Part shown: piece after piece, positions 1-64,000 of the stretch
Layout of the letters: every line of letters starts with the position of its first letter
How positions within the stretch are numbered: position 1 is the first letter of the stretch
Source of the DNA: Peredibacter starrii
Lineage (GTDB): Bacteria; Bdellovibrionota; Bacteriovoracia; Bacteriovoracales; Bacteriovoracaceae
NCBI RefSeq assembly: GCF_034259205.1
Contig: NZ_CP139487.1
Span: 3,968,001-4,032,000, forward strand
Length of the DNA: 64,000 nucleotides
Direction: 5' to 3'
Notes under the pieces: generated by a model
What the model was told of the DNA's origin: nothing
The model's database searches: none
What the model saw: the letters and a program-made list of their open reading frames with translations, nothing else
Made by a program: the position numbers and the translations under genes

Positions 1-882
1 GCTGTAACGACGAACGGGATCCATAAACATCGCGAGAGCGGCAACGAATGAAATAAATCCACCGGTAGTTAAGCTACCAGAAGTGATGCGGTGGTGAGCG
101 AAAACGATTACAACCGCGAAGGCAATCGAACCAATCAGTTCCACCAGAGGATGTGAATGCTCTTCGGCAGAGTTGCTTTTACGACGGTGAAACAGAAGCA
201 TCTCTTGCGTTCTTTCAAAACGATCGATGATGTATTCCTTAAGTCCGAAGGCCTTAATAATTTTCTGACCATTCAGTGCCTCACCTACAATGTGAGTCAT
301 CTCAGCATTATCAGATTGAGCGCGACCAACATATTTACGGATGCGTTTACCCGTAAAATGAAGAGTAATGATGAACAAAGGGGCCACGGCGAAAATCACA
401 AGAGTCAGTTGCCAGTCGTGATAGAAGGCCACACCCAAAAGGGCCAAAGCGGTAATTGGTTCACGAACAACTTCCAAAGAGTTTTTGAAGGCCTCCGAGA
501 AAACCGACGTATCGTTCATGATAGTTGAAATCAAGTTACCGGCCTTCTGTTTCGAATAAAATTTGGCCGGAAGATTTTGAAACTTCAAATAGATCTTAGA
601 ACGAATAACACGAGTGGATTTATCCACAACTTGGCGAAGACCAAAATAGTGGAAGTAACGAAGTGGATAGTTCAATACCCCTAAGAACACCAACAAGAGA
701 GCAAGGTTACGGGCATCTTCAAACGTTGAACCGGCCGAGAAACCTTTATCGAAAATATCTTTAACCAGGTAAGCTTCGTACGCTTTAATACCGGCAAGGG
801 GCAGGGCCAATAGCGTGGCGACCAACGCCTCCTTCCAAAAAGGGCGAATATATGGGAACATTGACTTAAGAACTTTTAGCAT
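1..882 (-). CDS. MsbA-like ABC exporter, membrane domain (3' end cut by window edge)
   Basis: Reading the minus strand from an ATG at 882 gives an uninterrupted frame to base 1, 294 codons, with no stop. The N-terminus (MLKVLKSMFPYIRPFWKEA) and the following helices, including a FYSKQKAGNLISTIMNDTSV coupling-helix region and an IRKYVGRAQ segment, are typical of the type IV ABC exporter membrane domain of MsbA/lipid A exporters. The nucleotide-binding domain would lie beyond the window. The likely role is flipping lipid A-core or another lipid across the inner membrane. The divergent gmhB-like gene starts 33 bp away, and both fit LPS assembly. A TAAGAT hexamer ends 5 nt before the ATG and no SD is visible. 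Family assignment is firm; the substrate is inferred. Confidence 0.85.
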   Translation of the reverse strand, partial: MLKVLKSMFPYIRPFWKEALVATLLALPLAGIKAYEAYLVKDIFDKGFSAGSTFEDARNLALLLVFLGVLNYPLRYFHYFGLRQVVDKSTRVIRSKIYLKFQNLPAKFYSKQKAGNLISTIMNDTSVFSEAFKNSLEVVREPITALALLGVAFYHDWQLTLVIFAVAPLFIITLHFTGKRIRKYVGRAQSDNAEMTHIVGEALNGQKIIKAFGLKEYIIDRFERTQEMLLFHRRKSNSAEEHSHPLVELIGSIAFAVVIVFAHHRITSGSLTTGGFISFVAALAMFMDPVRRYS

Positions 883-915
883 GCGCTATCTTAAGCTTTA
901 ACGGAGGCTAAGTAA

Positions 916-1428
916 ATTAAAACGCGGAAGGCTATTTTCCTGGATCGAGACGGAACACTGATCATCGATAAGAACTATCTCTCCCGAGTGGAAGAGATGG
1001 AATATTACCCGGATACACTCAAAGCTTTGCAAGTTTTTCAGCAACTTGGGTACGATCTTTTCGTGGTAACAAATCAATCGGGCGTGGGCCGAGGGTATTT
1101 TTCCCTGGAAGCGGTCTACGTTATCCACAAGCAACTTCAAAATGATCTTCGAGAAAATAAACTTTCTCCGTTTAAGGACTTTGCTATTTGTCCTCACTCT
1201 CCAGATGACGGTTGCGAGTGCCGCAAACCTTCGGGCCAGATGATTACTGACCTCATGGAAAAGTACCATATTAATCCTGATCAATCGTTCATGGTGGGAG
1301 ACAAACTTATCGACGGCGAAGCGGGAAGAAATGCGGGCATCCAGGGTGTGTTGGTTCGTCACGCGACTTCGCCTGATTTCCCTCACTATAAAACATTGAT
1401 GGATTTTGCTAACTCACTTAAAAAGTAA
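916..1428 (+). CDS. gmhB: HAD-family D,D-heptose-1,7-bisphosphate phosphatase-like (GmhB), ATT start
   Basis: Histidinol-phosphatase/GmhB-type HAD phosphatase, 170 aa. The nucleophile motif FLDRDGT (Asp10, Asp12) is encoded at 937-957. A CPHSPDDGCECRKP zinc loop (Cys-x-His ... Cys-x-Cys) and a MVGDKLIDGEAGRNAG motif follow, as in GmhB of ADP-heptose synthesis. An in-frame TAA at 913-915 rules out any start further upstream. The first ATG, GTG or TTG in frame is the GTG at 988, which would delete the catalytic aspartates. A strong GGAGG at 903-907 sits 8 nt before an ATT at 916, so translation most likely starts at ATT. The 3' end overlaps recO by 15 bp. GmhB is the best fit; another small-molecule HAD phosphatase is possible. 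Confidence 0.85.
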   Translation: MKTRKAIFLDRDGTLIIDKNYLSRVEEMEYYPDTLKALQVFQQLGYDLFVVTNQSGVGRGYFSLEAVYVIHKQLQNDLRENKLSPFKDFAICPHSPDDGCECRKPSGQMITDLMEKYHINPDQSFMVGDKLIDGEAGRNAGIQGVLVRHATSPDFPHYKTLMDFANSLKK

Positions 1429-2238
1429 CGAGTACGAACGAAGTTCAACCGGTCTTAGATGGTACTGATGACAAAAGTACTGAATCAACTTATCGCACTC
1501 AGAAAAGTTCGTGCCTAAGAATCCAGCATATTCCTGATAACGAGTCTGATACCCTTTTTTGATTCTTAGTAAAAACCCTCTTTCATTCTCGCCTTGAGCA
1601 CAGTTCTGACAAGCGAACTGACCATTGGCCGGCATGAACACCACTCCAGGCATTTCTAAAAGCTCTTCCTGACAGTAAGAACAATTATCGGTGTCCGGCA
1701 TGATCCCCAGATGGAAAAGTAGTTTCACCATGAAGAGAGTCAGGTGCTGTCCCGCTTCGAATTGTTTTTTTACCAAAGCGTCTTCGATGTAAAAAAGAGC
1801 GTTACTCACAACTGAAAACACTCCCTCATGATCGAGGTTTTGATAATCACTGGTGCCCGGTTGAAAAGTTATCGAGAACTTTGAGATGAGTTCAAAGTAT
1901 AAACAGACGAGATAAAAAGCGCGAATATCATGACGAACACTTTGAGGTTCCCAGATACGACTGTGTTCGGCCGAGATCATGAGATCACTGGAATCAATTT
2001 TCGTTTTCTGATCTTTGATCATAATTCTCATCATAGAGCCAAGTTCAAAAATAGAAGGCTTGTGGCTCTTACCGCCACCCTGCCCGCCATAAATATAAAA
2101 GCTTCCCACCATACCGTTACGGAGTAACAGCTTAACGATGAGATCTCTCTCTTTGTAGGGAACTCGATGAATGACTAGTCCTTCAAAAACCAAGCGGGCC
2201 TCAGGGTAAGTTTGAACCTCATTTTCAAACTTATCCAT
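1414..2238 (-). CDS. recO: DNA repair protein RecO
   Basis: RecO mediates RecA loading and strand annealing in the RecFOR pathway. The protein (274 aa from ATG 2238) begins with the OB-fold signature RLVFEGLVIHRVPYKERD. Its second half has a zinc-finger-like pair, SYCQEE and CQNC, as in many RecO proteins. A GTG at 2271 in the same frame would add 11 residues; neither start has a good SD. I prefer ATG 2238 because it gives the usual length. The start lies inside the 3' end of the upstream helicase gene, so translation is probably coupled. The 3' end overlaps the convergent gmhB-like gene by 15 bp. Confidence 0.88.
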   Translation of the reverse strand: MDKFENEVQTYPEARLVFEGLVIHRVPYKERDLIVKLLLRNGMVGSFYIYGGQGGGKSHKPSIFELGSMMRIMIKDQKTKIDSSDLMISAEHSRIWEPQSVRHDIRAFYLVCLYFELISKFSITFQPGTSDYQNLDHEGVFSVVSNALFYIEDALVKKQFEAGQHLTLFMVKLLFHLGIMPDTDNCSYCQEELLEMPGVVFMPANGQFACQNCAQGENERGFLLRIKKGYQTRYQEYAGFLGTNFSECDKLIQYFCHQYHLRPVELRSYSLLFK

Positions 2239-3107
2239 GAAACTGCCAAGAGATTTGTCCACCAATTCCACTTAAGGCCAAAGGGTCTTTCCAGAGCAAA
2301 AACCTGATAAGATTCCCCTCTTCTTCCTCCTCGGGCGACCATCTGAATCCAGAAATCAATATTTTGCACGGGATAAAGGAAATAGATTTTCTGAATTCGC
2401 GGAAGATTCACGCCATGACTCAAAACTGTAGTGCTGATAATGAAATCCGGAAACGGTGTGATTTCCAGTTTAGCTGGCATAAATTGCGACTCTCCACCGA
2501 GGCAGGAGACGGTCGTAAATCCCAAATGGCGAAGACGTTTTTCCCAATCCAAAACTTCATTTCGATATCGACAGAAAATAAGTTTCACCGACTCATTCTT
2601 AGGTTGAATCTCAATAAGATCTTTAATCCATTTCGCGCTGGGTGCTTTGAGATAAACCGAAGGTGAAGTTTTCAATCTCTGATTACCTTGATCCACCCAG
2701 AAAATCCGATCAAATTGTGTTTCAAAAAATGAAATTTCCTTCTTCATGGCCTCCGACAAAGTTGCAGTTAACAGATAAGTTTGTTCGGAAAATTGAGAAA
2801 GTTCCAAGAAGCATTCCCACATTCTTTCCCGAAAAGTATCGCCCCAATAAAAGAACAAGTGGAACTCATCAAAGATCACGATTTTTCGAAAAATCTGTTT
2901 ACCAAGCCACTCTTCCGGGGTCATGACATCGATTGAATCCTGCCAATTTTTTCGACACTCATCGGCCAGAGCTCGCAGTGGAGATATCACCAAAATTCTT
3001 TCGGAATAAAAGGCATTGTTTAGGGAGGAAATCCAAAAAGTTTTACCAGAGGCCGGTGGTGAAGTGAGAAGAATCAAATCCTGAATCATTCGGACTTCAT
3101 ATCGCAT
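2175..3107 (-). CDS. Miniature stand-alone SF2 helicase/ATPase
   Basis: A 310-aa protein carrying the SF2 helicase motifs in order with little else: Walker A (TSPPASGKT, near residue 20), motif Ia (SPLRALADEC), Walker B (VIFDEFH), motif III (LLTATLS), motif IV (LIFCRYR), motif V (STTVLSHGVNLP) and motif VI (QMVARGGRRG, arginine finger). Most SF2 helicases are at least 400 aa. The glycine before SGKT is replaced by Pro-Pro-Ala, but the Lys-Thr of the P-loop is present. It precedes recO and overlaps its start by at least 64 bp, so the pair should be co-expressed; a repair role is inferred from that. I do not recognise a named family. Confidence 0.8.
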   Translation of the reverse strand: MRYEVRMIQDLILLTSPPASGKTFWISSLNNAFYSERILVISPLRALADECRKNWQDSIDVMTPEEWLGKQIFRKIVIFDEFHLFFYWGDTFRERMWECFLELSQFSEQTYLLTATLSEAMKKEISFFETQFDRIFWVDQGNQRLKTSPSVYLKAPSAKWIKDLIEIQPKNESVKLIFCRYRNEVLDWEKRLRHLGFTTVSCLGGESQFMPAKLEITPFPDFIISTTVLSHGVNLPRIQKIYFLYPVQNIDFWIQMVARGGRRGESYQVFALERPFGLKWNWWTNLLAVSWISLKMRFKLTLRPAWFLKD

Positions 3108-3178
3108 TTACCTTTTGAAGAACCTCTCTAATCAACTTTCGGCAAATATTTTTCTGGAGAGAACTTTGTAAATTTTTA

Positions 3179-3184
3179 TATACT
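3179..3184 (+). promoter_or_regulatory. Candidate -10 hexamer for a leaderless transcript of the receiver gene
   Basis: TATACT ends exactly 7 nt before the ATG at 3192, and no Shine-Dalgarno sequence lies in between. Transcription would therefore begin at or next to the A of the start codon. No clear -35 is visible. Confidence 0.45.
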
Positions 3185-3191
3185 CTCGCAC

Positions 3192-3530
3192 ATGAAAATA
3201 ATGATTGTAGATGATGAAGCCGATATTGGTTTTGTACTTGGAATTGAACTTAAAAGACTGGGCCATGAGATTCAAACTTTTGAATCAGCACTTGCTGCTA
3301 AAAGTTATATCGAAAAAGAAATTCCCGATGCGATCATCTGTGATTTTCAGATGCCGCGCATGAATGGATTGGAGTTCTTTTTATGGCTCAAAGAGCAAGG
3401 ACATCAAATTCCATTTTATATTTTGACCGGAGAGCCATCGATGGATGCGAAGCAACTTGTGAGTATGGGAATCACTGAAGTTTTATTCAAACCTCAGGAC
3501 TTACTGCGCCTCTCAAAAATATTCAAATAG
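3192..3530 (+). CDS. Stand-alone response-regulator receiver domain
   Basis: CheY-like single-domain receiver of 112 aa. It has the acidic pair Asp7-Asp8 (IVDDE), the phospho-acceptor Asp51 in ICDFQMPRMNG, Thr79 in YILTGEP, and the switch lysine Lys100 before the cis-proline-like KP (FKPQDL). No DNA-binding or enzymatic output domain is attached, so it should act through protein contacts or in a phosphorelay. No histidine kinase is adjacent. The gene appears monocistronic, with a likely leaderless start. Confidence 0.9.
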   Translation: MKIMIVDDEADIGFVLGIELKRLGHEIQTFESALAAKSYIEKEIPDAIICDFQMPRMNGLEFFLWLKEQGHQIPFYILTGEPSMDAKQLVSMGITEVLFKPQDLLRLSKIFK

Positions 3531-3615
3531 GATTTATTTTAGCTATTCGTCTGGCCAATAATGGCCAAATGCGGTTTAATTAACCAATTAAAACAGTTTC
3601 ATTAGGGCATCTCTC

Positions 3616-4122
3616 ATGAAGTATGGTTTATTTTGCGTTCTGACGCTCTGTTTAATCTTCGGCGCGTATCAAGCAGCACAAAACAAAATCGAAAGTCCAT
3701 TAGCGATCTCATCTCTTAAACTAGGGATGGATCTTGAACAACTTGAAGAGGCCTTCGGTACTCCTTCTGCCCAATCACGTAATCAACTTACTTACATTTT
3801 GAATGATGGTTCTGAACTTTTCATCACTCTTCGTGATGATGTGGTTTCAAGTGCAAAGGTGAAATTTCACCGTACGATTAAAATCCAAGATCCAGAAATG
3901 AAAAAACTTACTCTGGTTCAAATGGATTCTCACAATCTCGATAACAACCCTAGTTGGTTTTTTGCTGGTAACCCTGCTGAAGGTCTTATCTACAAAATTA
4001 CGAATGAGGGAACCATCGAAAGCCTTACTTGGGTTCCGCCTTTCACATATGGCACAAACCGACCAAAACAAGTACAAGCTCTTCTTCGCGATTTTCAGAC
4101 TCAGAAATTAAGCAATCTGTGA
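3616..4122 (+). CDS. Exported protein with SmpA/BamE-like N-terminal motif, function unknown
   Basis: A 168-aa protein with an N-terminal hydrophobic segment (residues 4-20, signal peptide or anchor). It continues with ISSLKLGMDLEQLEEAFGTP, which has the G-x(3)-LE-x(3)-xGxP pattern of SmpA/OmlA/BamE-type small domains. A beta-rich stretch follows and then a WVPPFTYG segment. It precedes the NFU gene by 12 bp. A second protein with a similar start motif is at 29716-30231. I do not recognise the family beyond the motif; a periplasmic location is inferred. Confidence 0.6.
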   Translation: MKYGLFCVLTLCLIFGAYQAAQNKIESPLAISSLKLGMDLEQLEEAFGTPSAQSRNQLTYILNDGSELFITLRDDVVSSAKVKFHRTIKIQDPEMKKLTLVQMDSHNLDNNPSWFFAGNPAEGLIYKITNEGTIESLTWVPPFTYGTNRPKQVQALLRDFQTQKLSNL

Positions 4123-4128
4123 TATAAT
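4120..4128 (+). promoter_or_regulatory. Extended -10 (TGaTATAAT) directly before the NFU start codon
   Basis: TGATATAAT is a consensus extended -10 element. It ends 6 nt before the ATG at 4135, inside the last codons of the preceding gene. No SD is present, so this predicts an internal leaderless promoter for the NFU gene. Confidence 0.55.
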
Positions 4129-4134
4129 CCCCGC

Positions 4135-4389
4135 ATGATTACACAAATTGAAAAACTCTTCGATCAGCAGATTCGTCCGGCACTCGCTCAACACGGCGGT
4201 AACGTTGAAGTTGTTGATGTCGATAACAATATCCTATTCGTTAAGTTCTACGGCGGTTGCCAGGGTTGCTCAAGTTCAAAGGCCACATTGAAAGGCGGGA
4301 TTGAGACTTTGATTAAGCAGAACTTTCCCGAAATTTCGGAAGTTGTAGATGTGACGGATCACCAGGAAGGAACTAACCCTTACATGTAG
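4135..4389 (+). CDS. NFU (NifU C-terminal) iron-sulfur scaffold protein
   Basis: An 84-aa single NFU domain that assembles and hands on Fe-S clusters to apoproteins in the cytoplasm. The cluster-binding Cys42-x-x-Cys45 lies in the canonical context FYGGCQGCSSSKATLKGGIE, and the opening helix (IRPALAQHGGNVEVVDV) is classic for the family. The A-type domain of E. coli NfuA is absent, so this is the short Nfu type. It ends 3 bp before the stop codon of the convergent amidase gene. Confidence 0.93.
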   Translation: MITQIEKLFDQQIRPALAQHGGNVEVVDVDNNILFVKFYGGCQGCSSSKATLKGGIETLIKQNFPEISEVVDVTDHQEGTNPYM

Positions 4390-4392
4390 GGA

Positions 4393-5193
4393 TTAGGCCT
4401 TCGGATTACGTAATACGTTCATTCTCGCTCTTACAGCTTCAATCTTTTCGAGGCTAATTTCAGCGAAGATAATCTTCTCGCCTTCTCCGGCGTCCGCAAG
4501 AATTTCTCCCCATGGATCAATGATTAACGAGTGACCAAAAGTACTCATCTTCTCATTGTGCTGACCCCATTGCGCAGAAGCAATCACATATGATTGGTTC
4601 TCAATCGCGCGAGCACGTACCAGCGTGTGCCAGTGTGCTTTACCTGTTGGAACAGTGAAGGCCGATGAAATTGAAAGAACGTTCGCCCCTTGTGCAGAAT
4701 AAGAGCGGAAAAGTTCCGGGAAACGAAGATCAAAACAAATCGATAGACCGATTTTGAATTCTTTAAATGGAAGAAGCTTAGGTGTATTTCCGTTGGTGTA
4801 AACTTTTGATTCATTCACAACGGTGTTACTTGGATGCTTTGATAGATCAACCGCAAAAAGGTTCATCTTATCGTAGATCATGAGCTCAGTGCCATCAGGC
4901 GAGAAGTTATAAGACCGATTCATGATCTTGCCATCAACATTTGTTGCGGCCGATCCGCCAAGGATATAAAGACCTGAATCAGTGGCAAGTTTACGAATGG
5001 CCTCATAGTGCTCATTCTTACCTTCTACAAGGTATGGAGTTGGCCTTGTACCATCTGACATGGAGTAGAAAACTTCCGGCAAAAATACTGCTTCTGCTCC
5101 ATTAGCACGTGCCTCATCTAAAAACTTACGAATAGTTTTAAGATTCTGGGCCGGATCAAGGACAGATTGAAGCTGAATAACACCGATCTTCAT
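4393..5193 (-). CDS. Carbon-nitrogen hydrolase (nitrilase superfamily, Nit2/omega-amidase-like)
   Basis: A 266-aa cytoplasmic amidase with the Glu-Lys-Cys triad of the nitrilase superfamily: Glu40 (FLPEVFYS), Lys109 (YDKMNLF) and Cys153 (SICFDLRFPELFR). The length and the DLRFPELFR context match the Nit1/Nit2 branch, which removes amide nitrogen from small acids such as deaminated glutathione or alpha-keto-glutaramate. The exact substrate cannot be read from sequence. A TGGAG about 8 nt upstream supports the ATG at 5193. It is convergent with the NFU gene and divergent from the flippase-like gene. Confidence 0.88.
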   Translation of the reverse strand: MKIGVIQLQSVLDPAQNLKTIRKFLDEARANGAEAVFLPEVFYSMSDGTRPTPYLVEGKNEHYEAIRKLATDSGLYILGGSAATNVDGKIMNRSYNFSPDGTELMIYDKMNLFAVDLSKHPSNTVVNESKVYTNGNTPKLLPFKEFKIGLSICFDLRFPELFRSYSAQGANVLSISSAFTVPTGKAHWHTLVRARAIENQSYVIASAQWGQHNEKMSTFGHSLIIDPWGEILADAGEGEKIIFAEISLEKIEAVRARMNVLRNPKA

Positions 5194-5251
5194 AGGGAAA
5201 CTCCATTAAACTTTTGCCACGGTTATAAGAGAGTTATAAGATCATCGGGCC

Positions 5252-6211
5252 ATGCTGAAAACACTTTTTATAAACGCACTTAAAATCCTCGTTGCGGCCG
5301 CTCTGATTTACTGGCTTATCAATTCCGGTAAATTAGATTTTAAGCTGTTAGCTCAACTGGTGAATTATCCTTTGGCGATTGTAGCTGCCGTGGTTTTATC
5401 ACTGCTTAACTTCCTGCTAGTTTCATACCGCTGGGAAACTATTTTACGCGCACGTAGTTCAGTTAAAATTCCTCTTCTTGGTATTCTGCAAATCACCTGG
5501 ATCGGACAATTTTTCAGTTCAGTTCTTCCAGGAAGCGTCAGTGGCGATTTAGTAAAAATTCTTTACGTACAAAAGTTTGACGAAAATTTTTCTAAGAAGT
5601 TTGTCTTCGCTTCAATCTTGATTGACCGAGTAATGGGTCTTTCTGGACTTATTCTACTGGTGGGTGTGAGCTCCCTATTGTTTGGACGTCACATTCTAGA
5701 AACAGCTCCGGCCATGGGTCCACTTCTGAGCATCAACTATCTCTTGGTGATGTTAGTGGTGCTCTCTCTTGGCACATTCTTCTACTTTCATAACGTCGTA
5801 AGACTTCTTCTGGTTAAATGCCAAAGCATTGCCTTAAAAGGCATTTTCGAAAAGCTTACTGCTCTCTGGGACGATCTCGTGATGATTAAAGGCCACATGC
5901 TTAAGGCAGTTGCCCTTTCAGTTGTCGTGCAATTTATTGCGGTTCTGATCTTCTGGTCTTTGATTCACCCGTTCGTGGGTGGACATATGGATTTCGTTCA
6001 GGCCCTGGCATTCATTCCGATTGGTCTGATGACTCTCGCCCTTCCAGTTGCCCCATCGGGCCTGGGTGTTGGTCACGCTATTTTCCAAAAACTCTTCGAG
6101 TTCTCAGGCATTCAAAACGGTGCTTCGCTTTTTAATTTATACTTTGTAGTGACGTTGGTCGTGAACGTGCTCGGAGTGATTCCTTACATACTCACAAAAA
6201 CTAAGAAATAA
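5252..6211 (+). CDS. Lysylphosphatidylglycerol synthase-type membrane protein (UPF0104/YbhN-like)
   Basis: A 319-aa integral membrane protein with about eight hydrophobic segments. It has the motif GQFFSSVLPGSVSGDLVKI (around residues 83-101), the hallmark of the flippase-like domain of LPG synthases and of UPF0104/AglD proteins, and ends with a GLGVGHAIFQKLF segment. The soluble aminoacyl-transferase half of MprF is missing, so it probably moves lipid-linked intermediates rather than lysinylating lipids. A TATAAG ends 11 nt before the start and no SD is seen. A bidirectional terminator follows at once. Confidence 0.8.
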   Translation: MLKTLFINALKILVAAALIYWLINSGKLDFKLLAQLVNYPLAIVAAVVLSLLNFLLVSYRWETILRARSSVKIPLLGILQITWIGQFFSSVLPGSVSGDLVKILYVQKFDENFSKKFVFASILIDRVMGLSGLILLVGVSSLLFGRHILETAPAMGPLLSINYLLVMLVVLSLGTFFYFHNVVRLLLVKCQSIALKGIFEKLTALWDDLVMIKGHMLKAVALSVVVQFIAVLIFWSLIHPFVGGHMDFVQALAFIPIGLMTLALPVAPSGLGVGHAIFQKLFEFSGIQNGASLFNLYFVVTLVVNVLGVIPYILTKTKK

Positions 6212-6240
6212 AAAAGGCCCGGTGAACGGGCCTTATTTTT
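6210..6240. terminator. Bidirectional rho-independent terminator
   Basis: The stem AAGGCCCG / CGGGCCTT with a GTGAA loop is flanked by an A-run on one side and a T-run on the other. It can serve both the plus-strand flippase-like gene and the minus-strand gene ending at 6239. Confidence 0.9.
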
Positions 6241-6862
6241 AGTTAAAAATGAAAATCTTCGTCGGATCAATGTGTGAGTAGTGCATCGCTTTTGTTTTAA
6301 GCTGCTCAAGCTGAAGAAGATAGTTTAGTTCATCCTCAAAGCTGTTCTGCTTACGCACTTTCTTAGACTGTTTTTTTAGAATTGATTTCACACCTTGAGG
6401 AAGCATACACACGCCTCTTAGAAGGTAGTGTTCGCCTTTATACTTAATCACGCGACCAGTGAACACATCACCTTCAATCAAGCTGATTGTCGGGTGGTTT
6501 TTCACCAGGGTAATTTTCTCATCGTGAAGAATATCTTTCAGAACGATTTGTTTTCTGAAGCTTGTCTTGGTGAACTCAAATAGTGAGTGATTCACATTAA
6601 GTAGTGCTTGAGAAAGATCTTCTTCAAGTTGATTGTTACGGATGTAGTCCTCAATAACTTTTGAACCATCTTTCTGACGATACTGGAAAATATACCAGTC
6701 GTTGAAAGAGTTCATTCGTGATTCGAATTCATCTTTATCTTCATCCAACTTTCCAGTGAGAGAAAAATATTTTTCTTTCGCCTCTTTCAAGTCGTTGAAA
6801 AAATCACCTTGCGTGTAAAGGCCTAAAACTTTGTCTAAATGGTTATGAACGGTGTCGAGCAT
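6239..6862 (-). CDS. Conserved-looking hypothetical protein downstream of lepA
   Basis: A 207-aa soluble protein, acidic in its N-terminal half (LDEDKDEFESRMNSFNDWYIF) and basic later (LKKQSKKVRKQ). It has no signal peptide or membrane segment. The FNDWYIFQYR aromatic motif and the IEGDVFTGRVI beta-strand segment are the most distinctive parts; I do not recognise a family. It begins 10 bp after lepA, has no SD, and shares a terminator downstream, so it is probably co-transcribed with lepA. Confidence 0.65.
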   Translation of the reverse strand: MLDTVHNHLDKVLGLYTQGDFFNDLKEAKEKYFSLTGKLDEDKDEFESRMNSFNDWYIFQYRQKDGSKVIEDYIRNNQLEEDLSQALLNVNHSLFEFTKTSFRKQIVLKDILHDEKITLVKNHPTISLIEGDVFTGRVIKYKGEHYLLRGVCMLPQGVKSILKKQSKKVRKQNSFEDELNYLLQLEQLKTKAMHYSHIDPTKIFIFN

Positions 6863-6872
6863 AAGAGATATT

Positions 6873-8675
6873 CTACTCTTCTGTCTTCAGAACTGCCAAG
6901 AAGGCTTCTTGAGGAATTTCGACATTCCCGACCATTTTCATACGCTTCTTACCTTCTTTCTGTTTCTCTAGAAGCTTACGCTTACGAGAAACGTCACCAC
7001 CGTAACATTTAGCAAGTACGTTTTTACGAAGGGCCTTCACCGTTTCACGAGCAACAACTTTTGCCCCGATGGCCGCCTGAATTGCAATATCAAATTGCTG
7101 ACGATCAATAACTTTCAGAAGTCGATGAGTCAGGTCTTTACCTTTCTGTTGTGAAGTACTTCGGTGAGTGATCACTGAAAGTGCATCAACTTTGTCACCA
7201 TTAAGAAGTACATCCAACTTCACCATGTCTGATTCTTGGTACTCATGAAGTTCGTAGTCCATTGAAGCGTAGCCTTTTGATAAAGACTTAAGCTGATCAT
7301 AGAAATCGAACATCATTTCTGAAAGTGGAAGAATATAAATCAACTGTACGCGATCTTCAGTGATGTAGTTAATCGCCTGCTGACGACCACGACGGTCTTC
7401 ACAAAGCTTAATGATCTTACCTACGAACTCGTTCGGAAGGTGAATCGAAAGCTTCACTGTAGGCTCAAGGATTGTATCAATGATACTCGGATCAGGAAGT
7501 TTGGCCGGGTTATCAACGATGACCTTATCACCATTCTGAGTTACCACTTCATACGAACATGAAGGAGCAGTAGAAATCAGAGCAAGATTGAACTCACGCT
7601 CAAGTCGAGTCTGAATGATATCCATGTGAAGAAGTCCCAGGAATCCGCAACGGAAACCGAAACCAAGAGCTTGAGAAACCTCTGGCTCATAAGTAAAGGA
7701 TGCATCGTTCAGAGCAAGCTTTTCTAGCGCCTCTTTCAAGACTTCATACTCTTCAGAGTCTACCGGGAAGATCCCGCAGAACACCATCGGCTTAACATCT
7801 TTGTAACCAGCAAGTGATGGAGTTACATCTTTCTTATCCGTGTGAACAATTGTGTCCCCGACTTTTACGTCACGAACTGTTTTGATACCACAGATAATCA
7901 TCCCTACTTCACCCGCACCTAGTTCATTCACTTCTTGATAGAATGGAGTGTGAACCGCGAGCTTAATAACTTCATAGTCCTGCTTAGAGAACTTGAAGTG
8001 GATCTTATCTTTAACTTTAAGATTTCCTTCCATGATACGGGCAAGCACCACCACACCTCTGTATGGGTCAAACCATGAATCGAAAATCAGGGCCTGTAGT
8101 GGATTTGCCACCTGCCCTTTCGGAGGTGGAATAATTTTTACGATTTCTTCCAGAAGTCCATCAACACCAAGACCAGATTTACCTGATACTAGTGGAGCGT
8201 TCGAAGCATCGAGACCAATAACATCTTCAACTTCTTTTTTTACTTTATCCGGATCAGCGTGAGGAAGATCGATCTTGTTAATCACAGGAAGGATTTCAAG
8301 ATTATTCTCAAGCGCCATGTATACGTTAGCAAGTGTTTGAGCTTCAATACCTTGAGAGGCATCAACGATCAGAAGTGCGCCTTCACAAGAAGCAAGTGAA
8401 CGAGATACTTCGTACGTGAAGTCCACGTGGCCCGGAGTATCGATCAAGTTGAAGAAATACGTTTTCCCATCTTGAGCTTTATATTGAAGACGAACTGTTT
8501 GCGCTTTGATGGTAATCCCACGTTCTTTTTCAAGATCCATGTTATCCAGAAGGCGATCAGTCTTCTCACGATCAGTAATCGATTTAGTCATCTCAATGAT
8601 TCGGTCAGCGAGAGTAGATTTCCCGTGATCGATGTGAGCAATAATAGAAAAATTTCGAATCAGACTGGTGTCCAT
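6873..8675 (-). CDS. lepA: Elongation factor 4 (LepA GTPase)
   Basis: A translational GTPase of 600 aa, the family's normal length, that acts on stalled or back-translocatable ribosomes. The G1 motif AHIDHGKST and switch [10 protein letters not shown] are near the N-terminus, followed by NKIDLP (G4). The LepA-specific C-terminal domain ends with [23 protein letters not shown] split across its conserved basic loop. It is complete, with no odd features. The 150 bp upstream hold two short hairpins without U-tracts and no obvious terminator. Confidence 0.97.
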
Positions 8676-8826
8676 AAATGCTTGTAAACCTTCGTTTTTG
8701 TAAGGCTCAACTATAGCTTATTTTATACGAAGCTACACTCAAGATTTTGAGGGGTTTAGAGGAAAACAACTCCTCGCAGCAAAGCAACTGAAATGATTTT
8801 CTCGGTATTTAGCCGCTTCGAACCGA

Positions 8827-9213
8827 CTAGTTCGATTCTGGAAAGATAACGTCAGGCGAACCCAACTTCTTTCTTATCAACAAAATGTGCCCATCAGAAT
8901 TAGATTCATTTTTCAAAAAGTGGTGCTTTCCTGACTGGCGCTCGAACATGACTGAATCACCTTCTTCGACCACGATTTCTGAATCACCCTCAACTGCCAC
9001 CAATTTTCCACTTAAAACATAAATAAGTTCATCAGTATGAGTATGAAAATGCGGTGAAGATGATCTTGAATTTGGACTGATAATTTCATGAGATAGAAAA
9101 ATATCAGTTGAAAACAATGCTTCAGAGATCACATTAGACCGAGAATATTCTTCACCGGTCTTTGTAGACTTGAGCTGGCGATAGTGACGGTCTGATTTTT
9201 TCTGGATTTTCAT
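8827..9213 (-). CDS. Single-domain cupin protein
   Basis: A 128-aa cupin_2-type beta-barrel. It has the first metal motif PHFHTHTDELIYVLSGK (His-x-His ... Glu), the turn EGDSVMFERQSGKHHF, and a C-terminal strand ending HILLIRKK. It probably binds a metal and a small ligand; enzymatic versus sensory function cannot be told. The start codon is 3 bp downstream of the lipoprotein gene's stop, so the two are co-transcribed. Confidence 0.8.
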   Translation of the reverse strand: MKIQKKSDRHYRQLKSTKTGEEYSRSNVISEALFSTDIFLSHEIISPNSRSSSPHFHTHTDELIYVLSGKLVAVEGDSEIVVEEGDSVMFERQSGKHHFLKNESNSDGHILLIRKKLGSPDVIFPESN

Positions 9214-9215
9214 GT

Positions 9216-9569
9216 TTACGACCTAACGTAAGTGCAAACCTTCTCAAGACACTTCACCTGCCCATTACACAAGACTTTGCAATAAGGTCCTTGATAGTTT
9301 TGACAGCTTGTCTCTACCAGATTGAGATATTTTTGGAGTTTATTTTTAGAAACGCCTTCACCGCAGCTGCATGAACATTTAGTTGAGACTGTCGTGCAAT
9401 CAGAGTCAGAAACACAACTTCGGTCAATCATTTCGATGCTGACAACATCTGGTTGCTTGAAATTTACTTCAGCTTGCTGAACTGAAGCATCTGTCTTTTT
9501 TGGGGCCTCGGCCGGGGTACAGGCAATAGAAATTGAAAACACCAACAACAGAAAAATGTTTTTCATCAT
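9216..9569 (-). CDS. Cysteine-rich lipoprotein, function unknown
   Basis: A 117-aa protein with a lipoprotein signal (FSISIAC, lipidated Cys17), so it is anchored in the membrane facing the periplasm or surface. The mature part has ten further cysteines in a pattern (SCVSDSDCTTVSTKCSCSCG ... CQNYQGPYCKVLCNGQVKCLEKVC) that suggests several disulfides. The DRSCVSDSDC opening resembles small disulfide-rich modules common in delta-proteobacterial and bdellovibrio-type secretomes. It lies just upstream of the cupin gene, and its own upstream neighbour is separated by a terminator. Confidence 0.7.
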   Translation of the reverse strand: MMKNIFLLLVFSISIACTPAEAPKKTDASVQQAEVNFKQPDVVSIEMIDRSCVSDSDCTTVSTKCSCSCGEGVSKNKLQKYLNLVETSCQNYQGPYCKVLCNGQVKCLEKVCTYVRS

Positions 9570-9577
9570 TCGTCTCT

Positions 9578-9612
9578 CTAAAAAAAAGAAAAGGCCCGGA
9601 ATCCGGGCCTTC
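9578..9612 (-). terminator. Rho-independent terminator of the Ktr operon
   Basis: A GC-rich stem AAGGCCCGG / CCGGGCCTT is followed on the minus strand by a U-tract. It ends the ktrB-ktrA-sensor operon. Confidence 0.9.
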
Positions 9613-9616
9613 AGTA

Positions 9617-10786
9617 TTAAACGAAAACTTCTTTTGAAATAATCATCATGTAGTAATCCAGATTCGATTCTTTTGCACGAATAGGAATTACGTTAGCGTA
9701 ACCCTGGTAGGCCTCTTCTGTGTCTTCAAACACATATTCGCCGGTCGCTGGATCAATGACCTTTTTACGTTTTGGAATTGTAATTTCAGCGTTTTCAATT
9801 TTCGAACGACGTTTAATCGCAAGTTCAAAAGTCTCAACAATTGAATCTGGAATCAGAGTATCGGTAATGTTTTTATTGATAACGTCATCAGATTGCATTT
9901 CCAGGGTCGAATACATAGGGTTATTCATATAGATAAGTTCGCCCTTGGCATTTGAGATCATGATGTTCTTCTTAATCATGTTCGCCAGCGTATCAAACTT
10001 ACGGTGCTCAACCGAAATACGGTCCGTACGCAGTTGCTCGAACTTTTTCATATTCACGATCATTTTGTTCAATTCGCGGGCAAGCTCCCCAATCTCATCA
10101 TCCTGATCATAGTAAATAGATACGTCGAAATTCACGTCCTGAAGCTCACGAACCGCATCGTTAATTTTCTTAAACGGCATCGCAATTTTACCCGGAACAA
10201 CTAGTGATAAAAGAATGGTTCCAAGGAACGTAATGATGAGAGTAATAAGCATATTACGACGAGTTTCGCCGATGATTGCTTTAACTTGTTTATCTCGTTG
10301 CTCATTCTGGAAATACTGAATGTCCTGGAATTCCGAGAAGGCCTCAAGGATTTTGTCAGTTAATTCGTTAATCGTCGAAATCCCTTCTCCATCGCGGTAG
10401 AACAATGATGATTTACTTACGATGGTTTTAAGTGAGTCCACGTAGCCTTGCATCTTAGAAATGATCTTCTTGGCCTCTACTTCAGTATAAAAACTATCCA
10501 AACGCTGAAGCTGGGACTGGAAGCCTTCACACAGGTTTTCTAAGCGCTTTAAGTCTTCGCCAGTAGGCTTGGTCGTCAGAATCTTCTTCTGCATCTTAAG
10601 AATTGAAACCGCAGAAATTCTCACTTCATCTGTAAGAAGCGAGATCTTGTTGGAGTTCACCGTGATATTTGAAATCTGGTTATTGAGTGAATCCAGGAAG
10701 AAAAAAACCGTAAACCCCATCACCAGCACAACAATGTTGGCGATGATGAAACTAAAGGCCACACGGCGTTTAAGAGACAATTTCAT
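9617..10786 (-). CDS. Membrane HAMP-PAS sensor without a kinase or other output domain
   Basis: A 389-aa protein in the order: TM1 (about residues 10-31), a roughly 150-residue helical extracytoplasmic domain, TM2 (about 180-198), a HAMP domain (PFKKINDAVRELQDVNF ... DDEIGELARELNKM), a short coiled coil and a PAS-like domain (ISNAKGELIYMNNPMYSTLEM). It ends there: no DHp/ATPase, GGDEF, methyl-accepting or phosphatase domain is present. It is the last gene of the ktrB-ktrA operon, 15 bp after ktrA. A role in sensing osmotic or ionic state for potassium uptake is inferred from position only. Confidence 0.8.
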   Translation of the reverse strand: MKLSLKRRVAFSFIIANIVVLVMGFTVFFFLDSLNNQISNITVNSNKISLLTDEVRISAVSILKMQKKILTTKPTGEDLKRLENLCEGFQSQLQRLDSFYTEVEAKKIISKMQGYVDSLKTIVSKSSLFYRDGEGISTINELTDKILEAFSEFQDIQYFQNEQRDKQVKAIIGETRRNMLITLIITFLGTILLSLVVPGKIAMPFKKINDAVRELQDVNFDVSIYYDQDDEIGELARELNKMIVNMKKFEQLRTDRISVEHRKFDTLANMIKKNIMISNAKGELIYMNNPMYSTLEMQSDDVINKNITDTLIPDSIVETFELAIKRRSKIENAEITIPKRKKVIDPATGEYVFEDTEEAYQGYANVIPIRAKESNLDYYMMIISKEVFV

Positions 10787-10801
10787 ATATACTCCGAAAA
10801 A

Positions 10802-11497
10802 TTATACTTCTTCTAAATCCGAGAACAGGCGATCAAGGTTCTTTTCACTACCCACGATAACCACAATGTCATCGGCCTCAATCACATCCATTGGTAGAGG
10901 TGAATCGTTAATCACCACTCGGTAAGCGGCCTTACCTTCTTCACTGATATAAGGAACACGCTTTTGAAGGGCCACGATGTTTAGTGAATAGTTCTGACGA
11001 ATCTGTGACTCAACAAGGGTCTTCCCTTCAAAGGCCTTACCAAGCTTTAACTCTACAATCGAGTAGCCGGCGGCAAAGTTATAACGTTGAAGAACGTGAG
11101 GAGCGGCGATCTTACTCGCTACGATCTCTCCCATTTCTTCCTCTACTTTGATGATTTCAGAAGCACCAATCTCGCGAAGAACGTGCTCATGAAGTGGCGT
11201 CGTTGCACGGGCAACCACTCGTCCTACCCCGAGCTTTCTCAGCATCGCAACTGACATGATACTCATTTCAATGTTGTCACCGATCGCCACAATCGCCGTA
11301 TCTACGTCTGAGATATTAACCGCTCGAAGCGATTTTTCTTGAGTCACGTCGATACAAATAGCGTGAGAAACCTTATCTTTAATTCGGTCCACCAGCTCCG
11401 GATTGGAATCAATCGCAAGAACTTCCGCCCCTTTTTCAAACAAACGAACCGCAGTTTTTGCTCCGAATGTTCCTAGTCCGATTACAGCAACAATCAT
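10802..11497 (-). CDS. ktrA: Potassium uptake regulatory subunit KtrA/TrkA (RCK protein)
   Basis: A cytoplasmic ring-forming RCK protein of 231 aa that gates the KtrB channel. It has an N-terminal Rossmann fold with GLGTFG (residues 7-12), an acidic residue at the end of strand 2 (AIDSNPE), and an RCK_C domain in the last about 85 residues. A single RCK pair matches KtrA rather than the double-length TrkA. It lies 4 bp after ktrB and 15 bp before the sensor gene. Confidence 0.92.
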   Translation of the reverse strand: MIVAVIGLGTFGAKTAVRLFEKGAEVLAIDSNPELVDRIKDKVSHAICIDVTQEKSLRAVNISDVDTAIVAIGDNIEMSIMSVAMLRKLGVGRVVARATTPLHEHVLREIGASEIIKVEEEMGEIVASKIAAPHVLQRYNFAAGYSIVELKLGKAFEGKTLVESQIRQNYSLNIVALQKRVPYISEEGKAAYRVVINDSPLPMDVIEADDIVVIVGSEKNLDRLFSDLEEV

Positions 11498-11501
11498 ATT
11501 T

Positions 11502-13229
11502 TTATCCTATTAGTACTTTCCCTTCAGGGTATTCAACTTTATTTGGTAATACAGCACGAGATCCAACTGCCAGTACGAGAGTAAGAGGTCCTACTCGACC
11601 AACAAACATCATGAGAATGATGGTAATTTTTCCAAGCACTGTCAGAAACGGCGTAATTCCTAGAGAAAGACCGACCGTACCGAAGGCACTTGTAACTTCA
11701 AAGAGCAGTGCTAGGAAACTCTTATCCGGCTCAAGTCGCATCATCACAAGCACCCCGACACTCACTACAATAAGTGAGATAATGAAGATGGCGATGGATT
11801 TCACGACCGTGGCTGCGGGAATTCTTCTCTCAAAAAACTCCACATCAAACTTACCTTTAAGAGTCGCCGTTACCGATTGCAAGAGTACCGCAAATGTTGT
11901 GGTCTTCACACCACCACCGGTTGAACCAGGTGAGGCACCAATGAACATCAAGAGCACTAACATATAAAGACTGTGCGGATGAAGGGCGTTCAAATTAATG
12001 GTGTTAAAACCCGCCGTTCTTGGAGTTACTGACTGGAAGAACGAGACCTGGAATCTTTCCCACATAGACATGTCCTGGAAAGCATGCAGGAACTCTCCAA
12101 AGAAGAGATAAATTGTACCGAAAGCTAAAAGCAAGGTGTTCACAGACAATACGATTTTGGTATGAACCGTGAGATTCTTGAAAGAGCGTTTGTACTTTAC
12201 GGCGTTACCAACATCCTTCATCACTGAGAAACCGATACCACCCAAAATGATCAGGCAGGCAACAGTCATCGTAATCAGTGGCTCAAATTTAAAATCTTCA
12301 AAGTTGTTATTAAACAAGGCATATCCTGCATTACAGAACGCCATGATTGAGTGAAAAAATCCGAAGTAAAGGGCCTGCCCAATTTCAAAACCTTCCTGAT
12401 AGAAACCCATGGTTAATATTATGGCGCCAATAAACTCGATCACAAACGTATAACGGATGATGTCTACAATCAGTCCTAACAGTTCCTCGGAACTTGATGT
12501 ATCAAGCACGTCATGCATGATCACCTGCTCTCTCATCTGAAGGTTTTTTCCCATGATCACGGCCATGGAACTTGAGAGGGTCATGATACCGAGACCACCA
12601 ACTTGTGTAAGAATCAACATCACCATTTGGCCAAAAATACTGAATTCATCCGGCAAAGAGATTGAAGAAAGCCCGGTCACACAAGTGGCAGAGGTGGCCA
12701 TAAAGAGGGCATCGATAAAAGCAATGCTTTTACCCGGGGCCGCTGAAACTGGGAGAATCAGAATGAGAGCACCAAGAAAAATCCAACCTCCGAAAGACAA
12801 TAGGACTACCTCGGCTGGTGCCAGCTTTAAACGGAAGAGAAAACTACTAGCTCCGGTAAAGTTGGCCTTCGTGGCCGTTTCCTCTTTTTCATAGAAAGAA
12901 ATAACGGTTGAAAACAAGTGCACGGCGGATAACCAATAAATAAATTCAATGTCTCCCCAGGTAATCATCAGGGGAACGAAAATAATCAGAGAAAAAACAT
13001 AACGACGGAAGAAATCTTCAAAACCATCACTCTTTAAAAAGTTTGAAGCAAGGGTTATAAAGAGAACTAACGGAACGACCCAAATAGCGTGGGTAAGAAT
13101 AAGCTCCATCGGAATCTTGGCAAGGAAATGCGGAAACCGGTTGGCCTTTTGTAAGGTATAAACGAGTACAAAGAATCCATTGACGAAAATTTCGAGCAAC
13201 AATGGTATTCTTCCCATAAAATAATTCAT
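11502..13229 (-). CDS. ktrB: TrkH/KtrB family potassium transporter
   Basis: A polytopic inner-membrane K+ channel-like transporter, 575 aa. Its selectivity-filter loops are visible as ATSATCVTGLSS, FCNAGYALF, TPRTAGFNTI and TSAFGTVGLSLG, the four P-loops of the Trk/Ktr/HKT superfamily. It is longer than typical KtrB (about 450 aa), with an extra N-terminal bundle of roughly four hydrophobic segments. It heads the operon with ktrA and a membrane sensor. Confidence 0.92.
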   Translation of the reverse strand: MNYFMGRIPLLLEIFVNGFFVLVYTLQKANRFPHFLAKIPMELILTHAIWVVPLVLFITLASNFLKSDGFEDFFRRYVFSLIIFVPLMITWGDIEFIYWLSAVHLFSTVISFYEKEETATKANFTGASSFLFRLKLAPAEVVLLSFGGWIFLGALILILPVSAAPGKSIAFIDALFMATSATCVTGLSSISLPDEFSIFGQMVMLILTQVGGLGIMTLSSSMAVIMGKNLQMREQVIMHDVLDTSSSEELLGLIVDIIRYTFVIEFIGAIILTMGFYQEGFEIGQALYFGFFHSIMAFCNAGYALFNNNFEDFKFEPLITMTVACLIILGGIGFSVMKDVGNAVKYKRSFKNLTVHTKIVLSVNTLLLAFGTIYLFFGEFLHAFQDMSMWERFQVSFFQSVTPRTAGFNTINLNALHPHSLYMLVLLMFIGASPGSTGGGVKTTTFAVLLQSVTATLKGKFDVEFFERRIPAATVVKSIAIFIISLIVVSVGVLVMMRLEPDKSFLALLFEVTSAFGTVGLSLGITPFLTVLGKITIILMMFVGRVGPLTLVLAVGSRAVLPNKVEYPEGKVLIG

Positions 13230-13275
13230 AACGCTAATTTTACGTCCTTTTTATAAACAATCCTAGGATTTGTTC

Positions 13276-14373
13276 ATGCGACAAAAACGCCTCGTCCCTT
13301 TCGAAATTACTGGCATGGATAGCCTTGGACAGGGAGTCAGTAAACTCGGTGATAAGGTTACATTTATTGCTAAAACGACAGTCGGTGACAAGGGGGTCGC
13401 TGAAATTCTTGCCGAAAGAAAAGGCGTCGCCTTTGCTAAGGTTCATGAACTTTCAACACCGTCTCCCCGCAGAATTCCCCCGGCATGTATTCATTTTGGT
13501 ACTTGTCCCTCTTGCCACTACCAACATGTGAGTTATGAGGACGAACTAGGATTTAAAAAAGAGAGTTTTCAAAAGCTTTTCAGAAAACTTGCCCTTCCTG
13601 AGGTTCAAGTCATTGGTGCAACACGAAGATTTGAATATAGAAACCGAATTCAGCTGCATTATAGTCTCAAATCTAAGCTAATTGGAATGAAGGATCAGGC
13701 AAACCGGGTTACGGCCATACCAGAGTGCCTCATCGGACTTCCTGAAGTTAAGTCAGAAATTCAACGCCTTTATCATCAAGATCAATGGTTAAAAGAGGTT
13801 CCCAAGGGACAACCGGAAGGTCATGTTGAAATTTATTGGGTTCAAAATCAGATTAAAACATCCTGGAACCGTCCCTATGCAGATGGCGGCTTCACTCAAG
13901 TGTTTGAAGAAATGAACCAAAAGCTTAAAACCATTCTGCATGAAGAATGGACCTTAAATAAGTCGACTCATTTACTCGACTTGTTTGCTGGTAATGGAAA
14001 TCTCAGCAACGGTCTGAATTATTCTAAACGCTTATGTGTGGATCTCTACTCTCAAATTCCTGGAACGGACTTTGTTAACCAGAACATTTATGATGACTCG
14101 GCCCTGAAAAGGATTCAATCTGAGCTAAAAAAACGTGAACTCAGTATTGAGAACCTCCTGCTGGACCCTCCTCGCTCTGGTTTGAAGAACCTAAAAGAAT
14201 GGATTGAAGTACTAAAACCTAAAACGATCGCTTATGTCAGCTGTGATCCTCATACTCTTGCCCGAGACGTGATGGGCCTGGAAGACTATTCCGTTTGTAA
14301 GGCCTTTTTGATCGATTTTTTTCCCTCAACCTTTCATTTCGAAAGTTTCTTAATTCTCGAGAGAAAAAGCTGA
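13276..14373 (+). CDS. 23S rRNA m5U methyltransferase-like (RlmD/RumA/TrmA family)
   Basis: A class I SAM-dependent RNA uracil-C5 methyltransferase, 365 aa. It has an N-terminal TRAM-like beta domain (ITGMDSLGQGVSKLG) and an iron-sulfur motif Cys-x5-Cys-x2-Cys (ACIHFGTCPSCHYQH) with a later cysteine in IPECLIG. The SAM motif is LLDLFAGNGNLS, the catalytic-core motif LDPPRSGL, and the nucleophile cysteine lies in YVSCDPHTLARD. ATG 13276 has AGGA 7 nt upstream and is preferred over an in-frame TTG at 13270. It is shorter than E. coli RlmD (433 aa). Which uridine it modifies is unknown; a second family member is at 20545. Confidence 0.85.
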   Translation: MRQKRLVPFEITGMDSLGQGVSKLGDKVTFIAKTTVGDKGVAEILAERKGVAFAKVHELSTPSPRRIPPACIHFGTCPSCHYQHVSYEDELGFKKESFQKLFRKLALPEVQVIGATRRFEYRNRIQLHYSLKSKLIGMKDQANRVTAIPECLIGLPEVKSEIQRLYHQDQWLKEVPKGQPEGHVEIYWVQNQIKTSWNRPYADGGFTQVFEEMNQKLKTILHEEWTLNKSTHLLDLFAGNGNLSNGLNYSKRLCVDLYSQIPGTDFVNQNIYDDSALKRIQSELKKRELSIENLLLDPPRSGLKNLKEWIEVLKPKTIAYVSCDPHTLARDVMGLEDYSVCKAFLIDFFPSTFHFESFLILERKS

Positions 14374-14440
14374 TTTTCTTTTTACAAAAATGACCTCCTT
14401 ACTTAGAATTAAATAAAGCATTTCTTTGTTAGGAGGGGCC

Positions 14441-15280
14441 ATGTTTAAAGCCAATAGTTTAAAATCTTCGGGGATCGTATTCCTGTGCCTATTTGCGCTG
14501 GCTTCATGTGCTTCAAAACAAACTCAGCTTCAACAAAAACAAGCAGAAATTTATTACGGTGCTGGAACACAGAGTTTAATGGAGCGTCAGTATACTGAGG
14601 CCCTGAAAAATTTAGTCAAGGCCAATGAACTAAATCCAAATAACACTGAGATCCTGAACAATCTTGGTATGGCCTATTACTTTAAGGGCGAAAAAGATCT
14701 GGCCGTGCGTACATTGAACGCCGCACTTGAGGCCGATGATCGCAACTCAGATGCACGCGTGAATCTTGCTTCAATCTTCTACAAAGATGGAGAAGTTCAA
14801 AAAGCTGAAACCATCTACAAACAAGTTCTAAAAGATCTGACTTACGATAAGCAAGCTCGCACCTATTACAATCTTGGTATCATCGAACTTCAGAGCCGCA
14901 GAAACACTGTGAGCGCTGAGAACTACTTCAAAAAATCAATTAAGGAAGATGATAACTACTGTCCGGCCTATTATCAGCTTGGACTGGTTCAATATCAGCG
15001 TCGTCAGTTCAACTCTGCTCTGACAAACTTTAAAGAAGCTTCAATGGGAACTTGCTTTGATATGCCTGCTCCACACTTCTACCAGGCCCTGACTTTGATT
15101 GAACTACGTCGTTACGACGAGGCCCGTATCAAGCTTGATGAAATTGATACTCGCTTTGCTAAGACAACTTACGCAGTTAAGGCACGTACAAAAGCTCTTG
15201 AATTAAACGAAATTGAATTAAGAAATAAATCTACAGAATCTCATGCATCACGGAAGGTGCTTGAATCTCCAGATTTCTAA
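14441..15280 (+). CDS. pilF: TPR lipoprotein, PilF/PilW-like
   Basis: A 279-aa lipoprotein with signal peptide and lipobox ALASC, followed by about six tetratricopeptide repeats (for example PNNTEILNNLGMAYYFKGEK and YYNLGIIELQSRRN). PilF/PilW is the outer-membrane pilotin-like lipoprotein for type IV pilus secretin assembly. The order pilF then rodZ is the classical gamma-proteobacterial arrangement, which supports the call. AGGAGG just upstream fixes the ATG at 14441. The TPR alone does not prove pilus function. Confidence 0.75.
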   Translation: MFKANSLKSSGIVFLCLFALASCASKQTQLQQKQAEIYYGAGTQSLMERQYTEALKNLVKANELNPNNTEILNNLGMAYYFKGEKDLAVRTLNAALEADDRNSDARVNLASIFYKDGEVQKAETIYKQVLKDLTYDKQARTYYNLGIIELQSRRNTVSAENYFKKSIKEDDNYCPAYYQLGLVQYQRRQFNSALTNFKEASMGTCFDMPAPHFYQALTLIELRRYDEARIKLDEIDTRFAKTTYAVKARTKALELNEIELRNKSTESHASRKVLESPDF

Positions 15281-15299
15281 TACACCAAGGATGGGGTAA

Positions 15300-16496
15300 A
15301 TGGAAAAACAAGAAACGAACCAGGGAGAAGGGACGAATGCTGGTATGGGACTTCTCGGTGAGTACCTGAAGCAAAAGCGTCTCGACAAAAACTTCACGCT
15401 TGAGAAGCTTTCTCAGAAGACAAAGATCAGCGTGAACATTCTGAAAAGCCTCGAGGCCAATGACTATGATCATTTGCCTAGTGCCGCTTATATTAAGGGC
15501 TTCGTACAAAGTTACGTTAAAGTTCTGGGCATTCCACAGGATGAGGCCATCACTAAGATGGAATATACTTATCTGAATGTTTTAGGAAAACCATTTCCCT
15601 TCCTGAATCATACTAAGGGCATGGCCACACCTACTCCTGGTCAACCGGCCGGAGTTCAAAGAACTCCTACAGAAGAAACACCTACTCCGCATGAAGTAAT
15701 TGAAAGCGGCGACTCAATCATTGATAGTACGAAATCAATTCTGCCTATAGTGATCTTCGGTGCTGTGATTTTACTTTTTGTTGGCGGTTACAAGCTTATT
15801 TCTACAGTGGTAGAGAGCGAAGTGAATGGTCAGCAGGAAAAAGATCTTGGTCCGAAAATCGAGTCAAGTTCGGCCCTGGTAAAACAACCTGAAAAAGCAC
15901 CAGAACCTCCAAAGACTGAAGCAACGGCCACAACTGCAGCTTCGACTGAGGCGACTCCTCCGGCAGCTGAAGTTAAGAAAGAAGAAGTAAAACCAGAGCC
16001 TGATTTCCCAAGAAACTTCCCGACTATTGAATTTAAGAAAGTACGTGGGAAATTATTCTCTGTGAAAACGGATGCCCCGGAAAATGAAGACACTGCAATT
16101 CTTCCTCAGCAAATCAAGGACTCGATGAATTCTGATATTCAGAACATCTATATCCGCGCGACAGAAGGTAACACTTGGTTAAGCTATAAGATTGATGCCA
16201 ATCCAATTGAAAGCGTGATCATTAATAAAGACAGTGATTTGTTCCTACAAGGTAATGAAATCAGAATTTTCTTAGGAAACGTGAAAGTAACTAAGATTTT
16301 CTACAATAACTACCTGATCGAAACTCCGACAAAATCTGGGGTCAAGAGTCTGATCTTCCCGGAAGAAAGCAATGCTAAATTCCAATTGCCACTCTTCCCG
16401 AAGGCAAAAGACGATATCCTCTACACTGCTGAGGATTACATCAAGAGAATGAAACTGGAAGAAGAAGAATTAGAGAAAAGAAAAGCCAACCAATAG
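15300..16496 (+). CDS. rodZ: RodZ-like cytoskeletal/shape protein
   Basis: RodZ links MreB to the elongasome. The 398-aa protein has an N-terminal HTH_25 domain (LGEYLKQKRLDKNFTLEKLS ... LPSAAYIKGFVQSY), one transmembrane segment (about residues 142-164, SILPIVIFGAVILLFVGGYK), a Pro/Glu/Ala/Thr-rich periplasmic linker, and a C-terminal beta domain ending in a charged helix. The topology (cytoplasmic HTH, single TM, periplasmic tail) is characteristic. It starts 19 bp after the pilF-like gene and is followed by a bidirectional terminator. Confidence 0.88.
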   Translation: MEKQETNQGEGTNAGMGLLGEYLKQKRLDKNFTLEKLSQKTKISVNILKSLEANDYDHLPSAAYIKGFVQSYVKVLGIPQDEAITKMEYTYLNVLGKPFPFLNHTKGMATPTPGQPAGVQRTPTEETPTPHEVIESGDSIIDSTKSILPIVIFGAVILLFVGGYKLISTVVESEVNGQQEKDLGPKIESSSALVKQPEKAPEPPKTEATATTAASTEATPPAAEVKKEEVKPEPDFPRNFPTIEFKKVRGKLFSVKTDAPENEDTAILPQQIKDSMNSDIQNIYIRATEGNTWLSYKIDANPIESVIINKDSDLFLQGNEIRIFLGNVKVTKIFYNNYLIETPTKSGVKSLIFPEESNAKFQLPLFPKAKDDILYTAEDYIKRMKLEEEELEKRKANQ

Positions 16497-16503
16497 TTAA
16501 GAA

Positions 16504-16537
16504 TAAAAAAAGGCCAGAGTAATCTGGCCTTTTTTTA
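16504..16537. terminator. Bidirectional rho-independent terminator
   Basis: The stem AAAGGCCAGA / TCTGGCCTTT with a GTAA loop has A- and T-runs on both sides. It separates the convergent rodZ and lptF genes. Confidence 0.92.
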
Positions 16538-17665
16538 TGACTGCCAATCTAGCTTACGATAAAACCACAGACCCAATCCCATCATCACAGTCATCGGCAA
16601 GAACACTGCCACCGGAATAGGAATTGTCTCTTTCTTTGCAAAACTTACGAGTGAGAAGTAGAGGCCATAATAAAGAATCAGGCACACTAGACCAATAAGT
16701 CCTGAGTTTTTGCCCTTACCCCTGTTACCCGTGACCCCCAAGGTGAAACCTAGAAAACAAAAAATAAAGCACACAAAGGCGCCGTTCTTTCGGTTCCAGA
16801 ATTCATATTTAGCGTTAAAGAACTCTTTTTTGTTAAAACGATAGGCCTTTTCTGCTTCCTCCGGAGTCATCTTCAAGACTCCTTCAAGTTCCTTCGAAGA
16901 AAGCATGGTTTCCTTGATACTCAGACGGTCTTCAAATTGTTGCTGAGAAACCGGAAACACATATTTTTGGAACAAGATCTTTTCCTGGTCCGTGCCCTTG
17001 GCCTGGCCCACAATATTTCCATCGTGCAGAACGAGGGTCAATTTCTCAGTCAGAGAATCAGCATCTCTTTCGAAAATAAGCTCTCCTCTCTTAGCAAAAA
17101 TAACCTTCGAGTTCTGGGGATTTTCCTGAATATGAAGGAAAACCTCATCTAGGTTTCGGCCATACTTAGTCGATTTACTCGCAAAGAGAGTCAAACTAGG
17201 AATTAAAGTAAAGAATTGGCCTTCTTTAATACCGGCAAGGAGTCCGCTTGAGGTCAAATAATTTAGCTTTTGTTTGAAGGCCTTATTTGATTTAGGAATA
17301 ACGGTTTGGTTTAGCTGGTACACACTTGCAGTTAAAATCGCCGCAATTATCAGAAACGGCAGCATGATCTTAAACTTTGTTAACCCACCAGCGCGCATAG
17401 CAATATATTCTGAGTCACCCGAAATTCGATTTAAGCAATAAATAGTTGAGAAGAACACTGCAATGGGAAGTGAGAGCGGAACGAAGGTTAAAGCAATATT
17501 TCCCACTAGTTTGAGAGTAAACCACAGAGAAATGTCTCGAGTTACCAGAAGTTCCGTCATACGGAACAGCTCAAAGGTCAATAGAAAGCTAATAAAGAAG
17601 ATGGTACTTACCACCAGGGGCAGAACAAATTGTGCGGCAAGGTATCGTTGTAATAAAAGCTTCAT
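16535..17665 (-). CDS. lptF: LPS export permease LptF/LptG family
   Basis: A YjgP/YjgQ-type permease of 376 aa. Three membrane segments lie in the N-terminal part (from residue 12, around 55-80 and around 105-120), followed by a periplasmic jellyroll of about 150 residues and three C-terminal helices (GAFVCFIFCFLGFTLG, a SGLIGLVCLILYYGLYF segment and a final one). It forms the LptB2FG ABC transporter that lifts LPS from the inner membrane. The SEYIAMRAGGLT coupling-helix segment is conserved. LptF is favoured over LptG, but only one copy is in the window. Confidence 0.85.
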   Translation of the reverse strand: MKLLLQRYLAAQFVLPLVVSTIFFISFLLTFELFRMTELLVTRDISLWFTLKLVGNIALTFVPLSLPIAVFFSTIYCLNRISGDSEYIAMRAGGLTKFKIMLPFLIIAAILTASVYQLNQTVIPKSNKAFKQKLNYLTSSGLLAGIKEGQFFTLIPSLTLFASKSTKYGRNLDEVFLHIQENPQNSKVIFAKRGELIFERDADSLTEKLTLVLHDGNIVGQAKGTDQEKILFQKYVFPVSQQQFEDRLSIKETMLSSKELEGVLKMTPEEAEKAYRFNKKEFFNAKYEFWNRKNGAFVCFIFCFLGFTLGVTGNRGKGKNSGLIGLVCLILYYGLYFSLVSFAKKETIPIPVAVFLPMTVMMGLGLWFYRKLDWQS

Positions 17666-17748
17666 ATTTTTATCCTAAGAACAAAATACTCCAGATTCAC
17701 CTTTCCTTCAAGAAATGGCAGAATAGGGTGATCAATAAAGGAGCTTCC

Positions 17749-19299
17749 ATGCTATTTAAACTCGACACTGTTGGGGATCAGTTCCTCGGCGCTGAATTAA
17801 AGATCCTCACTGCATTCCAAAAAACTGCTACGACAGCAGCAAAACCAACTAAAGGTGCTAAAGCAGCTAAGGCTGAATCATCAGTTTCTATCGACCACTG
17901 GTCAGATAAAGGTCTTAAAGAAGAATTCGCAAACTTAAAATCTGCTGCGAAATTCAAAGGTGCCAAAGACGAAACTCTTTCATTCACTGGTGCTACTGGC
18001 GAAACAGTTTGGGTTGTTGGTCTTGGCGATAAAACAAAATATGAAGCAGAAGATCTTCGTAAGTCAGTTGCTAAAATTTACAAGGCCGCTAAAGCTGGAA
18101 AATTTTCAACTGTTGCTTTCGACGTTCCTGGTTTCAACACTGTTAAAGATGAAGCTCTTACAACTTCTCTAATTGCTGAAGCGATTTATCTTTCTGACTA
18201 CTCTTTCGATAAATATAAGTCGAAAAAGCCAGAAGCGACTGAAGTAACTGTGGTGTTTGCTCACGTTGAGAAAAAGAACTCAGCAAAAATCGAGAAAGCA
18301 CTTGCTTCAACTCAAAACATCTGTGAATCAATCAACGTTATTAAAGACTACGTTAACGAAGCACCAAACGTTCTTCATTCTGAAGAGTATGCTCGTCGTG
18401 TAGAAGCTGACGTTAAGAAGAACCTTAAAGGTGTAAAAATCAAAGTTCTTAACAAGGCACAAATCCAAAAAGAAAAAATGGGCATGTTCCTTTCTGTGAA
18501 CGCTGGTTCAGCTTACGAGCCTCGCCTTGTTCACCTTACTTATGAGCCACCTAAGTCAAATTCTAAGACAAAGCACATCGCTCTTGTTGGTAAAGGTATT
18601 ACTTTCGATACAGGTGGATACTGTGTGAAGCCAGGTGCAAGCATGGCCGGCATGAAAAACGATATGGGTGGTTCAGCAACTGTTTACGGTGCTTTCCGTG
18701 CTGCAGTTCTTGAAAAAGCTCCAGTTAAAATCACTTGTATCCTTGCTATGACTGACAATGCGATCAATGAACTTGCAACTACTCCTGATGCAATCGTGAC
18801 TGCTCGTAATGGAAAAACTTGCGAAATCCTGAACACAGATGCTGAAGGTCGTTTGATTCTTGGTGATGCTCTTGATTACGCTTGTGACCAAGGTCCTGAT
18901 TACATCATCGACGCTGCAACTCTTACTGGAGCTGCTCTAGTGGCCCTTGGTAACCAGGTTTGTGCGATCCTTGGTAACGATCAGAAGTGGATCAATGAAA
19001 TTCTTGGTTCTGCAAAAGCTCAAGACGAATATATGTGGCAACTTCCAATCATTAATGAGTGGAGACAAGACATTAAGTCTAAGATCGCTGATATCAAAAA
19101 CATTGGTACTCCAATGAGAGCTGGTACTGCAATCGGCGCTGCTTTCCTTGAAGAGTTCATTAAAAACGACATTAAATGGGCCCACCTAGACGTTGCAGGT
19201 GTTGTTGATTCTCAATCACACCTTCCTTACTGTTCTGGCCACGGAGCTTCTGGTCTAATCGTTCGTACTCTTACTCACCTATTGGTTAATGCAAAATAA
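17749..19299 (+). CDS. pepA: Leucyl aminopeptidase (M17 family, PepA-like)
   Basis: A cytosolic dizinc/manganese aminopeptidase, 516 aa. It carries the M17 signature NTDAEGRL (residues 362-369) and the metal/substrate segment VGKGITFDTGGYCVKPG with the active-site lysine. GGAG upstream supports the ATG at 17749; a longer in-frame reading lacks an SD. The N-terminal domain contains an unusual Ala/Lys/Thr-rich run (about residues 26-45, TTAAKPTKGAKAAKAESS) that looks like a low-complexity insertion. The end overlaps trmL by 11 bp. Confidence 0.93.
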   Translation: MLFKLDTVGDQFLGAELKILTAFQKTATTAAKPTKGAKAAKAESSVSIDHWSDKGLKEEFANLKSAAKFKGAKDETLSFTGATGETVWVVGLGDKTKYEAEDLRKSVAKIYKAAKAGKFSTVAFDVPGFNTVKDEALTTSLIAEAIYLSDYSFDKYKSKKPEATEVTVVFAHVEKKNSAKIEKALASTQNICESINVIKDYVNEAPNVLHSEEYARRVEADVKKNLKGVKIKVLNKAQIQKEKMGMFLSVNAGSAYEPRLVHLTYEPPKSNSKTKHIALVGKGITFDTGGYCVKPGASMAGMKNDMGGSATVYGAFRAAVLEKAPVKITCILAMTDNAINELATTPDAIVTARNGKTCEILNTDAEGRLILGDALDYACDQGPDYIIDAATLTGAALVALGNQVCAILGNDQKWINEILGSAKAQDEYMWQLPIINEWRQDIKSKIADIKNIGTPMRAGTAIGAAFLEEFIKNDIKWAHLDVAGVVDSQSHLPYCSGHGASGLIVRTLTHLLVNAK

Positions 19300-19759
19300 T
19301 ACCAAATTTAAGATTGTACTATTTGCGCCTGAGATTCCCGGTAATACCGGGAGTATCGGGCGCACTTGTGTTGCCCTTAATCTAGAGCTTATCTTGATTA
19401 AGCCTTATGGCTTCGAGATTGATGAGAAGGCCGTTCGTCGTGCCGGTCTGGATTATTGGAAACATGTAAAGCTACGTGAGTTTGAATCTTGGGAAGATTT
19501 TCTGATCCGTGAAAAACCAGAGCGCGAGAAACTTTTTTTCTTTGAGAACAACGGTGAGAAACTTCATTACGATGCTCCCTATGGCCAGGATTGTTACTTG
19601 ATCTTCGGTGGAGAAACGAAGGGCATTCCTTACGCTGTTGAAGAAGAGTATAGATCTCAAATCTATCGCCTTCCGATGTATTCAAATGAGATTCGTTCGT
19701 TGAATCTATCAAATGTGGCCACCGCGGTTGCTTATGAGTGCCTACGTCACATGATCTAA
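19289..19759 (+). CDS. trmL: tRNA (cytidine/uridine-2'-O)-methyltransferase TrmL
   Basis: A 156-aa SPOUT (trefoil-knot) methyltransferase that 2'-O-methylates the wobble base of certain leucine tRNAs. Its motifs are LFAPEIPGNTGSIGRTC, YLIFGGETKGIP and RSLNLSNVATAVAYE. The length equals that of E. coli TrmL (157 aa). It overlaps the 3' end of pepA by 11 bp, consistent with coupled translation, and overlaps the convergent mtgA by 4 bp. Confidence 0.93.
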   Translation: MQNNTKFKIVLFAPEIPGNTGSIGRTCVALNLELILIKPYGFEIDEKAVRRAGLDYWKHVKLREFESWEDFLIREKPEREKLFFFENNGEKLHYDAPYGQDCYLIFGGETKGIPYAVEEEYRSQIYRLPMYSNEIRSLNLSNVATAVAYECLRHMI

Positions 19760-20514
19760 TTTTTTTCCCAGGACAATCTCGAATTTTTCTGTGATTCATA
19801 CTGATCAAGAGAAAGCACTTTCCCCATGCGCATTTTAACCAGAATGGCATTCACTCTCTGACGAGCAAAGTTCGTGAGCTTTTTGTTCTTATAAGAAACA
19901 TAATAGCGCTTAGGGCTTGGTAAAAGCATCGCCAGGAATGCAGCCTCTCTGGGATTAATGGCGGAAGGATGCTTTCTAAAGTAATGATAAGAAGCGGCCT
20001 TGATTCCATGAATCTTCGGTCCAAATTCAATCACATTTAAATACACTTCCAGAATCCGGGCCTTAGTAAGGACCTTCTCTACTTTCTGGGCAAGAATGAT
20101 TTCATGGAGCTTCCGCCAGATGGTTCGATCTTCAGAAAGATAAACGTTTTTCACCATCTGCTGAGTAATGGTACTTGCCCCTCTAAATCTTTCACCATCC
20201 GCCATTTCACCTAGGGCCACTTTCATCTGTTCAATATCAATGCCTTGATGTTGGTAGAAGCTCCAATCTTCCGAAAAGATGATGGCCCACTTAGCATAGC
20301 TCGACATTTCTTTGAGGCTCGCCCAGTTCTTTGGTCGGCCCTGTTTGATTTCATATTCCGGGGTTTCTACATTTTGATTTTTAGCATGGGGATAAAGCGT
20401 TTTAAGCTTCTCTACATCATGTGAGAAGTACATATAAAGAGGACTAAGGAGCATCAGTACGATGACCACATATAGAATCTTCCAAAGTACTGGTTTGAAA
20501 CTTGCCCTTATCAT
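19756..20514 (-). CDS. mtgA: Monofunctional biosynthetic peptidoglycan transglycosylase
   Basis: A GT51 glycosyltransferase of 252 aa with one N-terminal transmembrane anchor (about residues 10-30). The catalytic glutamate is Glu82 in SEDWSFYQHQGID, the second motif is RGASTITQQ (111-119), and the third is KILEVYLN-like (ARILEVYLNVIEFG). No transpeptidase domain follows, so it polymerises lipid II glycan strands only. GAGGAAAG before the ATG is a good SD. Confidence 0.95.
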   Translation of the reverse strand: MIRASFKPVLWKILYVVIVLMLLSPLYMYFSHDVEKLKTLYPHAKNQNVETPEYEIKQGRPKNWASLKEMSSYAKWAIIFSEDWSFYQHQGIDIEQMKVALGEMADGERFRGASTITQQMVKNVYLSEDRTIWRKLHEIILAQKVEKVLTKARILEVYLNVIEFGPKIHGIKAASYHYFRKHPSAINPREAAFLAMLLPSPKRYYVSYKNKKLTNFARQRVNAILVKMRMGKVLSLDQYESQKNSRLSWEKN

Positions 20515-20544
20515 CTTTCCTCGTTATGAGTATGATTATACTTT

Positions 20545-21687
20545 ATGAAAAATATTTGTGGTTACTTTCAACAAGGCATTTGTCGTTCATGTGATCTCAT
20601 GGAAGTGGATTACCGTGATCAGCTTCAGATGAAAGAGAAACTGTTGTCAGAATCACTCAATGATTTTTCAGTCTCGCTTCTTCCTTCAGTCGCTTCTCAG
20701 GAATTCTCTTTTAGAAATAAAGCGAAGTTTGTCGTAACTGGCACCATGGAAAATCCTGTGATTGGACTATGGGGCGAGAAAAATCTGGATTCAGGCAGAG
20801 AACTTCTAAATTGCCCTCTCCACTTGGATGAGATTAATCAAGCTCTCCCGGCGATTAAGAAATTCATCACTGAAGCAAAGTTAGTACCTTATAACATTGA
20901 AGCGAAAAAAGGTGAGCTCAAAGGAATCATTCTTTTTTACTCTCCTTCCAGCAAAGAATCATATCTTCGCTTCATCATGCGCTCGAAAGAGGCCGTCACT
21001 CGTATTACCAAACACCATCATGCTCTATTAAATGATTTGCCTCACTTGAAGTCCCTTTCAGTGAATATTCAACCAGTACCTCACGCACTACTCGAAGGTG
21101 ATGAGGAAGTTTTCATCACTCAAACTTCTTCAGTGAATCATCGCTTAGGCACGGTTGATATGAAACTCGGGCCACGTGCTTTTGTTCAGACCAATCAAGC
21201 AGTTGCGGAAAAACTTTATGCAACCGCCGCTGATTGGGTGAAGGAATCAGGCTCAAAAAAGTTCTTAGAACTCTTCTGTGGACAAGGAGCTTTCAGTTTC
21301 TTTGCCGCCAAAAATATCGAAGAGGGCCTTGGTATTGAAATCAATGCAGATGCTGTTCAACAGGCAAATCTCACTGCCGAAAAACAAAATCTTCCTCACC
21401 TCAAATTCAAAAGCGCGGATGCGGGAAAAGTCGCCAGTGAACTGATGAAGTTTAATCCGGAAGTAATGCTTGTTAATCCTCCTCGAAGAGGACTCGCGGA
21501 TGCCACTGACTTGATCATCAATCAACGACCAAATCATCTTATCTATTCTAGCTGTAATTATGAAACGCTTGCGCAGGATCTTAAGAAGCTCTCCCCCCAC
21601 TATTCTGTGAAGAGAGTTCAATTGTTTGATATGTTCCCGCAGACCAGACATTTTGAAACGCTGGTGCTGCTGGAACTTAAAGCTTAA
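20545..21687 (+). CDS. rlmC: 23S rRNA (uracil-747-C5)-methyltransferase RlmC-like
   Basis: A 380-aa m5U methyltransferase without a TRAM domain, as in RlmC. The N-terminal cysteines Cys5, Cys13 and Cys16 (CGYFQQGICRSC) probably hold an iron-sulfur cluster. The SAM site is LELFCGQGAFSFF, the core motif VNPPRRGL, and the catalytic cysteine lies in YSSCNYETLAQDL. The ATG has no SD; a TATGAT hexamer ends 8 nt upstream, hinting at a leaderless start. Its end overlaps the convergent lapC gene by 4 bp. Confidence 0.88.
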   Translation: MKNICGYFQQGICRSCDLMEVDYRDQLQMKEKLLSESLNDFSVSLLPSVASQEFSFRNKAKFVVTGTMENPVIGLWGEKNLDSGRELLNCPLHLDEINQALPAIKKFITEAKLVPYNIEAKKGELKGIILFYSPSSKESYLRFIMRSKEAVTRITKHHHALLNDLPHLKSLSVNIQPVPHALLEGDEEVFITQTSSVNHRLGTVDMKLGPRAFVQTNQAVAEKLYATAADWVKESGSKKFLELFCGQGAFSFFAAKNIEEGLGIEINADAVQQANLTAEKQNLPHLKFKSADAGKVASELMKFNPEVMLVNPPRRGLADATDLIINQRPNHLIYSSCNYETLAQDLKKLSPHYSVKRVQLFDMFPQTRHFETLVLLELKA

Positions 21688-23216
21688 TTCGGTTTTGTAT
21701 ATTTGTTATTGATCTTAAGGGCCTTAAAGATCAATTCACGACGTGGCTGGGCCTCGCCACCTTTAAGAGAAACATCCGAGATATCTCCCCCGGAAACTGT
21801 CGTAAGAACTGAGTTTTTAAGATCAAGAATTTTGAAACTATCCTGACCACTCACTAAAAGCCAGTCTCTGCCTTCGTCATATAAAGAAGTACCCAAACCT
21901 ACAGAGTGATAAACCTTCTTACAACCAAGTGCTGTGTCCATAAGAGTTGGAATGACATCATAGTGTGAAGTAGCATGATCAACTTCATCTGCTTTTCTCT
22001 CTGGAGTAAATACCAGCAGTGGCATCATTAAATTCGATGCTCCCGGATATCCACCTGTCATGACGATATAAGTGTCTTTAAGAAGACCTTCTTTTTGAAG
22101 CTCAAGCACCACTGTCTGGATGTGCTTATCTACTTCCCCAGGATGCTGAACAAAAGTCAGATTCAACGAGTAGGATTGAATCACCTCTGAAGAACGATTG
22201 TCGGCCCAGTCTTTGAACGCCTGAACAGTCTTTTCATCATGCTCAGCAGGAGTTGATGTAGCAGAAGCATCGTTACCAAGATCAACGATTTCATACTGAC
22301 GACGATCAAACTCAGTCATGATCGCAGGATTAATGTCCTTAGCAGTTGTCTGATAACTTGAAGGGATCGAATAATAGAGTGAGAAAATCCCACCGTTCGC
22401 ATCAGTACTAACACCATAGTGAGCATTGAAGCTCACACCATGTCTCTTCATATGGAAAACATTTGGCATAAGTTCAGAGTTTAATTGATCCTGAGACCAC
22501 TCTTTAATCACAATCATCACGATGTTTGGATTGCTCTTGCCCGTACAATTAAGTTTTGATGAAGGATAATGAAGAGTACGAGTATCTACGACCTTAGTTT
22601 CTGTTTCTCTCTTAGGATTAAAATCCAGAGGGAAAAGTGAAGATAAACGCGGATCAATACTTCCGTAGTGATAGATCGCTTTACCGATAACTAAGCAAAG
22701 CACGATTAAAACTAAGTACCAATTTTTCACCGGGTTACTGAAACGAGTTTGCATATAACGCCAAACTTTTTCACCACGGATCCAGATAACAACCGCAAGA
22801 ACAATAAGCCCGATAACTCCCAACATTGTTCCATTTGGGCCAACAAGATTTTGAATACCTTCTGACATCACAAGTTTAGATAAGAAGCTGTAGATGTGAA
22901 GTTGGTAAGAAGAGAATGCAATTGCATCTAGTAAGATGAATGAATTCAACACCAGAATAAGAATGAGCGACCAGAATCGTGACACGTAATATGTCGGCAT
23001 CAAGAGAACGATTGGACAGTACAAAAGAAAGTACACCAATGCGTTCGCTATACCATAATGGCCAATTAACGTTGTGACGTAATACACCCAATCTGTTGCT
23101 GTCTGTGGGAGAACAAAACTTTTAAGATAAAGGAGTGCGATCAGTGTTGATAATGGCCAAGAAATGCCAAAAAAAATCTTACGTCCCCAAGATAGTCCGA
23201 AACTTCTGCGATTCAT
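21684..23216 (-). CDS. lapC: LapC/YejM (PbgA)-like inner-membrane pseudo-sulfatase
   Basis: A 510-aa protein with five N-terminal transmembrane segments (DUF3413-like, first about 200 residues) and a periplasmic alkaline phosphatase/sulfatase-fold domain. The pattern GGIFSLYYSIPSSY and the segment HATSHYDVIPTLMD match E. coli YejM. The first metal-ligand strand reads VIKEWSQDQ where active sulfatases have an aspartate, so the domain is probably non-catalytic. That suits LapC, which senses periplasmic LPS and restrains LapB/FtsH degradation of LpxC. The regulatory partners are outside this window. Confidence 0.85.
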   Translation of the reverse strand: MNRRSFGLSWGRKIFFGISWPLSTLIALLYLKSFVLPQTATDWVYYVTTLIGHYGIANALVYFLLYCPIVLLMPTYYVSRFWSLILILVLNSFILLDAIAFSSYQLHIYSFLSKLVMSEGIQNLVGPNGTMLGVIGLIVLAVVIWIRGEKVWRYMQTRFSNPVKNWYLVLIVLCLVIGKAIYHYGSIDPRLSSLFPLDFNPKRETETKVVDTRTLHYPSSKLNCTGKSNPNIVMIVIKEWSQDQLNSELMPNVFHMKRHGVSFNAHYGVSTDANGGIFSLYYSIPSSYQTTAKDINPAIMTEFDRRQYEIVDLGNDASATSTPAEHDEKTVQAFKDWADNRSSEVIQSYSLNLTFVQHPGEVDKHIQTVVLELQKEGLLKDTYIVMTGGYPGASNLMMPLLVFTPERKADEVDHATSHYDVIPTLMDTALGCKKVYHSVGLGTSLYDEGRDWLLVSGQDSFKILDLKNSVLTTVSGGDISDVSLKGGEAQPRRELIFKALKINNKYTKPN

Positions 23217-23307
23217 GTATGCCTCTTTAATTCCTTTCTATTCTAATGGAAACACACCGCATTAAGCAGCCGGATTCTCAGGGTAATTCTTTCCTTTTGA
23301 AAAATAT

Positions 23308-23323
23308 GTTTGATATATCAAAC
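23308..23323. promoter_or_regulatory. 16-bp perfect palindrome (candidate operator)
   Basis: GTTTGATATATCAAAC is a perfect two-fold palindrome with no spacer. It lies in the 141-bp divergent region between lapC and the small gene at 23358. The size and symmetry suit a homodimeric repressor site; the binder is unknown. Confidence 0.45.
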
Positions 23324-23357
23324 TTTCGTATTACGATTTATACAGAGCGAGGTGGGT

Positions 23358-23540
23358 ATGATCGTCCGACATTCTTTAAAACTCCTGGAACAACTCTCAG
23401 AAATCGAAGACGTTATTCAACAGATTGAGCATCTGATGGATGAAAAAGGCGTTGAATGTAATCGGGAATTAGTGCTTTTGAAGATCTTGAAAGGTCGAGA
23501 AGCACAGTTTGCTTCCCGACCTGGTAAGAAAAAAGATTAG
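23358..23540 (+). CDS. Small basic helical protein (60 aa), function unknown
   Basis: Starts at ATG 23358 behind a GAGGTGG ribosome binding site, which favours it over an in-frame upstream ATG. The product is almost wholly helical by composition (HSLKLLEQLSEIEDVIQQIE) with a basic tail ending in GKKKD, and has one cysteine. No membrane segment or known family is seen. It overlaps the convergent barrel gene by 4 bp and sits 35 bp after the perfect palindrome at 23308. Confidence 0.6.
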   Translation: MIVRHSLKLLEQLSEIEDVIQQIEHLMDEKGVECNRELVLLKILKGREAQFASRPGKKKD

Positions 23541-24451
23541 AAAAGGAAATCTACGCCAAGGCCGAAGAAGTTTTCACGACGCTTCTTCTCTTCGTTTTTA
23601 ACTCCGCCATCTGGTTGAATATCGTAATCAGAGTTACGAGACATGCCGTAGTTGAACTTTGCAATGAATGTCTCAGTGACGAGGTACTTAGCAGTGAAAC
23701 GGAAATCCATGTCAACGTGCTCATCGTTCTTGATATCACCATCAACCTCACCCACTCGAGTTGCCTGAGCAGATAGAAGTACCATGAACTCGTTCACTGG
23801 GCGGTATTGGTAAGTAGCACGAAGGTAGATATCTTGTGATGAATCTTGATCTACTGTTGTGTTACCAGCTGCTGATCTTTGCTTGTAATCACCGTCTTGG
23901 AAGTAAATAAAACCAGCGGCCAATTGCCATTCGTTTGCTTCATTCCACTTGCGACCCATGCGAGCATTCAACTCTAGAGAGTTTCTACCTTCCGCATAGT
24001 TACCATCTTTCGGTCCTGGACCAAAAGAACCTCGCTTAGCTTGTTCAATGTGAAATTTTCCAACTAGACCAAAGTCTAAATTGTAACGAGATGAAGTTTG
24101 ATTAAGAGCACGGTAGTTTAAACCAAGAGTTGGGTTAGCTAGACCGTTGCTGTAGTAAGAGTTTTGACCATTCGTCTTATCTTCAGTCTGGTTGTTGATG
24201 ATGTAATCAAGACCAGCGAATGCATTGAACTGATCAGTGAATGCATAAGTATAAGTTGCTGCGAAAAGATTTCCGCGAGTTTCAGCATTGTTATTATCTT
24301 TATCAGCAGACTTATAATAGCGCTGTGAAAAATCGAAAGTTACGTTTTGTTGGTGTGCTTTAAAGAAATAGTTAACATCACCAAATTTAAGTTCTTGTGC
24401 GCTTGCTGCAGAAACAGCAAGTAGACCCGCTACCGCGATCATACTTTTCAT
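23537..24451 (-). CDS. Outer-membrane beta-barrel protein
   Basis: A 304-aa protein with a signal peptide cut after SAASA. Alternating aromatic/polar strands follow (NVTFDFSQRYYKS, LFAATYTYAF, NAFAGLDYIIN, DIYLRATYQYR), and it ends in phenylalanine (FFGLGVDFLF), the C-terminal signal for BAM insertion. About 12 strands are likely. AGGAGC precedes the ATG. Its ligand is unknown. It follows another barrel gene separated by a terminator. Confidence 0.8.
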   Translation of the reverse strand: MKSMIAVAGLLAVSAASAQELKFGDVNYFFKAHQQNVTFDFSQRYYKSADKDNNNAETRGNLFAATYTYAFTDQFNAFAGLDYIINNQTEDKTNGQNSYYSNGLANPTLGLNYRALNQTSSRYNLDFGLVGKFHIEQAKRGSFGPGPKDGNYAEGRNSLELNARMGRKWNEANEWQLAAGFIYFQDGDYKQRSAAGNTTVDQDSSQDIYLRATYQYRPVNEFMVLLSAQATRVGEVDGDIKNDEHVDMDFRFTAKYLVTETFIAKFNYGMSRNSDYDIQPDGGVKNEEKKRRENFFGLGVDFLF

Positions 24452-24592
24452 CGATCAGCTCCTTGTGTTTAAAAAATTGTACTATTTTAGTTAAAAAATA
24501 ACTAATGGATTTTCCTAACAGGGATTGGCAGGGTTTTTAGCTAGATTGGAGTCGGAATGGGACTGAATCCTTAAGATTAGATGGGCAGAAAC

Positions 24593-24620
24593 GAAAAAGG
24601 GCCCGGAAATCCGGGCCCTC
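24593..24620 (-). terminator. Rho-independent terminator of the porin-like gene
   Basis: The GGGCCCGG / CCGGGCCC stem with an AAAT loop is followed on the minus strand by a U-tract. The rest of the 193-bp gap to the next gene's start holds only an AT-rich promoter-like stretch. Confidence 0.88.
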
Positions 24621-24644
24621 GTATCTTTATCAGTTAAGAAAAGA

Positions 24645-25919
24645 TTAGAAACGGTAAGTCATAGCTACACGAGACATAAGGTTGTCTGTGCGAAGTGTAC
24701 CGTTACCACCAGCAGTGTTTTCACCTGCAACAGCAGTAGCAGCATCAGCTGTACCGATTACACCGTCAACTGAAAGTTCGCCGAACTTAAGAGTTGCACC
24801 AGCGTTGATCGCTGTAGAGTTACGAACAGTTGATTCTGTTCCGTTGATTTTGTTTGTACCCCAAACAACTTGAGATACTGAACCACGAAGTGTTAACCAA
24901 GAAGTTGCTTCTGTCTCAAGACCGATAACAACTGGAACACGTTGAGTTTTGTACTCTTCACAAGCAGTGATACCACCGTTTGAACAAAGTAGACCGAATA
25001 GAGTTGCTGATGTACCAGCACCTTTACCGTGATCATTTTCAATATCACGCATGAAGAATGATCCTTTTAAGAAAAGGCTTGTTTTGTCGTTAAGACGCTC
25101 AACACGGCCAATACCGATTTCACCTTGCTTAGATGAGATATCTTTCTTCTGGTCAATTGTACCAAGAGTACCTGTAGCGTTGATGTCTGAGCTCATATCG
25201 AATGAACGGTAGTCTACGAAAAGTGTATTACCGTTGATAGCGTGGATAGCACCAACTTGGTAACCAAGGTCACCTTCGAACTTCGCTGTACCATCAAGAT
25301 TAACAGCACCAGCGCTTGGAGTTACAGAAGTTTCACCTTTAGCGTTATTGATAAGGTTGATGTTAGCGTAAACTTGAGTGTCACCCATGATTACACCAAG
25401 ACGAGTTCTCATTGCTTCAGATGAAACTGGAGAATCTTCTTGAGCAGTTTTAGCGTACTCAAGGTTCGCACCCCATTTAAGACCCATGTCACCACCAACG
25501 AAAACAGCAATATTGTTCTCTTCAAGGCCTGTACCTTGGTAAGAAACGTCTGTTGGGTTAGTTGGATCAGTAAAGTCACCAGTTGCGCTGATTAGACCAG
25601 CACCAGTGCGAAGAGCGTTACCTGTATTAGAAGCACCACCGAATTGAACACCATAAACCATGTTACCCATAGCTTTGAAAGCGCCACCTTCGCCGCGTGC
25701 AGTTTCATTTGAATCTTGGTTAACGTTTCCACCGAACTCATAAGTAACAAGGTCTTTGTGGTTGTTAACTTGAGCAGAGTTAAGCCAGATGTTACGGTTG
25801 TCGTTGATGTACGCTGAGCCGTAAGAATCTTCGCCTAGAGCCTGAAGACGAGCCTTCGTAGCGAAAGCTGGTGTTGCTAGAACAGCAAGTCCAAGTGCAA
25901 CTGTTAGCTGTTTTTTCAT
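24645..25919 (-). CDS. Outer-membrane porin-like beta-barrel protein
   Basis: A 424-aa protein from ATG 25919 (AAAGGAG upstream) with a clean signal peptide (MKKQLTVALGLAVLATPAFA). The mature part is glycine/asparagine-rich with many short amphipathic strands (GAHLE-type: KWGANLEYAKTAQ, FVDYRSFDMSS, LFLKGSFFMRD) and ends VAMTYRF, a barrel C-terminus. Codon use is strongly biased to GTT/GCT/ACT-type codons, like the ribosomal protein genes here, so it may be highly expressed. A short inverted repeat lies in its 5' region (25938). Confidence 0.8.
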   Translation of the reverse strand: MKKQLTVALGLAVLATPAFATKARLQALGEDSYGSAYINDNRNIWLNSAQVNNHKDLVTYEFGGNVNQDSNETARGEGGAFKAMGNMVYGVQFGGASNTGNALRTGAGLISATGDFTDPTNPTDVSYQGTGLEENNIAVFVGGDMGLKWGANLEYAKTAQEDSPVSSEAMRTRLGVIMGDTQVYANINLINNAKGETSVTPSAGAVNLDGTAKFEGDLGYQVGAIHAINGNTLFVDYRSFDMSSDINATGTLGTIDQKKDISSKQGEIGIGRVERLNDKTSLFLKGSFFMRDIENDHGKGAGTSATLFGLLCSNGGITACEEYKTQRVPVVIGLETEATSWLTLRGSVSQVVWGTNKINGTESTVRNSTAINAGATLKFGELSVDGVIGTADAATAVAGENTAGGNGTLRTDNLMSRVAMTYRF

Positions 25920-25937
25920 GAAATCTCCTTTTTGAAA

Positions 25938-25952
25938 ATGACGTACTGTCAT
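25938..25952. promoter_or_regulatory. Inverted repeat ATGAC-N5-GTCAT before the porin-like gene
   Basis: Perfect 5-bp arms separated by GTACT lie 19 bp upstream of the start codon, next to the SD. It could be an operator or an mRNA element. The other bases of the 250-bp gap (25920-26169) hold the terminator at 26112 and AT-rich sequence. Confidence 0.3.
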
Positions 25953-26111
25953 CCTAATTCATGTAGTAGCTAAAACTAAAAATCCATTTAATAGTTAAAG
26001 TCTCACCAACCAATATTCCTTTGGCAATAAAATTTTTATTCGCAGTAGAACCACAACAGGTCCTATGAGTATCAGTTTTTTGACGATCGATGCCCCTATC
26101 ATAGGAGAAAG

Positions 26112-26142
26112 AACAAAAAAAAAGCCACCCTAAGGTGGCCTT
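26112..26142 (-). terminator. Rho-independent terminator after the small barrel gene
   Basis: GCCACC / GGTGGC stem with a CTAA loop, followed on the minus strand by a run of U. Confidence 0.85.
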
Positions 26143-26169
26143 CACAAGCAAAAATCTTGTTAAGAAATT

Positions 26170-26763
26170 TTAAAAAAGGATATCAAACTTAAGAAAGTTG
26201 ATCTTAATTTCGTTACCTGATTTGAAATATTCATCACGAATATCCCCGCCGTAACGCTTAAGAGTTAGTGCAAAAGTTGGAGCATATGAAATGTTCGCAA
26301 CTGAGTATTGGCCAAGATCAAAACGCTTACCAAACTCAAGATCAGTGAAGATATTGAAGCCTGATTCATCATCAAGACCTTTCGCCTCTACTGTCATTCT
26401 TTCAAGACCGATCAAAGCACCAAAGAAGAAAGACTCTTTAATGTTGTCAGCTTGGAAGTTATAAAGAAGTCCACCAGCAGCACCCCATGCAGTGTTAACT
26501 GAGTCTACACCCCAATCAACGTCCTGACGGTTGATGTATGCCTTCGCTTTCCACATAAGACCAACGTATTGTTCCCAGTTTTGAGCGTAGTTAAGATTTA
26601 AACGGAAAGTTGTCTCATCACGATCTGTGCCTTTACCGCTATCAGATTTGATAAGAAGTCCACCAGTGTACGAAAGATCAAAAGCATCGATAGAAACGAT
26701 ACGGCTTTGAGCTGAAGCGATAACTGATGATACAAGTAGAACCAACGCGAGCAAGAATTTCAT
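26170..26763 (-). CDS. Small outer-membrane beta-barrel protein
   Basis: A 197-aa protein with a signal peptide (cut near VIASA-QS) and about eight predicted strands (DLSYTGGLLIKS, TFRLNLNYAQN, QYVGLMWKAKAY, NISYAPTFALTLKRYG). It ends in FDILF, so it is probably an OmpA/OmpW-sized eight-stranded barrel. It lies 9 bp after the Rossmann-like gene, suggesting one operon, and has an AAGGAG ribosome site. Confidence 0.75.
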   Translation of the reverse strand: MKFLLALVLLVSSVIASAQSRIVSIDAFDLSYTGGLLIKSDSGKGTDRDETTFRLNLNYAQNWEQYVGLMWKAKAYINRQDVDWGVDSVNTAWGAAGGLLYNFQADNIKESFFFGALIGLERMTVEAKGLDDESGFNIFTDLEFGKRFDLGQYSVANISYAPTFALTLKRYGGDIRDEYFKSGNEIKINFLKFDILF

Positions 26764-26772
26764 GTTATCTCC

Positions 26773-27882
26773 TTATAATAGAACTCTTGAGAGAAATTTT
26801 TCCTGAGTGTGATTTGCAGACATAGGTGACGCTTGGCCAAGCAGACGAAGTGTCGGGAAATCAAAGCCCATTTGTTCGATAGCAGCATCCTTAACATCCG
26901 AAATAAACATTTCTTCGTCAAAACGGATGTACTCTTTGCTGATGTGTTTTTCGATATCAGGGAACACACGATCAAGCACTCGCTTCATAAGTTTAATCTT
27001 ACCGGCAAGGTCTTCAGATTGCGGTTCTTCCTCATGAATCAGGAACAACACGTGGCAAAGCTGCTCTTTATTTTGATAATTGTATGAATCGAATTCCACC
27101 AAGAAGTGACCCCATTCGTGAGTCATACTTTGTGGAATGAATAATGTTTTCTCTTCTGGATAAACTTCTTTATTTAGTTTCCAGGTCACAGAAATGGCCG
27201 CCTGAACTTTAACCGATGAACAAACATCGATGAGCTCGGCAGTTAGTTGTTCTTTGTTGTGGAGAAGATTCAAAAACTTTTTTGGAGACATTGAGACATA
27301 TAGAAATTCAGTCGTCAGAGTCGAAAAATCTTTGAACGATAGGTGCCATTCTTTTTTATCTACAAGCTCATCTGGGGCCATTTTCTCAATGGCCTCAAAC
27401 ATTCTGATCTCAGAATGATCTTTTAAAGTCTGATCCAGGTTTTCCCAGTCTTCAGCTGAAAAAAGGCTCGCTAGCTCAAGCTTGTAACCTTTATTGATGA
27501 AGAACTCCTCGCCTGCTTGCAGATCCATTGATTTCGCCCTTCCGCCGAAATCATGAAACTTTCCGTCCTTGTAAAAAGTCGCATCTTTTTGCTGAGGAAG
27601 AATCTTTGCATCATGAAATTTACGGTAGATCGATTCAACTGCCGAGGCAGATCGAAGATGAGAAACGCCAAATTCATAGTTCTCAACCAGATTCTGGCGA
27701 TTGATCGGTCTTGAAGTAATGAGACGAACAGATTCATCCGGAAAGGACTTTCTGATCTCAATCAACTTCAAAACGGCGCCTAAATCCTGGCCAATAATGA
27801 TGTGACGGTAATGTTTAGAGGAAACTTTATCAGAAGTTCCACTCTTGGAATCTTTAAAACGCTTTAGTAGACCAAAACTCAT
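26773..27882 (-). CDS. Rossmann-like protein, possibly a degenerate FAD/NAD-binding oxidoreductase
   Basis: A 369-aa protein from ATG 27882. Near the N-terminus, HYRHIIIGQDLGAVLKLIEI and then VRLITSRPIN resemble the first beta-alpha-beta unit of FAD-dependent oxidoreductases. The usual G-x-G-x-x-G is reduced to G-Q-D-L-G, so cofactor binding is doubtful. The rest (for example SMTHEWGHFLVEFDSY and LCHVLFLIHEEEP) is unfamiliar. It has no signal peptide. A TATAAG ends 8 nt before the ATG. It is upstream of, and probably co-transcribed with, the small barrel gene. Confidence 0.55.
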   Translation of the reverse strand: MSFGLLKRFKDSKSGTSDKVSSKHYRHIIIGQDLGAVLKLIEIRKSFPDESVRLITSRPINRQNLVENYEFGVSHLRSASAVESIYRKFHDAKILPQQKDATFYKDGKFHDFGGRAKSMDLQAGEEFFINKGYKLELASLFSAEDWENLDQTLKDHSEIRMFEAIEKMAPDELVDKKEWHLSFKDFSTLTTEFLYVSMSPKKFLNLLHNKEQLTAELIDVCSSVKVQAAISVTWKLNKEVYPEEKTLFIPQSMTHEWGHFLVEFDSYNYQNKEQLCHVLFLIHEEEPQSEDLAGKIKLMKRVLDRVFPDIEKHISKEYIRFDEEMFISDVKDAAIEQMGFDFPTLRLLGQASPMSANHTQEKFLSRVLL

Positions 27883-27893
27883 GGGCAAATCTT

Positions 27894-27925
27894 ATAAAAA
27901 AAAAACCACTCTTACGAGTGGCTTT
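27894..27925 (-). terminator. Rho-independent terminator after mltD
   Basis: CCACTC / GAGTGG stem with a TTAC loop and a long U-tract on the minus strand. It overlaps the putative promoter of the next gene downstream. Confidence 0.85.
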
Positions 27926-27953
27926 TCTTTAAAAAAGATTTTTAAGTGTTTTA

Positions 27954-29447
27954 TTAACGAATGGCCAGACGATCACCAGGAAGAATTGAACGTCTCTTGA
28001 TGATATGACGGTTAGTTCGAATGATTGTACTCATCGGAACACCTGTTCTTTGGGCCACGCGCCACAATGTATCGCCTTTTTTCACTGTATAGAACACAGA
28101 AGGGTTCTTAATCAGCTTACCTTTCTTCCCATAAGAAGAGATCAGACGATCGTAACTACGACGACGAGAGTTTCTTTTAGTAGATTTCTCATAAATGTCA
28201 GCATACATGCTGGCGTGAAGAGAATGATCTTCGCGAAATGGAAGATAAACAACAGTTTTTGGTCCAAGCTTCTTGTCTGAGATATCAGGGTTGATCTCGG
28301 CCAGAACATCTACCGGAACTTTGAACTTACGAGAAATGTGCTGAAGTGAAGACTGACCATTTGTCACATAAGTTTTAAAGCTATCAGCAACTACTGAATC
28401 TTTATCTTTATACTCATCCCATGCGTCTTTCGCGCCTACTGGAACACGAAGTGGATACGTTTCTACATAAGGAGGGATTTGCCATCTCGTTACTTCAGGG
28501 TTGTAACGTTTAACTTCTTCGAAATCTAGCTCAAGAACTTCCGCCACTTCGTAAAGATCGGCGTTACCTTTTACCATGATTTCTTCGTAATCAAGGGCCT
28601 TCTCAAATTCGATATCAGTAAAACCAAATACGTCTAAGTTTTTACCAATGATCGCAAGGGCCATGATTTTAGGAACATAGTTCTTTGTTTCCGGACGAAG
28701 GTAACGACCCTTCGACATTTGCCAGAAATCTTTCGTGCGGTACATGCGAATCGCGCGTGCGACTTTCCCTTCTCCAGCGTTGTAACCAGCGGCCGCTAGT
28801 TCCCAAGAACCGAATAGACCGTGAAGCATCTTTAGATAGTTTGCAGCTGCGATCGTGGCCTTAAGTGGGTCACGTCTCTCATCTACATACCAGTCAATGT
28901 TAAGACCGAATTTTTTCCCAGTGGCTGGCATGAACTGCCAAGGACCAACCGCTTTCGCCCAAGAGCGAGCGTGGTTTTGGAAACCAGATTCTGCCATTGC
29001 TAGATAAATAAGATCGCGTGGAAGACCATTGTCCGCCATGATTTTTGAAAGAACTGGGGCATAACGACCAGCACGTTGAGTGTAGTTCACGAAATGCTTA
29101 CGACCGCGGCCAGTGAAGAACTTCACCCACATAGCAGTCTGTTTATTCCAAGTAACAGGAATATCAAATTTTGTATTAGTAAGACCTAGCTCACGAGCTG
29201 CCTCAGGAGAGATCTCATAAGTTTGAAGTGGAGCTGTAAATGTAAGCTCATGGGCAGATCCATGGATACAGCCAGAACAATTAGGAAGATCTTTTTCAAT
29301 TAGTTGTTCTTGAACACGATAATACTCGGCCTGTTCAGCAACGGAAGGATTATAGGATTTTTTACGGGATGCTTTTTTGGTGGTCGTTGTCGAACATGCC
29401 GTAAGAAGCAAAACTGCAAGCGGCATCATGGCCATCATTTTCATCAT
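27954..29447 (-). CDS. mltD: Membrane-bound lytic murein transglycosylase (MltD-like)
   Basis: A 497-aa lipoprotein (lipobox LLTAC near residue 18). The SLT lysozyme-like domain has the catalytic Glu in MAESGF, then AVGPWQFMPATG and AAGYNAGEGK. Two LysM-type modules follow: QSSLQHISRKFKVPVDVLAEIN and, at the end, YTVKKGDTLWRVAQRTGVPM. It cleaves glycan strands to 1,6-anhydro ends at the outer-membrane side of the wall. AAGGA lies upstream of the ATG. The 268 bp upstream hold only the promoter of the divergent gene. Confidence 0.93.
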   Translation of the reverse strand: MMKMMAMMPLAVLLLTACSTTTTKKASRKKSYNPSVAEQAEYYRVQEQLIEKDLPNCSGCIHGSAHELTFTAPLQTYEISPEAARELGLTNTKFDIPVTWNKQTAMWVKFFTGRGRKHFVNYTQRAGRYAPVLSKIMADNGLPRDLIYLAMAESGFQNHARSWAKAVGPWQFMPATGKKFGLNIDWYVDERRDPLKATIAAANYLKMLHGLFGSWELAAAGYNAGEGKVARAIRMYRTKDFWQMSKGRYLRPETKNYVPKIMALAIIGKNLDVFGFTDIEFEKALDYEEIMVKGNADLYEVAEVLELDFEEVKRYNPEVTRWQIPPYVETYPLRVPVGAKDAWDEYKDKDSVVADSFKTYVTNGQSSLQHISRKFKVPVDVLAEINPDISDKKLGPKTVVYLPFREDHSLHASMYADIYEKSTKRNSRRRSYDRLISSYGKKGKLIKNPSVFYTVKKGDTLWRVAQRTGVPMSTIIRTNRHIIKRRSILPGDRLAIR

Positions 29448-29699
29448 CTTTAATCCTTAATCTTCCGGGAGTAAGTAGGATTTCCCCGTCTATTAAACAG
29501 AATAATCCATTTGAACTTTCACCCCAAGAAGGCAAAAAAATTTTGTCCCGATGAGCTATAAACAAAGTCAATTCAGTGACTTGAGTACAACTTCCTGTAG
29601 GACCAAAAACACGCTTTACTTAAACACAAATCTTTGCTTTTTGAAATCTTAACTAAAAGAGTCAAATACCTAGAAAGAGGAACTTCTGTTCTCAAAAGG

Positions 29700-29708
29700 T
29701 GCTAAAAT
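29700..29708 (+). promoter_or_regulatory. Extended -10 (TGcTAAAAT) directly before the start of the next gene
   Basis: The element ends 7 nt before ATG 29716 and there is no SD, predicting a leaderless transcript. No clear -35 box is visible in the upstream 268 bp, and I see nothing else there. Confidence 0.5.
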
Positions 29709-29715
29709 AAATGTT

Positions 29716-30231
29716 ATGTTAAAACTCCTTATCATCTTGCCATGCCTCATCCTCATGTTTCAACCCTTAAACGCTAAAGTTGAAGCGCCTAATTACAATT
29801 TTAGTCTCGATACATTGAATGATTTCATGCCGGGTAAGACAGAAGCAGATCTTGAAAAGAAATATGGAAAGCCGGAAGTGATGAGTAATGAAGGGGGAAT
29901 GAAGACTTTAAAATTTCAAGTTGCCCACATCCGCTATAAGTTCCCGGTCATCGTCCAGGTTCGCGAAGGACAGGTTCAGGACTTTTTCGCCCGTCTCCCC
30001 TCTTATTTTCTTCATGATGTGTTTTTTCAGTCGCTGATTAATCGCATGGGTAAACAAACAACTTATAAGAAAACTGGTGAAGAGGCCTACTACACTTGGG
30101 ACGCCAAACCTCTAAAGCATATTTATAGTGCTGCTTGTACCATCACATGCTTTCCCATTTTCTATGCTGTTCATCCGGCCGACATGACTTCGAACCTGCT
30201 GAACAAAATGAGAAAAGCGAATTCGAAATAA
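29716..30231 (+). CDS. Exported SmpA/BamE-like hypothetical protein
   Basis: A 171-aa protein with a signal peptide (cut near LNA-KV). The segment LNDFMPGKTEADLEKKYGKP fits the P-G-x-T-x(2)-D-L-x(3)-Y-G-x-P motif shared by SmpA/OmlA and similar two-layer domains. Two cysteines (CTITC) lie near the end. It resembles the gene at 3616 in layout: signal, motif, beta-rich body. It is convergent with lgt, with 2 bp between the stops. Function unknown. Confidence 0.6.
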   Translation: MLKLLIILPCLILMFQPLNAKVEAPNYNFSLDTLNDFMPGKTEADLEKKYGKPEVMSNEGGMKTLKFQVAHIRYKFPVIVQVREGQVQDFFARLPSYFLHDVFFQSLINRMGKQTTYKKTGEEAYYTWDAKPLKHIYSAACTITCFPIFYAVHPADMTSNLLNKMRKANSK

Positions 30232-30233
30232 TC

Positions 30234-31031
30234 TTAGCGCTGAGTCAAAGGGTTCTTCACGTTGGCCTTCTTAGCAAGCATCAGGATGAAGTACGAAAGT
30301 ACAATCATCGCTAAACACAAGAACTGACCCATTGTGAAGTATCCAAGATAGTAACCGAGCTGCGCATCCGGCTCTCTAAAAAATTCCACGATAAAGCGGA
30401 ACACACCATAGCCCAACAAGAACACCGCACTCACGACGCCGTAGAAACGTTCACGCTTGTGGATGTAGAAAAGAATCGCGAAAAGAAAAATCCCTTCCAG
30501 AAGTCCTTCATAAAGCTGTGAAGGATGACGAGGAAAAGGACCACCGCCAGGAAAAACAATTCCGGCCCATGAATCAGTCACACGTCCATAAAGCTCACCA
30601 TTGATGAAGTTACCAAGACGACCAAAAAGAAGTCCGGGTGAACCGGCAACGGCCAGACAATCCGCAATCTGAAAGAAATGTACGTTGTGTTTTTTAGCGA
30701 ACATTAGAGTCGCTATACACATTCCGAAAACGGCACCGTGGAATGAAAGTCCACCTTTCCAAACCGAAAAGATGTCCATCAGGTTAACTGAATAGTATTC
30801 CCAGTTATAAATGAAAACATAGAAAAGTCGCGCACCAAGAAACATACCGATGATGAGCATCGTTACGTATTTATCAATCGCCTCTTTATCCAAGGGCCAG
30901 AACTTTTTATTGGCAAGATACTTCAATAGGAAGCTACCAACCACAAAGCCCAAAACATACATGGCGCCGTACCAGCGTACTTGTAAAGGTCCAACTGCGA
31001 AAATAACAGGGTCAATCCATTCTTGGTTCAT
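30234..31031 (-). CDS. lgt: Prolipoprotein diacylglyceryl transferase
   Basis: Lgt attaches diacylglycerol from phosphatidylglycerol to the lipobox cysteine. The 265-aa polytopic protein has the signature GRLGNFINGELYGR, the HGAVFG segment with the essential histidine, and a HPSQLYEG motif, with seven hydrophobic segments. It is complete. It would serve the several lipoproteins in this window. A TATAAG ends 9 nt before the ATG. Confidence 0.96.
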   Translation of the reverse strand: MNQEWIDPVIFAVGPLQVRWYGAMYVLGFVVGSFLLKYLANKKFWPLDKEAIDKYVTMLIIGMFLGARLFYVFIYNWEYYSVNLMDIFSVWKGGLSFHGAVFGMCIATLMFAKKHNVHFFQIADCLAVAGSPGLLFGRLGNFINGELYGRVTDSWAGIVFPGGGPFPRHPSQLYEGLLEGIFLFAILFYIHKRERFYGVVSAVFLLGYGVFRFIVEFFREPDAQLGYYLGYFTMGQFLCLAMIVLSYFILMLAKKANVKNPLTQR

Positions 31032-31067
31032 GGAAATTAGCTTATAAAACTAAATGGGTGAAGACAA

Positions 31068-31850
31068 CTAGAGATTAAGCAGGTTTTCCGTCACTGCATA
31101 AGAACCTGTCACCTGAGAGCTGATCTCATAGATGACTTTCTTCATGGAGTGAGAAATGCCATTAAAACTCAGAAGACATGTTGAAACACTTAAAAAAGAA
31201 ATAATGTCTTCGCGAGACATTGAAGTCGGATGACTTACCTCTTTATCTTTTCTTAGGAGTTTAAGCTTTGAGCCCAAGCGGATCTCACCGCCGTTAGTAA
31301 AGATCATTTTCTTTTCAGCATCAATTAGCACAGCTTCACCAAATGATTGGGCCTGCTTCATGACAATGACCGTATCATCTTTAACTGTTCCCCAATAGCA
31401 AAGCACACCTTGTGCTGCCAGTGCCTGAGCAAGATAGCGAACAAGAATAACTCGTAAACCTACCATCTGATCAGTGTGAGAAATTTCAGGACTAATAGCA
31501 AGATCCCAAAAAGTCTTACTATTAGGCACACCCATGACACCTACTTTTCTATAGGTGTAAACGGGAACACCCATTTGAAGAGAAAGAGATTCAGGGCCGT
31601 ATTTATCTAATAGATCGGAACCATTGATTTGCATTTGAAGACGAGCACTGGCCTCTTGAATAGTTAGCATGCGTGTATGAGCACGTTGAAGTTGAATCTT
31701 CTTGGATTCTTTTTCATTCAATTGTCCAAAACCCATCTCAGTTAAAAGATGCGTGAACTTAGTATTCAGTTCTGAGGTTTTAAGGCGAATAAACACCGGA
31801 TAGTCATGTGACTTACGAAATTGAAAATAAACCCATGTAATGTTTTCCAT
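31068..31850 (-). CDS. Hypothetical soluble protein beside the sensor gene
   Basis: A 260-aa protein without signal peptide or membrane segments, with an AGAGG ribosome site. Mixed alpha/beta composition; distinctive stretches are SLQMGVPVYTYRKVGVMGVP and GLRVILVRYLAQALAAQGVL. I do not recognise a family. It lies 51 bp downstream of the membrane sensor-like gene and may be co-transcribed with it. Confidence 0.55.
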   Translation of the reverse strand: MENITWVYFQFRKSHDYPVFIRLKTSELNTKFTHLLTEMGFGQLNEKESKKIQLQRAHTRMLTIQEASARLQMQINGSDLLDKYGPESLSLQMGVPVYTYRKVGVMGVPNSKTFWDLAISPEISHTDQMVGLRVILVRYLAQALAAQGVLCYWGTVKDDTVIVMKQAQSFGEAVLIDAEKKMIFTNGGEIRLGSKLKLLRKDKEVSHPTSMSREDIISFLSVSTCLLSFNGISHSMKKVIYEISSQVTGSYAVTENLLNL

Positions 31851-31901
31851 ACAAACCTCTTATCCATCTATTCGGTATTAAGAGATGATTAATGAGAAAC
31901 T

Positions 31902-32789
31902 TTAGTTGGAGTCATCTGATCGGGTATTCTTGTCTCCATCTAACTCATTTACGAGATTCAAGACCTCTTGATCAGAGAGCATTTCGGGACCATGCCAGCG
32001 AACATGAGATTCAGTCTGATTCAAAATCTCATTCAAATCGGTCAGCTTGGCAATGCTCTTCTCCATGATGGATATCATTTCATCATCAGGAGGAAGTCTC
32101 TTACTTAAAATGAAAGTGGCAATCTTCAAGGTTTGAATGGGTGTATTGGTGCGATCACGAATATTTAAAAATATTTTGGCCACTTTTTCGTAGGCCTCTG
32201 CTTCTGCATGCTTGATACTAAGTTCACGGATGATCTTCTCATCACGATAACGAAAAAATAAAAGAAACAAAGACACAATTCCAAAGAGCATGGTGGAAGT
32301 AGGTTCAAAACCAAGAATCACCATTTGTAAATTTGGTATATCAAAATGAGTCCACATCACAATGGCCTCAATCCCAAAGATAATCATCAACAAGAGATTC
32401 ACCCAGAAAGGACCCGGGACGAGGAAAGCAAGGGCAAAGAAATGAAGCTTAATAGCAGTGAAAGGACTAAACGCTAATGAGTGTGTAATGTAAATGACGT
32501 GCTGGTGCCAGGTTAAAAAATAGTAAGGTCCGTATATGAGAATAAACAGTGCCAATGCCAAATTGATCGTCCATTTTTTTCTGGCGAGAAAAGCAATGAC
32601 AAGTCCCAAAACCGAAATCGCAACATGCACCCATTGAAACTTCAGATGTAAGTCATCATGATATTTTTCGGGAGAAGCATAGATCACAAGAAGAGTCGTC
32701 GTCATAACGAGGAAAGCAAGCGTCACTATAACATTCCAGGAGGCATGTTTTCGAACACTCAAACCTAGCTGCCCAAAGTTCGTTTTCAT
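31902..32789 (-). CDS. Six-TM membrane protein with a degenerate histidine-kinase-like helix, no ATPase
   Basis: A 295-aa protein: six hydrophobic segments in the first about 190 residues, then a helical linker (EKIIRELSIKHAEAEAYEKV) and a segment IFLNIRDRTNTPIQTLKIA. That segment resembles a DHp helix in which the phospho-accepting His is replaced (D-R-T-N-T-P-I in place of H-E-x-R-T-P-L). No HATPase_c domain follows. The gene is divergent from the aminotransferase-reductase fusion gene, sharing the region with the palindrome and sigma-54 promoter, so a regulatory link is plausible but unproven. Confidence 0.6.
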   Translation of the reverse strand: MKTNFGQLGLSVRKHASWNVIVTLAFLVMTTTLLVIYASPEKYHDDLHLKFQWVHVAISVLGLVIAFLARKKWTINLALALFILIYGPYYFLTWHQHVIYITHSLAFSPFTAIKLHFFALAFLVPGPFWVNLLLMIIFGIEAIVMWTHFDIPNLQMVILGFEPTSTMLFGIVSLFLLFFRYRDEKIIRELSIKHAEAEAYEKVAKIFLNIRDRTNTPIQTLKIATFILSKRLPPDDEMISIMEKSIAKLTDLNEILNQTESHVRWHGPEMLSDQEVLNLVNELDGDKNTRSDDSN

Positions 32790-32851
32790 CCCCCAAGGCT
32801 AATAGAAGAAAAATCCCCTGTAATTTGAGACGCATTAGTCGTTTTCACGAA

Positions 32852-32870
32852 GTGTCTAAACTTTAGACAC
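32852..32870. promoter_or_regulatory. 19-bp perfect palindrome, candidate activator site
   Basis: GTGTCTAAA-C-TTTAGACAC has perfect 9-bp arms around one base. An extra half site TTTAGACG lies at 32880-32887. The core GTCTAAACTTTAGAC recurs at 56869. Its centre is about 92 bp upstream of the start predicted from the sigma-54 promoter, the usual place for an enhancer-binding protein. Confidence 0.6.
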
Positions 32871-32926
32871 ATGCTTTTTTTTAGACGGGAAAAGCAATTT
32901 TTAAGCATTTGTTAAGGGCACATCAG

Positions 32927-32942
32927 TGGCATGGGAATTGCT
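32927..32942 (+). promoter_or_regulatory. Sigma-54 (-24/-12) promoter
   Basis: TGGCATGGGAATTGCT matches the RpoN consensus TGGCAYG-N4-TTGCW, with GG (32928-32929) and GC (32940-32941) exactly 10 bp apart. The start of transcription would be near 32953, 3 nt before ATG 32956. An in-frame GTG at 32926 overlaps this element and is rejected as a start. Confidence 0.65.
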
Positions 32943-32955
32943 TATAGAAAACCAA

Positions 32956-35865
32956 ATGACTATACAACAAACCTTGCTCTTGAATCAAAAGTTAAAGACC
33001 ACGGCCGACAAGGACCTCTTCTCGTATTACGCCCGTCCTTTGACTTCAAAACTCCTTGAGACAATGGAACTCGCCAAGCACTTTTATCATGGTGAGGGTG
33101 ACTATCTATTCTATGAAAAAGATCAAAAAATTCACCGTGTATTAGATCTAACTGGTGGCTATGGAGCAAATATCCTGGGCCACAGAAACCCTCATATTCT
33201 GGCGAAAGTTCAAGAGTGGCATGACAAAGGTTCACCTTCTCTTACACAGGGAAGTATCCGACAGGAAGCAGGCAAACTCGCGAAAAGAATTTCAGACACT
33301 CTTCATCAGGAGACCGGTGAAGGTCCTTGGATCACAACTTTTTCAAACTCAGGAACTGAGGCGGTTGAAGCAGCTCTAAAACACTGTTTGATCTACTTTG
33401 GTCATAAACTAATTGAAGTAGAGCAAGAGATTGAAAAAGAAATGAATGTTGCCCTCATTAAAATCAAGCGTTCACATGAGAACATTCAGGCAAAGTTTGT
33501 CCGTAATCTTCGTGTTGAGTTAACTGAAAAGATCTCTGATCTAAAGATGAATGAAGAAAGAAAGTCCTACTTCATTCACCAAATCAACAATGCTCTTGAT
33601 ATTGATGAACTCGTTTCATTGATTAGAGACATTAATAAAAAACAACTTTCTCAAAGACCTGGTTTCCTTGCTCTTGAAAAAGGCTATCACGGGAAGACCA
33701 TGGGTTCTCTTGGCCTTACATTCAATGAGGGTTTCAGAGCTCCATTCTATTTAGGCGGAGATGACAACAAAACCACTAAATTTATTTCTCAATACATTGA
33801 TCAATTAAGCTTCGAGAAAATTATTGAAGATTCAAAGCAGGATTTGATCTTCATCTCTGAAACTCCAAATGGAGTCGGCTGGGCCAAGCACTCATTCTCA
33901 CTTCTTGCCGGTGCATTTGTTGAACCGATTCAAGGTGAGGCAGGAGTTCTGCCGGTTAATACTCCATTTTTAGCACTTCTAAAAAAATTCTCACTTCAAG
34001 AAGATTTCCTTCTTGTGTTTGATGAAATTCAGGCGGGGATGTACCGTACTGGAAAAATGGCCTCAGGAACTCATACTGATATTACGCCTGATATCTATAC
34101 TTTCTCTAAGTCTCTTGGTGGTGGTATTGCAAAAATCGCTGCGACATCAATTAACAACAGAAAATATGTAGAGGACTTCGGATTCCTTCATACTTCTACT
34201 TTCAGTGATGATTATTTCTCATCAAGCGTGGCCCTAGAGGTTCTAAATGTACTTCAAGGCGAAAATTCACCTCTTACTGAAGGGCTTAAGACGGCTGATT
34301 TCATGGTCGCTCGTCTTGAATGGCTGCGTTCAAAATACCCGAACATTATTAAAGAAATTCGCGGTAAAGGCATGATGCTGGCGATTGAGTTCTATGACAT
34401 CTTTAAAGAGATGGGCTTTGAATTTAAAACAATTTGCGACTCAAATATGCAGGGTTATATGATGGCCTCGGTTCTTCTGAACCATGAGAACATCCGTATG
34501 AGTCCTTCCCTATCAAATAATTTAACTTTGAGAATTGCTCCAAGTCTTTACTTCACGATTATCCAAGTAGAAGAACTTATCCAGGCCCTTGATAATATGG
34601 GCCGTGCTCTAAATGAGCGTAATGTTGCCTACTTCTTATCTTCGATTTATCCAGGCGAAGCAGTTACCAATGAAATGACTGATGCGCTTAAAACGGAAGT
34701 TACGGGCGAAAGACCAATCAGCGTTTTTCTTTGCCACCTAATTGATGAAGCTCACATTAAAAAAGTAACGAAATCACTTAAAGGTGTTCAAGGGGAAAGA
34801 CTCCTCAGAAAACTTGCTCTTCCAAAAGATCTGGCTGAATTCGAAATTTATCACGCTCAAACTATTGTGGATAACAATGGTGTTGAGATGGATGTGGTGA
34901 TGCTTGGGATTCCGGTGACATCAGAAGAACTAAAGAAAACATTTACTTCAAGAAACAAATATAAAGTCGTTCAAAAAGTTCAAAATGCAGTGGATTTCGC
35001 CAAAGAAATTGGAGCTTCAACTGTTGGCCTGGGTCAATTCACTTCAATTGTTTCGGGCAACGGCCTGTATCTTAACTCGCGTGGAATGAACCTTACGACC
35101 GGTAACGCTTATACAATCTCTCTAACTGTGCAATCTGCTATTCGTTCAGCAGAAGAGAAGAACATTGATCTTAAGAATTCAACCGTTGCCCTTATCGGCG
35201 CAGCCGGGAATATCATGTCAGTGGCAACTAGCCTCATGGCAGATCATGTTGGCAAGGTGATCATGCTTCACCACTCGCCTCTTGAATCAAGCTTAAAATA
35301 CCAAGAAGCAACGAAACGCATTCTGGATGAAATCGCGGCATCAAAGGCCGATTCAAAAGTCGTGGAAATTGTTTCTAAACATTGGAAAGACAGAGACCTA
35401 TTGAAGTTCTTAAATAACGAAGAAGTAAAAGAAGTATTCGTAGCTTCGGCCGATATCACTCAAATTAAAGAGGCCGACATGGTTCTGTGTGGAGCAAGCG
35501 CCTCGAATGGTTTCTTGAGCCTGGATCTTTTTAAACAAAACGCAGTAGTGGTTGATGTGGCCGTTCCTCCATCAATCAAACCTGAAATGATCGCAAAAAT
35601 TGAATCGGAAAGACCTGATCTGACTTATCACCTTGGTGGCGTGGCCTCAATTCCACAAGACCAATCTCTAAATTTCATTGTGTTCCCTCTTGGCCACAAT
35701 GAATGTTACGCCTGCATGGCCGAGACCTTCTCACTAGGTTTTAGCGGTAAGAAGAATTTCCTTAATATCGGTGATTTAAGTAAAGACATCGTCATGGAAG
35801 TTCAAGACATTTCTAAGAGTGTGGGATTCACATTAGGTAAAGTTAAAACAAAAAGCTCTCTATAA
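32956..35865 (+). CDS. Class III aminotransferase fused to acyl-ACP-reductase-like domain
   Basis: A 969-aa two-part enzyme. Residues about 30-560 are a fold-type I, class III PLP aminotransferase: SGTEA at 132-136, KGYHGKTMGSLGLT, FVEPIQGEAGV, VFDEIQAGMYRTGK, and the PLP lysine Lys385 in FSKSLGGG. A roughly 80-residue charged helical insert (about 153-233) splits SGTEA from KGYHGKT. Residues about 640-969 match the cyanobacterial acyl-ACP reductase type: GLGQFTSIV (691-699), LTTGNAYT, the Rossmann motif VALIGAAGNIMS (from 744), and a cysteine in ECYACMAE (Cys920) at the place of the catalytic cysteine of AAR. Reduction of an acyl thioester to an aldehyde followed by transamination to an amine is the inferred reaction. 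The promoter is sigma-54 type. The 3' end overlaps the convergent acyltransferase by 6 bp. Confidence 0.8.
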   Translation: MTIQQTLLLNQKLKTTADKDLFSYYARPLTSKLLETMELAKHFYHGEGDYLFYEKDQKIHRVLDLTGGYGANILGHRNPHILAKVQEWHDKGSPSLTQGSIRQEAGKLAKRISDTLHQETGEGPWITTFSNSGTEAVEAALKHCLIYFGHKLIEVEQEIEKEMNVALIKIKRSHENIQAKFVRNLRVELTEKISDLKMNEERKSYFIHQINNALDIDELVSLIRDINKKQLSQRPGFLALEKGYHGKTMGSLGLTFNEGFRAPFYLGGDDNKTTKFISQYIDQLSFEKIIEDSKQDLIFISETPNGVGWAKHSFSLLAGAFVEPIQGEAGVLPVNTPFLALLKKFSLQEDFLLVFDEIQAGMYRTGKMASGTHTDITPDIYTFSKSLGGGIAKIAATSINNRKYVEDFGFLHTSTFSDDYFSSSVALEVLNVLQGENSPLTEGLKTADFMVARLEWLRSKYPNIIKEIRGKGMMLAIEFYDIFKEMGFEFKTICDSNMQGYMMASVLLNHENIRMSPSLSNNLTLRIAPSLYFTIIQVEELIQALDNMGRALNERNVAYFLSSIYPGEAVTNEMTDALKTEVTGERPISVFLCHLIDEAHIKKVTKSLKGVQGERLLRKLALPKDLAEFEIYHAQTIVDNNGVEMDVVMLGIPVTSEELKKTFTSRNKYKVVQKVQNAVDFAKEIGASTVGLGQFTSIVSGNGLYLNSRGMNLTTGNAYTISLTVQSAIRSAEEKNIDLKNSTVALIGAAGNIMSVATSLMADHVGKVIMLHHSPLESSLKYQEATKRILDEIAASKADSKVVEIVSKHWKDRDLLKFLNNEEVKEVFVASADITQIKEADMVLCGASASNGFLSLDLFKQNAVVVDVAVPPSIKPEMIAKIESERPDLTYHLGGVASIPQDQSLNFIVFPLGHNECYACMAETFSLGFSGKKNFLNIGDLSKDIVMEVQDISKSVGFTLGKVKTKSSL

Positions 35866-36987
35866 ATCCTTACCGTAAAGCACGTACTGAGCGTAGGTTG
35901 TTTGAGATTTCTCTTCAAACGATCTGCGCGATGGTGAATTCGTGTGCTGAAAAGTCACTAGAACCTTTCGCATTAAAGCCCCCCAGAATTGAATGCGTTT
36001 CGAGGCCTGAATCTGAACTCCCTTGATCTCTTCACCATTTGGGCCAGGAATTTTACCCACGTGAGCAATCATAAAGCAGGACATATTCATTCGCAGCCGG
36101 GCCATGATCCAGGCCTTTTGAATGAGATTTGGTTTCTTCCCTTTATATTGAGACAGAATAGGCAGAGGATCGGCAAAGTTAATACTAAAACCAACCGGCT
36201 TCCCTCTTAACTCGACAATATAGGCATACCAAGGATGGATGATGTATTTAAAGTCATCATAGATGACTTTAAATTGTTCAAACGAAATGGTTTCGAACTC
36301 AGGCATGTTTTTATAGGCCTCAGTAAAAAGCTGATGAATGATTTTAAGTTCGTTTTCCCATTCATTCATCCTCACACAACGGATCGTCGTGCGAAGCCCC
36401 TTGTTCTTGGTCTTACTATGACTCCCAGTGGGTTTTACTGCAAGTTTCTTTCGCTTTAAAAAGTAATCAATAATTCCCTGAATCTTTTTAAGGCGATAAG
36501 TATCCCAGCGGCCAATTTCTTTGAACCCAGTCTTCTCAAATAGATCATGGTAATAATCCGGATAAACTGGCTCACCCCAAACTGGCTTTTCACCGCCAGG
36601 AACTCGTATGCGATATTTAACAAAAAAGTTCAAATCGATTGGAGTTTTAAGAACGGTGAGATTATTTTTCTTAGCTACTTGTTCAATTTCTTTTATCAGA
36701 ATCTTTGCGGCTTCTTCATTATTTTCCCAATCAAGAAAACCCAAGTTCCCTTGGTTCGTTCCCTTCCGCCATGAAAGAATTCCTTTTGCAAGGACCTTAT
36801 CACTCTTCACCATCACTGCTGTCCACGAAAAATCAGAAAGGAAAACTGAATCAGGTCCGAAGAAGCGAGAGTAATCAGCGTTGGTCTCAGGAAAGCTCAC
36901 CTCAATATCGCGATGAATTTTGTTTCTAAAATTCACGAATTCCGTGAAAAATGTCTCGTCCCAGACGTCTACTGATTGAATGTTCAA
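35860..36987 (-). CDS. Double-GNAT N-acyltransferase-like protein (YghO-type)
   Basis: A 375-aa protein with two GNAT-like halves. The first has LGFLDWENNEEAAKILIKEI and VYPDYYHDLFEKTGFKEIGR, the second YAYIVELRGKPVGFSINFAD. The layout resembles the YghO-type acyltransferases of the GNAT fold, some of which are linked to amide-forming lipid synthesis. Residues 190-205 form a basic Ser/Lys linker. It is the last gene of the carS-ubiA-PEP-P450 operon and overlaps the P450 gene by 4 bp (ATGA). Acylation of the amine made by the neighbouring fusion enzyme is an inference from position. Confidence 0.65.
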   Translation of the reverse strand: MNIQSVDVWDETFFTEFVNFRNKIHRDIEVSFPETNADYSRFFGPDSVFLSDFSWTAVMVKSDKVLAKGILSWRKGTNQGNLGFLDWENNEEAAKILIKEIEQVAKKNNLTVLKTPIDLNFFVKYRIRVPGGEKPVWGEPVYPDYYHDLFEKTGFKEIGRWDTYRLKKIQGIIDYFLKRKKLAVKPTGSHSKTKNKGLRTTIRCVRMNEWENELKIIHQLFTEAYKNMPEFETISFEQFKVIYDDFKYIIHPWYAYIVELRGKPVGFSINFADPLPILSQYKGKKPNLIQKAWIMARLRMNMSCFMIAHVGKIPGPNGEEIKGVQIQASKRIQFWGALMRKVLVTFQHTNSPSRRSFEEKSQTTYAQYVLYGKDL

Positions 36988-38288
36988 GTTCTTCTCCTGA
37001 AATTCATCAAAATATTATTGAGAGGTCGAAGGCTGATTCCCGCTTCGTTTCTCTGCTCTTTTTCGAAGTTCACCATGTCCCAATCAAAATGTTGGATCAA
37101 GGTGGCAAGAATGATTTTCGCCTCCATACCTGCAAAGTAAGCACCTATACAGGCACGAGGTCCAAGCCCATAGGGATAGAAAGCGCCTTGAACGATTTTC
37201 TTTTTCTCAGTCGGAAGAAAACGCTCGGGCCAGAACTCATTAGGTCTTTCCCAAAGATCTTTCGCTCGATGACTTAAGTATGGGGCAAGAACCACATTGG
37301 CCTTTGGAGGAATTTTTAAGGCCCCTATTTGGTCCGGCACTTCTGCTTGTCGCATGAAAACCCATACCGGAGGCCAGAGTCGCATCACTTCATCAATGAC
37401 GGCTCCATGCCAAGGCATGGCATTGAGTTCTTCGAAGTTTTTATTTTTAAAAAAAGTATCAGCTTCAACTTTGAGTAGATCTTTGTATGAAGGATTTTTT
37501 GCAAGCTCCATCAAAGTCCAGGTCATCGAATTCGTAATCGTTTCATGACCGGCCATCATGAAAGTCATAATTTCATCCCTGATCTCAAGGTCAGTCATTT
37601 GAGCAGTGCCCTCTTCCTGGGCATCGATTAGGAGCTGCAATAGATCATGTTTCTTCTGACCTTCCCTGCGCTCTTTAATGATCCCATAAACATGATGATC
37701 AAATTTCTCAATGATCTTTTTCATTCGTTGATGGTTTTTAGTCGGGACCCAAAAAGGAACAGGAATTGATGAACGGGTCTTGCTCGTCACAATTTGCATA
37801 AGATCAAGAATATCTTCCAGCCAATCATCCATTTCTGTGGTGATTTCTTGAGAGAAGAGGGTCTTCAGAACGATACGCCAGGTAAGTCGGTTCATCTCTC
37901 GGAAAGCATTAACTTCCGTTTGCTTTTCAATCTCCGGAACAAACTCCATAGAGGTCGAGAGAATTCGCGGGGCCAGTTCATAAACACTTTTGATATTCAT
38001 GATAGGACGAATGAGACGATGCTGCTTACGCCAGGAATCACCATCATTTGTAATCAGCCCACGTCCCAGAAATGATCGAAGGGCCTTTGTAGTGCGACCT
38101 TTAGTGTAACCATTGTTATTTGTTTTCAGAACATGCAGAACGTCCTGAGGATCACTGATAATGAAAACGTCTTTCCCAAAGAAGTTCAAGTGAATGCGAT
38201 GTCCATGTTTCTCATGCATCTTAATCACAAACCCTAAAGGATCTCGACGATATTCTTTTAAAGTCGCATAGGATTCAAAGTAGCTCAT
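36984..38288 (-). CDS. Cytochrome P450
   Basis: A 434-aa soluble P450 mono-oxygenase with no membrane anchor. The I-helix oxygen motif is AGHET (246-250), the K-helix Glu300-x-x-Arg303 (EVMR), the PERF-like segment WPERFLP, and the heme loop YPYGLGPRACIG with ligand Cys380. All key residues are present. The general sequence style (DEIMTFMMAGHETITNSMTW) is that of fatty acid/terpenoid hydroxylases near CYP102/CYP4-like clans. It overlaps both neighbours by 4 bp, so its substrate is likely the product of this operon. No ferredoxin is adjacent. Confidence 0.93.
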   Translation of the reverse strand: MSYFESYATLKEYRRDPLGFVIKMHEKHGHRIHLNFFGKDVFIISDPQDVLHVLKTNNNGYTKGRTTKALRSFLGRGLITNDGDSWRKQHRLIRPIMNIKSVYELAPRILSTSMEFVPEIEKQTEVNAFREMNRLTWRIVLKTLFSQEITTEMDDWLEDILDLMQIVTSKTRSSIPVPFWVPTKNHQRMKKIIEKFDHHVYGIIKERREGQKKHDLLQLLIDAQEEGTAQMTDLEIRDEIMTFMMAGHETITNSMTWTLMELAKNPSYKDLLKVEADTFFKNKNFEELNAMPWHGAVIDEVMRLWPPVWVFMRQAEVPDQIGALKIPPKANVVLAPYLSHRAKDLWERPNEFWPERFLPTEKKKIVQGAFYPYGLGPRACIGAYFAGMEAKIILATLIQHFDWDMVNFEKEQRNEAGISLRPLNNILMNFRRRT

Positions 38289-40681
38289 AAGACCTCAATT
38301 GTTCCCTTGGTCGCATCAATTCTTAAACGATCACCCGTTTTGATTTTTTGGGTCGCGTGTTTTACACCCACAATGGTTGGAACATTCAGTTCCCTACCAA
38401 TGATGGCCGTGTGACTAAGGAGTGATCCCTTTTCAGAGATCAGTCCCTTACTTCGAGACATGATATAGACCCACGCCGGGTCAGTGTTCTTGGTAACAAG
38501 AATAAACTCTTTTAAATTAGATTGAAGAGCATCGTTTGGATTTTCCAGCACCAAAGCTTCGGCCTCAGTGATCCCAGGGGAAACACCTTGACCATTTAAC
38601 GCTCCCATCTCGGTATTAGCTGAGAGCTTTGGAAGCGCTTCTGTTTCTACCCACGGGATGATCTCTGGATAGTTCTGTTTCTTTGTCTGCCAGCTTTTAC
38701 GTTTACTGATTAAGGTCTGGGCCTCTTCAGTACTCATCGCTCCTGAGGCATAAGATAACCATTCCGCAGAACTAAGTGAGAAAAAATCCAAGAGACCAAA
38801 TAATTTCCAGGACTCATTTTCATTCATCAAATCTTGGCCAACTTTCAAAACGAGTTGACGATATAAATGGTAATAGCGTCCTCGCCACAATCGTGTCGCT
38901 TCCCTCATTGCAATCGCTTCTTGCGTAAAGGTGACCACTTTTCTCTCTATCCAGGAAAGCTCAATATCGTAAATTTTATGATGTGTCGGTTTAATAATCG
39001 AAGGATTCTTTTTGGCCCATTGGAGGAGTTGATTCACAAGAATAGGATTGTTCTTCATGGGAAGACTTTCGAGTTTCAATTCCTCGAAAGAGCGATCACC
39101 ATATTTGGCTAAAAATTCTTCTAAGGCCTGAACCTCTTCCCCGAATCCTTTATTTTTTAAATGGCGAAAGACATTCTCATAAGGATGAAATCCAATCTGC
39201 AGATCAGATTTTGCAAGGGCCTCAAGAAACTTTTCACTTAACTTAGAAACCACCTGATTAAAATGTTCCAAAGGTTTAACTGAGTCCACACCTTCAGTGG
39301 TCTTTAGAAGATCGATGACTTGATCTTCCGGGAGTCCTTTCTTCTTCAATACTTTTGTTAGAATCCCAAGTCCCATCATGACGAAGATATCATTTACAAT
39401 CGTTAGACCAAAGCCCAGCGGCCGATTCATGAGGCCAGTAATATACTCGATAGTTTCTTTTGAACTTTTCAACTTTTTGATGTCGGCCTCAATCGAGGCA
39501 TGATTTTTTTCAAAGTCCATCAAGAGTGGACCAAAGATCTTCTTTCGATGAAGAATCAGTTTCAGCAAGGTCTTAATGGTCACAATGGTCTCAAATTTGG
39601 AAAGCTCAGTATCATGGTGAGGAATATCAACACCACTCACTTTGCCACCAATCATCTGGTGCCAATTATGAATGTTTTTTTCTCCCCCAGGAAGTGCTCT
39701 TAAAACGGCATAATAGTGTTCGAGGTTGTAGTAAAGATGGTCATCTACCACACTGATTAAATTTCTATAGTGACGATTGAGAATCTCCAATCGTTTTCCA
39801 TGGGCCCCTAAAATGACCGCTGATTCACGGAACACATTTTCGTAGGCCTTTTTTACAAAGCTCGCCGAGAAAGGACTCACCGTCCCGGGATATGATTCAG
39901 ATAAATTCGTATCGACGAAAACCTTCAGTGGCTCAAATGATCGAGTAATGGGACGAATCTGAAAAAGATAAAGTTTTCCATCTTTGAAGCCCCATTCGAT
40001 ATCACTCGGAAGATCAATCGCTTTTTCCATTTTGAGCGAAATGCCGATGAGTTCTTGGATTTCCGATTCAGTTAAAACGGCCCTATCATTTTGCGCCAGA
40101 TGCGAGACCAATTCTAAATTACGTGTGTATTGATAGTGATCAACGATAGCGTGCCCAGAAACTACACCTTCTCCCATTCCAAAAGCAGCATCGATGGCAA
40201 TTACTGAGGTTGGCTCAACTGGAGAACGAGTAAAGAGGACCCCACTCTTCTCTACTTGAATCTGTTCTTGGGCCACAACCGCCATGAGAAGATCGACTTT
40301 CAGATCTTTCTTTTGAATATACTCTTTTACTCTATCTGAATGAACAGAGGCATAAATTTTAAAAAGTGAATCTTTCCACGTTCTCTCAGTTACATCCAGA
40401 ATGGTTTCAAACAATCCGGCAAAGCTTGAATCAGCGTTATCTTCTGAGATCATAGAACTTCTTAAAGCAATCGTAGGATGCGCTTTGAAAAATTCCTGAA
40501 ACTTCGTCTCCACTTCAAAAGGAAGTTTCTGATGTTGAAGGAAGTATTTAAAACTCTCAGTAGTAAGTACAAAGAACGATGCGACCGGCGCTCCCCAATG
40601 GACGAGCTTTTGAAGGTGGGCACCTTTGCCACCAACCAGCTCTACCGATGCTAATTCTTTTTGAGAGCTTATATAATTCAT
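38285..40681 (-). CDS. PEP-synthase/rifampicin-phosphotransferase-like dikinase (copy 1)
   Basis: A 798-aa protein. It has an N-terminal ATP-grasp (PPDK_N) domain: LVGGKGAHLQKL at the start, IALRSSMISEDNADSSFAG, SGVLFTRSP and IEWGFKDGKLYLFQIRPITR. A long middle domain of unknown role follows, and a C-terminal swivelling phospho-histidine domain with GSLLSHTAIIGRELNVPTIVG (His757). The PEP-binding TIM barrel of true PEP synthase is absent. The architecture equals rifampicin phosphotransferase, which moves the beta-phosphate of ATP to an alcohol. A lipid alcohol is the inferred substrate from the UbiA/CarS neighbours. It overlaps both flanking genes by 4 bp. Confidence 0.82.
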   Translation of the reverse strand: MNYISSQKELASVELVGGKGAHLQKLVHWGAPVASFFVLTTESFKYFLQHQKLPFEVETKFQEFFKAHPTIALRSSMISEDNADSSFAGLFETILDVTERTWKDSLFKIYASVHSDRVKEYIQKKDLKVDLLMAVVAQEQIQVEKSGVLFTRSPVEPTSVIAIDAAFGMGEGVVSGHAIVDHYQYTRNLELVSHLAQNDRAVLTESEIQELIGISLKMEKAIDLPSDIEWGFKDGKLYLFQIRPITRSFEPLKVFVDTNLSESYPGTVSPFSASFVKKAYENVFRESAVILGAHGKRLEILNRHYRNLISVVDDHLYYNLEHYYAVLRALPGGEKNIHNWHQMIGGKVSGVDIPHHDTELSKFETIVTIKTLLKLILHRKKIFGPLLMDFEKNHASIEADIKKLKSSKETIEYITGLMNRPLGFGLTIVNDIFVMMGLGILTKVLKKKGLPEDQVIDLLKTTEGVDSVKPLEHFNQVVSKLSEKFLEALAKSDLQIGFHPYENVFRHLKNKGFGEEVQALEEFLAKYGDRSFEELKLESLPMKNNPILVNQLLQWAKKNPSIIKPTHHKIYDIELSWIERKVVTFTQEAIAMREATRLWRGRYYHLYRQLVLKVGQDLMNENESWKLFGLLDFFSLSSAEWLSYASGAMSTEEAQTLISKRKSWQTKKQNYPEIIPWVETEALPKLSANTEMGALNGQGVSPGITEAEALVLENPNDALQSNLKEFILVTKNTDPAWVYIMSRSKGLISEKGSLLSHTAIIGRELNVPTIVGVKHATQKIKTGDRLRIDATKGTIEVL

Positions 40682-41553
40682 AGAAGTGCTGCGACTAAAA
40701 GAAATGCTACTACAGTGAGGATCTGCCCTTCCGCATAAGGTTTAAGTGGTTTTGGTAATTTCAAATTTACGAGAAACGAAATGGAAGGCAGCATGAAACC
40801 AAACTGAATCAAAGAATAAGAACCGATTAGCCACAGCGGTGAATCAAGTCTGGTAAAGATCGTGAGAACAGTTGCATTAAAGATCAGCTGGAGAATCAGT
40901 GCAATCAAAACTGCCGGACGTGGCCCGAAAATTTTAGAATAAGTGGTATATCCAGTTTCCTGCTCAGGAGCGCGAATTTTTCGAACCACTTCCCAGTTTG
41001 TAAAAATGAGACAAAGAGGCAGAATATAAAATGCCTTATCCAGATTCACAGATGGGTTCATCTGCATGCAGGCAATCATGAGATAGATAAAATTAAACAA
41101 TACAATCGGGTGATGACTGATGAAAGCAAGCGGAAGACTTTTTCTCATACGTTCTTCAATAAAAAACCACTTTAGCATGAGGAATGTAAATCCAAGGGTA
41201 ATGAAGGCCCAAATTAAGAGCTTCATCGAGGACATGCTTAGAAATATCACGGCCATGACACAAAAAACGCCAAGGGAAACGAGGTCTTTTTTCTCTACTC
41301 TTCCCGAAGGCAGAGGGCGATTCGGAAAATTGGTTAAATCATCCTGATAATCTTTAAACTCATCCATGATACGAATTAAAAGCGAGATACAAGTCAGAAC
41401 AATGCCAGGAACAATAAGAAAAAGAATCGAAGTAGGTCTTAATTCATATAAACGAAGATAAATTAATTGCACCGCCACCGCAGTGAAAATCGAACCAATG
41501 ATGGCCGATAGCGGAAACATCTCATTCAGATAAATACCTATTCGTTTAATCAT
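40678..41553 (-). CDS. UbiA-superfamily prenyltransferase
   Basis: A 291-aa polytopic protein of the UbiA superfamily (attaches a prenyl chain to an acceptor in the membrane). The first Asp-rich motif is RIMDEFKDYQDDLTNFPNRP with Asp64, Asp68, Asp71 and Asp72, followed by LPSGRV. The second motif, normally D-x3-D, reads RKIRAPEQETGYTTYSKIFG (191-210), where the aspartates are Glu/Gln/Thr. Eight to nine membrane segments are visible. It is 6 bp after the CarS-like gene and overlaps the dikinase gene by 4 bp. It could be a digeranylgeranylglyceryl-phosphate-synthase-like or quinone-type enzyme; the substrate is unknown. Confidence 0.82.
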   Translation of the reverse strand: MIKRIGIYLNEMFPLSAIIGSIFTAVAVQLIYLRLYELRPTSILFLIVPGIVLTCISLLIRIMDEFKDYQDDLTNFPNRPLPSGRVEKKDLVSLGVFCVMAVIFLSMSSMKLLIWAFITLGFTFLMLKWFFIEERMRKSLPLAFISHHPIVLFNFIYLMIACMQMNPSVNLDKAFYILPLCLIFTNWEVVRKIRAPEQETGYTTYSKIFGPRPAVLIALILQLIFNATVLTIFTRLDSPLWLIGSYSLIQFGFMLPSISFLVNLKLPKPLKPYAEGQILTVVAFLLVAALL

Positions 41554-41559
41554 AACTTC

Positions 41560-42117
41560 CTAAAATGGATTCTTTCGAATGCCGGCTTTGTATAAAGATA
41601 CATTGATCACTAAATGAATAACGGTTCCAAATACAATGGTAAGCACAATTGTGGTCCACGAAATCGGCAAAAGTATCCGGTACGCCAACATGCATCCGAA
41701 GGCAGAATCTGCCTGATCGAGAACAACAAAAAACCATTTGAAGCGATCAGAGGTCTGACCCTCTTTCACTCCGAGTCGACGCTTGATAAAAGAATTGGGA
41801 AGTTCGGCCAGACAATATCCCAGCCCTAAGAGAAGGCCCAAGAGCCAAGCTGGCTCTGTCGTAAGTAGTGGTGCATTTAAGTCGAATAAAGTTTCAAGTT
41901 TTTGAGCAAGTATCACTCCTGGCCAAGTGGCCAAGGGCATTATGAAAAATCCGCGCCATGTTTTGTTTAGGCCGAACCATCTTTGATGAATGGGCTTCTT
42001 CAAGTAAGATAAGATATCCGCTTTTACTGCAATCATGTGAAGGATTCCCCCTACGATAAGTGGAACCGACAGTAAAATTACACGAACAAATTCGTGAGAA
42101 GGTAAACTTGAACTCAT
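41560..42117 (-). CDS. CarS-like CDP-lipid synthase (CDP-archaeol synthase family)
   Basis: A 185-aa membrane protein of the DUF46/CarS family, with about five hydrophobic segments. Signatures are GLNKTWRGFF (49-58), AELPNSFIKRRLGVKEG (104-120) and DQADS (134-138), the CTP/metal-binding positions of CTP:lipid-phosphate cytidylyltransferases. CarS activates archaeal lipids after the UbiA-type step; bacterial members exist whose substrates are mostly unknown. It is the first gene of the operon, starts 12 bp from the divergent permease gene, and has no SD, with a TATAAT ending 7 nt upstream. Confidence 0.75.
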   Translation of the reverse strand: MSSSLPSHEFVRVILLSVPLIVGGILHMIAVKADILSYLKKPIHQRWFGLNKTWRGFFIMPLATWPGVILAQKLETLFDLNAPLLTTEPAWLLGLLLGLGYCLAELPNSFIKRRLGVKEGQTSDRFKWFFVVLDQADSAFGCMLAYRILLPISWTTIVLTIVFGTVIHLVINVSLYKAGIRKNPF

Positions 42118-42131
42118 ATATAAGATTATAT
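42118..42131. promoter_or_regulatory. Symmetric -10 palindrome shared by two divergent operons
   Basis: ATATAA-GA-TTATAT is a perfect inverted repeat filling the gap between the two start codons. It offers TATAAT to the minus strand (7 nt before its ATG) and TATAAG to the plus strand (5 nt before its ATG). Both transcripts would be leaderless. No good -35 boxes are seen inside the two genes. Confidence 0.5.
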
Positions 42132-43368
42132 GCTGAACACTGAAAACCGCTACCTTTTCAAATTTGCCTGGAAGAGTATTCGCAGAAATGCGGGTCGAAG
42201 TTTTTTTATCGGCTTCTCAGTTTCACTGGCCGTTGTTATCGCTGTATGGGTCATCGCTTTCTTTGATGGGTTAAATTCACAAATTGAAAAAGCGGTTGTT
42301 AATACCAATACAGGTTTCTTCCAGGTACAAGATCCGGTCTATGCGGCCACGACAGACTCATCCTCTCCTCGAGAATTCACCCCGACCTTGGCACAAACTT
42401 TAAGTAAAGAACCGGTAAGTGCCGCATCTCCAGAACTCGTACTAGACGGAAATATTTCAACTCCTGAAGGAGCAACTGGTCTTTTAGTTATTGGGATCGA
42501 TCCAGAAATTCATAAACAGCTCATGCCTATTTATGAAAAAATCACCTCAGGAACATTTCTTACTCAAGATGATGAGTACGGAGTCGTCATTGGACAAGAA
42601 CTAGCGACTCTCTTCAAATTCAATGTTGGGGATCAGATGGTTCTTAACTACCAGGACAAGGTCGGAGAACTTCGCTCAGAGCTCATTACAATTCGAGGCA
42701 TCTACCACTACAACAGTAAAGGTTTTGAAAAACGCTTTGTTTATATTAATCAAAAGACTTGGCAGAATCTTTTCCTGAACGAGTACACCGGAAAGACCCT
42801 CTTTAATCGAGTGACCATCCTGACTCCTGATCTAAAATACGAACCTATTGTGCATGATCGAATCCAGGGCACAGACTTAAAGTTAAAAAGTTGGAAACAA
42901 CTGAATCCCGAAATGGCCGTGGTTTTAGAGTTCCACGATGGTATGATTAAATTCTTTTTCCTGATCATTGCATTGACCATTACGATGACAATTATGACTC
43001 CGGTCAGAATGCTCTGGCAGGAACGTTTTAAAGAATTGAAAATGATGAGTATCATCGGAGTATCTGCCAGTAAGTTCTGGAAGATCGGTATCTATGAAGT
43101 CATCCTGATGATTCTTTTATCCAGCGTCTTCTCCATCTTCATGCTGACTGCCATCATTGGAACCCAGACCCGAAACGGAGTAGACTTCCGCTATCTAAAC
43201 GACGGGGTTGCCATAGAAAGGGCCGGGATTAAACTCCCAGGGATCATCTTCCCTAAACTCACACCTGAGCAGCTTCTCATTACTTTCTTATTCGTGATTT
43301 TTGTCCTGAGTATCAGCTATCTCTGGTCCATCTATCGCACACTCACAAAGCTTGAGGCAGAAATATGA
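42130..43368 (+). CDS. ABC transporter permease 1 (LolC/MacB-FtsX type)
   Basis: A 412-aa permease with TM1 at about residues 22-44, a large periplasmic core domain (about 45-270), and three C-terminal helices (around 276-296, 318-345 and 378-403). The opening FAWKSIRRNAGRSFFIGFSV is typical of the type VII ABC systems (LolCE, MacB, FtsX) that work by mechanotransmission on periplasmic cargo. It overlaps permease 2 by 4 bp. It probably pairs with permease 2 as a LolCE-like heterodimer. Confidence 0.88.
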   Translation: MLNTENRYLFKFAWKSIRRNAGRSFFIGFSVSLAVVIAVWVIAFFDGLNSQIEKAVVNTNTGFFQVQDPVYAATTDSSSPREFTPTLAQTLSKEPVSAASPELVLDGNISTPEGATGLLVIGIDPEIHKQLMPIYEKITSGTFLTQDDEYGVVIGQELATLFKFNVGDQMVLNYQDKVGELRSELITIRGIYHYNSKGFEKRFVYINQKTWQNLFLNEYTGKTLFNRVTILTPDLKYEPIVHDRIQGTDLKLKSWKQLNPEMAVVLEFHDGMIKFFFLIIALTITMTIMTPVRMLWQERFKELKMMSIIGVSASKFWKIGIYEVILMILLSSVFSIFMLTAIIGTQTRNGVDFRYLNDGVAIERAGIKLPGIIFPKLTPEQLLITFLFVIFVLSISYLWSIYRTLTKLEAEI

Positions 43369-44573
43369 GAGGAGTGGCCTTTCTAATTAAATTTGCTTAC
43401 CGAAACCTATGGCGTGCTCCAAAGCGTACTGCCATTATGCTTTTGTCCCTCGCACTTGGTTCAGCCTTTATCATCTGGGACCTGAACTTCGCGAACTCTG
43501 GCTCAAAAGAAGTGATGAAAGAGTTTCTCGCCCAATATGCGGGCCAGTATCACATCACGAACACCGACTATTACGATAAAGAAAACAAAAAAGAGTTTGA
43601 TAACTACAAGACCATGAGTGATGACCTAGTTCAGGACAAGTCCCTGTTTGAAAAGTCCACTCGCAGAGTCACTGCCCCTGTTTTTGTTTCTGGCGAAAAG
43701 AAGACCTTGGGTGTCTTACTTACCGGTCTTGAAGTAGAAAGAGAGAATAAACTCTCCACTATCTACCGAGCCGTCACAGTCGGAAAATTCCTGAATCCAA
43801 CCGGTGAAAAAGAAATTATTTTAGGTAAAAAACTTGCTCAGAGAATCAACGTTAAAATCGGTGATGAAGTCGCCGTCATTGGACAAGGCCTTGATGGTTC
43901 GGTCGCAAATGATCTCATGATCGTTACCGGACTTCTGGATTTCGGTGGTGGTGATCTAGAAGAGTCTCTCGCCTTTACCCAGATCAAATCGGCCCAACAA
44001 CTTCTTAGCATGGATCCCTCTCGCTATCATCAGCGCGTGAGCTTCGACATGGAGAATGATACCCTGCCGACGATTCCAGGACTCGCCGTCACAAATTGGG
44101 ACGATATCCTGCCTGAAATCGGGGTCTCGGTTCGCTTCATCGATAACTTCACCTGGTTAGTTTCTTTCATCATCGTGATTGTGATTAGTCTTGGTCTCTC
44201 GAACACTTTGATGATTACTTTTTTTGAGCGTGAACAAGAATTCCAGAGTCTCAATATCATAGGCGCCAAAACCAGTTGGGTGACCATCGCTCTTATGATT
44301 GAAGTCTTTATGATGGCAACTGCCGCAGTTATTGTGGGCGCCATTCTGGGCCATATCGCCACCACTTACTGTTATTACAATCCAGTTAACATTCAGCTTT
44401 TCACGGGTGGTAAGCCCATCATTATGGGCGGCATGATTATTCAGCCTCTCGTACGTCTCTACCCTGTCTTTCAATATTATTGGCAAGTGCCACTGATGAT
44501 TTATTTTTTCCTTAGCATGACCATGATCTATCCGCTTATTCGGGTGATCCGCAGGAGCAAAAATGCAATTTGA
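43365..44573 (+). CDS. ABC transporter permease 2 (LolE/MacB-FtsX type)
   Basis: A 402-aa paralogue of the previous protein with the same layout: FAYRNLWRAPKRTAIMLLSLALG at the first membrane segment (interrupted by its own helix start), a periplasmic domain of about 230 residues, and three C-terminal helices, with FFEREQEFQSLNIIGAKT as the cytoplasmic coupling segment. It overlaps the ATPase gene by 11 bp and the first permease by 4 bp. Its start ATG lies within an ATGA stop/start. Confidence 0.88.
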   Translation: MRGVAFLIKFAYRNLWRAPKRTAIMLLSLALGSAFIIWDLNFANSGSKEVMKEFLAQYAGQYHITNTDYYDKENKKEFDNYKTMSDDLVQDKSLFEKSTRRVTAPVFVSGEKKTLGVLLTGLEVERENKLSTIYRAVTVGKFLNPTGEKEIILGKKLAQRINVKIGDEVAVIGQGLDGSVANDLMIVTGLLDFGGGDLEESLAFTQIKSAQQLLSMDPSRYHQRVSFDMENDTLPTIPGLAVTNWDDILPEIGVSVRFIDNFTWLVSFIIVIVISLGLSNTLMITFFEREQEFQSLNIIGAKTSWVTIALMIEVFMMATAAVIVGAILGHIATTYCYYNPVNIQLFTGGKPIIMGGMIIQPLVRLYPVFQYYWQVPLMIYFFLSMTMIYPLIRVIRRSKNAI

Positions 44574-45252
44574 ACTTATTAACGTCGAGAAGGTTTATCA
44601 GGCCTCTGAAGAAAATAAAGTCTACGGAGCGAGAAACGTCAATCTCAGCATTCCGGAAGGCGAATTCATGGCACTGGTTGGACCTTCGGGTTCAGGTAAA
44701 ACCACCATTCTGAATTTGATTGCCGGTCTTATCCTTCCAACTGGTGGCGTGCTCAAGCATGGTGGTAATGACATTACTTCAATGTCTCTTGAAGAAAGAA
44801 CTCAGCACCGTCTGGATTATATGGGATTCATTTTCCAGGACTACCAACTCCTCCCTATTCTGACTGCGGCGGAAAATATCGAGTTCCCTCTTCAGCTTAA
44901 GGGCTTCAGCAAAGCAGAGATTTCTGATCGCGTGAATTGGGCCCTAAAACAAGTGGGTCTTGAGAAAATGGGTAACCGCTTTCCAAAACAACTCTCTGGT
45001 GGTCAACAACAGCGTGTTTCGATTGCTCGCGCCATTGCCGGAAAACCACAATTGATTCTGGCAGATGAACCAACCGCGAACCTTGATTCAAAAACCGCCC
45101 AAGAGATCATTGATCTCTTTAAAAAATTGAATCAAGACTTCAAGCTGACTTTTGTTTTCTCAACTCACGATCAGCGCCTTATCGATCAAATTAGAACAGT
45201 TCAATATATTAAAGACGGTCAAATTACTGAGACAAGGAAGAACAATGTTTAA
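44563..45252 (+). CDS. ABC transporter ATP-binding protein (LolD/MacB type)
   Basis: A 229-aa nucleotide-binding subunit with Walker A GPSGSGKTT, Q-loop FIFQDYQLLP, signature LSGGQQQR, Walker B LILADEPT and H-loop STHDQR. The sequence style is that of LolD/FtsE/MacB ATPases. A GCAGGAG-like SD lies inside the permease gene. It completes a two-permease, one-ATPase system and overlaps the LolA-like gene by 8 bp. Confidence 0.94.
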   Translation: MQFELINVEKVYQASEENKVYGARNVNLSIPEGEFMALVGPSGSGKTTILNLIAGLILPTGGVLKHGGNDITSMSLEERTQHRLDYMGFIFQDYQLLPILTAAENIEFPLQLKGFSKAEISDRVNWALKQVGLEKMGNRFPKQLSGGQQQRVSIARAIAGKPQLILADEPTANLDSKTAQEIIDLFKKLNQDFKLTFVFSTHDQRLIDQIRTVQYIKDGQITETRKNNV

Positions 45253-45988
45253 GCATTTATTTCGTAAAGATATCGTTCTATGTGTGGCCCTTGGAGCTAA
45301 CGTCAACAACGCTGACGAATGGCTAAAATATGCAGATAAAGAAATGCGCGGCGATCGCTCTCATGCTGAAATGACCATGACCATTAAAACTCCGAACTGG
45401 ACCAGAACTCTGGAAATCGAGTCTGACGTTGAAGGAAAGAAACAGGCCCTTTCAACCATTAAGTCACCGGCGAAAGAGAAAGGCATCAGAACTCTTCGTA
45501 TTGAAAACAATATGTGGAACTACTTCCCAAAGCTCAAGCGTAAGGTGGCAGTTTCTTCATCAATGCTTCTAGCTAGCTGGATGGGTTCAGATTTCACGAA
45601 CGATGATATTTTGAAGGCCTCTTCAATGTCCGAAGACTATAACCACAAGTTCATGACAGACAAAAAGATCAATGGCGAAGACCTTAAGGTGATTGAGAAT
45701 ACCGCCAAATCAAATTCAAAAGTCATGTGGCCAAAAATTCTGACCTACTCTTCAAAGAAAGATTGTCTTCCTCGCATTCAGGAATATTACGACAAAGAGA
45801 ACAAACTTCGCCGAACACTTCTTTTGAGCAACCCTCAAACTTTCGATGGCCATAAAGTACTTACACACTGGGAAATGAGTCCCGAAGATGATAAGACTAA
45901 GCAAACCATTATTGATTATAAGAACTTAAAGTTTAATGTGACCTTTAAGCCGAATCACTTTTCTCAAAAGAACTTAACGGACAACTAA
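45245..45988 (+). CDS. LolA-like periplasmic outer-membrane sorting protein
   Basis: A 247-aa protein from ATG 45245 (AAGGAAGA upstream); a longer in-frame reading runs inside the ATPase gene and is rejected. After a short signal-like segment come the family hallmarks of the outer-membrane lipoprotein-sorting group: EMTMTIKTPNWTRTLEIES, MWNYFPKLKRKV and SSMLLASWMGSDFTNDDIL. These proteins form half-open beta barrels that carry lipid or lipoprotein across the periplasm. Its place between a LolCDE-like transporter and an outer-membrane barrel fits a cargo carrier. The signal peptide is weak and has a cysteine. Confidence 0.82.
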   Translation: MFKHLFRKDIVLCVALGANVNNADEWLKYADKEMRGDRSHAEMTMTIKTPNWTRTLEIESDVEGKKQALSTIKSPAKEKGIRTLRIENNMWNYFPKLKRKVAVSSSMLLASWMGSDFTNDDILKASSMSEDYNHKFMTDKKINGEDLKVIENTAKSNSKVMWPKILTYSSKKDCLPRIQEYYDKENKLRRTLLLSNPQTFDGHKVLTHWEMSPEDDKTKQTIIDYKNLKFNVTFKPNHFSQKNLTDN

Positions 45989-47202
45989 TGCGCTTACTGA
46001 CTCTCATTGCTCTTACTCTTTTTACTTCTGTGGCCTGGGCCCTTGAGGCCGATATTTCAGGTAACGTTGAAGGACAATGGAGACATACTAAGAACAATGA
46101 AGAAGCACAGGAAGATCTCTTTCAGGATTGGAACGAAGAAGACTTCTACCTTCTTTACGGCAACCTCAACGGTAAAGTGGAATTGAACAATTCACGCATT
46201 GAGGCCAACTGGTTTGTTCGTTATAGCCAATCGCAATTGTATGAACCTCAAAACAATCCAATTTGGGGAGATCGTCCATATCTCGCGACTCGTATTTTCA
46301 CTTTCCCTAATAAGCTTGTGGCACGAGATATCTTCCAACTTCAATACAATAAACAAGAAGGGAATCACCAAACGGAATCGGTGCTGAACAAGTTCTATTA
46401 TGAATGGGACTGGGACGGTAACCGCTTTATGGTGGGCCGCATGTATGTGAATTACGGGCTGGGTGAAATCTTTAACCCGCTTAACCCTTTTAACCAACCC
46501 ACTGGCCTTACTTCGATTCAACAAGTGGCCCAGGGTAACGATGGTCTCTCTTTTACCTTTTATGTGAATGAGAACCACACTATTCAGTTTCTCCTCCTGG
46601 GAGATAAGAGCATTGAAGGTTACGACGGACAAATCGATCGTACTCTTTGGGCACATGGTGAAATCCAGGCAAGTGATAAACTTCAATTGGATTACGTTGT
46701 AGGTGAAGACCAAAACCGCCAAAAACTGGGTGGCCAGATAGCCTATCGCTTTGAAGAGGCCATGGTCTTTTCCCAGGTTCTCTATCAATCAGAAAACGTT
46801 AAAGGCAAACCATCGGACAACCTTTGGGACGTCCTGCTGGGGTATGACCAACAATTAACTGCAAAATGGCATTTACGTTTTGAGGGTGGTTATCAGAAGC
46901 GCGATCTTGAGCAAGAAGTGTCGGCCGATAATTTTGGCGACCGCTTCTTGCCAACTGAATACTTTGTGGCCTTCGCTAACGTCTTCGAAGTGCACCCACT
47001 GTTTAAAGTGAGTGCAACAATTGTGAATGATATTAAATCTGGATTTACGTACTTAATCGGTAAAGGCACGGTCGATCTTGGTCACAACATGGAAGCAGAA
47101 CTTTTCGGTTATACTCCAGCTGCCAAAGGCGATTCTGCCGACAATCCGGCCCAAAAACTTGTGACAACAGATTTTGGTCTAGCTCTTCGCGCCTTTTTCT
47201 AA
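45988..47202 (+). CDS. Outer-membrane beta-barrel protein of the export operon
   Basis: A 404-aa protein with a signal peptide (cut near AWA-LE). Many paired strands follow (IEANWFVRYSQSQLY, RFMVGRMYVNYGLG, LQLDYVVGEDQ, WHLRFEGGYQKR) and it ends LALRAFF, a BAM C-terminal signal. The GRMYVNYGLGEIFNPLNPFN segment resembles the GR-x-W-G-x-NP motif seen in porin/DUF1302-like barrels. Its ATG overlaps the LolA-like stop codon (TAATG). It converges on, and overlaps by 24 bp, the second dikinase gene. A role as outer-membrane exit or receptor for the cargo is inferred. Confidence 0.78.
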   Translation: MRLLTLIALTLFTSVAWALEADISGNVEGQWRHTKNNEEAQEDLFQDWNEEDFYLLYGNLNGKVELNNSRIEANWFVRYSQSQLYEPQNNPIWGDRPYLATRIFTFPNKLVARDIFQLQYNKQEGNHQTESVLNKFYYEWDWDGNRFMVGRMYVNYGLGEIFNPLNPFNQPTGLTSIQQVAQGNDGLSFTFYVNENHTIQFLLLGDKSIEGYDGQIDRTLWAHGEIQASDKLQLDYVVGEDQNRQKLGGQIAYRFEEAMVFSQVLYQSENVKGKPSDNLWDVLLGYDQQLTAKWHLRFEGGYQKRDLEQEVSADNFGDRFLPTEYFVAFANVFEVHPLFKVSATIVNDIKSGFTYLIGKGTVDLGHNMEAELFGYTPAAKGDSADNPAQKLVTTDFGLALRAFF

Positions 47203-49485
47203 AACTTCTACAATTCCTGTTTTCCCATTTATTTTAATGAGGTCACCATCCTGAATAAGTTTGGTGGCATCAATTAAATTCAAAATCGCTGGAATTCCAT
47301 ACTCTCTTCCAATGACTGCCGCATGTGAAAGTAGTCCCCCTACTTCAGTTACTACACCACCCACTCGTGCCAACACTGGCGTCCATCCCGGATCGGTGAA
47401 AGCAGTGATGAGAATATCTTCTTTAGTAAGTTCATTGGTTTTATGAATGTCCATGATCACACGTGCGCGTCCTACGATCTCGCCCGGGCTACACCCCAGA
47501 CCTTTTAATCCATTGGCCGAAGATTTCATCGCCTTAATTGAACCACCAAATTCATTCGGTGGCGTGAAGGCGCGGTAACCTTGATAGTAAAGTGTGCGAA
47601 GCCTGATATCCGGCGCGCCCGCCAGACCCAAAAGGAAGCGCTTCACTTCCACCAGGTCCCACATAAAAATATCGAATTCACTGACTCCATTTCGTTTGGC
47701 AAATTCCAGCAGTCCCTGACGAAGAAGATAATAGGCACGGGTCGAATACGAGCGCATCTCTTCTCTCACACGTAAGAACTCACGGGACCTTTCCGTCATT
47801 CCATAAAATTTACGACGTCGAATAAGATTCATTTGATCAGCGATGCGATCAAAGGTCGCTCTAAATTTACTCTCCCCATGAGTGGGAACAAAGACATAAC
47901 TCTTTACCAGTTCATCCACCCACTCTTTGTTCTCACCCCAGCGAGGCACCATGAGATCCAATTCCGCAGGGCCATGGTGATAGTGATACTTCAAAAATTC
48001 CTGTCGGGCAGCATAATATGAGCGCGAATCATAACCATAAAAATCAGCGATCTTACTTAACTTCCCTAGGCCTCCCTGTACATCCAGGTGAGAGACCCCA
48101 TGAAGTTCAGTCATAAGATCAATCTCATCTCCTTCCTGATACTCAGGAAGTTTTTTAAGGTAGCTTTTAAATTCCGTTTGAAAATTAGAATTATTGTAGA
48201 TGGTACGGAAATAATTCTTTTCCGTTTCGTTCTGAAATAAAATGACATCCAGAAACCATTTATTAAAAACAGCGGTGTTCATTTTCTTAAGCTGGGGCAA
48301 ATCGTGCTTAAGTTCTTCATCCTGAGTTTCAAAGCGCACCCGAAACTGTGCAATCATATTCTCACAGTCACGAAACTCGCGATTAAGACCAATCAAAACA
48401 GGAATGGCCGCCACGACTGACGCCACTGTGGTGGAGGTTTTATGAGGACCACTTTCCCCGTAATCTTTTTGAATTCCAAGATCACGATCAAAATCTTCTT
48501 CATTAAAATCCGGAAGCTTCTTAAGGCCTTCCTTGACCGCTTCTGCGTTCCAGTAGACTCGACCATAGTGATAATGAAGCCACTGAACTTTTTCATCGTT
48601 CGGAATAAGAGAGATGCGTTTAAAATAATCCCCCATCGAAATCTTCAGAGCTTCTCGATAAGCAGAAAACATTAGGGGCGAACAAACACGGGCCGAAATA
48701 CCACCGTCTTTCAAATCAGCATTAGTGAGTTCCGGTTTATCTTCTCTTGGATTTAAAGTCGTTACGGGACGTGATTGCAGGATATAAACCTTATCGTCTT
48801 TCCCCACCGCCCACTCAATGTCCTGGGGCCTTCCATAAAAAGCTTGAATTCTTAAAGAAAGATCAATCAGTTCTTTTAGGTGTTTTTTATCAATAGTGGT
48901 CTTCTCATCATTGATCGCCACATTCAAAACTTCATCCGTTTGCCAGTTATAAGTCACACGTGATGGAGTTACGTGACCTGAAACTAATCGTTCACCAACT
49001 CCTTCACAAAACTCGAGATAAATTTCTTCTTCCCGACCATTGGTTGGATTAAGCGTGAACAGCACTCCCGCGATCTTGGCGTCCACCATCTTTTGAACCA
49101 GGACACTCATCGAGAGTGATTCCGGATTCCATTCAATTTTTTTTGTTTCGAGATAATCTTTCACGCGATGAGAGTGTCTTGAATCAAAACACTTCTTGAT
49201 CGCATCTTTCAGTTCAATTGGATTTTGAATAAAGAGAAAAGTTTCATAAAGGCCCGCGAAGCTCGCGTTCGCCATATCTTCTAACGATCCACTCGATCTC
49301 ACCGCCACCGGAAATCCGCCGATTTTTTGAATCGCCTCATCGAGCTCATTTGCTTCCTGGAATAATACAAAACCCGGCGGCACCGGAAACTGATGGGCCA
49401 AACGGGCCAGGCTTTGGGCCTTTCCACCCATTTTATGTAGGTCAGATTCCGATAAATTAGCGTCGCTCAGGTAGTTTATTTTCAT
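47179..49485 (-). CDS. PEP-synthase/rifampicin-phosphotransferase-like dikinase (copy 2)
   Basis: A 768-aa protein from ATG 49485. The domain order equals that of copy 1: ATP-grasp (MGGKAQSLARLAHQF, FPVAVRSSGSLEDMANASFA, AGVLFTLNPTNG, IEWAVGKDDKVYILQSRPVT), a large middle domain, and a C-terminal phospho-histidine domain with GGLLSHAAVIGREYGIPAI (His721). The two copies differ widely in the middle, so they should use different acceptors. It again lacks the PEP-binding barrel. It has its own transcript and converges on the export operon. The GTG/ATG choices upstream at 49563 lack an SD. Confidence 0.82.
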   Translation of the reverse strand: MKINYLSDANLSESDLHKMGGKAQSLARLAHQFPVPPGFVLFQEANELDEAIQKIGGFPVAVRSSGSLEDMANASFAGLYETFLFIQNPIELKDAIKKCFDSRHSHRVKDYLETKKIEWNPESLSMSVLVQKMVDAKIAGVLFTLNPTNGREEEIYLEFCEGVGERLVSGHVTPSRVTYNWQTDEVLNVAINDEKTTIDKKHLKELIDLSLRIQAFYGRPQDIEWAVGKDDKVYILQSRPVTTLNPREDKPELTNADLKDGGISARVCSPLMFSAYREALKISMGDYFKRISLIPNDEKVQWLHYHYGRVYWNAEAVKEGLKKLPDFNEEDFDRDLGIQKDYGESGPHKTSTTVASVVAAIPVLIGLNREFRDCENMIAQFRVRFETQDEELKHDLPQLKKMNTAVFNKWFLDVILFQNETEKNYFRTIYNNSNFQTEFKSYLKKLPEYQEGDEIDLMTELHGVSHLDVQGGLGKLSKIADFYGYDSRSYYAARQEFLKYHYHHGPAELDLMVPRWGENKEWVDELVKSYVFVPTHGESKFRATFDRIADQMNLIRRRKFYGMTERSREFLRVREEMRSYSTRAYYLLRQGLLEFAKRNGVSEFDIFMWDLVEVKRFLLGLAGAPDIRLRTLYYQGYRAFTPPNEFGGSIKAMKSSANGLKGLGCSPGEIVGRARVIMDIHKTNELTKEDILITAFTDPGWTPVLARVGGVVTEVGGLLSHAAVIGREYGIPAILNLIDATKLIQDGDLIKINGKTGIVEVLEKGAKS

Positions 49486-49610
49486 GTGAATAGAATAACT
49501 TAAATCGAAATTTAGTGGTGGGAGGGTCATTTTCTGCCAGAACCTGAGCAGAATACTTGTCACGCCGCAAAACTCACTCTATTTTCCCTCGAAAACGGCC
49601 CGTCATTTCA

Positions 49611-49639
49611 TTGACAAGAATACAATGTTTGCGTTAAAT
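49611..49639 (+). promoter_or_regulatory. Sigma-70-type promoter of rplU-rpmA
   Basis: TTGACA (49611-49616), a 17-bp spacer and TTAAAT (49634-49639) form a near-consensus promoter. The transcript would start near 49646 with a leader of about 75 nt. Confidence 0.75.
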
Positions 49640-49657
49640 AAGGGGCTTATTAAATCT

Positions 49658-49700
49658 CACCTAGGGTCAAAAGCGGGACGCAGTCCTCCCCGGCAGGTGG
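49658..49700 (+). ncRNA. Structured 5' leader of rplU (candidate r-protein leader)
   Basis: The leader can fold: CACCT (49658-49662) pairs with AGGTG (49695-49699), enclosing a GGAC-GCA-GTCC hairpin (49676-49686). A strong AAGGAG ribosome site follows at 49709. The position suits an L21-type autoregulatory leader; no known motif is clearly matched. Confidence 0.4.
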
Positions 49701-49719
49701 TTTCCTTGAAGGAGTTCTC

Positions 49720-50067
49720 ATGTATACGGTTGTGGAAATCAAAGGACACCAGTACAAGCTAGCAGCTGGTGATCTTATCGACGTTGAAAGAATTGAAGCT
49801 GAAGTTGGTGCTACAGTTACTTTCGACAAAGTTCTTCTTGTTGGTGGTTCAAAAACTATCGTTGGTGCTCCAGTTGTTGGCGGCGCTAAAGTAACAGCTA
49901 CTGTTGTTAAACAAGGTCGTACTCGTAAAATTCTAGTTCTTAAGCGTAAGCCAGGCGGCCGTCGTGTTAAGAATGGTCACCGTCAGTGTTTCACTGGTCT
50001 TCGTATTACTGAGATCAATGATGGCCAAGGCGGAGTTGCTAAAGCTGAAGCTAAAGCAAAGAAGTAA
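49720..50067 (+). CDS. rplU: 50S ribosomal protein L21
   Basis: L21 of 115 aa. Hallmarks are the opening MYTVVEIKGHQYKLAAGDLI, the DKVLLVGG loop and the signature KRKPGGRRVKNGHRQ with the C-terminal TGLRITEI. An Ala/Lys-rich tail (KAEAKAKK) extends it slightly beyond the usual 103 aa. It pairs with rpmA 34 bp downstream as in nearly all bacteria. Confidence 0.97.
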   Translation: MYTVVEIKGHQYKLAAGDLIDVERIEAEVGATVTFDKVLLVGGSKTIVGAPVVGGAKVTATVVKQGRTRKILVLKRKPGGRRVKNGHRQCFTGLRITEINDGQGGVAKAEAKAKK

Positions 50068-50101
50068 TTTTAATTAATTAAAAGTTTAGGAGAGCTAGAA
50101 T

Positions 50102-50356
50102 ATGGCACATAAGAAATCGGGTGGTAGTACAGCGAACGGCCGTGACTCTAACCCAAAAATGCGTGGTGTAAAAAAATTCGGTGGTGAGCTTGTTGATACA
50201 GGTATGATCATCGTTCGTCAGAAAGGAACTAAGTTCCACCCTGGTACAAACGTTAAGATGGGTCGTGACTTCACGATCTATGCTATGGTTCCAGGAAAAG
50301 TTAAGTTCGGTTACTACAATAAAACGACAAAAATCGTTTCTATTATCCCAGCTTAA
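50102..50356 (+). CDS. rpmA: 50S ribosomal protein L27
   Basis: L27 of 84 aa with the conserved start [34 protein letters not shown] and a C-terminal KTTKIVSI. The N-terminal tail, which reaches the peptidyl-transferase centre, starts directly at MAHKK without the firmicute-type cleaved extension. GGAGAG lies upstream. It is followed by a terminator. Confidence 0.97.
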
Positions 50357-50381
50357 TTGATCTTTAGAGATTATTAGTGAT

Positions 50382-50417
50382 AAAGAGGGAGCGTTAAAAA
50401 CTCCCTCTTTTTTTTTA
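50382..50417 (+). terminator. Rho-independent terminator after rpmA
   Basis: Ten-bp stem AAAGAGGGAG / CTCCCTCTTT with a U-run. Only 34 bp remain before obgE, so some read-through into the obgE cluster is likely. Confidence 0.9.
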
Positions 50418-50450
50418 TGGTTATTACGGCCGTGAGGGCTGGAAGGTTTT

Positions 50451-51506
50451 ATGAAGTTTATTGATGAAGTTGATATCGAAGTAATTTCTGGCGAAGGCGG
50501 CAAAGGCTTCGTTGGATATCGCAGAGAAAAATATGTTCCTTTGGGCGGCCCAGATGGCGGTGACGGCGGAGACGGCGGCAACGTTTACTTTGAAGGCGAC
50601 GAAGGACTGAATACACTCCTCCACTTCCGTGGTCTTAAAACATTCAAAGCACAACCAGGTGAAAATGGCGCCGGCTCTAACATGCAAGGAGCGACAGGCG
50701 AAGATATGATTCTTAAAGTTCCAGTGGGAACTCTTATTTATCATAAAGAAACTGGCGATCTTTTGTTTGATGTAACTGAACACGGACAACGTTATAAAGC
50801 GGCCGAAGGTGGTCGTGGTGGTAAAGGGAATGCTCACTTTAAGTCTTCCACAAACCAGACTCCACGTTTTGCTCAAAACGGTGAAGCAGGAACTGCAATT
50901 CCAGTTCATCTAGAACTAAAACTACTAGCTGATATCGCTCTTATTGGTCTTCCAAACGCTGGAAAATCTACTCTGATCAGTGCCATCAGTGCGGCACGAC
51001 CTAAGATTGCAGACTACCCTTTCACAACTCTTGAGCCAAATCTTGGTGTGGTTGAGCTGGGTGAGAAAACTCTGGTTGTTACAGACATTCCAGGACTCAT
51101 CGAAGGTGCAGCTGAAGGTAAAGGTCTGGGGATTAAATTCCTCAAGCACATCGAACGTACTTCAGCGCTTGTTCATTTGATTGATTGCTCAATGTTCTTG
51201 GAAGAATACGAGGCGATTGAGTCTTATATGATCGTTCGCGAAGAGCTGGAAAAATATAACCCAGAGCTATTAACGAAAAAAGAAATCGTCTGTCTGACTA
51301 AGATCGACGCGATGACCGAGGAAGAAATTGAGAAATTCCGGTCACATATGGAAGAACAATTGGACCGTAAAGTGCTCCCAATTTCAGGGGTTTCTGGACG
51401 TAACATTGAACTTTTGAAGCAACTCATGCTAAGAACCAAAGAAGTAATCGAAGAAGAGAAGAAAAAAGAGGCATCTCATGGCAATAAACGAATACGTCCA
51501 GAATGA
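50451..51506 (+). CDS. obgE: GTPase ObgE/CgtA
   Basis: A ribosome-assembly and stress GTPase of 351 aa. The N-terminal glycine-rich Obg fold (ISGEGGKGFVGYRREKYVP and a GGDGGDGGNVYF run) is followed by the G domain: GLPNAGKST (P-loop), TTLEPNLGVV (switch I), DIPGLIEGA (switch II) and CLTKID (G4). GGAAGG precedes the ATG. It overlaps rsfS by 29 bp. Confidence 0.97.
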   Translation: MKFIDEVDIEVISGEGGKGFVGYRREKYVPLGGPDGGDGGDGGNVYFEGDEGLNTLLHFRGLKTFKAQPGENGAGSNMQGATGEDMILKVPVGTLIYHKETGDLLFDVTEHGQRYKAAEGGRGGKGNAHFKSSTNQTPRFAQNGEAGTAIPVHLELKLLADIALIGLPNAGKSTLISAISAARPKIADYPFTTLEPNLGVVELGEKTLVVTDIPGLIEGAAEGKGLGIKFLKHIERTSALVHLIDCSMFLEEYEAIESYMIVREELEKYNPELLTKKEIVCLTKIDAMTEEEIEKFRSHMEEQLDRKVLPISGVSGRNIELLKQLMLRTKEVIEEEKKKEASHGNKRIRPE

Positions 51507-51945
51507 AGTAAATAAAGTTATCACAAACGCTGAATACGCGTTTCCGCTTAACCACGCTATGGCGTCGGCCTGGATTCTTGCGAACTTCAAAGGTGATAAT
51601 CTTAAAATTTTCGATATGAGAAAAACGTCTGCACTTTGCGACTACTCGATCATGGCAACTGCTCAGAACGCGACTCAAGCTCGTGCAATGCTGGATGAAG
51701 TATCTGCAAACCTTAAAGCACAAGGTGCTCATATCGTTTCTTACGAAGGTTATGAAGGCGCTGATTGGATCCTTCTTGATACAGGTGACATCATGGTTCA
51801 CGTGTTCAATGGCCCAGCTCGTGACGTTTACGATCTAGATATGGTTTATGCAAAAAACCCTCAGGTAAAAATCCCTGAAGAATTCTACTTCGGTAAACCG
51901 ACAAGCGTTTCTTCTGAGAAACCAGATCTTAAAGGTTACTTCTAG
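51478..51945 (+). CDS. rsfS: Ribosomal silencing factor RsfS
   Basis: A 155-aa RsfS/YbeB/Iojap protein that binds L14 and blocks subunit joining under starvation. It has the core KIFDMRKTSALCDYSIMATA and GADWILLDTGDIMVHVFNGPAR. A roughly 25-residue N-terminal extension and a tail beyond the core exist compared with E. coli (105 aa). AGAGG in the end of obgE provides the ribosome site. It stands 4 bp before rlmH. Confidence 0.95.
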   Translation: MAINEYVQNEVNKVITNAEYAFPLNHAMASAWILANFKGDNLKIFDMRKTSALCDYSIMATAQNATQARAMLDEVSANLKAQGAHIVSYEGYEGADWILLDTGDIMVHVFNGPARDVYDLDMVYAKNPQVKIPEEFYFGKPTSVSSEKPDLKGYF

Positions 51946-51949
51946 TTTT

Positions 51950-52411
51950 ATGGCCCGCCAGATTCACCTAATCGTGGTGGGCAAACTTAAAGACCCACAT
52001 CTTGAGGCCGTAGAAAACGATTACCTCAAGCGCATCAACAATCCCGAATTAGTCATTCATGAAGTTAAAGCTTCGGCCGAAAATAAAGAGGCCGAAGCGG
52101 AAGCTATTTTGAAGAAGGTCAGAGACCTTTCTCAAGGTGGTGGGACCCATATGATAGCTATGACTGAATGGGGTAAACGCAGCACATCAGTTAACTTTGC
52201 AGAGTGGACTCGCCAATTGATTGAGCGCCCTGCAAAAATTTTCTTCATCATTGCTGGAGCAGAAGGATTCTCGGAAGAGATTTTAAAGAATTGCCAAGAG
52301 CGCATCTCCCTTTCAGAGCTGACATTTCCTCATAAGTTGGCGAGAATTCTATTGGTAGAACAACTCTACCGTGCCCAGACCATCAGATCGGGACACCCTT
52401 ACCACAACTAG
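51950..52411 (+). CDS. rlmH: 23S rRNA (pseudouridine-1915-N3)-methyltransferase RlmH
   Basis: A 153-aa SPOUT methyltransferase that methylates pseudouridine 1915 on the 70S ribosome. It has the opening IHLIVVGKLKDPHLEAVENDYLKR split by no insertion, the SAM knot FFIIAGAEGF, and the terminal motif VEQLYRAQTIRSGHPYHN typical of the family. Its rsfS-rlmH neighbourhood is conserved in bacteria. Confidence 0.96.
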   Translation: MARQIHLIVVGKLKDPHLEAVENDYLKRINNPELVIHEVKASAENKEAEAEAILKKVRDLSQGGGTHMIAMTEWGKRSTSVNFAEWTRQLIERPAKIFFIIAGAEGFSEEILKNCQERISLSELTFPHKLARILLVEQLYRAQTIRSGHPYHN

Positions 52412-52421
52412 GGGCATTTCA

Positions 52422-53966
52422 ATGCAAACCATTCAGAACCTCAGCCCACGAGTCCTCCTTGTAGTCATGGACGGATACGGGATGAGTCCTAACGAACACA
52501 TGAACGCTATTAAAGCGGCAAAAAAACCAAACTTAGATGAAATCTTCGCTCACTACCCGCTCACAACCATTCAACCTGGTGGTGAAGCTGTTGGACTTCC
52601 AAAAGGTGTAGCAGGTAACTCTGAAGTGGGTCACTTAAATCTGGGAGCTGGCAGACCAGTTCGTCAGGATCTAGTGCGAATCAATGAAGCGATTCAGAAC
52701 AACACTCTTCGAGATATGCCGAAGATGAAAGAGTTAATCGAGAAAGCAAAAGCGGGAACAAAACGCATTCACTTGATGGGTCTTCTTTCAGATGGTGGAG
52801 TTCACGCTCACATCAATCACTTAAAAGAAATCATTAAAATTCTAAGAGAACATCCAGAACTTCGCATCTATCTTCACGCTTTCATGGATGGCCGTGACAC
52901 CGCCAAAGATAAAGGTGTTCAATATGTGAAAGAAATTTTGGAATGCCCAGGATTTGTTTTTGCCTCAATGGGTGGCCGTTCAATTGGAATGGATCGCGAT
53001 CGTCGTTGGAACAAAATTGAACACGCTTACAAAGTCATGATCGGCCAGGGTGATAAAACTACACTTAAGCCTCAGGACTATATTCTGGAAGAATACAAGA
53101 AAGGCATTTTTGATGAGTTCATCACACCAGTGCTTTTCACTGAAGATGGTGCCATGAAAAATGGTGATGCTGTTTTCTTCTATAACTATCGTCCGGATCG
53201 CGCTCGTCAGATCACGCTTGCGATGAATGATCCGAAGTTTACTGAGTTCCCGGTTCCAGTGAAGCCAGGTTACTTCCTGTGTATGTCACCATATGTGCCG
53301 GATGAGCTTCCCAATCTTCCGATTCTGTTTGATAAAGAAAAAATCAAAGGATCACTTGCTGAATACCTCGCCTCGATTGGGAAACATCAATTCAAAATCG
53401 CTGAAACAGAGAAGTACGCTCACGTAACTTACTTCTTTAACGGTGGTGAAGAAAAGCCATTTGAAGGCGAAGAGCGCTGTCTGGTGCAATCTCCAAGAGA
53501 TGTGGCGACTTATGATCAAAAACCAGAAATGAGTGCGGCCGAAGTAACAGACAAACTTATCGCAGCTTTGGATCGTAAGGAATTTTCTTTTTATCTTGTG
53601 AACTTTGCTAACGCCGATATGGTGGGACACACTGGTAACTTCGAAGCGGCAGTGAAGGCGATCGAAGCTCTGGATACTTGTATTGGTCGCTTGTATAAAA
53701 AGTGTGCTGAACAAAACATCACGATGCTTCTGACTGCAGACCACGGAAACGCGGACCAGATGGTTTACGAAGAAGGCGGTCAGCATACGTCTCACTCTGA
53801 TTCAGATGTTCCATTCTGCGTGGTTCATCCGAAACTCCGCGATCAAAACATTATGGTGAACTCTGAGAGCAAGGTTCTTGCCCTTAAAGACGTGGCCCCT
53901 ACAGTTTTAAAAGTTTTAAATATTCCTAAGCCCAAGGATTTTACGGGCAACTCGATTTTCGTCTAA
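52422..53966 (+). CDS. gpmI: 2,3-bisphosphoglycerate-independent phosphoglycerate mutase
   Basis: A dimanganese glycolytic mutase of 514 aa. Motifs are VVMDGYGM, the phosphoserine site NSEVGHLN, HAFMDGRDT, NYRPDRARQ and TADHGNADQM. The start at ATG 52422 is 10 bp after rlmH; an upstream in-frame start would overlap rlmH and has no SD. It is co-directional with pfkA 10 bp downstream, giving two glycolytic steps on one transcript. Confidence 0.96.
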   Translation: MQTIQNLSPRVLLVVMDGYGMSPNEHMNAIKAAKKPNLDEIFAHYPLTTIQPGGEAVGLPKGVAGNSEVGHLNLGAGRPVRQDLVRINEAIQNNTLRDMPKMKELIEKAKAGTKRIHLMGLLSDGGVHAHINHLKEIIKILREHPELRIYLHAFMDGRDTAKDKGVQYVKEILECPGFVFASMGGRSIGMDRDRRWNKIEHAYKVMIGQGDKTTLKPQDYILEEYKKGIFDEFITPVLFTEDGAMKNGDAVFFYNYRPDRARQITLAMNDPKFTEFPVPVKPGYFLCMSPYVPDELPNLPILFDKEKIKGSLAEYLASIGKHQFKIAETEKYAHVTYFFNGGEEKPFEGEERCLVQSPRDVATYDQKPEMSAAEVTDKLIAALDRKEFSFYLVNFANADMVGHTGNFEAAVKAIEALDTCIGRLYKKCAEQNITMLLTADHGNADQMVYEEGGQHTSHSDSDVPFCVVHPKLRDQNIMVNSESKVLALKDVAPTVLKVLNIPKPKDFTGNSIFV

Positions 53967-53976
53967 AGGACAAGAC

Positions 53977-54951
53977 ATGACGGTTAAGAACATTGGTATA
54001 CTCTGCTCTGGTGGCGACTCTCCCGGCATGAACTGCGCGATTCGTGCCGTGGTAAGAACGGCGATCTCTCGTGGCATTCAAGTGACAGGGATCAAACGCG
54101 GGTACGCGGGACTTCTGCGTGGTGAGTTCATGCAAATGAATCTCTCGAGCGTGGGTAACATCATTCAACGTGGTGGTACGATTCTTCAAACTTCTCGCTC
54201 TCCAGAGTTTCAAAAAGTAGAATTCAGAAAAAAGGCCGTGGACATTCTGCGCGCTCAACACATTGATGGCCTGATCATCATCGGTGGAGATGGATCATTC
54301 AACGGTGCCATGGCGCTTTGGAAGGAACATCAGTTCCCAGTAGTAGGAATCCCGGGAACAATTGATAACGATATCTCAAATACTGAGTACACCATTGGTT
54401 TTAATACTGCAGTTCAAACTGCGATCGAAGCAGTGGATAGAATCCGTGATACTGCTCACTCACACGCTCGTACTTTCCTGGTTGAAGTGATGGGAAGAAA
54501 CTCTTCCGCCATCGCACTTAAAGTGGGGGTTTGTACGGGTGCGGAAAACATTCTTCTTCCTCACGATAAAGTGAATCATCAGAAACTGGTGGATGATATT
54601 AACCGCGGTATTGCTCGTGGTAAGGAATCATCAATTATCATCGTGGCCGAAGGTCCAGTGGCCGGAAGAAGCTATGACATTCAACACGTTCTAAAAGACA
54701 TGTATCACCTGGACGCTCACGTGGCGATCCTGGGCCACATTCAGCGTGGTGGTTCTCCAGTGGCAGACGACCGCTTCATTGCCTCTCAAATGGGCAATAT
54801 GGCGGTGGAAGCGCTTCTCGGTGGCAACGTTCCATCAGTGACAGTGGTTCAGAAAGGCAAGGTCCTGATGACGGATCTAGCGAACTGTACAACAAAAGCT
54901 GATCACAACTACATCGAGTACTCTGGTCTCGCCGAAACTCTTTCTATCTAA
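53977..54951 (+). CDS. pfkA: 6-phosphofructokinase
   Basis: A 324-aa phosphofructokinase. The ATP site begins ILCSGGDSPGMNCAIRAVV, followed by GGDGSFNGA, the catalytic GTIDNDI and TIGFNTA segment, and the substrate motif EVMGRNS. GGDGS points to ATP rather than pyrophosphate as donor. It ends the obgE-to-pfkA run and overlaps the convergent ribbon-helix-helix gene by 8 bp. Confidence 0.95.
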   Translation: MTVKNIGILCSGGDSPGMNCAIRAVVRTAISRGIQVTGIKRGYAGLLRGEFMQMNLSSVGNIIQRGGTILQTSRSPEFQKVEFRKKAVDILRAQHIDGLIIIGGDGSFNGAMALWKEHQFPVVGIPGTIDNDISNTEYTIGFNTAVQTAIEAVDRIRDTAHSHARTFLVEVMGRNSSAIALKVGVCTGAENILLPHDKVNHQKLVDDINRGIARGKESSIIIVAEGPVAGRSYDIQHVLKDMYHLDAHVAILGHIQRGGSPVADDRFIASQMGNMAVEALLGGNVPSVTVVQKGKVLMTDLANCTTKADHNYIEYSGLAETLSI

Positions 54952-55228
54952 CTCCCAAGGCGATTTTTATCGCCTTGATATCACTCTCATTTACTTCTTT
55001 TAAGACCGCTGCTCGCAGATACTTGTTGAGCAGCGTTTGATATTTTTGTCCGGTTCGATCGGCCTCGTCGTGAAGAGCATCATAGATGTCAGCATCGATA
55101 AAAGTATTTACTCTAATCTTAACCCTATTATCTGGAGCATTTAAGGCCCGTTCAGCATCTTCGATAAATCTTCGATCGAATTCATCATCCGAAATAGGCG
55201 ATCCATGCTTTTTTGAGTCTTTTTTCAT
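54944..55228 (-). CDS. Ribbon-helix-helix (CopG/BrnA-like) protein, antitoxin-type
   Basis: A 94-aa protein from ATG 55228 (GAGGAAG upstream). The C-terminal half, IRVNTFIDADIYDALHDEAD then GQKYQTLLNKYLRAAV, is a clear RHH fold (strand plus two helices). The N-terminal part, SPISDDEFDRRFIEDAERAL, resembles the toxin-binding region of BrnA-type antitoxins. The gene starts inside the DUF4160 gene (44 bp overlap), the usual tight coupling of such pairs. It may repress its own promoter at the direct repeats at 55430. Confidence 0.75.
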   Translation of the reverse strand: MKKDSKKHGSPISDDEFDRRFIEDAERALNAPDNRVKIRVNTFIDADIYDALHDEADRTGQKYQTLLNKYLRAAVLKEVNESDIKAIKIALGVR

Positions 55229-55415
55229 TCTTCCTCGCAATGGCTTGTAGGTAATTTAGTTGAAAATTTTTAAAACCGTAATTTTCGGCAATTTCAAAAG
55301 TATCCAGCCAAATCTTTGCGACTTTTCCTTGATACTCAACATGGATGTGCATTCTCTCTTCTTCCCGGGAATAAAAGAAAAAACGAAACCCATCCACTAA
55401 TAAGATAGTCGGCAC
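55185..55415 (-). CDS. DUF4160 protein paired with the RHH gene
   Basis: A 76-aa protein starting at a GTG (55415) behind GGAGG. The sequence PTILLVDGFRFFFYSREEER, then HIHVEYQGKVAKIWLDTFEI and a C-terminal LKKAWIAYFG, is the DUF4160 pattern (normally P-x-I, GYRFFFYS, HVHV, AKFWL, EAW). These small proteins often pair with small DNA-binding proteins in toxin-antitoxin-like modules; activity is not established. No RNase or toxin residues can be claimed from sequence alone. Confidence 0.7.
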   Translation of the reverse strand: MPTILLVDGFRFFFYSREEERMHIHVEYQGKVAKIWLDTFEIAENYGFKNFQLNYLQAIARKNEKRLKKAWIAYFG

Positions 55416-55429
55416 GACTGCCTCCTGAT

Positions 55430-55451
55430 TATACACACAATATACACACAA
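55430..55451. repeat. Two perfect tandem 11-bp repeats upstream of the DUF4160-RHH pair
   Basis: TATACACACAA occurs twice head to tail, filling the gap between the ChlI-like gene and the ribosome site of the DUF4160 gene. Tandem short direct repeats are common RHH operators, so this may be the autoregulatory site. Confidence 0.5.
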
Positions 55452-55452
55452 A

Positions 55453-55971
55453 TCAATTTGGACACCTAAGTCCCTTAAATTCCAAGTGCGTAATGGAGCC
55501 AAAGAGGTCCTTTCCATCAATCACTCCCCTTGGCCCTTCCACCGCTGACGAGGCAATCAAGTGCAGTTCATGTTCATCACATAAACTCACCACTGAAGAA
55601 CTCAAAGGTTCTTCAATCAAACCACTAGGAGTCAAAGATCCCACTGCGAGACAATTATCCAATTTGGAAATAGGAAGTAATCCGGCCAAAAACCAGTAAT
55701 GAAGAAGAAGTGGATATTCTAACCATTTAACTGAGGATGTTTCTAAATCCCCCATCTCATCAGTGATTTCTACATTTAAAACAAACCGCTTAAGAGGAAT
55801 TTGTAGCGAACGCGTACGTGTGACAAAGACAATTTTCTCTTTGATGGATTTGCCGTATTTCCCCAGGCCATTAATTTCAAGACCTGGGACACTTTTAGTA
55901 GCGTAGCCAAAAAGTGTGACGAGTGAGGGGCCTTTCTTAGTGAAGTAACAAGACTGCAGTTGAGTTTCCAT
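55453..55971 (-). CDS. Stand-alone ChlI/ComM N-terminal-type domain protein
   Basis: A 172-aa protein (SD GGAGG). TLFGYATKSVPGLEINGLGK followed by SIKEKIVFVTRTRSLQIP matches the opening of the ComM/YifB magnesium-chelatase-like family (G-x-P-x-F-x-I-V-G-L ... ESRERVRAAI). DNCLAVGSLTPSGLIEEP matches its GELSLDG strand. Full ComM has an AAA+ ATPase after this S5-like domain; here the protein simply ends. It could be a regulatory fragment or a relic. It lies directly before the DUF4160-RHH pair. Confidence 0.6.
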   Translation of the reverse strand: METQLQSCYFTKKGPSLVTLFGYATKSVPGLEINGLGKYGKSIKEKIVFVTRTRSLQIPLKRFVLNVEITDEMGDLETSSVKWLEYPLLLHYWFLAGLLPISKLDNCLAVGSLTPSGLIEEPLSSSVVSLCDEHELHLIASSAVEGPRGVIDGKDLFGSITHLEFKGLRCPN

Positions 55972-56067
55972 TTCTACCTCCGAACTTTCGAAGGTAGAGC
56001 GAAAATCTTGCCAACTTTTTAATTATTAAGGCCCCGAATTTAAAGGTTCATGGCCAGACTCAGAAAA

Positions 56068-56805
56068 TTATTTACCGCATCCTTGGCCAGGTTTAGACCA
56101 AAAACCATTCACGCCATTAACAAATGTCTTTTTTGGACAGCAGATCTGAGTCGTTAATTCATTTTCTTGCATACAAAATTTCGTATTTGAATCATTAGTA
56201 GCGCCAACATCAGTGTCAGCAAAAAAACATTTTCCTTTTGGTTTCGAGCAGGCGCCAAATGAAGTTTCCACATGCCCATTCTTTGCCTTCACTGTCATCT
56301 TTGATGACATCGACAGGGTTTCTTTTGGTCTAATGATGAGGGGGACGTAAAAAACGGCACCCAAATTCTGATTACCCGATAAATCAAAATAAATTTGAGG
56401 AAAAAGTTTTGAAAGTCTTTTTGCACTATTTTGGACTTTTTCGACATTATTAAAAATCAAACAAGTCGAGCCATCAAAAGAAACTTCTTTTGGATCATAA
56501 TTCTCGATCAGATCCTGTATTAGAAAAAAAGTATGATAATAAGTTCGAGAAAGCCCATGGTAAGCAGCAAAGACCTTCATTGATTCACATCGAACATTTT
56601 CATCCAAGGAATAAGCGTATGACATGTAATGCGGAAGTTGCTTCTGATAGCTGCATTCTTTTCTGTTTTCTTTTAACCATCGGGCACATTCTTTACTGGT
56701 CGAGATGTCAGATAAATCGGCAGCACAGAGGCAACAACTATCTTCATTCTGGGCGAAGGCAAGCGCACTAAAGAGAAGCATAAATAGGATGAGAAGCGTT
56801 TTCAT
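56068..56805 (-). CDS. Secreted cysteine-rich protein, function unknown
   Basis: A 245-aa protein with a signal peptide (cut near AFA-QN) and 14 cysteines after it. These include EDSCCLCAADL at the start and a C-terminal cluster ending GQGCGK, so disulfides are likely and a periplasmic or exported location is expected. The middle (KTFVNGVNG, LSKLFPQIYFDLSG) shows no known fold. A TATACT ends 6 nt before the ATG without an SD, predicting a leaderless transcript. Confidence 0.6.
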   Translation of the reverse strand: MKTLLILFMLLFSALAFAQNEDSCCLCAADLSDISTSKECARWLKENRKECSYQKQLPHYMSYAYSLDENVRCESMKVFAAYHGLSRTYYHTFFLIQDLIENYDPKEVSFDGSTCLIFNNVEKVQNSAKRLSKLFPQIYFDLSGNQNLGAVFYVPLIIRPKETLSMSSKMTVKAKNGHVETSFGACSKPKGKCFFADTDVGATNDSNTKFCMQENELTTQICCPKKTFVNGVNGFWSKPGQGCGK

Positions 56806-56868
56806 GGGCCCAGTATACTAAGCAAGGAGTTTATAACTACCCTGAACGAAACATTTTCAATTGGAACT

Positions 56869-56883
56869 GTCTAAACTTTAGAC
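56869..56883. promoter_or_regulatory. 15-bp palindrome, second copy of GTCTAAACTTTAGAC
   Basis: Identical over 15 bp to the core of the palindrome at 32852, lying 98 bp before the PAP2 gene and 64 bp before the divergent gene. No sigma-54 promoter is visible here. The rest of this 175-bp intergenic region is AT-rich. Confidence 0.5.
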
Positions 56884-56980
56884 GGCCAATCTTTTTACAC
56901 CCTTGTAAAGAATGAAGGGTCACCTGTCTTAAAATTCTTTCATCCTTTAAAATGGCCTAACTAACATAAAGGAACGCCTC

Positions 56981-57958
56981 ATGAAACATCTGTTACTAGC
57001 TACGGTTCTAGCATTTAACTCTCTTGTAGCTTTTGCTCAGAACAGCAGACTAGATCCTTATCCGATGGGAAGTCTTGATCTTCTATCAGAAAGACTCGGC
57101 TTTGATGTAAATGTTTATGAGGCCCAACAAGCTGAACCTAAAATTCAATTTGGTCCTACTCCTTACCAACATCCAAATTCACGCTCACTATTTGTTCCCT
57201 TTCAAATGAAAGGCTCGGATCTGGCCAAAATTGCTGCCGCCTCAACTGTGGCAGTTGTGTTCTTTGCTAATGATGAAGAAGTCATGAATTTTCAACAAGA
57301 GCATAAGAACTCGCTTACCGAAAAACTAGCAATCGTTGGTGAGGCCTTTGGCAGTGAATGGGGTGCCGGTGCCGCCGCAGCTGGCTTGATTGTCGGTGTG
57401 GTATTACAGAACCAAGAAATCAAATCAGTATCATTAATGGCGGCCAAGGCAATGTTGGTTTCGGGTCTAGCGACTCGTGCTCTTAAAACTTCTGTAACTC
57501 GTACTCGTCCCAACGATACAAAGGATCCATATGAGTTTGATGGTGGTGATGATAACCACTCATTCCCTTCTGGTCACACAACTCAAGCTTTCGCTCTTGC
57601 CACAGTTATTGCTGAAGCAGGAAAAGAACATAGCAAATTTATTCCAATTCTTGCTTATGGTATGGCGGCCCTTGCTGGTTGGTCTCGTGTTCACGATCAG
57701 GCCCACTGGGCATCTGACGTAATCGTCGGTGGTCTAATTGGTCACTTCATTGCCAAAAGTATGATGAATGCTGAACTTTCGAAAAAAGGTCTCATGATTA
57801 TTCCTCACGTAGGTCTTGATGGTAGCTTCGCCGTTAACCTAACTTATACTGGTCGTGCTCCTGAGCTTAAATGTGGTGATGGTATGGAAGGTGTAGATGC
57901 TTTCCGTGACTGTATGGATAAAGCGTTTGTAAGAAGCAAGCCAATCGAACTTTTCTAA
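56981..57958 (+). CDS. PAP2-family phosphatase (exported)
   Basis: A 325-aa protein with a signal peptide (cut near AFA-QN). The three acid-phosphatase motifs are present: K-x6-RP (KTSVTRTRPND), PSGH (SFPSGHTTQAF) and SR-x5-H-x3-D (SRVHDQAHWASDV). PAP2 enzymes remove phosphate from lipid phosphates such as undecaprenyl pyrophosphate or phosphatidic acid. The N-terminal 110 residues before the domain are unusual. The shared palindrome suggests co-regulation with the lipid locus at 32956. Confidence 0.88.
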   Translation: MKHLLLATVLAFNSLVAFAQNSRLDPYPMGSLDLLSERLGFDVNVYEAQQAEPKIQFGPTPYQHPNSRSLFVPFQMKGSDLAKIAAASTVAVVFFANDEEVMNFQQEHKNSLTEKLAIVGEAFGSEWGAGAAAAGLIVGVVLQNQEIKSVSLMAAKAMLVSGLATRALKTSVTRTRPNDTKDPYEFDGGDDNHSFPSGHTTQAFALATVIAEAGKEHSKFIPILAYGMAALAGWSRVHDQAHWASDVIVGGLIGHFIAKSMMNAELSKKGLMIIPHVGLDGSFAVNLTYTGRAPELKCGDGMEGVDAFRDCMDKAFVRSKPIELF

Positions 57959-57978
57959 TTCAAAAATTTCATAAAACT

Positions 57979-58010
57979 TCAGCGCCTCAAGAATTTGAGG
58001 CGCTTTTTAT
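57979..58010 (+). terminator. Rho-independent terminator after the PAP2 gene
   Basis: Ten-bp stem AGCGCCTCAA / TTGAGGCGCT with a U-tract; it overlaps the very end of the convergent gene. Confidence 0.92.
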
Positions 58011-58492
58011 TTTTTCTCGTGAAGAGGAATCGATTCAAAGAAACAATTTAGCTGCTTGATGCCTTTATCGTTTTGAGTAAACGAACTGTGGACCATATCT
58101 AAGCGCTTGGCGAGTTTATTCTGAATAAAAACACAGGCCGATTTAGCATTAGCATCGCAAAGTTTCTTATCGCTCAGTTTTACGCATTGGTATTTAAAGA
58201 GCACTTTTTTTCCGGATACACACACGACCTCTTTTTTATCTTTGTTCACAAAGCCACGAAGATAATAAGGATCGGCCGCCAGTTCCTTTTCACAAAACTC
58301 TCCCACCTGAACTTTCTTACCCATGCAATCGAGCTCAGTACCAGAAGCGACTTCGATCAATGGTGATTCATGAGTCACCATTTTGTTACAAACGGTTCTG
58401 AAACTAAAATTTGCCCGTTCAGTGGTGGCCACCTCATCCTGGATGACGTGAGCGTTAACAATTAAAGGAAGAAGTAAAAGTAGAATGACCAT
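58007..58492 (-). CDS. Secreted small cysteine-containing protein, function unknown
   Basis: A 161-aa protein beginning with a very hydrophobic signal (MVILLLLLPLIVNA). The mature part has eight cysteines and a run of charged, lysine-rich segments (KGIKQLNCFFESIP near the end). No family is recognised. The ATG lies in the 3' arm of a perfect 12-bp hairpin (58487-58518) and has no SD, while TACAAT ends 6 nt upstream, so a leaderless transcript is likely. Confidence 0.55.
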   Translation of the reverse strand: MVILLLLLPLIVNAHVIQDEVATTERANFSFRTVCNKMVTHESPLIEVASGTELDCMGKKVQVGEFCEKELAADPYYLRGFVNKDKKEVVCVSGKKVLFKYQCVKLSDKKLCDANAKSACVFIQNKLAKRLDMVHSSFTQNDKGIKQLNCFFESIPLHEKK

Positions 58493-58518
58493 GCTCTTAT
58501 TGTAAGAAGAGCATGGTC
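58487..58518. repeat. Perfect 12-bp inverted repeat over a start codon
   Basis: GACCATGCTCTT and AAGAGCATGGTC are separated by 8 bp. One arm contains the start codon of the gene at 58492; the other lies 16 bp after the stop of the upstream gene. There is no U-tract, so it is not a standard terminator for the upstream gene. Confidence 0.6.
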
Positions 58519-58534
58519 TGGATGCTAGATAATT

Positions 58535-58960
58535 TTAAAGACTGCAGGAAATCTCGCTATCATCAACTCTGGCGACCATTTTAGTCGTCCCATTCCCCAC
58601 GAGAAAGAAAGCTCCGTATTCATTTTCTCCCGGGAAGTAATGAACCAAAGCGAGTTTTTGACCTTTAACCTGATAATAAACGATCTCACCAGGGTTTGGT
58701 CCGCGGTAGCCGTCAAAAAGATCACCAAAGGCCCGTAACGACTCATCCATGCGGATTCCTCTCTGCCACGGTTGAAGTTTCAGAGCTTGGTGAATCATTC
58801 TTTTCTCTAAATCAGAGAAGTTCTTAGAAACTGTTCTGATAGTAGGAAGTCGTTCAAACTGAACCACTTGATCGAACTCATAGGTATCACGAAGCTGGCA
58901 GAGATCCAGAGCAAAGACCTGTGAACTAACGAACCAAGAAACCAGTAAGAGAAACTTCAT
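58535..58960 (-). CDS. Secreted protein, tandem paralogue A
   Basis: A 141-aa protein with a signal peptide (cut near VFA-LD) and four cysteines. It is clearly related to the next gene upstream: both share DLC at the mature start, EYGA(F/V)F near the end, VHYxPGxNEYGA, and an ISC at the C-terminus. I do not recognise the family. The two lie 9 bp apart and are probably one transcript. A duplicated periplasmic binding or inhibitor protein is a guess. Confidence 0.6.
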   Translation of the reverse strand: MKFLLLVSWFVSSQVFALDLCQLRDTYEFDQVVQFERLPTIRTVSKNFSDLEKRMIHQALKLQPWQRGIRMDESLRAFGDLFDGYRGPNPGEIVYYQVKGQKLALVHYFPGENEYGAFFLVGNGTTKMVARVDDSEISCSL

Positions 58961-58969
58961 ACCAACTCC

Positions 58970-59404
58970 TTATTTTTTACAAGAAATGAAACTGTCATCA
59001 ATTGTGGCGATCAGAAAATATTGGCCATTCACGTGTTTAAAAACAGCGCCGTACTCATTGTCGCCCGGCCAGTAGTGAACGACCGCAAGCTTTTGCCCTT
59101 TGATATTGAAGTACTGAATCTCACCTTTATTCTCACCCTGTCTTCCACCTTCAAAGTAATCACCGAAGGTCTCGAGAGCTTCCTTCATCGTTGATTTTGA
59201 AAGCCATCCTTGTTGGATAACAGCAGTGTAAATTAATTGCTTCTCAACATTGGTGAATGCTTTATGGTTAGCAGAAACTTTAAGAGGCTTGATTCCCTGA
59301 GCTTCAAGGGCCTCATCAAATTGCCATGTCTCTTCGAAAGAGCAAAGATCGATTGCGAAAACGTTTGTTGTAACAAGTAGTGCTAGCGTTAATAGAAATT
59401 TCAT
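58970..59404 (-). CDS. Secreted protein, tandem paralogue B
   Basis: A 144-aa protein with signal peptide (cut near VFA-ID) and an SD (GGGGAG). It is the first of the duplicated pair: EIQYFNIKGQKLAVVHYWPG here versus EIVYYQVKGQKLALVHYFPG in paralogue A. Cysteines at the mature start (DLC) and at the end (ISCKK) could form one disulfide. Function unknown; the copies diverge most in residues 25-70. Confidence 0.6.
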   Translation of the reverse strand: MKFLLTLALLVTTNVFAIDLCSFEETWQFDEALEAQGIKPLKVSANHKAFTNVEKQLIYTAVIQQGWLSKSTMKEALETFGDYFEGGRQGENKGEIQYFNIKGQKLAVVHYWPGDNEYGAVFKHVNGQYFLIATIDDSFISCKK

Positions 59405-59467
59405 AGTGTCTCCCCGTGTTTAAAGTGACGACAATCTATGAAATTTGGAACTATCCAGGAAATATAA

Positions 59468-59508
59468 AATAAAAAGGCCCTCTATCCAAAAATTAGATAG
59501 AGGGCCTT
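59468..59508 (-). terminator. Rho-independent terminator of glutamate dehydrogenase
   Basis: A 13-bp stem AAGGCCCTCTATC / GATAGAGGGCCTT with a 9-nt loop and a U-tract on the minus strand. Confidence 0.92.
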
Positions 59509-59536
59509 GCAGTTTGAACGGTTTGTTATGGCCGTA

Positions 59537-60796
59537 TTAACCTGGCCACATTCCACGAAGTCTCATTGCACCTTCAAGACGCTGTAGAGACGTGATGAAA
59601 GCCGCTTGCTTCATGTTTACTTTGTAAACGTCAGCGTTCTTCCATACTTTATCGAAAGCAAGCTTCATGATGTCGTGAAGCTTCTTGTTAACTGTTTCTA
59701 GATCCCAGAAGAACATCTGTAGACCTTGTACCCACTCGAAGTACGAAACGATAACACCACCAGCATTACAAAGAATGTCTGGGATGATTAGCCCGCCCTT
59801 CTCAGTGATGATATCAACAGCTTCGTGAGTAAGAGGACCGTTAGCACCTTCAGCGATAAGACGAGCTTTCACGCGAGGAGCGTTGTCTTTAGTCACAACA
59901 CCATCGATAGCAGCAGGGATAAGGATATCAACGTCAAGCTCTAGAAGCTCTTCGTTAGAGATGTGCTCAGCACCTGGCATATCACGTAGGAATTTTCTGT
60001 TTTTCACCCAGTCGATACACTGAGGAATGTTCAGACCGTTTTTGTTGTAGATCGCGCCTGACACGTCAGAGATAGCAACGATTTTTGCACCTTGAGCGTG
60101 AAGGTCGTGAGCAGCTGGCATACCCACTTTACCGAAACCGTGGATAGCAACAGTTGTATTAGAACCAACAGTCTTATTAAGTTTTTCGTAAGCGAAGTTA
60201 ATACAGAACACAACACCTTTACCTGTTGATTCTGCACGACCAAGTGAACCACCGATGGCGATTGGCTTACCAGTAACAACACCTGGAATCGCGTAACCGT
60301 TAAGTTGAGAATAAGTATCCATCAACCATGCCATAGTCTGGCCATCAGTACCGATATCCGGAGCTGGAATATCTTTATCTGGACCGATGATCATTGAGAT
60401 CTCAGTCGTATAACGACGAGTTAGAGCTTGAAGTTCAGCACGAGAAAGATCGTTAGGATCTACTTTGATACCACCCTTAGCACCGCCAAGAGGAAGACCA
60501 ACTAGAGCACATTTAAACGTCATTAGCATCGCAAGGGCAGCAGTCTCAGAAAGAGATACGTGCGGGTGATAACGGATACCACCTTTACCTGGACCAAGAG
60601 TCATATTGTGTTGAACGCGGTAGCCTTCAAACACTTTTACAGTACCGTCATCGAGACGAACTGGAACAGAAACCTGAAGTGCGCGCTTAGGATACTTCAA
60701 ACGCTCAAGAACGTTTGGATCCATTTTCATTGTGTTACCGGCGGATTCTAATTGCGAATACGCATCCTGAAAAAACGGAGACTCGAAGAGACTCAT
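59537..60796 (-). CDS. gdhA: Glu/Leu/Phe/Val family dehydrogenase (glutamate dehydrogenase)
   Basis: A 419-aa NAD(P)-dependent amino-acid dehydrogenase of the hexameric GDH-I-like type. The substrate lysine lies in VGLPLGGAKGGIKVDP, the cofactor fold has VAIHGFGKVGMPAAHDL, and PAPDIGTDGQTMAW and ITSLQRLEGAMRLRG are family markers. GGAG precedes the ATG at 60796. Monocistronic with its own terminator. The choice between glutamate and leucine as substrate is based on length and motif style. Confidence 0.9.
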   Translation of the reverse strand: MSLFESPFFQDAYSQLESAGNTMKMDPNVLERLKYPKRALQVSVPVRLDDGTVKVFEGYRVQHNMTLGPGKGGIRYHPHVSLSETAALAMLMTFKCALVGLPLGGAKGGIKVDPNDLSRAELQALTRRYTTEISMIIGPDKDIPAPDIGTDGQTMAWLMDTYSQLNGYAIPGVVTGKPIAIGGSLGRAESTGKGVVFCINFAYEKLNKTVGSNTTVAIHGFGKVGMPAAHDLHAQGAKIVAISDVSGAIYNKNGLNIPQCIDWVKNRKFLRDMPGAEHISNEELLELDVDILIPAAIDGVVTKDNAPRVKARLIAEGANGPLTHEAVDIITEKGGLIIPDILCNAGGVIVSYFEWVQGLQMFFWDLETVNKKLHDIMKLAFDKVWKNADVYKVNMKQAAFITSLQRLEGAMRLRGMWPG

Positions 60797-60874
60797 GCCA
60801 ACTCCAATTATGAGGTGAAATTAAGTGGCCATAGTCTACTCTCGGCGTGATTTCTCGGCTAGAAAAAAGGCGGA

Positions 60875-61756
60875 TTAGAACTGCTTTGCGTATAGCAGCA
60901 TAATGGTGTTATCTTGTCTAATCTGGTCCTTAGATGTGTCAGCATCTGGATTTTTTTGACTCGTGACGCGGGCGTAGAGATTATCCATTAAACGTTGGTC
61001 GGCAGAAGTAAAGTATTTACCTGAGTGAGCATAGTAGTTGAACATCATACGAAAGCCGATTGAATCAACTGATTTTTGAACGTTAATTTCGGCCTCACCG
61101 TTAGCACCAACCCAAGCACGCGTATAAGCGATCGGGCTTTTGAAACCTACGATCACAAGACCTTGATCAAGACGAGGTTGGAAAATGAACTTCGTTTGCT
61201 TCCAAACACTCACTTCTTTTTCCTGAAAAGCTTCTGGAAGATCTTTACCAGTATGAGATTTTTTAGTGGTCGATTTGAAACGAGCTTCCATTTCATCGAT
61301 GGTATCAACTTCGTTTGAAGCACGGTAAGAGTTATACCAGTTCTTCGGTGTATCTTTTAGCGGTTGCTCACCTTTACGACGAAGGTAACGCATGTACTTA
61401 TCTTTGAAGTATTCATATTTTTCGTCTGGAGTCGGCACGAAAAACGTTGAACCAGCAAGTGTTGAGTCAAGGCCGTATTGATCCGCGAAGGCCTGGTTGT
61501 CGTTCCAAACTTTAAGTTGGTTGCGCGACTTGGCCACGTCTTCACTCTTATCCGAAGCAACATACTGCTGGTAAAATGACAGTTCGTTATCAACTGGTGC
61601 AACAATCACATCATCATCCGGGACATAGCTGGCCGGCATTCTGTTTTGGAGAGAGGCAGTTTGCCCCTTGGCGAAGCCTGCACATAGAAGCATCGAGCAG
61701 ACAGTTAACTGTCTAAAACCTAGATACTTTTCTGTGAGTGACCAAAACTTATACAT
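60875..61756 (-). CDS. Exported hypothetical protein, possibly outer-membrane or wall-associated
   Basis: A 293-aa protein with an SD (GAGGGG) and an N-terminal signal (hydrophobic stretch about residues 16-30, cut near AKG-QT). It is charged and tyrosine-rich in the middle (KYEYFKDKYMRYLRRKGEQP) and ends LLYAKQF with beta-strand-like segments (LVIVGFKSPIAYTRAWVGAN, GFRMMFNYYAHSG). The last about 110 residues may be a small barrel; the rest is unfamiliar. It stands 78 bp after the gdhA start. Confidence 0.55.
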   Translation of the reverse strand: MYKFWSLTEKYLGFRQLTVCSMLLCAGFAKGQTASLQNRMPASYVPDDDVIVAPVDNELSFYQQYVASDKSEDVAKSRNQLKVWNDNQAFADQYGLDSTLAGSTFFVPTPDEKYEYFKDKYMRYLRRKGEQPLKDTPKNWYNSYRASNEVDTIDEMEARFKSTTKKSHTGKDLPEAFQEKEVSVWKQTKFIFQPRLDQGLVIVGFKSPIAYTRAWVGANGEAEINVQKSVDSIGFRMMFNYYAHSGKYFTSADQRLMDNLYARVTSQKNPDADTSKDQIRQDNTIMLLYAKQF

Positions 61757-61948
61757 GCTTACTACCCCTCGGAACCGCTAACCTCTCAAAATTCAATCCA
61801 TTTTCGATTAGCTGCGGACTCTGTGTAGATTAATAGAGCAAGGGTTATGCCAATCACTGTATAAAAAGTTCATGGCTCTCTCCCTGATTTCAACGAGTTG
61901 TGTTAGAAGGCGAACGGGCTCCAACCACCCTCAGTAGGAGATTCAACA

Positions 61949-62806
61949 ATGAACAAAATGATCCTGGCCGCCATTCTCTGCTTTGCAGGTAATGCACTCG
62001 CGCAAGAAAGCTGTATGGTCGAAATGCGTGATAACTACAATCGTTTGATCGCGAAGTTTCCTGCGGTTGATTATAACGATGGTTGCAGAGAAGGAATGAA
62101 GAGATGTCGTACGGAGATTCAACGTCGCCGTCTTGATGGACAGGCCGATTGTATCCGTATCGGTTCAACTCGTCCGACTCCAATTCCGCCAACTCCGATT
62201 CCTCCTACTCGTCCAGTGCCTCCGACTAGACCATATCCGCCGACACCGGTTCCACCAACGAACCCGTATCCGCCAACTAATCCATATCCTCCAACGAACC
62301 CATACCCACCTACATATGATGATGTAGTGGTTGTTGGTCTGCTTGAGGACACTCTGTTTGAACTACGTGGTCGTGATGCTGCTGATTTATACGTGGGCTG
62401 CTTAACTGATATCAGACGAATCCGTACATCGAACGCTGATGATCTTTTCATCTCTGTAAACGGCGACCGCTTTAAGTCTTTCTACACAAGTGGTTGGTAC
62501 TCAGATACTGACGTTTGTTCGATTGTAGAACAAGAGGCCCGTCGTGCTTATAGTCAGGTGACGATTTACTCTGCTCGCGTAGTAGGTAGCCTTGAGCAAG
62601 TTCCTTTCCGCTTCGATGCTTACGACCGTGGTGGTCTACTCAGAAGTTGTATCGATTCAATTGGCTCCCTTCGCATGAGTCAGTCAGATGATATGCAGTA
62701 CTCGTTGAATGGTTCGACTTTCCAGCGACTCACAACTTCTGGATGGTGGAAATCGCCGGCACAAGTTTGTAAGGCGATGATCATCGATATGGATCCAAGA
62801 CTTTAA
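61949..62806 (+). CDS. Secreted proline-rich protein with two repeated C-terminal modules
   Basis: A 285-aa protein with a signal peptide (cut near ALA-QE) and an AGGAG ribosome site. Residues about 75-127 are built of PPT-based repeats (for example PTNPYPPTNPYPPT), a stiff low-complexity linker. Two related about 75-residue modules follow, each with a Cys, a DDxxxSxNG segment (DDLFISVNGDRF, DDMQYSLNGSTF) and a SGWxxS-type end (TSGWYSDTDVC, TSGWWKSPAQVC). A surface or periplasm-spanning role is likely. The family is not recognised. The 192 bp upstream hold only promoter-like AT-rich sequence (TATAAAAAG at about 61859). Confidence 0.7.
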   Translation: MNKMILAAILCFAGNALAQESCMVEMRDNYNRLIAKFPAVDYNDGCREGMKRCRTEIQRRRLDGQADCIRIGSTRPTPIPPTPIPPTRPVPPTRPYPPTPVPPTNPYPPTNPYPPTNPYPPTYDDVVVVGLLEDTLFELRGRDAADLYVGCLTDIRRIRTSNADDLFISVNGDRFKSFYTSGWYSDTDVCSIVEQEARRAYSQVTIYSARVVGSLEQVPFRFDAYDRGGLLRSCIDSIGSLRMSQSDDMQYSLNGSTFQRLTTSGWWKSPAQVCKAMIIDMDPRL

Positions 62807-62820
62807 TTCAATCCGAAAAG

Positions 62821-62848
62821 CGAAGGCCCCGAAAGGGGCCTTTTTTTA
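62821..62848 (+). terminator. Rho-independent terminator after the proline-rich protein
   Basis: AAGGCCCC-GAAA-GGGGCCTT hairpin with a GNRA loop and a U-tract. Confidence 0.93.
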
Positions 62849-63160
62849 CATCCATCTTTCAATTGGAAGAGCGGCAATGATTGTGAAAATAATAAAAATG
62901 ATCCCGTAGGCATAAGGGACTTTTCGATAAAGCCCATGAGAAGGATTTCTAAACTGAAGTGAAACAAAGACCACCTCTAAGAGAGCGGCCAGCAAGAAAA
63001 ACAACCAATAAAATTTCATTAAAAAAATTTGAAAGACACTCATCGCAGAAAAATAAAGTCCTGTTCTAAACTTGATTATCACTAGTATGACAAAGCAGCT
63101 CACTATCAAGAACAGTAAATCGATGATCAGGTTTTTAATTTTCCAATGTTCTTTTTTCAA
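62846..63160 (-). CDS. Small membrane protein, function unknown
   Basis: A 104-aa protein with three transmembrane segments (about residues 10-29, 42-66 and 83-99) and a short basic N-terminus (MKKEHWKIKN). No motif or family is recognised. It is separated from parB by a terminator, so it has its own transcript. Confidence 0.55.
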   Translation of the reverse strand: MKKEHWKIKNLIIDLLFLIVSCFVILVIIKFRTGLYFSAMSVFQIFLMKFYWLFFLLAALLEVVFVSLQFRNPSHGLYRKVPYAYGIIFIIFTIIAALPIERWM

Positions 63161-63173
63161 ACCATTCCCCAGA

Positions 63174-63201
63174 AATAAAAAAGGCCCCGTTAGGGGCCTT
63201 T
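63174..63201 (-). terminator. Rho-independent terminator after parB
   Basis: AAGGCCCC-GTTA-GGGGCCTT hairpin followed on the minus strand by a U-tract, 4 bp after the parB stop codon. Confidence 0.92.
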
Positions 63202-63204
63202 GGA

Positions 63205-64000
63205 TTAACTCATTAGTTCTTCCATCATCAATTTGGCCTTCGCCTGCATGCTTGGATCTTTCATCTGAGATTTGAGGACCTTCATCAGCTTCTCAACAGA
63301 ATCGTCTTTCTTCTTTCTAGGCTTCTCAATCTGGAATTGAGCGATAATGCGCTTAAGTTGAAGACGCTTCGTGATCTCACCAGAAAGGATGCGCTCTTTG
63401 ATTTCAGTCTTAAATTCGTTCTTTGGAAGCTCGTCCCACTCAAGAAGAACATACTTCTCAATGTTATGAGCTTTCGCTGCTTCTTTGATGTCTTTAGGAA
63501 GTTTCGCGATCATAAGACAACGGTGAACTTCTGACTTAGAGATACCAAGAGCTGCAGTGATTTTTCTCTCTGAAGTACCAGTTAGTTTCTGGTAACCATA
63601 GATTGAATCAGCTTGATCGATGTAGTGAAGATCTTCACGGGCCTGGTTCTCAGAGAACTGGATCGCCATGAGCTCTTCTTTCGTCTTGTTCTCAAGAATG
63701 AAACAAGGAGCTTCTTTCATATCAATTAGAGTCATCGCGCGGAAACGACGCTCACCACAGATAAGAACAAACTTGTTCACTTCACGGTGAATAACAAGCG
63801 GTTGAATCAATCCATTGACCTTGATGTTTTCACCAAGCTCACGAAGAGACTCGTCATTAAATTTTGTACGAACTTGCTCACGAACTACGATTTGATTAAG
63901 AGCAATCGTAGAAAGCTGAGCTCCACGAAGAAGTTTTTGATCATTTGCGCGAAGAATTTTTTCATCAATTCCTGCTGTGATGTCTGTAACCTTACGTTCA
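63205..64000 (-). CDS. parB: ParB/Spo0J-like partition protein (5' end beyond window)
   Basis: The frame is open to base 64000, giving at least 265 residues. The ParB N-terminal nuclease-like fold is visible as LGENIKVNGLIQPLVIHREV and ICGERRFRAMT (the arginine-rich CTP-binding box GERRxRA), followed by ENQAREDLHYID, then the HTH segment YQKLTGTSERKITAALGISKSEVHRCLMIAKLP. The C-terminal dimerisation part is short, ending MEELMS. It may be a chromosomal ParB or a plasmid-type RepB-like protein; no ParA is seen in the window. Confidence 0.88.
   Translation of the reverse strand, partial: ERKVTDITAGIDEKILRANDQKLLRGAQLSTIALNQIVVREQVRTKFNDESLRELGENIKVNGLIQPLVIHREVNKFVLICGERRFRAMTLIDMKEAPCFILENKTKEELMAIQFSENQAREDLHYIDQADSIYGYQKLTGTSERKITAALGISKSEVHRCLMIAKLPKDIKEAAKAHNIEKYVLLEWDELPKNEFKTEIKERILSGEITKRLQLKRIIAQFQIEKPRKKKDDSVEKLMKVLKSQMKDPSMQAKAKLMMEELMS

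Follow-up and report, generated by a model that had tools for sequence, protein, structure and literature searches.

Introduction

In tambjamine biosynthesis, fatty amines are made from TamA-bound fatty acids by PtTamH, an enzyme in which an aminotransferase domain precedes a reductase domain (PMC9594044), and KecF of the koreenceine pathway is another aminotransferase-reductase fusion (PMC6498172). The tam cluster of Pseudoalteromonas tunicata contains, in addition to TamH, the gene for TamQ and genes for two permeases, an ABC protein and hypothetical proteins (PMC6667630).

Here we analyse a locus with a fusion of this kind in Peredibacter starrii, a member of the Bacteriovoracaceae (Bdellovibrionota) and a freshwater relative of the predatory Bdellovibrio. 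Like the tam cluster, the locus encodes a fusion in the same domain order and an ATP enzyme of the PigC type, together with a pair of permeases, an ABC protein and hypothetical proteins, the likeness of the exporters being one of gene listing; unlike the tam cluster, it has no bipyrrole pathway at the locus, and it carries genes for a UbiA-type enzyme, a CarS-like enzyme, a second dikinase, a GNAT-like protein and a P450. KecF of Pseudomonas koreensis shares with the fusion an N-terminal aminotransferase and a C-terminal AAR-like reductase, but the substrates of KecF are polyketide chains and the koreenceine cluster is otherwise unrelated. Both domains are also shared with PigE of the prodigiosin pathway (PDB 4ppm), with homology detectable in each, but there the domain order is reversed.

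Results

Organisation of the locus

The window, by which we mean the whole stretch of 64,000 nucleotides that was analysed, is part of a single-contig genome of 4.15 Mb. It contains the following features:

32926..35865, plus strand: TamH/KecF-type fusion (PF00202, TIGR04058, PDB 6jzu/4ppm)
35860..36987, minus strand: GNAT-like, probably tandem GNAT, acyltransferase (weak AF2 model against 2wpx; no Pfam match)
36984..38288, minus strand: cytochrome P450, accessory (PF00067, 259 bits; C380 invariant among homologues)
38285..40681, minus strand: dikinase-1 (PF01326 and PF00391; H757 invariant)
40678..41553, minus strand: variant UbiA-type membrane transferase (PF01040, 36.1 bits, narrowly above the cut-off of 34.2; PRK13592, 132 bits)
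41560..42117, minus strand: CarS-like CDP-lipid synthase (PF01864, 51.8 bits against a cut-off of 22; motif aligned to 5guf)
42130..43368, plus strand: FtsX-type permease 1, LolC/MacB-like (PF12704; core exporter gene of the genus)
43365..44573, plus strand: FtsX-type permease 2 (PF12704, PF02687)
44563..45252, plus strand: LolD-like ABC ATPase (PF00005, 127 bits)
about 45245..45988, plus strand: LolA-like periplasmic carrier (PF17131, 153 bits)
45988..47202, plus strand: predicted outer-membrane protein with a signal peptide (a barrel by appearance only; conserved alongside the exporter genes)
47179..49485, minus strand: dikinase-2 (PF01326 and PF00391; PigC model, 274 bits; H747 invariant)

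Open frames and family matches indicate that the eleven genes of a preliminary description of this DNA are all real and overlap as it had claimed. In the block of five minus-strand genes, the coordinates confirm a 6 bp gap between the CarS-like and UbiA genes and 4 bp overlaps of UbiA with dikinase-1, of dikinase-1 with the P450 and of the P450 with the GNAT-like gene. The five export genes overlap successively by 4 bp (permease 1 and permease 2), 11 bp (permease 2 and the LolD-like gene), 8 bp (LolD-like and LolA-like) and 1 bp (LolA-like and barrel). The start of the locus does have to be moved: the gene at 31902-32789, where the preliminary description began, encodes a membrane protein with no Pfam or NCBIfam match and is unmatched at any of the 15 relatives' loci that were compared, and it therefore lies outside the unit. 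Note that the CarS-like gene and permease 1 are divergent, with 12 bp between their start codons (42117-42130) and similar spacing in relatives, so that both promoters would lie within coding sequence.

The aminotransferase-reductase fusion

The fusion consists of a class III aminotransferase (residues ~30-560; PF00202 matches residues 65-514 with 183 bits) followed by an AAR-like thioester reductase (~590-979). The C-terminal 390 residues resemble long-chain acyl-ACP reductase (TIGR04058, PDB 6jzu/6jzq) as well as the reductase part of PigE (4ppm). Among 33 homologues, the PLP lysine K395 and C930 are invariant; in the alignment C930 falls on the cysteine of the ACFAE motif in 6jzq, and we take it to be the catalytic cysteine of the AAR-like reductase. 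Judged by its domain order and by the conserved lysine and cysteine, both of which are present, the fusion is a TamH/KecF-type enzyme, and its predicted role in forming a fatty amine from a carrier-bound acyl thioester is strongly supported by homology to TamH and KecF. The earlier suggestion of a lipid amine as a product fits this assignment.

The aminotransferase domain contains a helical insert of ~80 residues (~168-250; window 33427-33690) with no Pfam match. The insert also occurs as a stand-alone small open reading frame (L111:12596-12910, L112:4304-4603, L113:10958-11176, L116:9695-9916, L119:5033-5332 and L145:3425-3778), with similarity to the fusion ending at the insert borders. Among the loci examined, this frame stands in the place of the fusion, beside hyp260, solely where the fusion is missing.

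The two dikinases

Both dikinases have the layout of Rph and PigC, with an N-terminal ATP-binding domain and a C-terminal phospho-His domain. PigC is a condensing enzyme. The best family match of dikinase-2, which co-occurs with the fusion, is PigC/RedH; its score of 274 bits is below the NCBIfam equivalog cut-off for PigC/TamQ ligases (1300 bits), with the domain layout the same. Against the NCBIfam cut-off for rifampicin phosphotransferase (999 bits), the two dikinases score 184 and 252 bits. Rifampicin phosphotransferase and prodigiosin ligase were accordingly dropped as names on the family cut-offs. The preliminary description likened both proteins to rifampicin phosphotransferase; kinase roles for them are at most putative, as dikinase-2 accompanies the fusion and is PigC-like. 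The start of dikinase-2 is probably at 49485, as the end of the locus given earlier implies, because alignments with relatives begin no earlier than residue 25-30 of the longer frame.

The UbiA-type, CarS-like and GNAT-like proteins

In the UbiA-type protein, D64-E65-K67-D68-D72 and E188-R191-K192 are invariant among homologues. The first motif is a DExKDxxxD variant and the second, WExxRK...E, is not the canonical Asp-rich one; the substrate is therefore uncertain. The CarS-like protein has the catalytic motif of CDP-lipid synthases and aligns with 5guf through SF-KRRLG...LDQxD, although it scores 63 bits against the cut-off of 148 for the CDP-archaeol synthase equivalog PRK04032. The retained motif agrees with the earlier call of a CDP-lipid synthase and supports a predicted role in activating a lipid phosphate.

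The AF2 model of the GNAT-like protein is of low confidence (mean pLDDT 50; 57-92 in the N-terminal part), and therefore we took from it the fold class alone. It matches the tandem GNAT 2wpx (E 1.5e-5), which suggests that 35860-36987 probably encodes a tandem GNAT acyltransferase.

Conservation within the genus and across the phylum

The order is fusion, then GNAT-P450-dikinase-1-UbiA-CarS, then the five exporter genes, then dikinase-2. The same order and orientation are found in eight other congeners with spanning contigs (G003, G006, G011, G012, G013, G015, G021 and G024) and likewise in a genome of another genus (G029) with a fusion identity of ~48%, which excludes chance. Four further congeners (G007, G008, G014 and G017) have the block on broken contigs. 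Close relatives are Bacteriovoracaceae MAGs such as UBA4096, with a fusion identity of 72%. The P450 is accessory, being missing from two of the eight spanning congeners (G021 and G024) and from G007 and G019. In two genomes (G001 and G010) internal deletions have removed synthesis genes and truncated the fusion locus. Dikinase-2 is absent from these two, and the congeners that have it are precisely the 13 with an undamaged fusion, our own genome included. The gene lies beyond the exporter, and its loss along with the other arm is the strongest indication that the two arms belong to a single pathway.

We surveyed 369 genomes of the phylum and counted co-occurrence in the 343 outside the genus. 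The fusion and dikinase-2, each found in 21 genomes, occur together in 16, against an expected 1.3 (P=3e-19), and UbiA (stronger class) and CarS give 17/18, against 1.5 (P=4e-20); for the stronger UbiA class, cross-pairs between the sub-modules give P values of 1e-6 to 2e-9, all of these values being inflated by shared ancestry. The synthesis genes, for which the preliminary description had proposed a search for co-occurrence, are thus linked as two sub-modules that are themselves linked. One comprises the fusion and dikinase-2, which are often adjacent, and which in several families are neighbours or lie close together (L127, L133, L136, L137, L138 and L142); the other comprises UbiA and CarS with dikinase-1 and the tandem GNAT, and UbiA, dikinase-1 and GNAT travel together at L129, L139/L154 and L145. 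Clustering of the genes was seen in relatives, and they could be assigned to no housekeeping pathway, so neither of the two observations that would have spoken against the earlier reading was made.

At the corresponding locus of two genomes (G141 and G142) the fusion is missing from its usual place, and genes for a diacylglycerol-kinase-like protein, an NAD_binding_4 reductase and a 674-residue AAR-domain protein lie between CarS and the exporter. This front end also occurs in a second, paralogous cluster of many Bacteriovoracaceae (L103, L104, L117, L118, L105, L109 and L110), together with genes for a metallo-beta-lactamase, a P450, an AMP-ligase-UbiA fusion, a dikinase, a GNAT and DUF3419, and at some of these loci with LolD/LolC/LolA genes.

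In G104, G105, G106, G084, G187 and G211 (also g42), a phosphatidylserine decarboxylase (PSD) paralogue is found close to CarS, dikinase-2 or the fusion, and these genomes have a second PSD copy elsewhere. Several of the PSD-associated loci carry an MMPL exporter, which is found in loci without the ABC exporter.

Two other loci of the P. starrii genome have related gene pairs. A UbiA-dikinase pair (L107:5026-8482; G000:C1 about 571000-574500) lies beside sugar-nucleotide and glycosyltransferase genes, and an FtsX-permease pair (L108:9154-16815; G000:C1 about 2420000-2428000) lies beside P450, methyltransferase and, by eye, desaturase-like genes, possibly a further lipid locus.

The exporter

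The exporter resembles LolCDE/LolA lipoprotein transport in its FtsX-type permeases, LolD-like ATPase and LolA-like carrier, but it is accompanied by an outer-membrane protein (45988-47202, no family match) and its permease is far under the cut-off of the LolC/E equivalog TIGR02212 (57 vs 362 bits), by which a canonical LolCDE identity was rejected. Nearly all congeners have the exporter between lgt and rplU, with or without the synthesis genes; in seven (G002, G004, G009, G016, G018, G023 and G025) the permeases are at this site and no synthesis genes were seen. The preliminary description treated the export genes as a dedicated part of the locus. That view does not hold, since the exporter is retained in at least seven congeners in which both synthesis arms are lost; moreover, synthesis genes are found unaccompanied by the export genes in other families.

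In a FastTree phylogeny of the exporter, genomes that lack the synthesis genes are scattered: G009 nests within the G000/G003/G012 clade (support 0.998), and G016 groups with G024 as its sister (1.0). Provided that the exporter tree follows the species, this suggests that the synthesis genes were lost repeatedly.

Discussion

Proposed pathway

We tentatively favour, at somewhat less than an even chance, a pathway whose two synthesis arms, placed around a resident lipid exporter, make an alkylamine-containing, CDP-activated outer-membrane lipid. The fusion would make a long-chain amine in two steps, reduction of a carrier-bound fatty acyl thioester to the aldehyde followed by transamination. 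Dikinase-2 may then use ATP to join the amine to a carbonyl partner in the manner of PigC/TamQ, as its family and its co-occurrence with the fusion suggest, and UbiA, with dikinase-1, could activate and attach a second hydrocarbon chain. CarS would convert a lipid phosphate to a CDP-lipid, to which a polar head might be added; the cluster-encoded PSD paralogue of some relatives points to a serine/ethanolamine head. The tandem GNAT may acylate an amine, the optional P450 may oxidise a chain, and the neighbouring export set (ABC permeases and ATPase, LolA-like carrier, barrel) would carry the product to the outer membrane, probably along with other lipids.

This reading draws on the homology of the fusion and its invariant catalytic lysine and cysteine, on the shared retention or loss of the two arms, which have five exporter genes between them, on phylum-wide co-occurrence and adjacency in other families, and on the PSD paralogues beside cluster genes and the MMPL lipid-type exporter where the ABC exporter is missing. 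Counting against it are the noncanonical second UbiA motif, the single PSD of the window's genus, which lies far from the locus, the absence of an acyl carrier or activating ligase gene from the cluster in the window, and the persistence of the exporter without synthesis genes, which makes its link to the product positional. Of what the preliminary description proposed, the clustered set of lipid-type enzymes is supported, the fusion fits formation of an amine and the CarS motif fits CDP activation of a lipid, whereas a dedicated exporter is not supported.

Alternative explanations

The pairing of the fusion with a PigC-like enzyme is that of TamH and TamQ, and could also belong to a secreted small natural product, for instance an antibiotic, pigment or signal of alkyl-imine or alkylamine type akin to tambjamine, exported by the ABC set. 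The two permeases, ABC protein and hypothetical proteins listed for the tam cluster (PMC6667630) and an accessory, repeatedly lost distribution, typical of specialised metabolites, agree with such a product, but CarS, UbiA and the PSD paralogues are lipid enzymes and the annotation of the locus showed no bipyrrole (MBC) biosynthesis genes; we consider this explanation somewhat unlikely. Tambjamine itself was rejected as the product on the same bipyrrole result. We regard it as still less probable, indeed quite unlikely, that exporter and synthesis genes are unrelated neighbours, the exporter being a core lipid or lipoprotein transporter by lgt and the product staying in the inner membrane. The site of the exporter between lgt and rplU, shared by almost every congener regardless of synthesis genes, and the occurrence of the synthesis sub-modules elsewhere without it fit this arrangement; the synthesis genes on both sides of the exporter in two genera, and the MMPL exporter that adjoins the same enzymes in other relatives, argue against it.

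UbiA, CarS and PSD also parallel DGGGP synthase, CarS and archaetidylserine decarboxylase, and would, in an archaeal-type isoprenoid ether lipid made by a bacterium, have UbiA as DGGGP synthase and CarS forming CDP-archaeol. The archaeal phospholipid route indeed shares with these loci a UbiA-type enzyme, a CarS-like enzyme with a common motif and, in relatives, a PSD homologue. However, GGGP synthase (PF01884) was found in 0/38 genomes, this one included, while positive controls matched, and the UbiA protein, a variant, scores poorly against archaeal models (26-29 bits); a fatty-amine enzyme is present instead. Since GGGP synthase was not found, we consider archaeal ether-lipid synthesis highly improbable.

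Implications

Consistent with the earlier statement that no described pathway has this gene set, the literature on Bdellovibrio, on bacteria with CarS/UbiA and on fatty-amine clusters gave no description of it; the individual enzyme types are known, and their combination is undescribed in the literature searched. As a more specific conjecture, which we hold to be unlikely as it stands, the locus might make a new class of outer-membrane lipid in the Bdellovibrionota, in which a PigC-type enzyme links a long-chain alkylamine to a prenylated, CDP-activated phospholipid and in which both the front end (the amine-making fusion or the reductase/lipid-kinase set) and the exporter (ABC or MMPL) are interchangeable. 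The modules, with their swapped front ends, swapped exporters and repeated loss, offer a testable, stepwise reading of the pathway. If true, alkylamine-forming enzymes, known from few antibiotic and pigment pathways, would be extended to the envelope lipids of predatory-type bacteria and would there be paired with enzymes of archaeal-lipid type.
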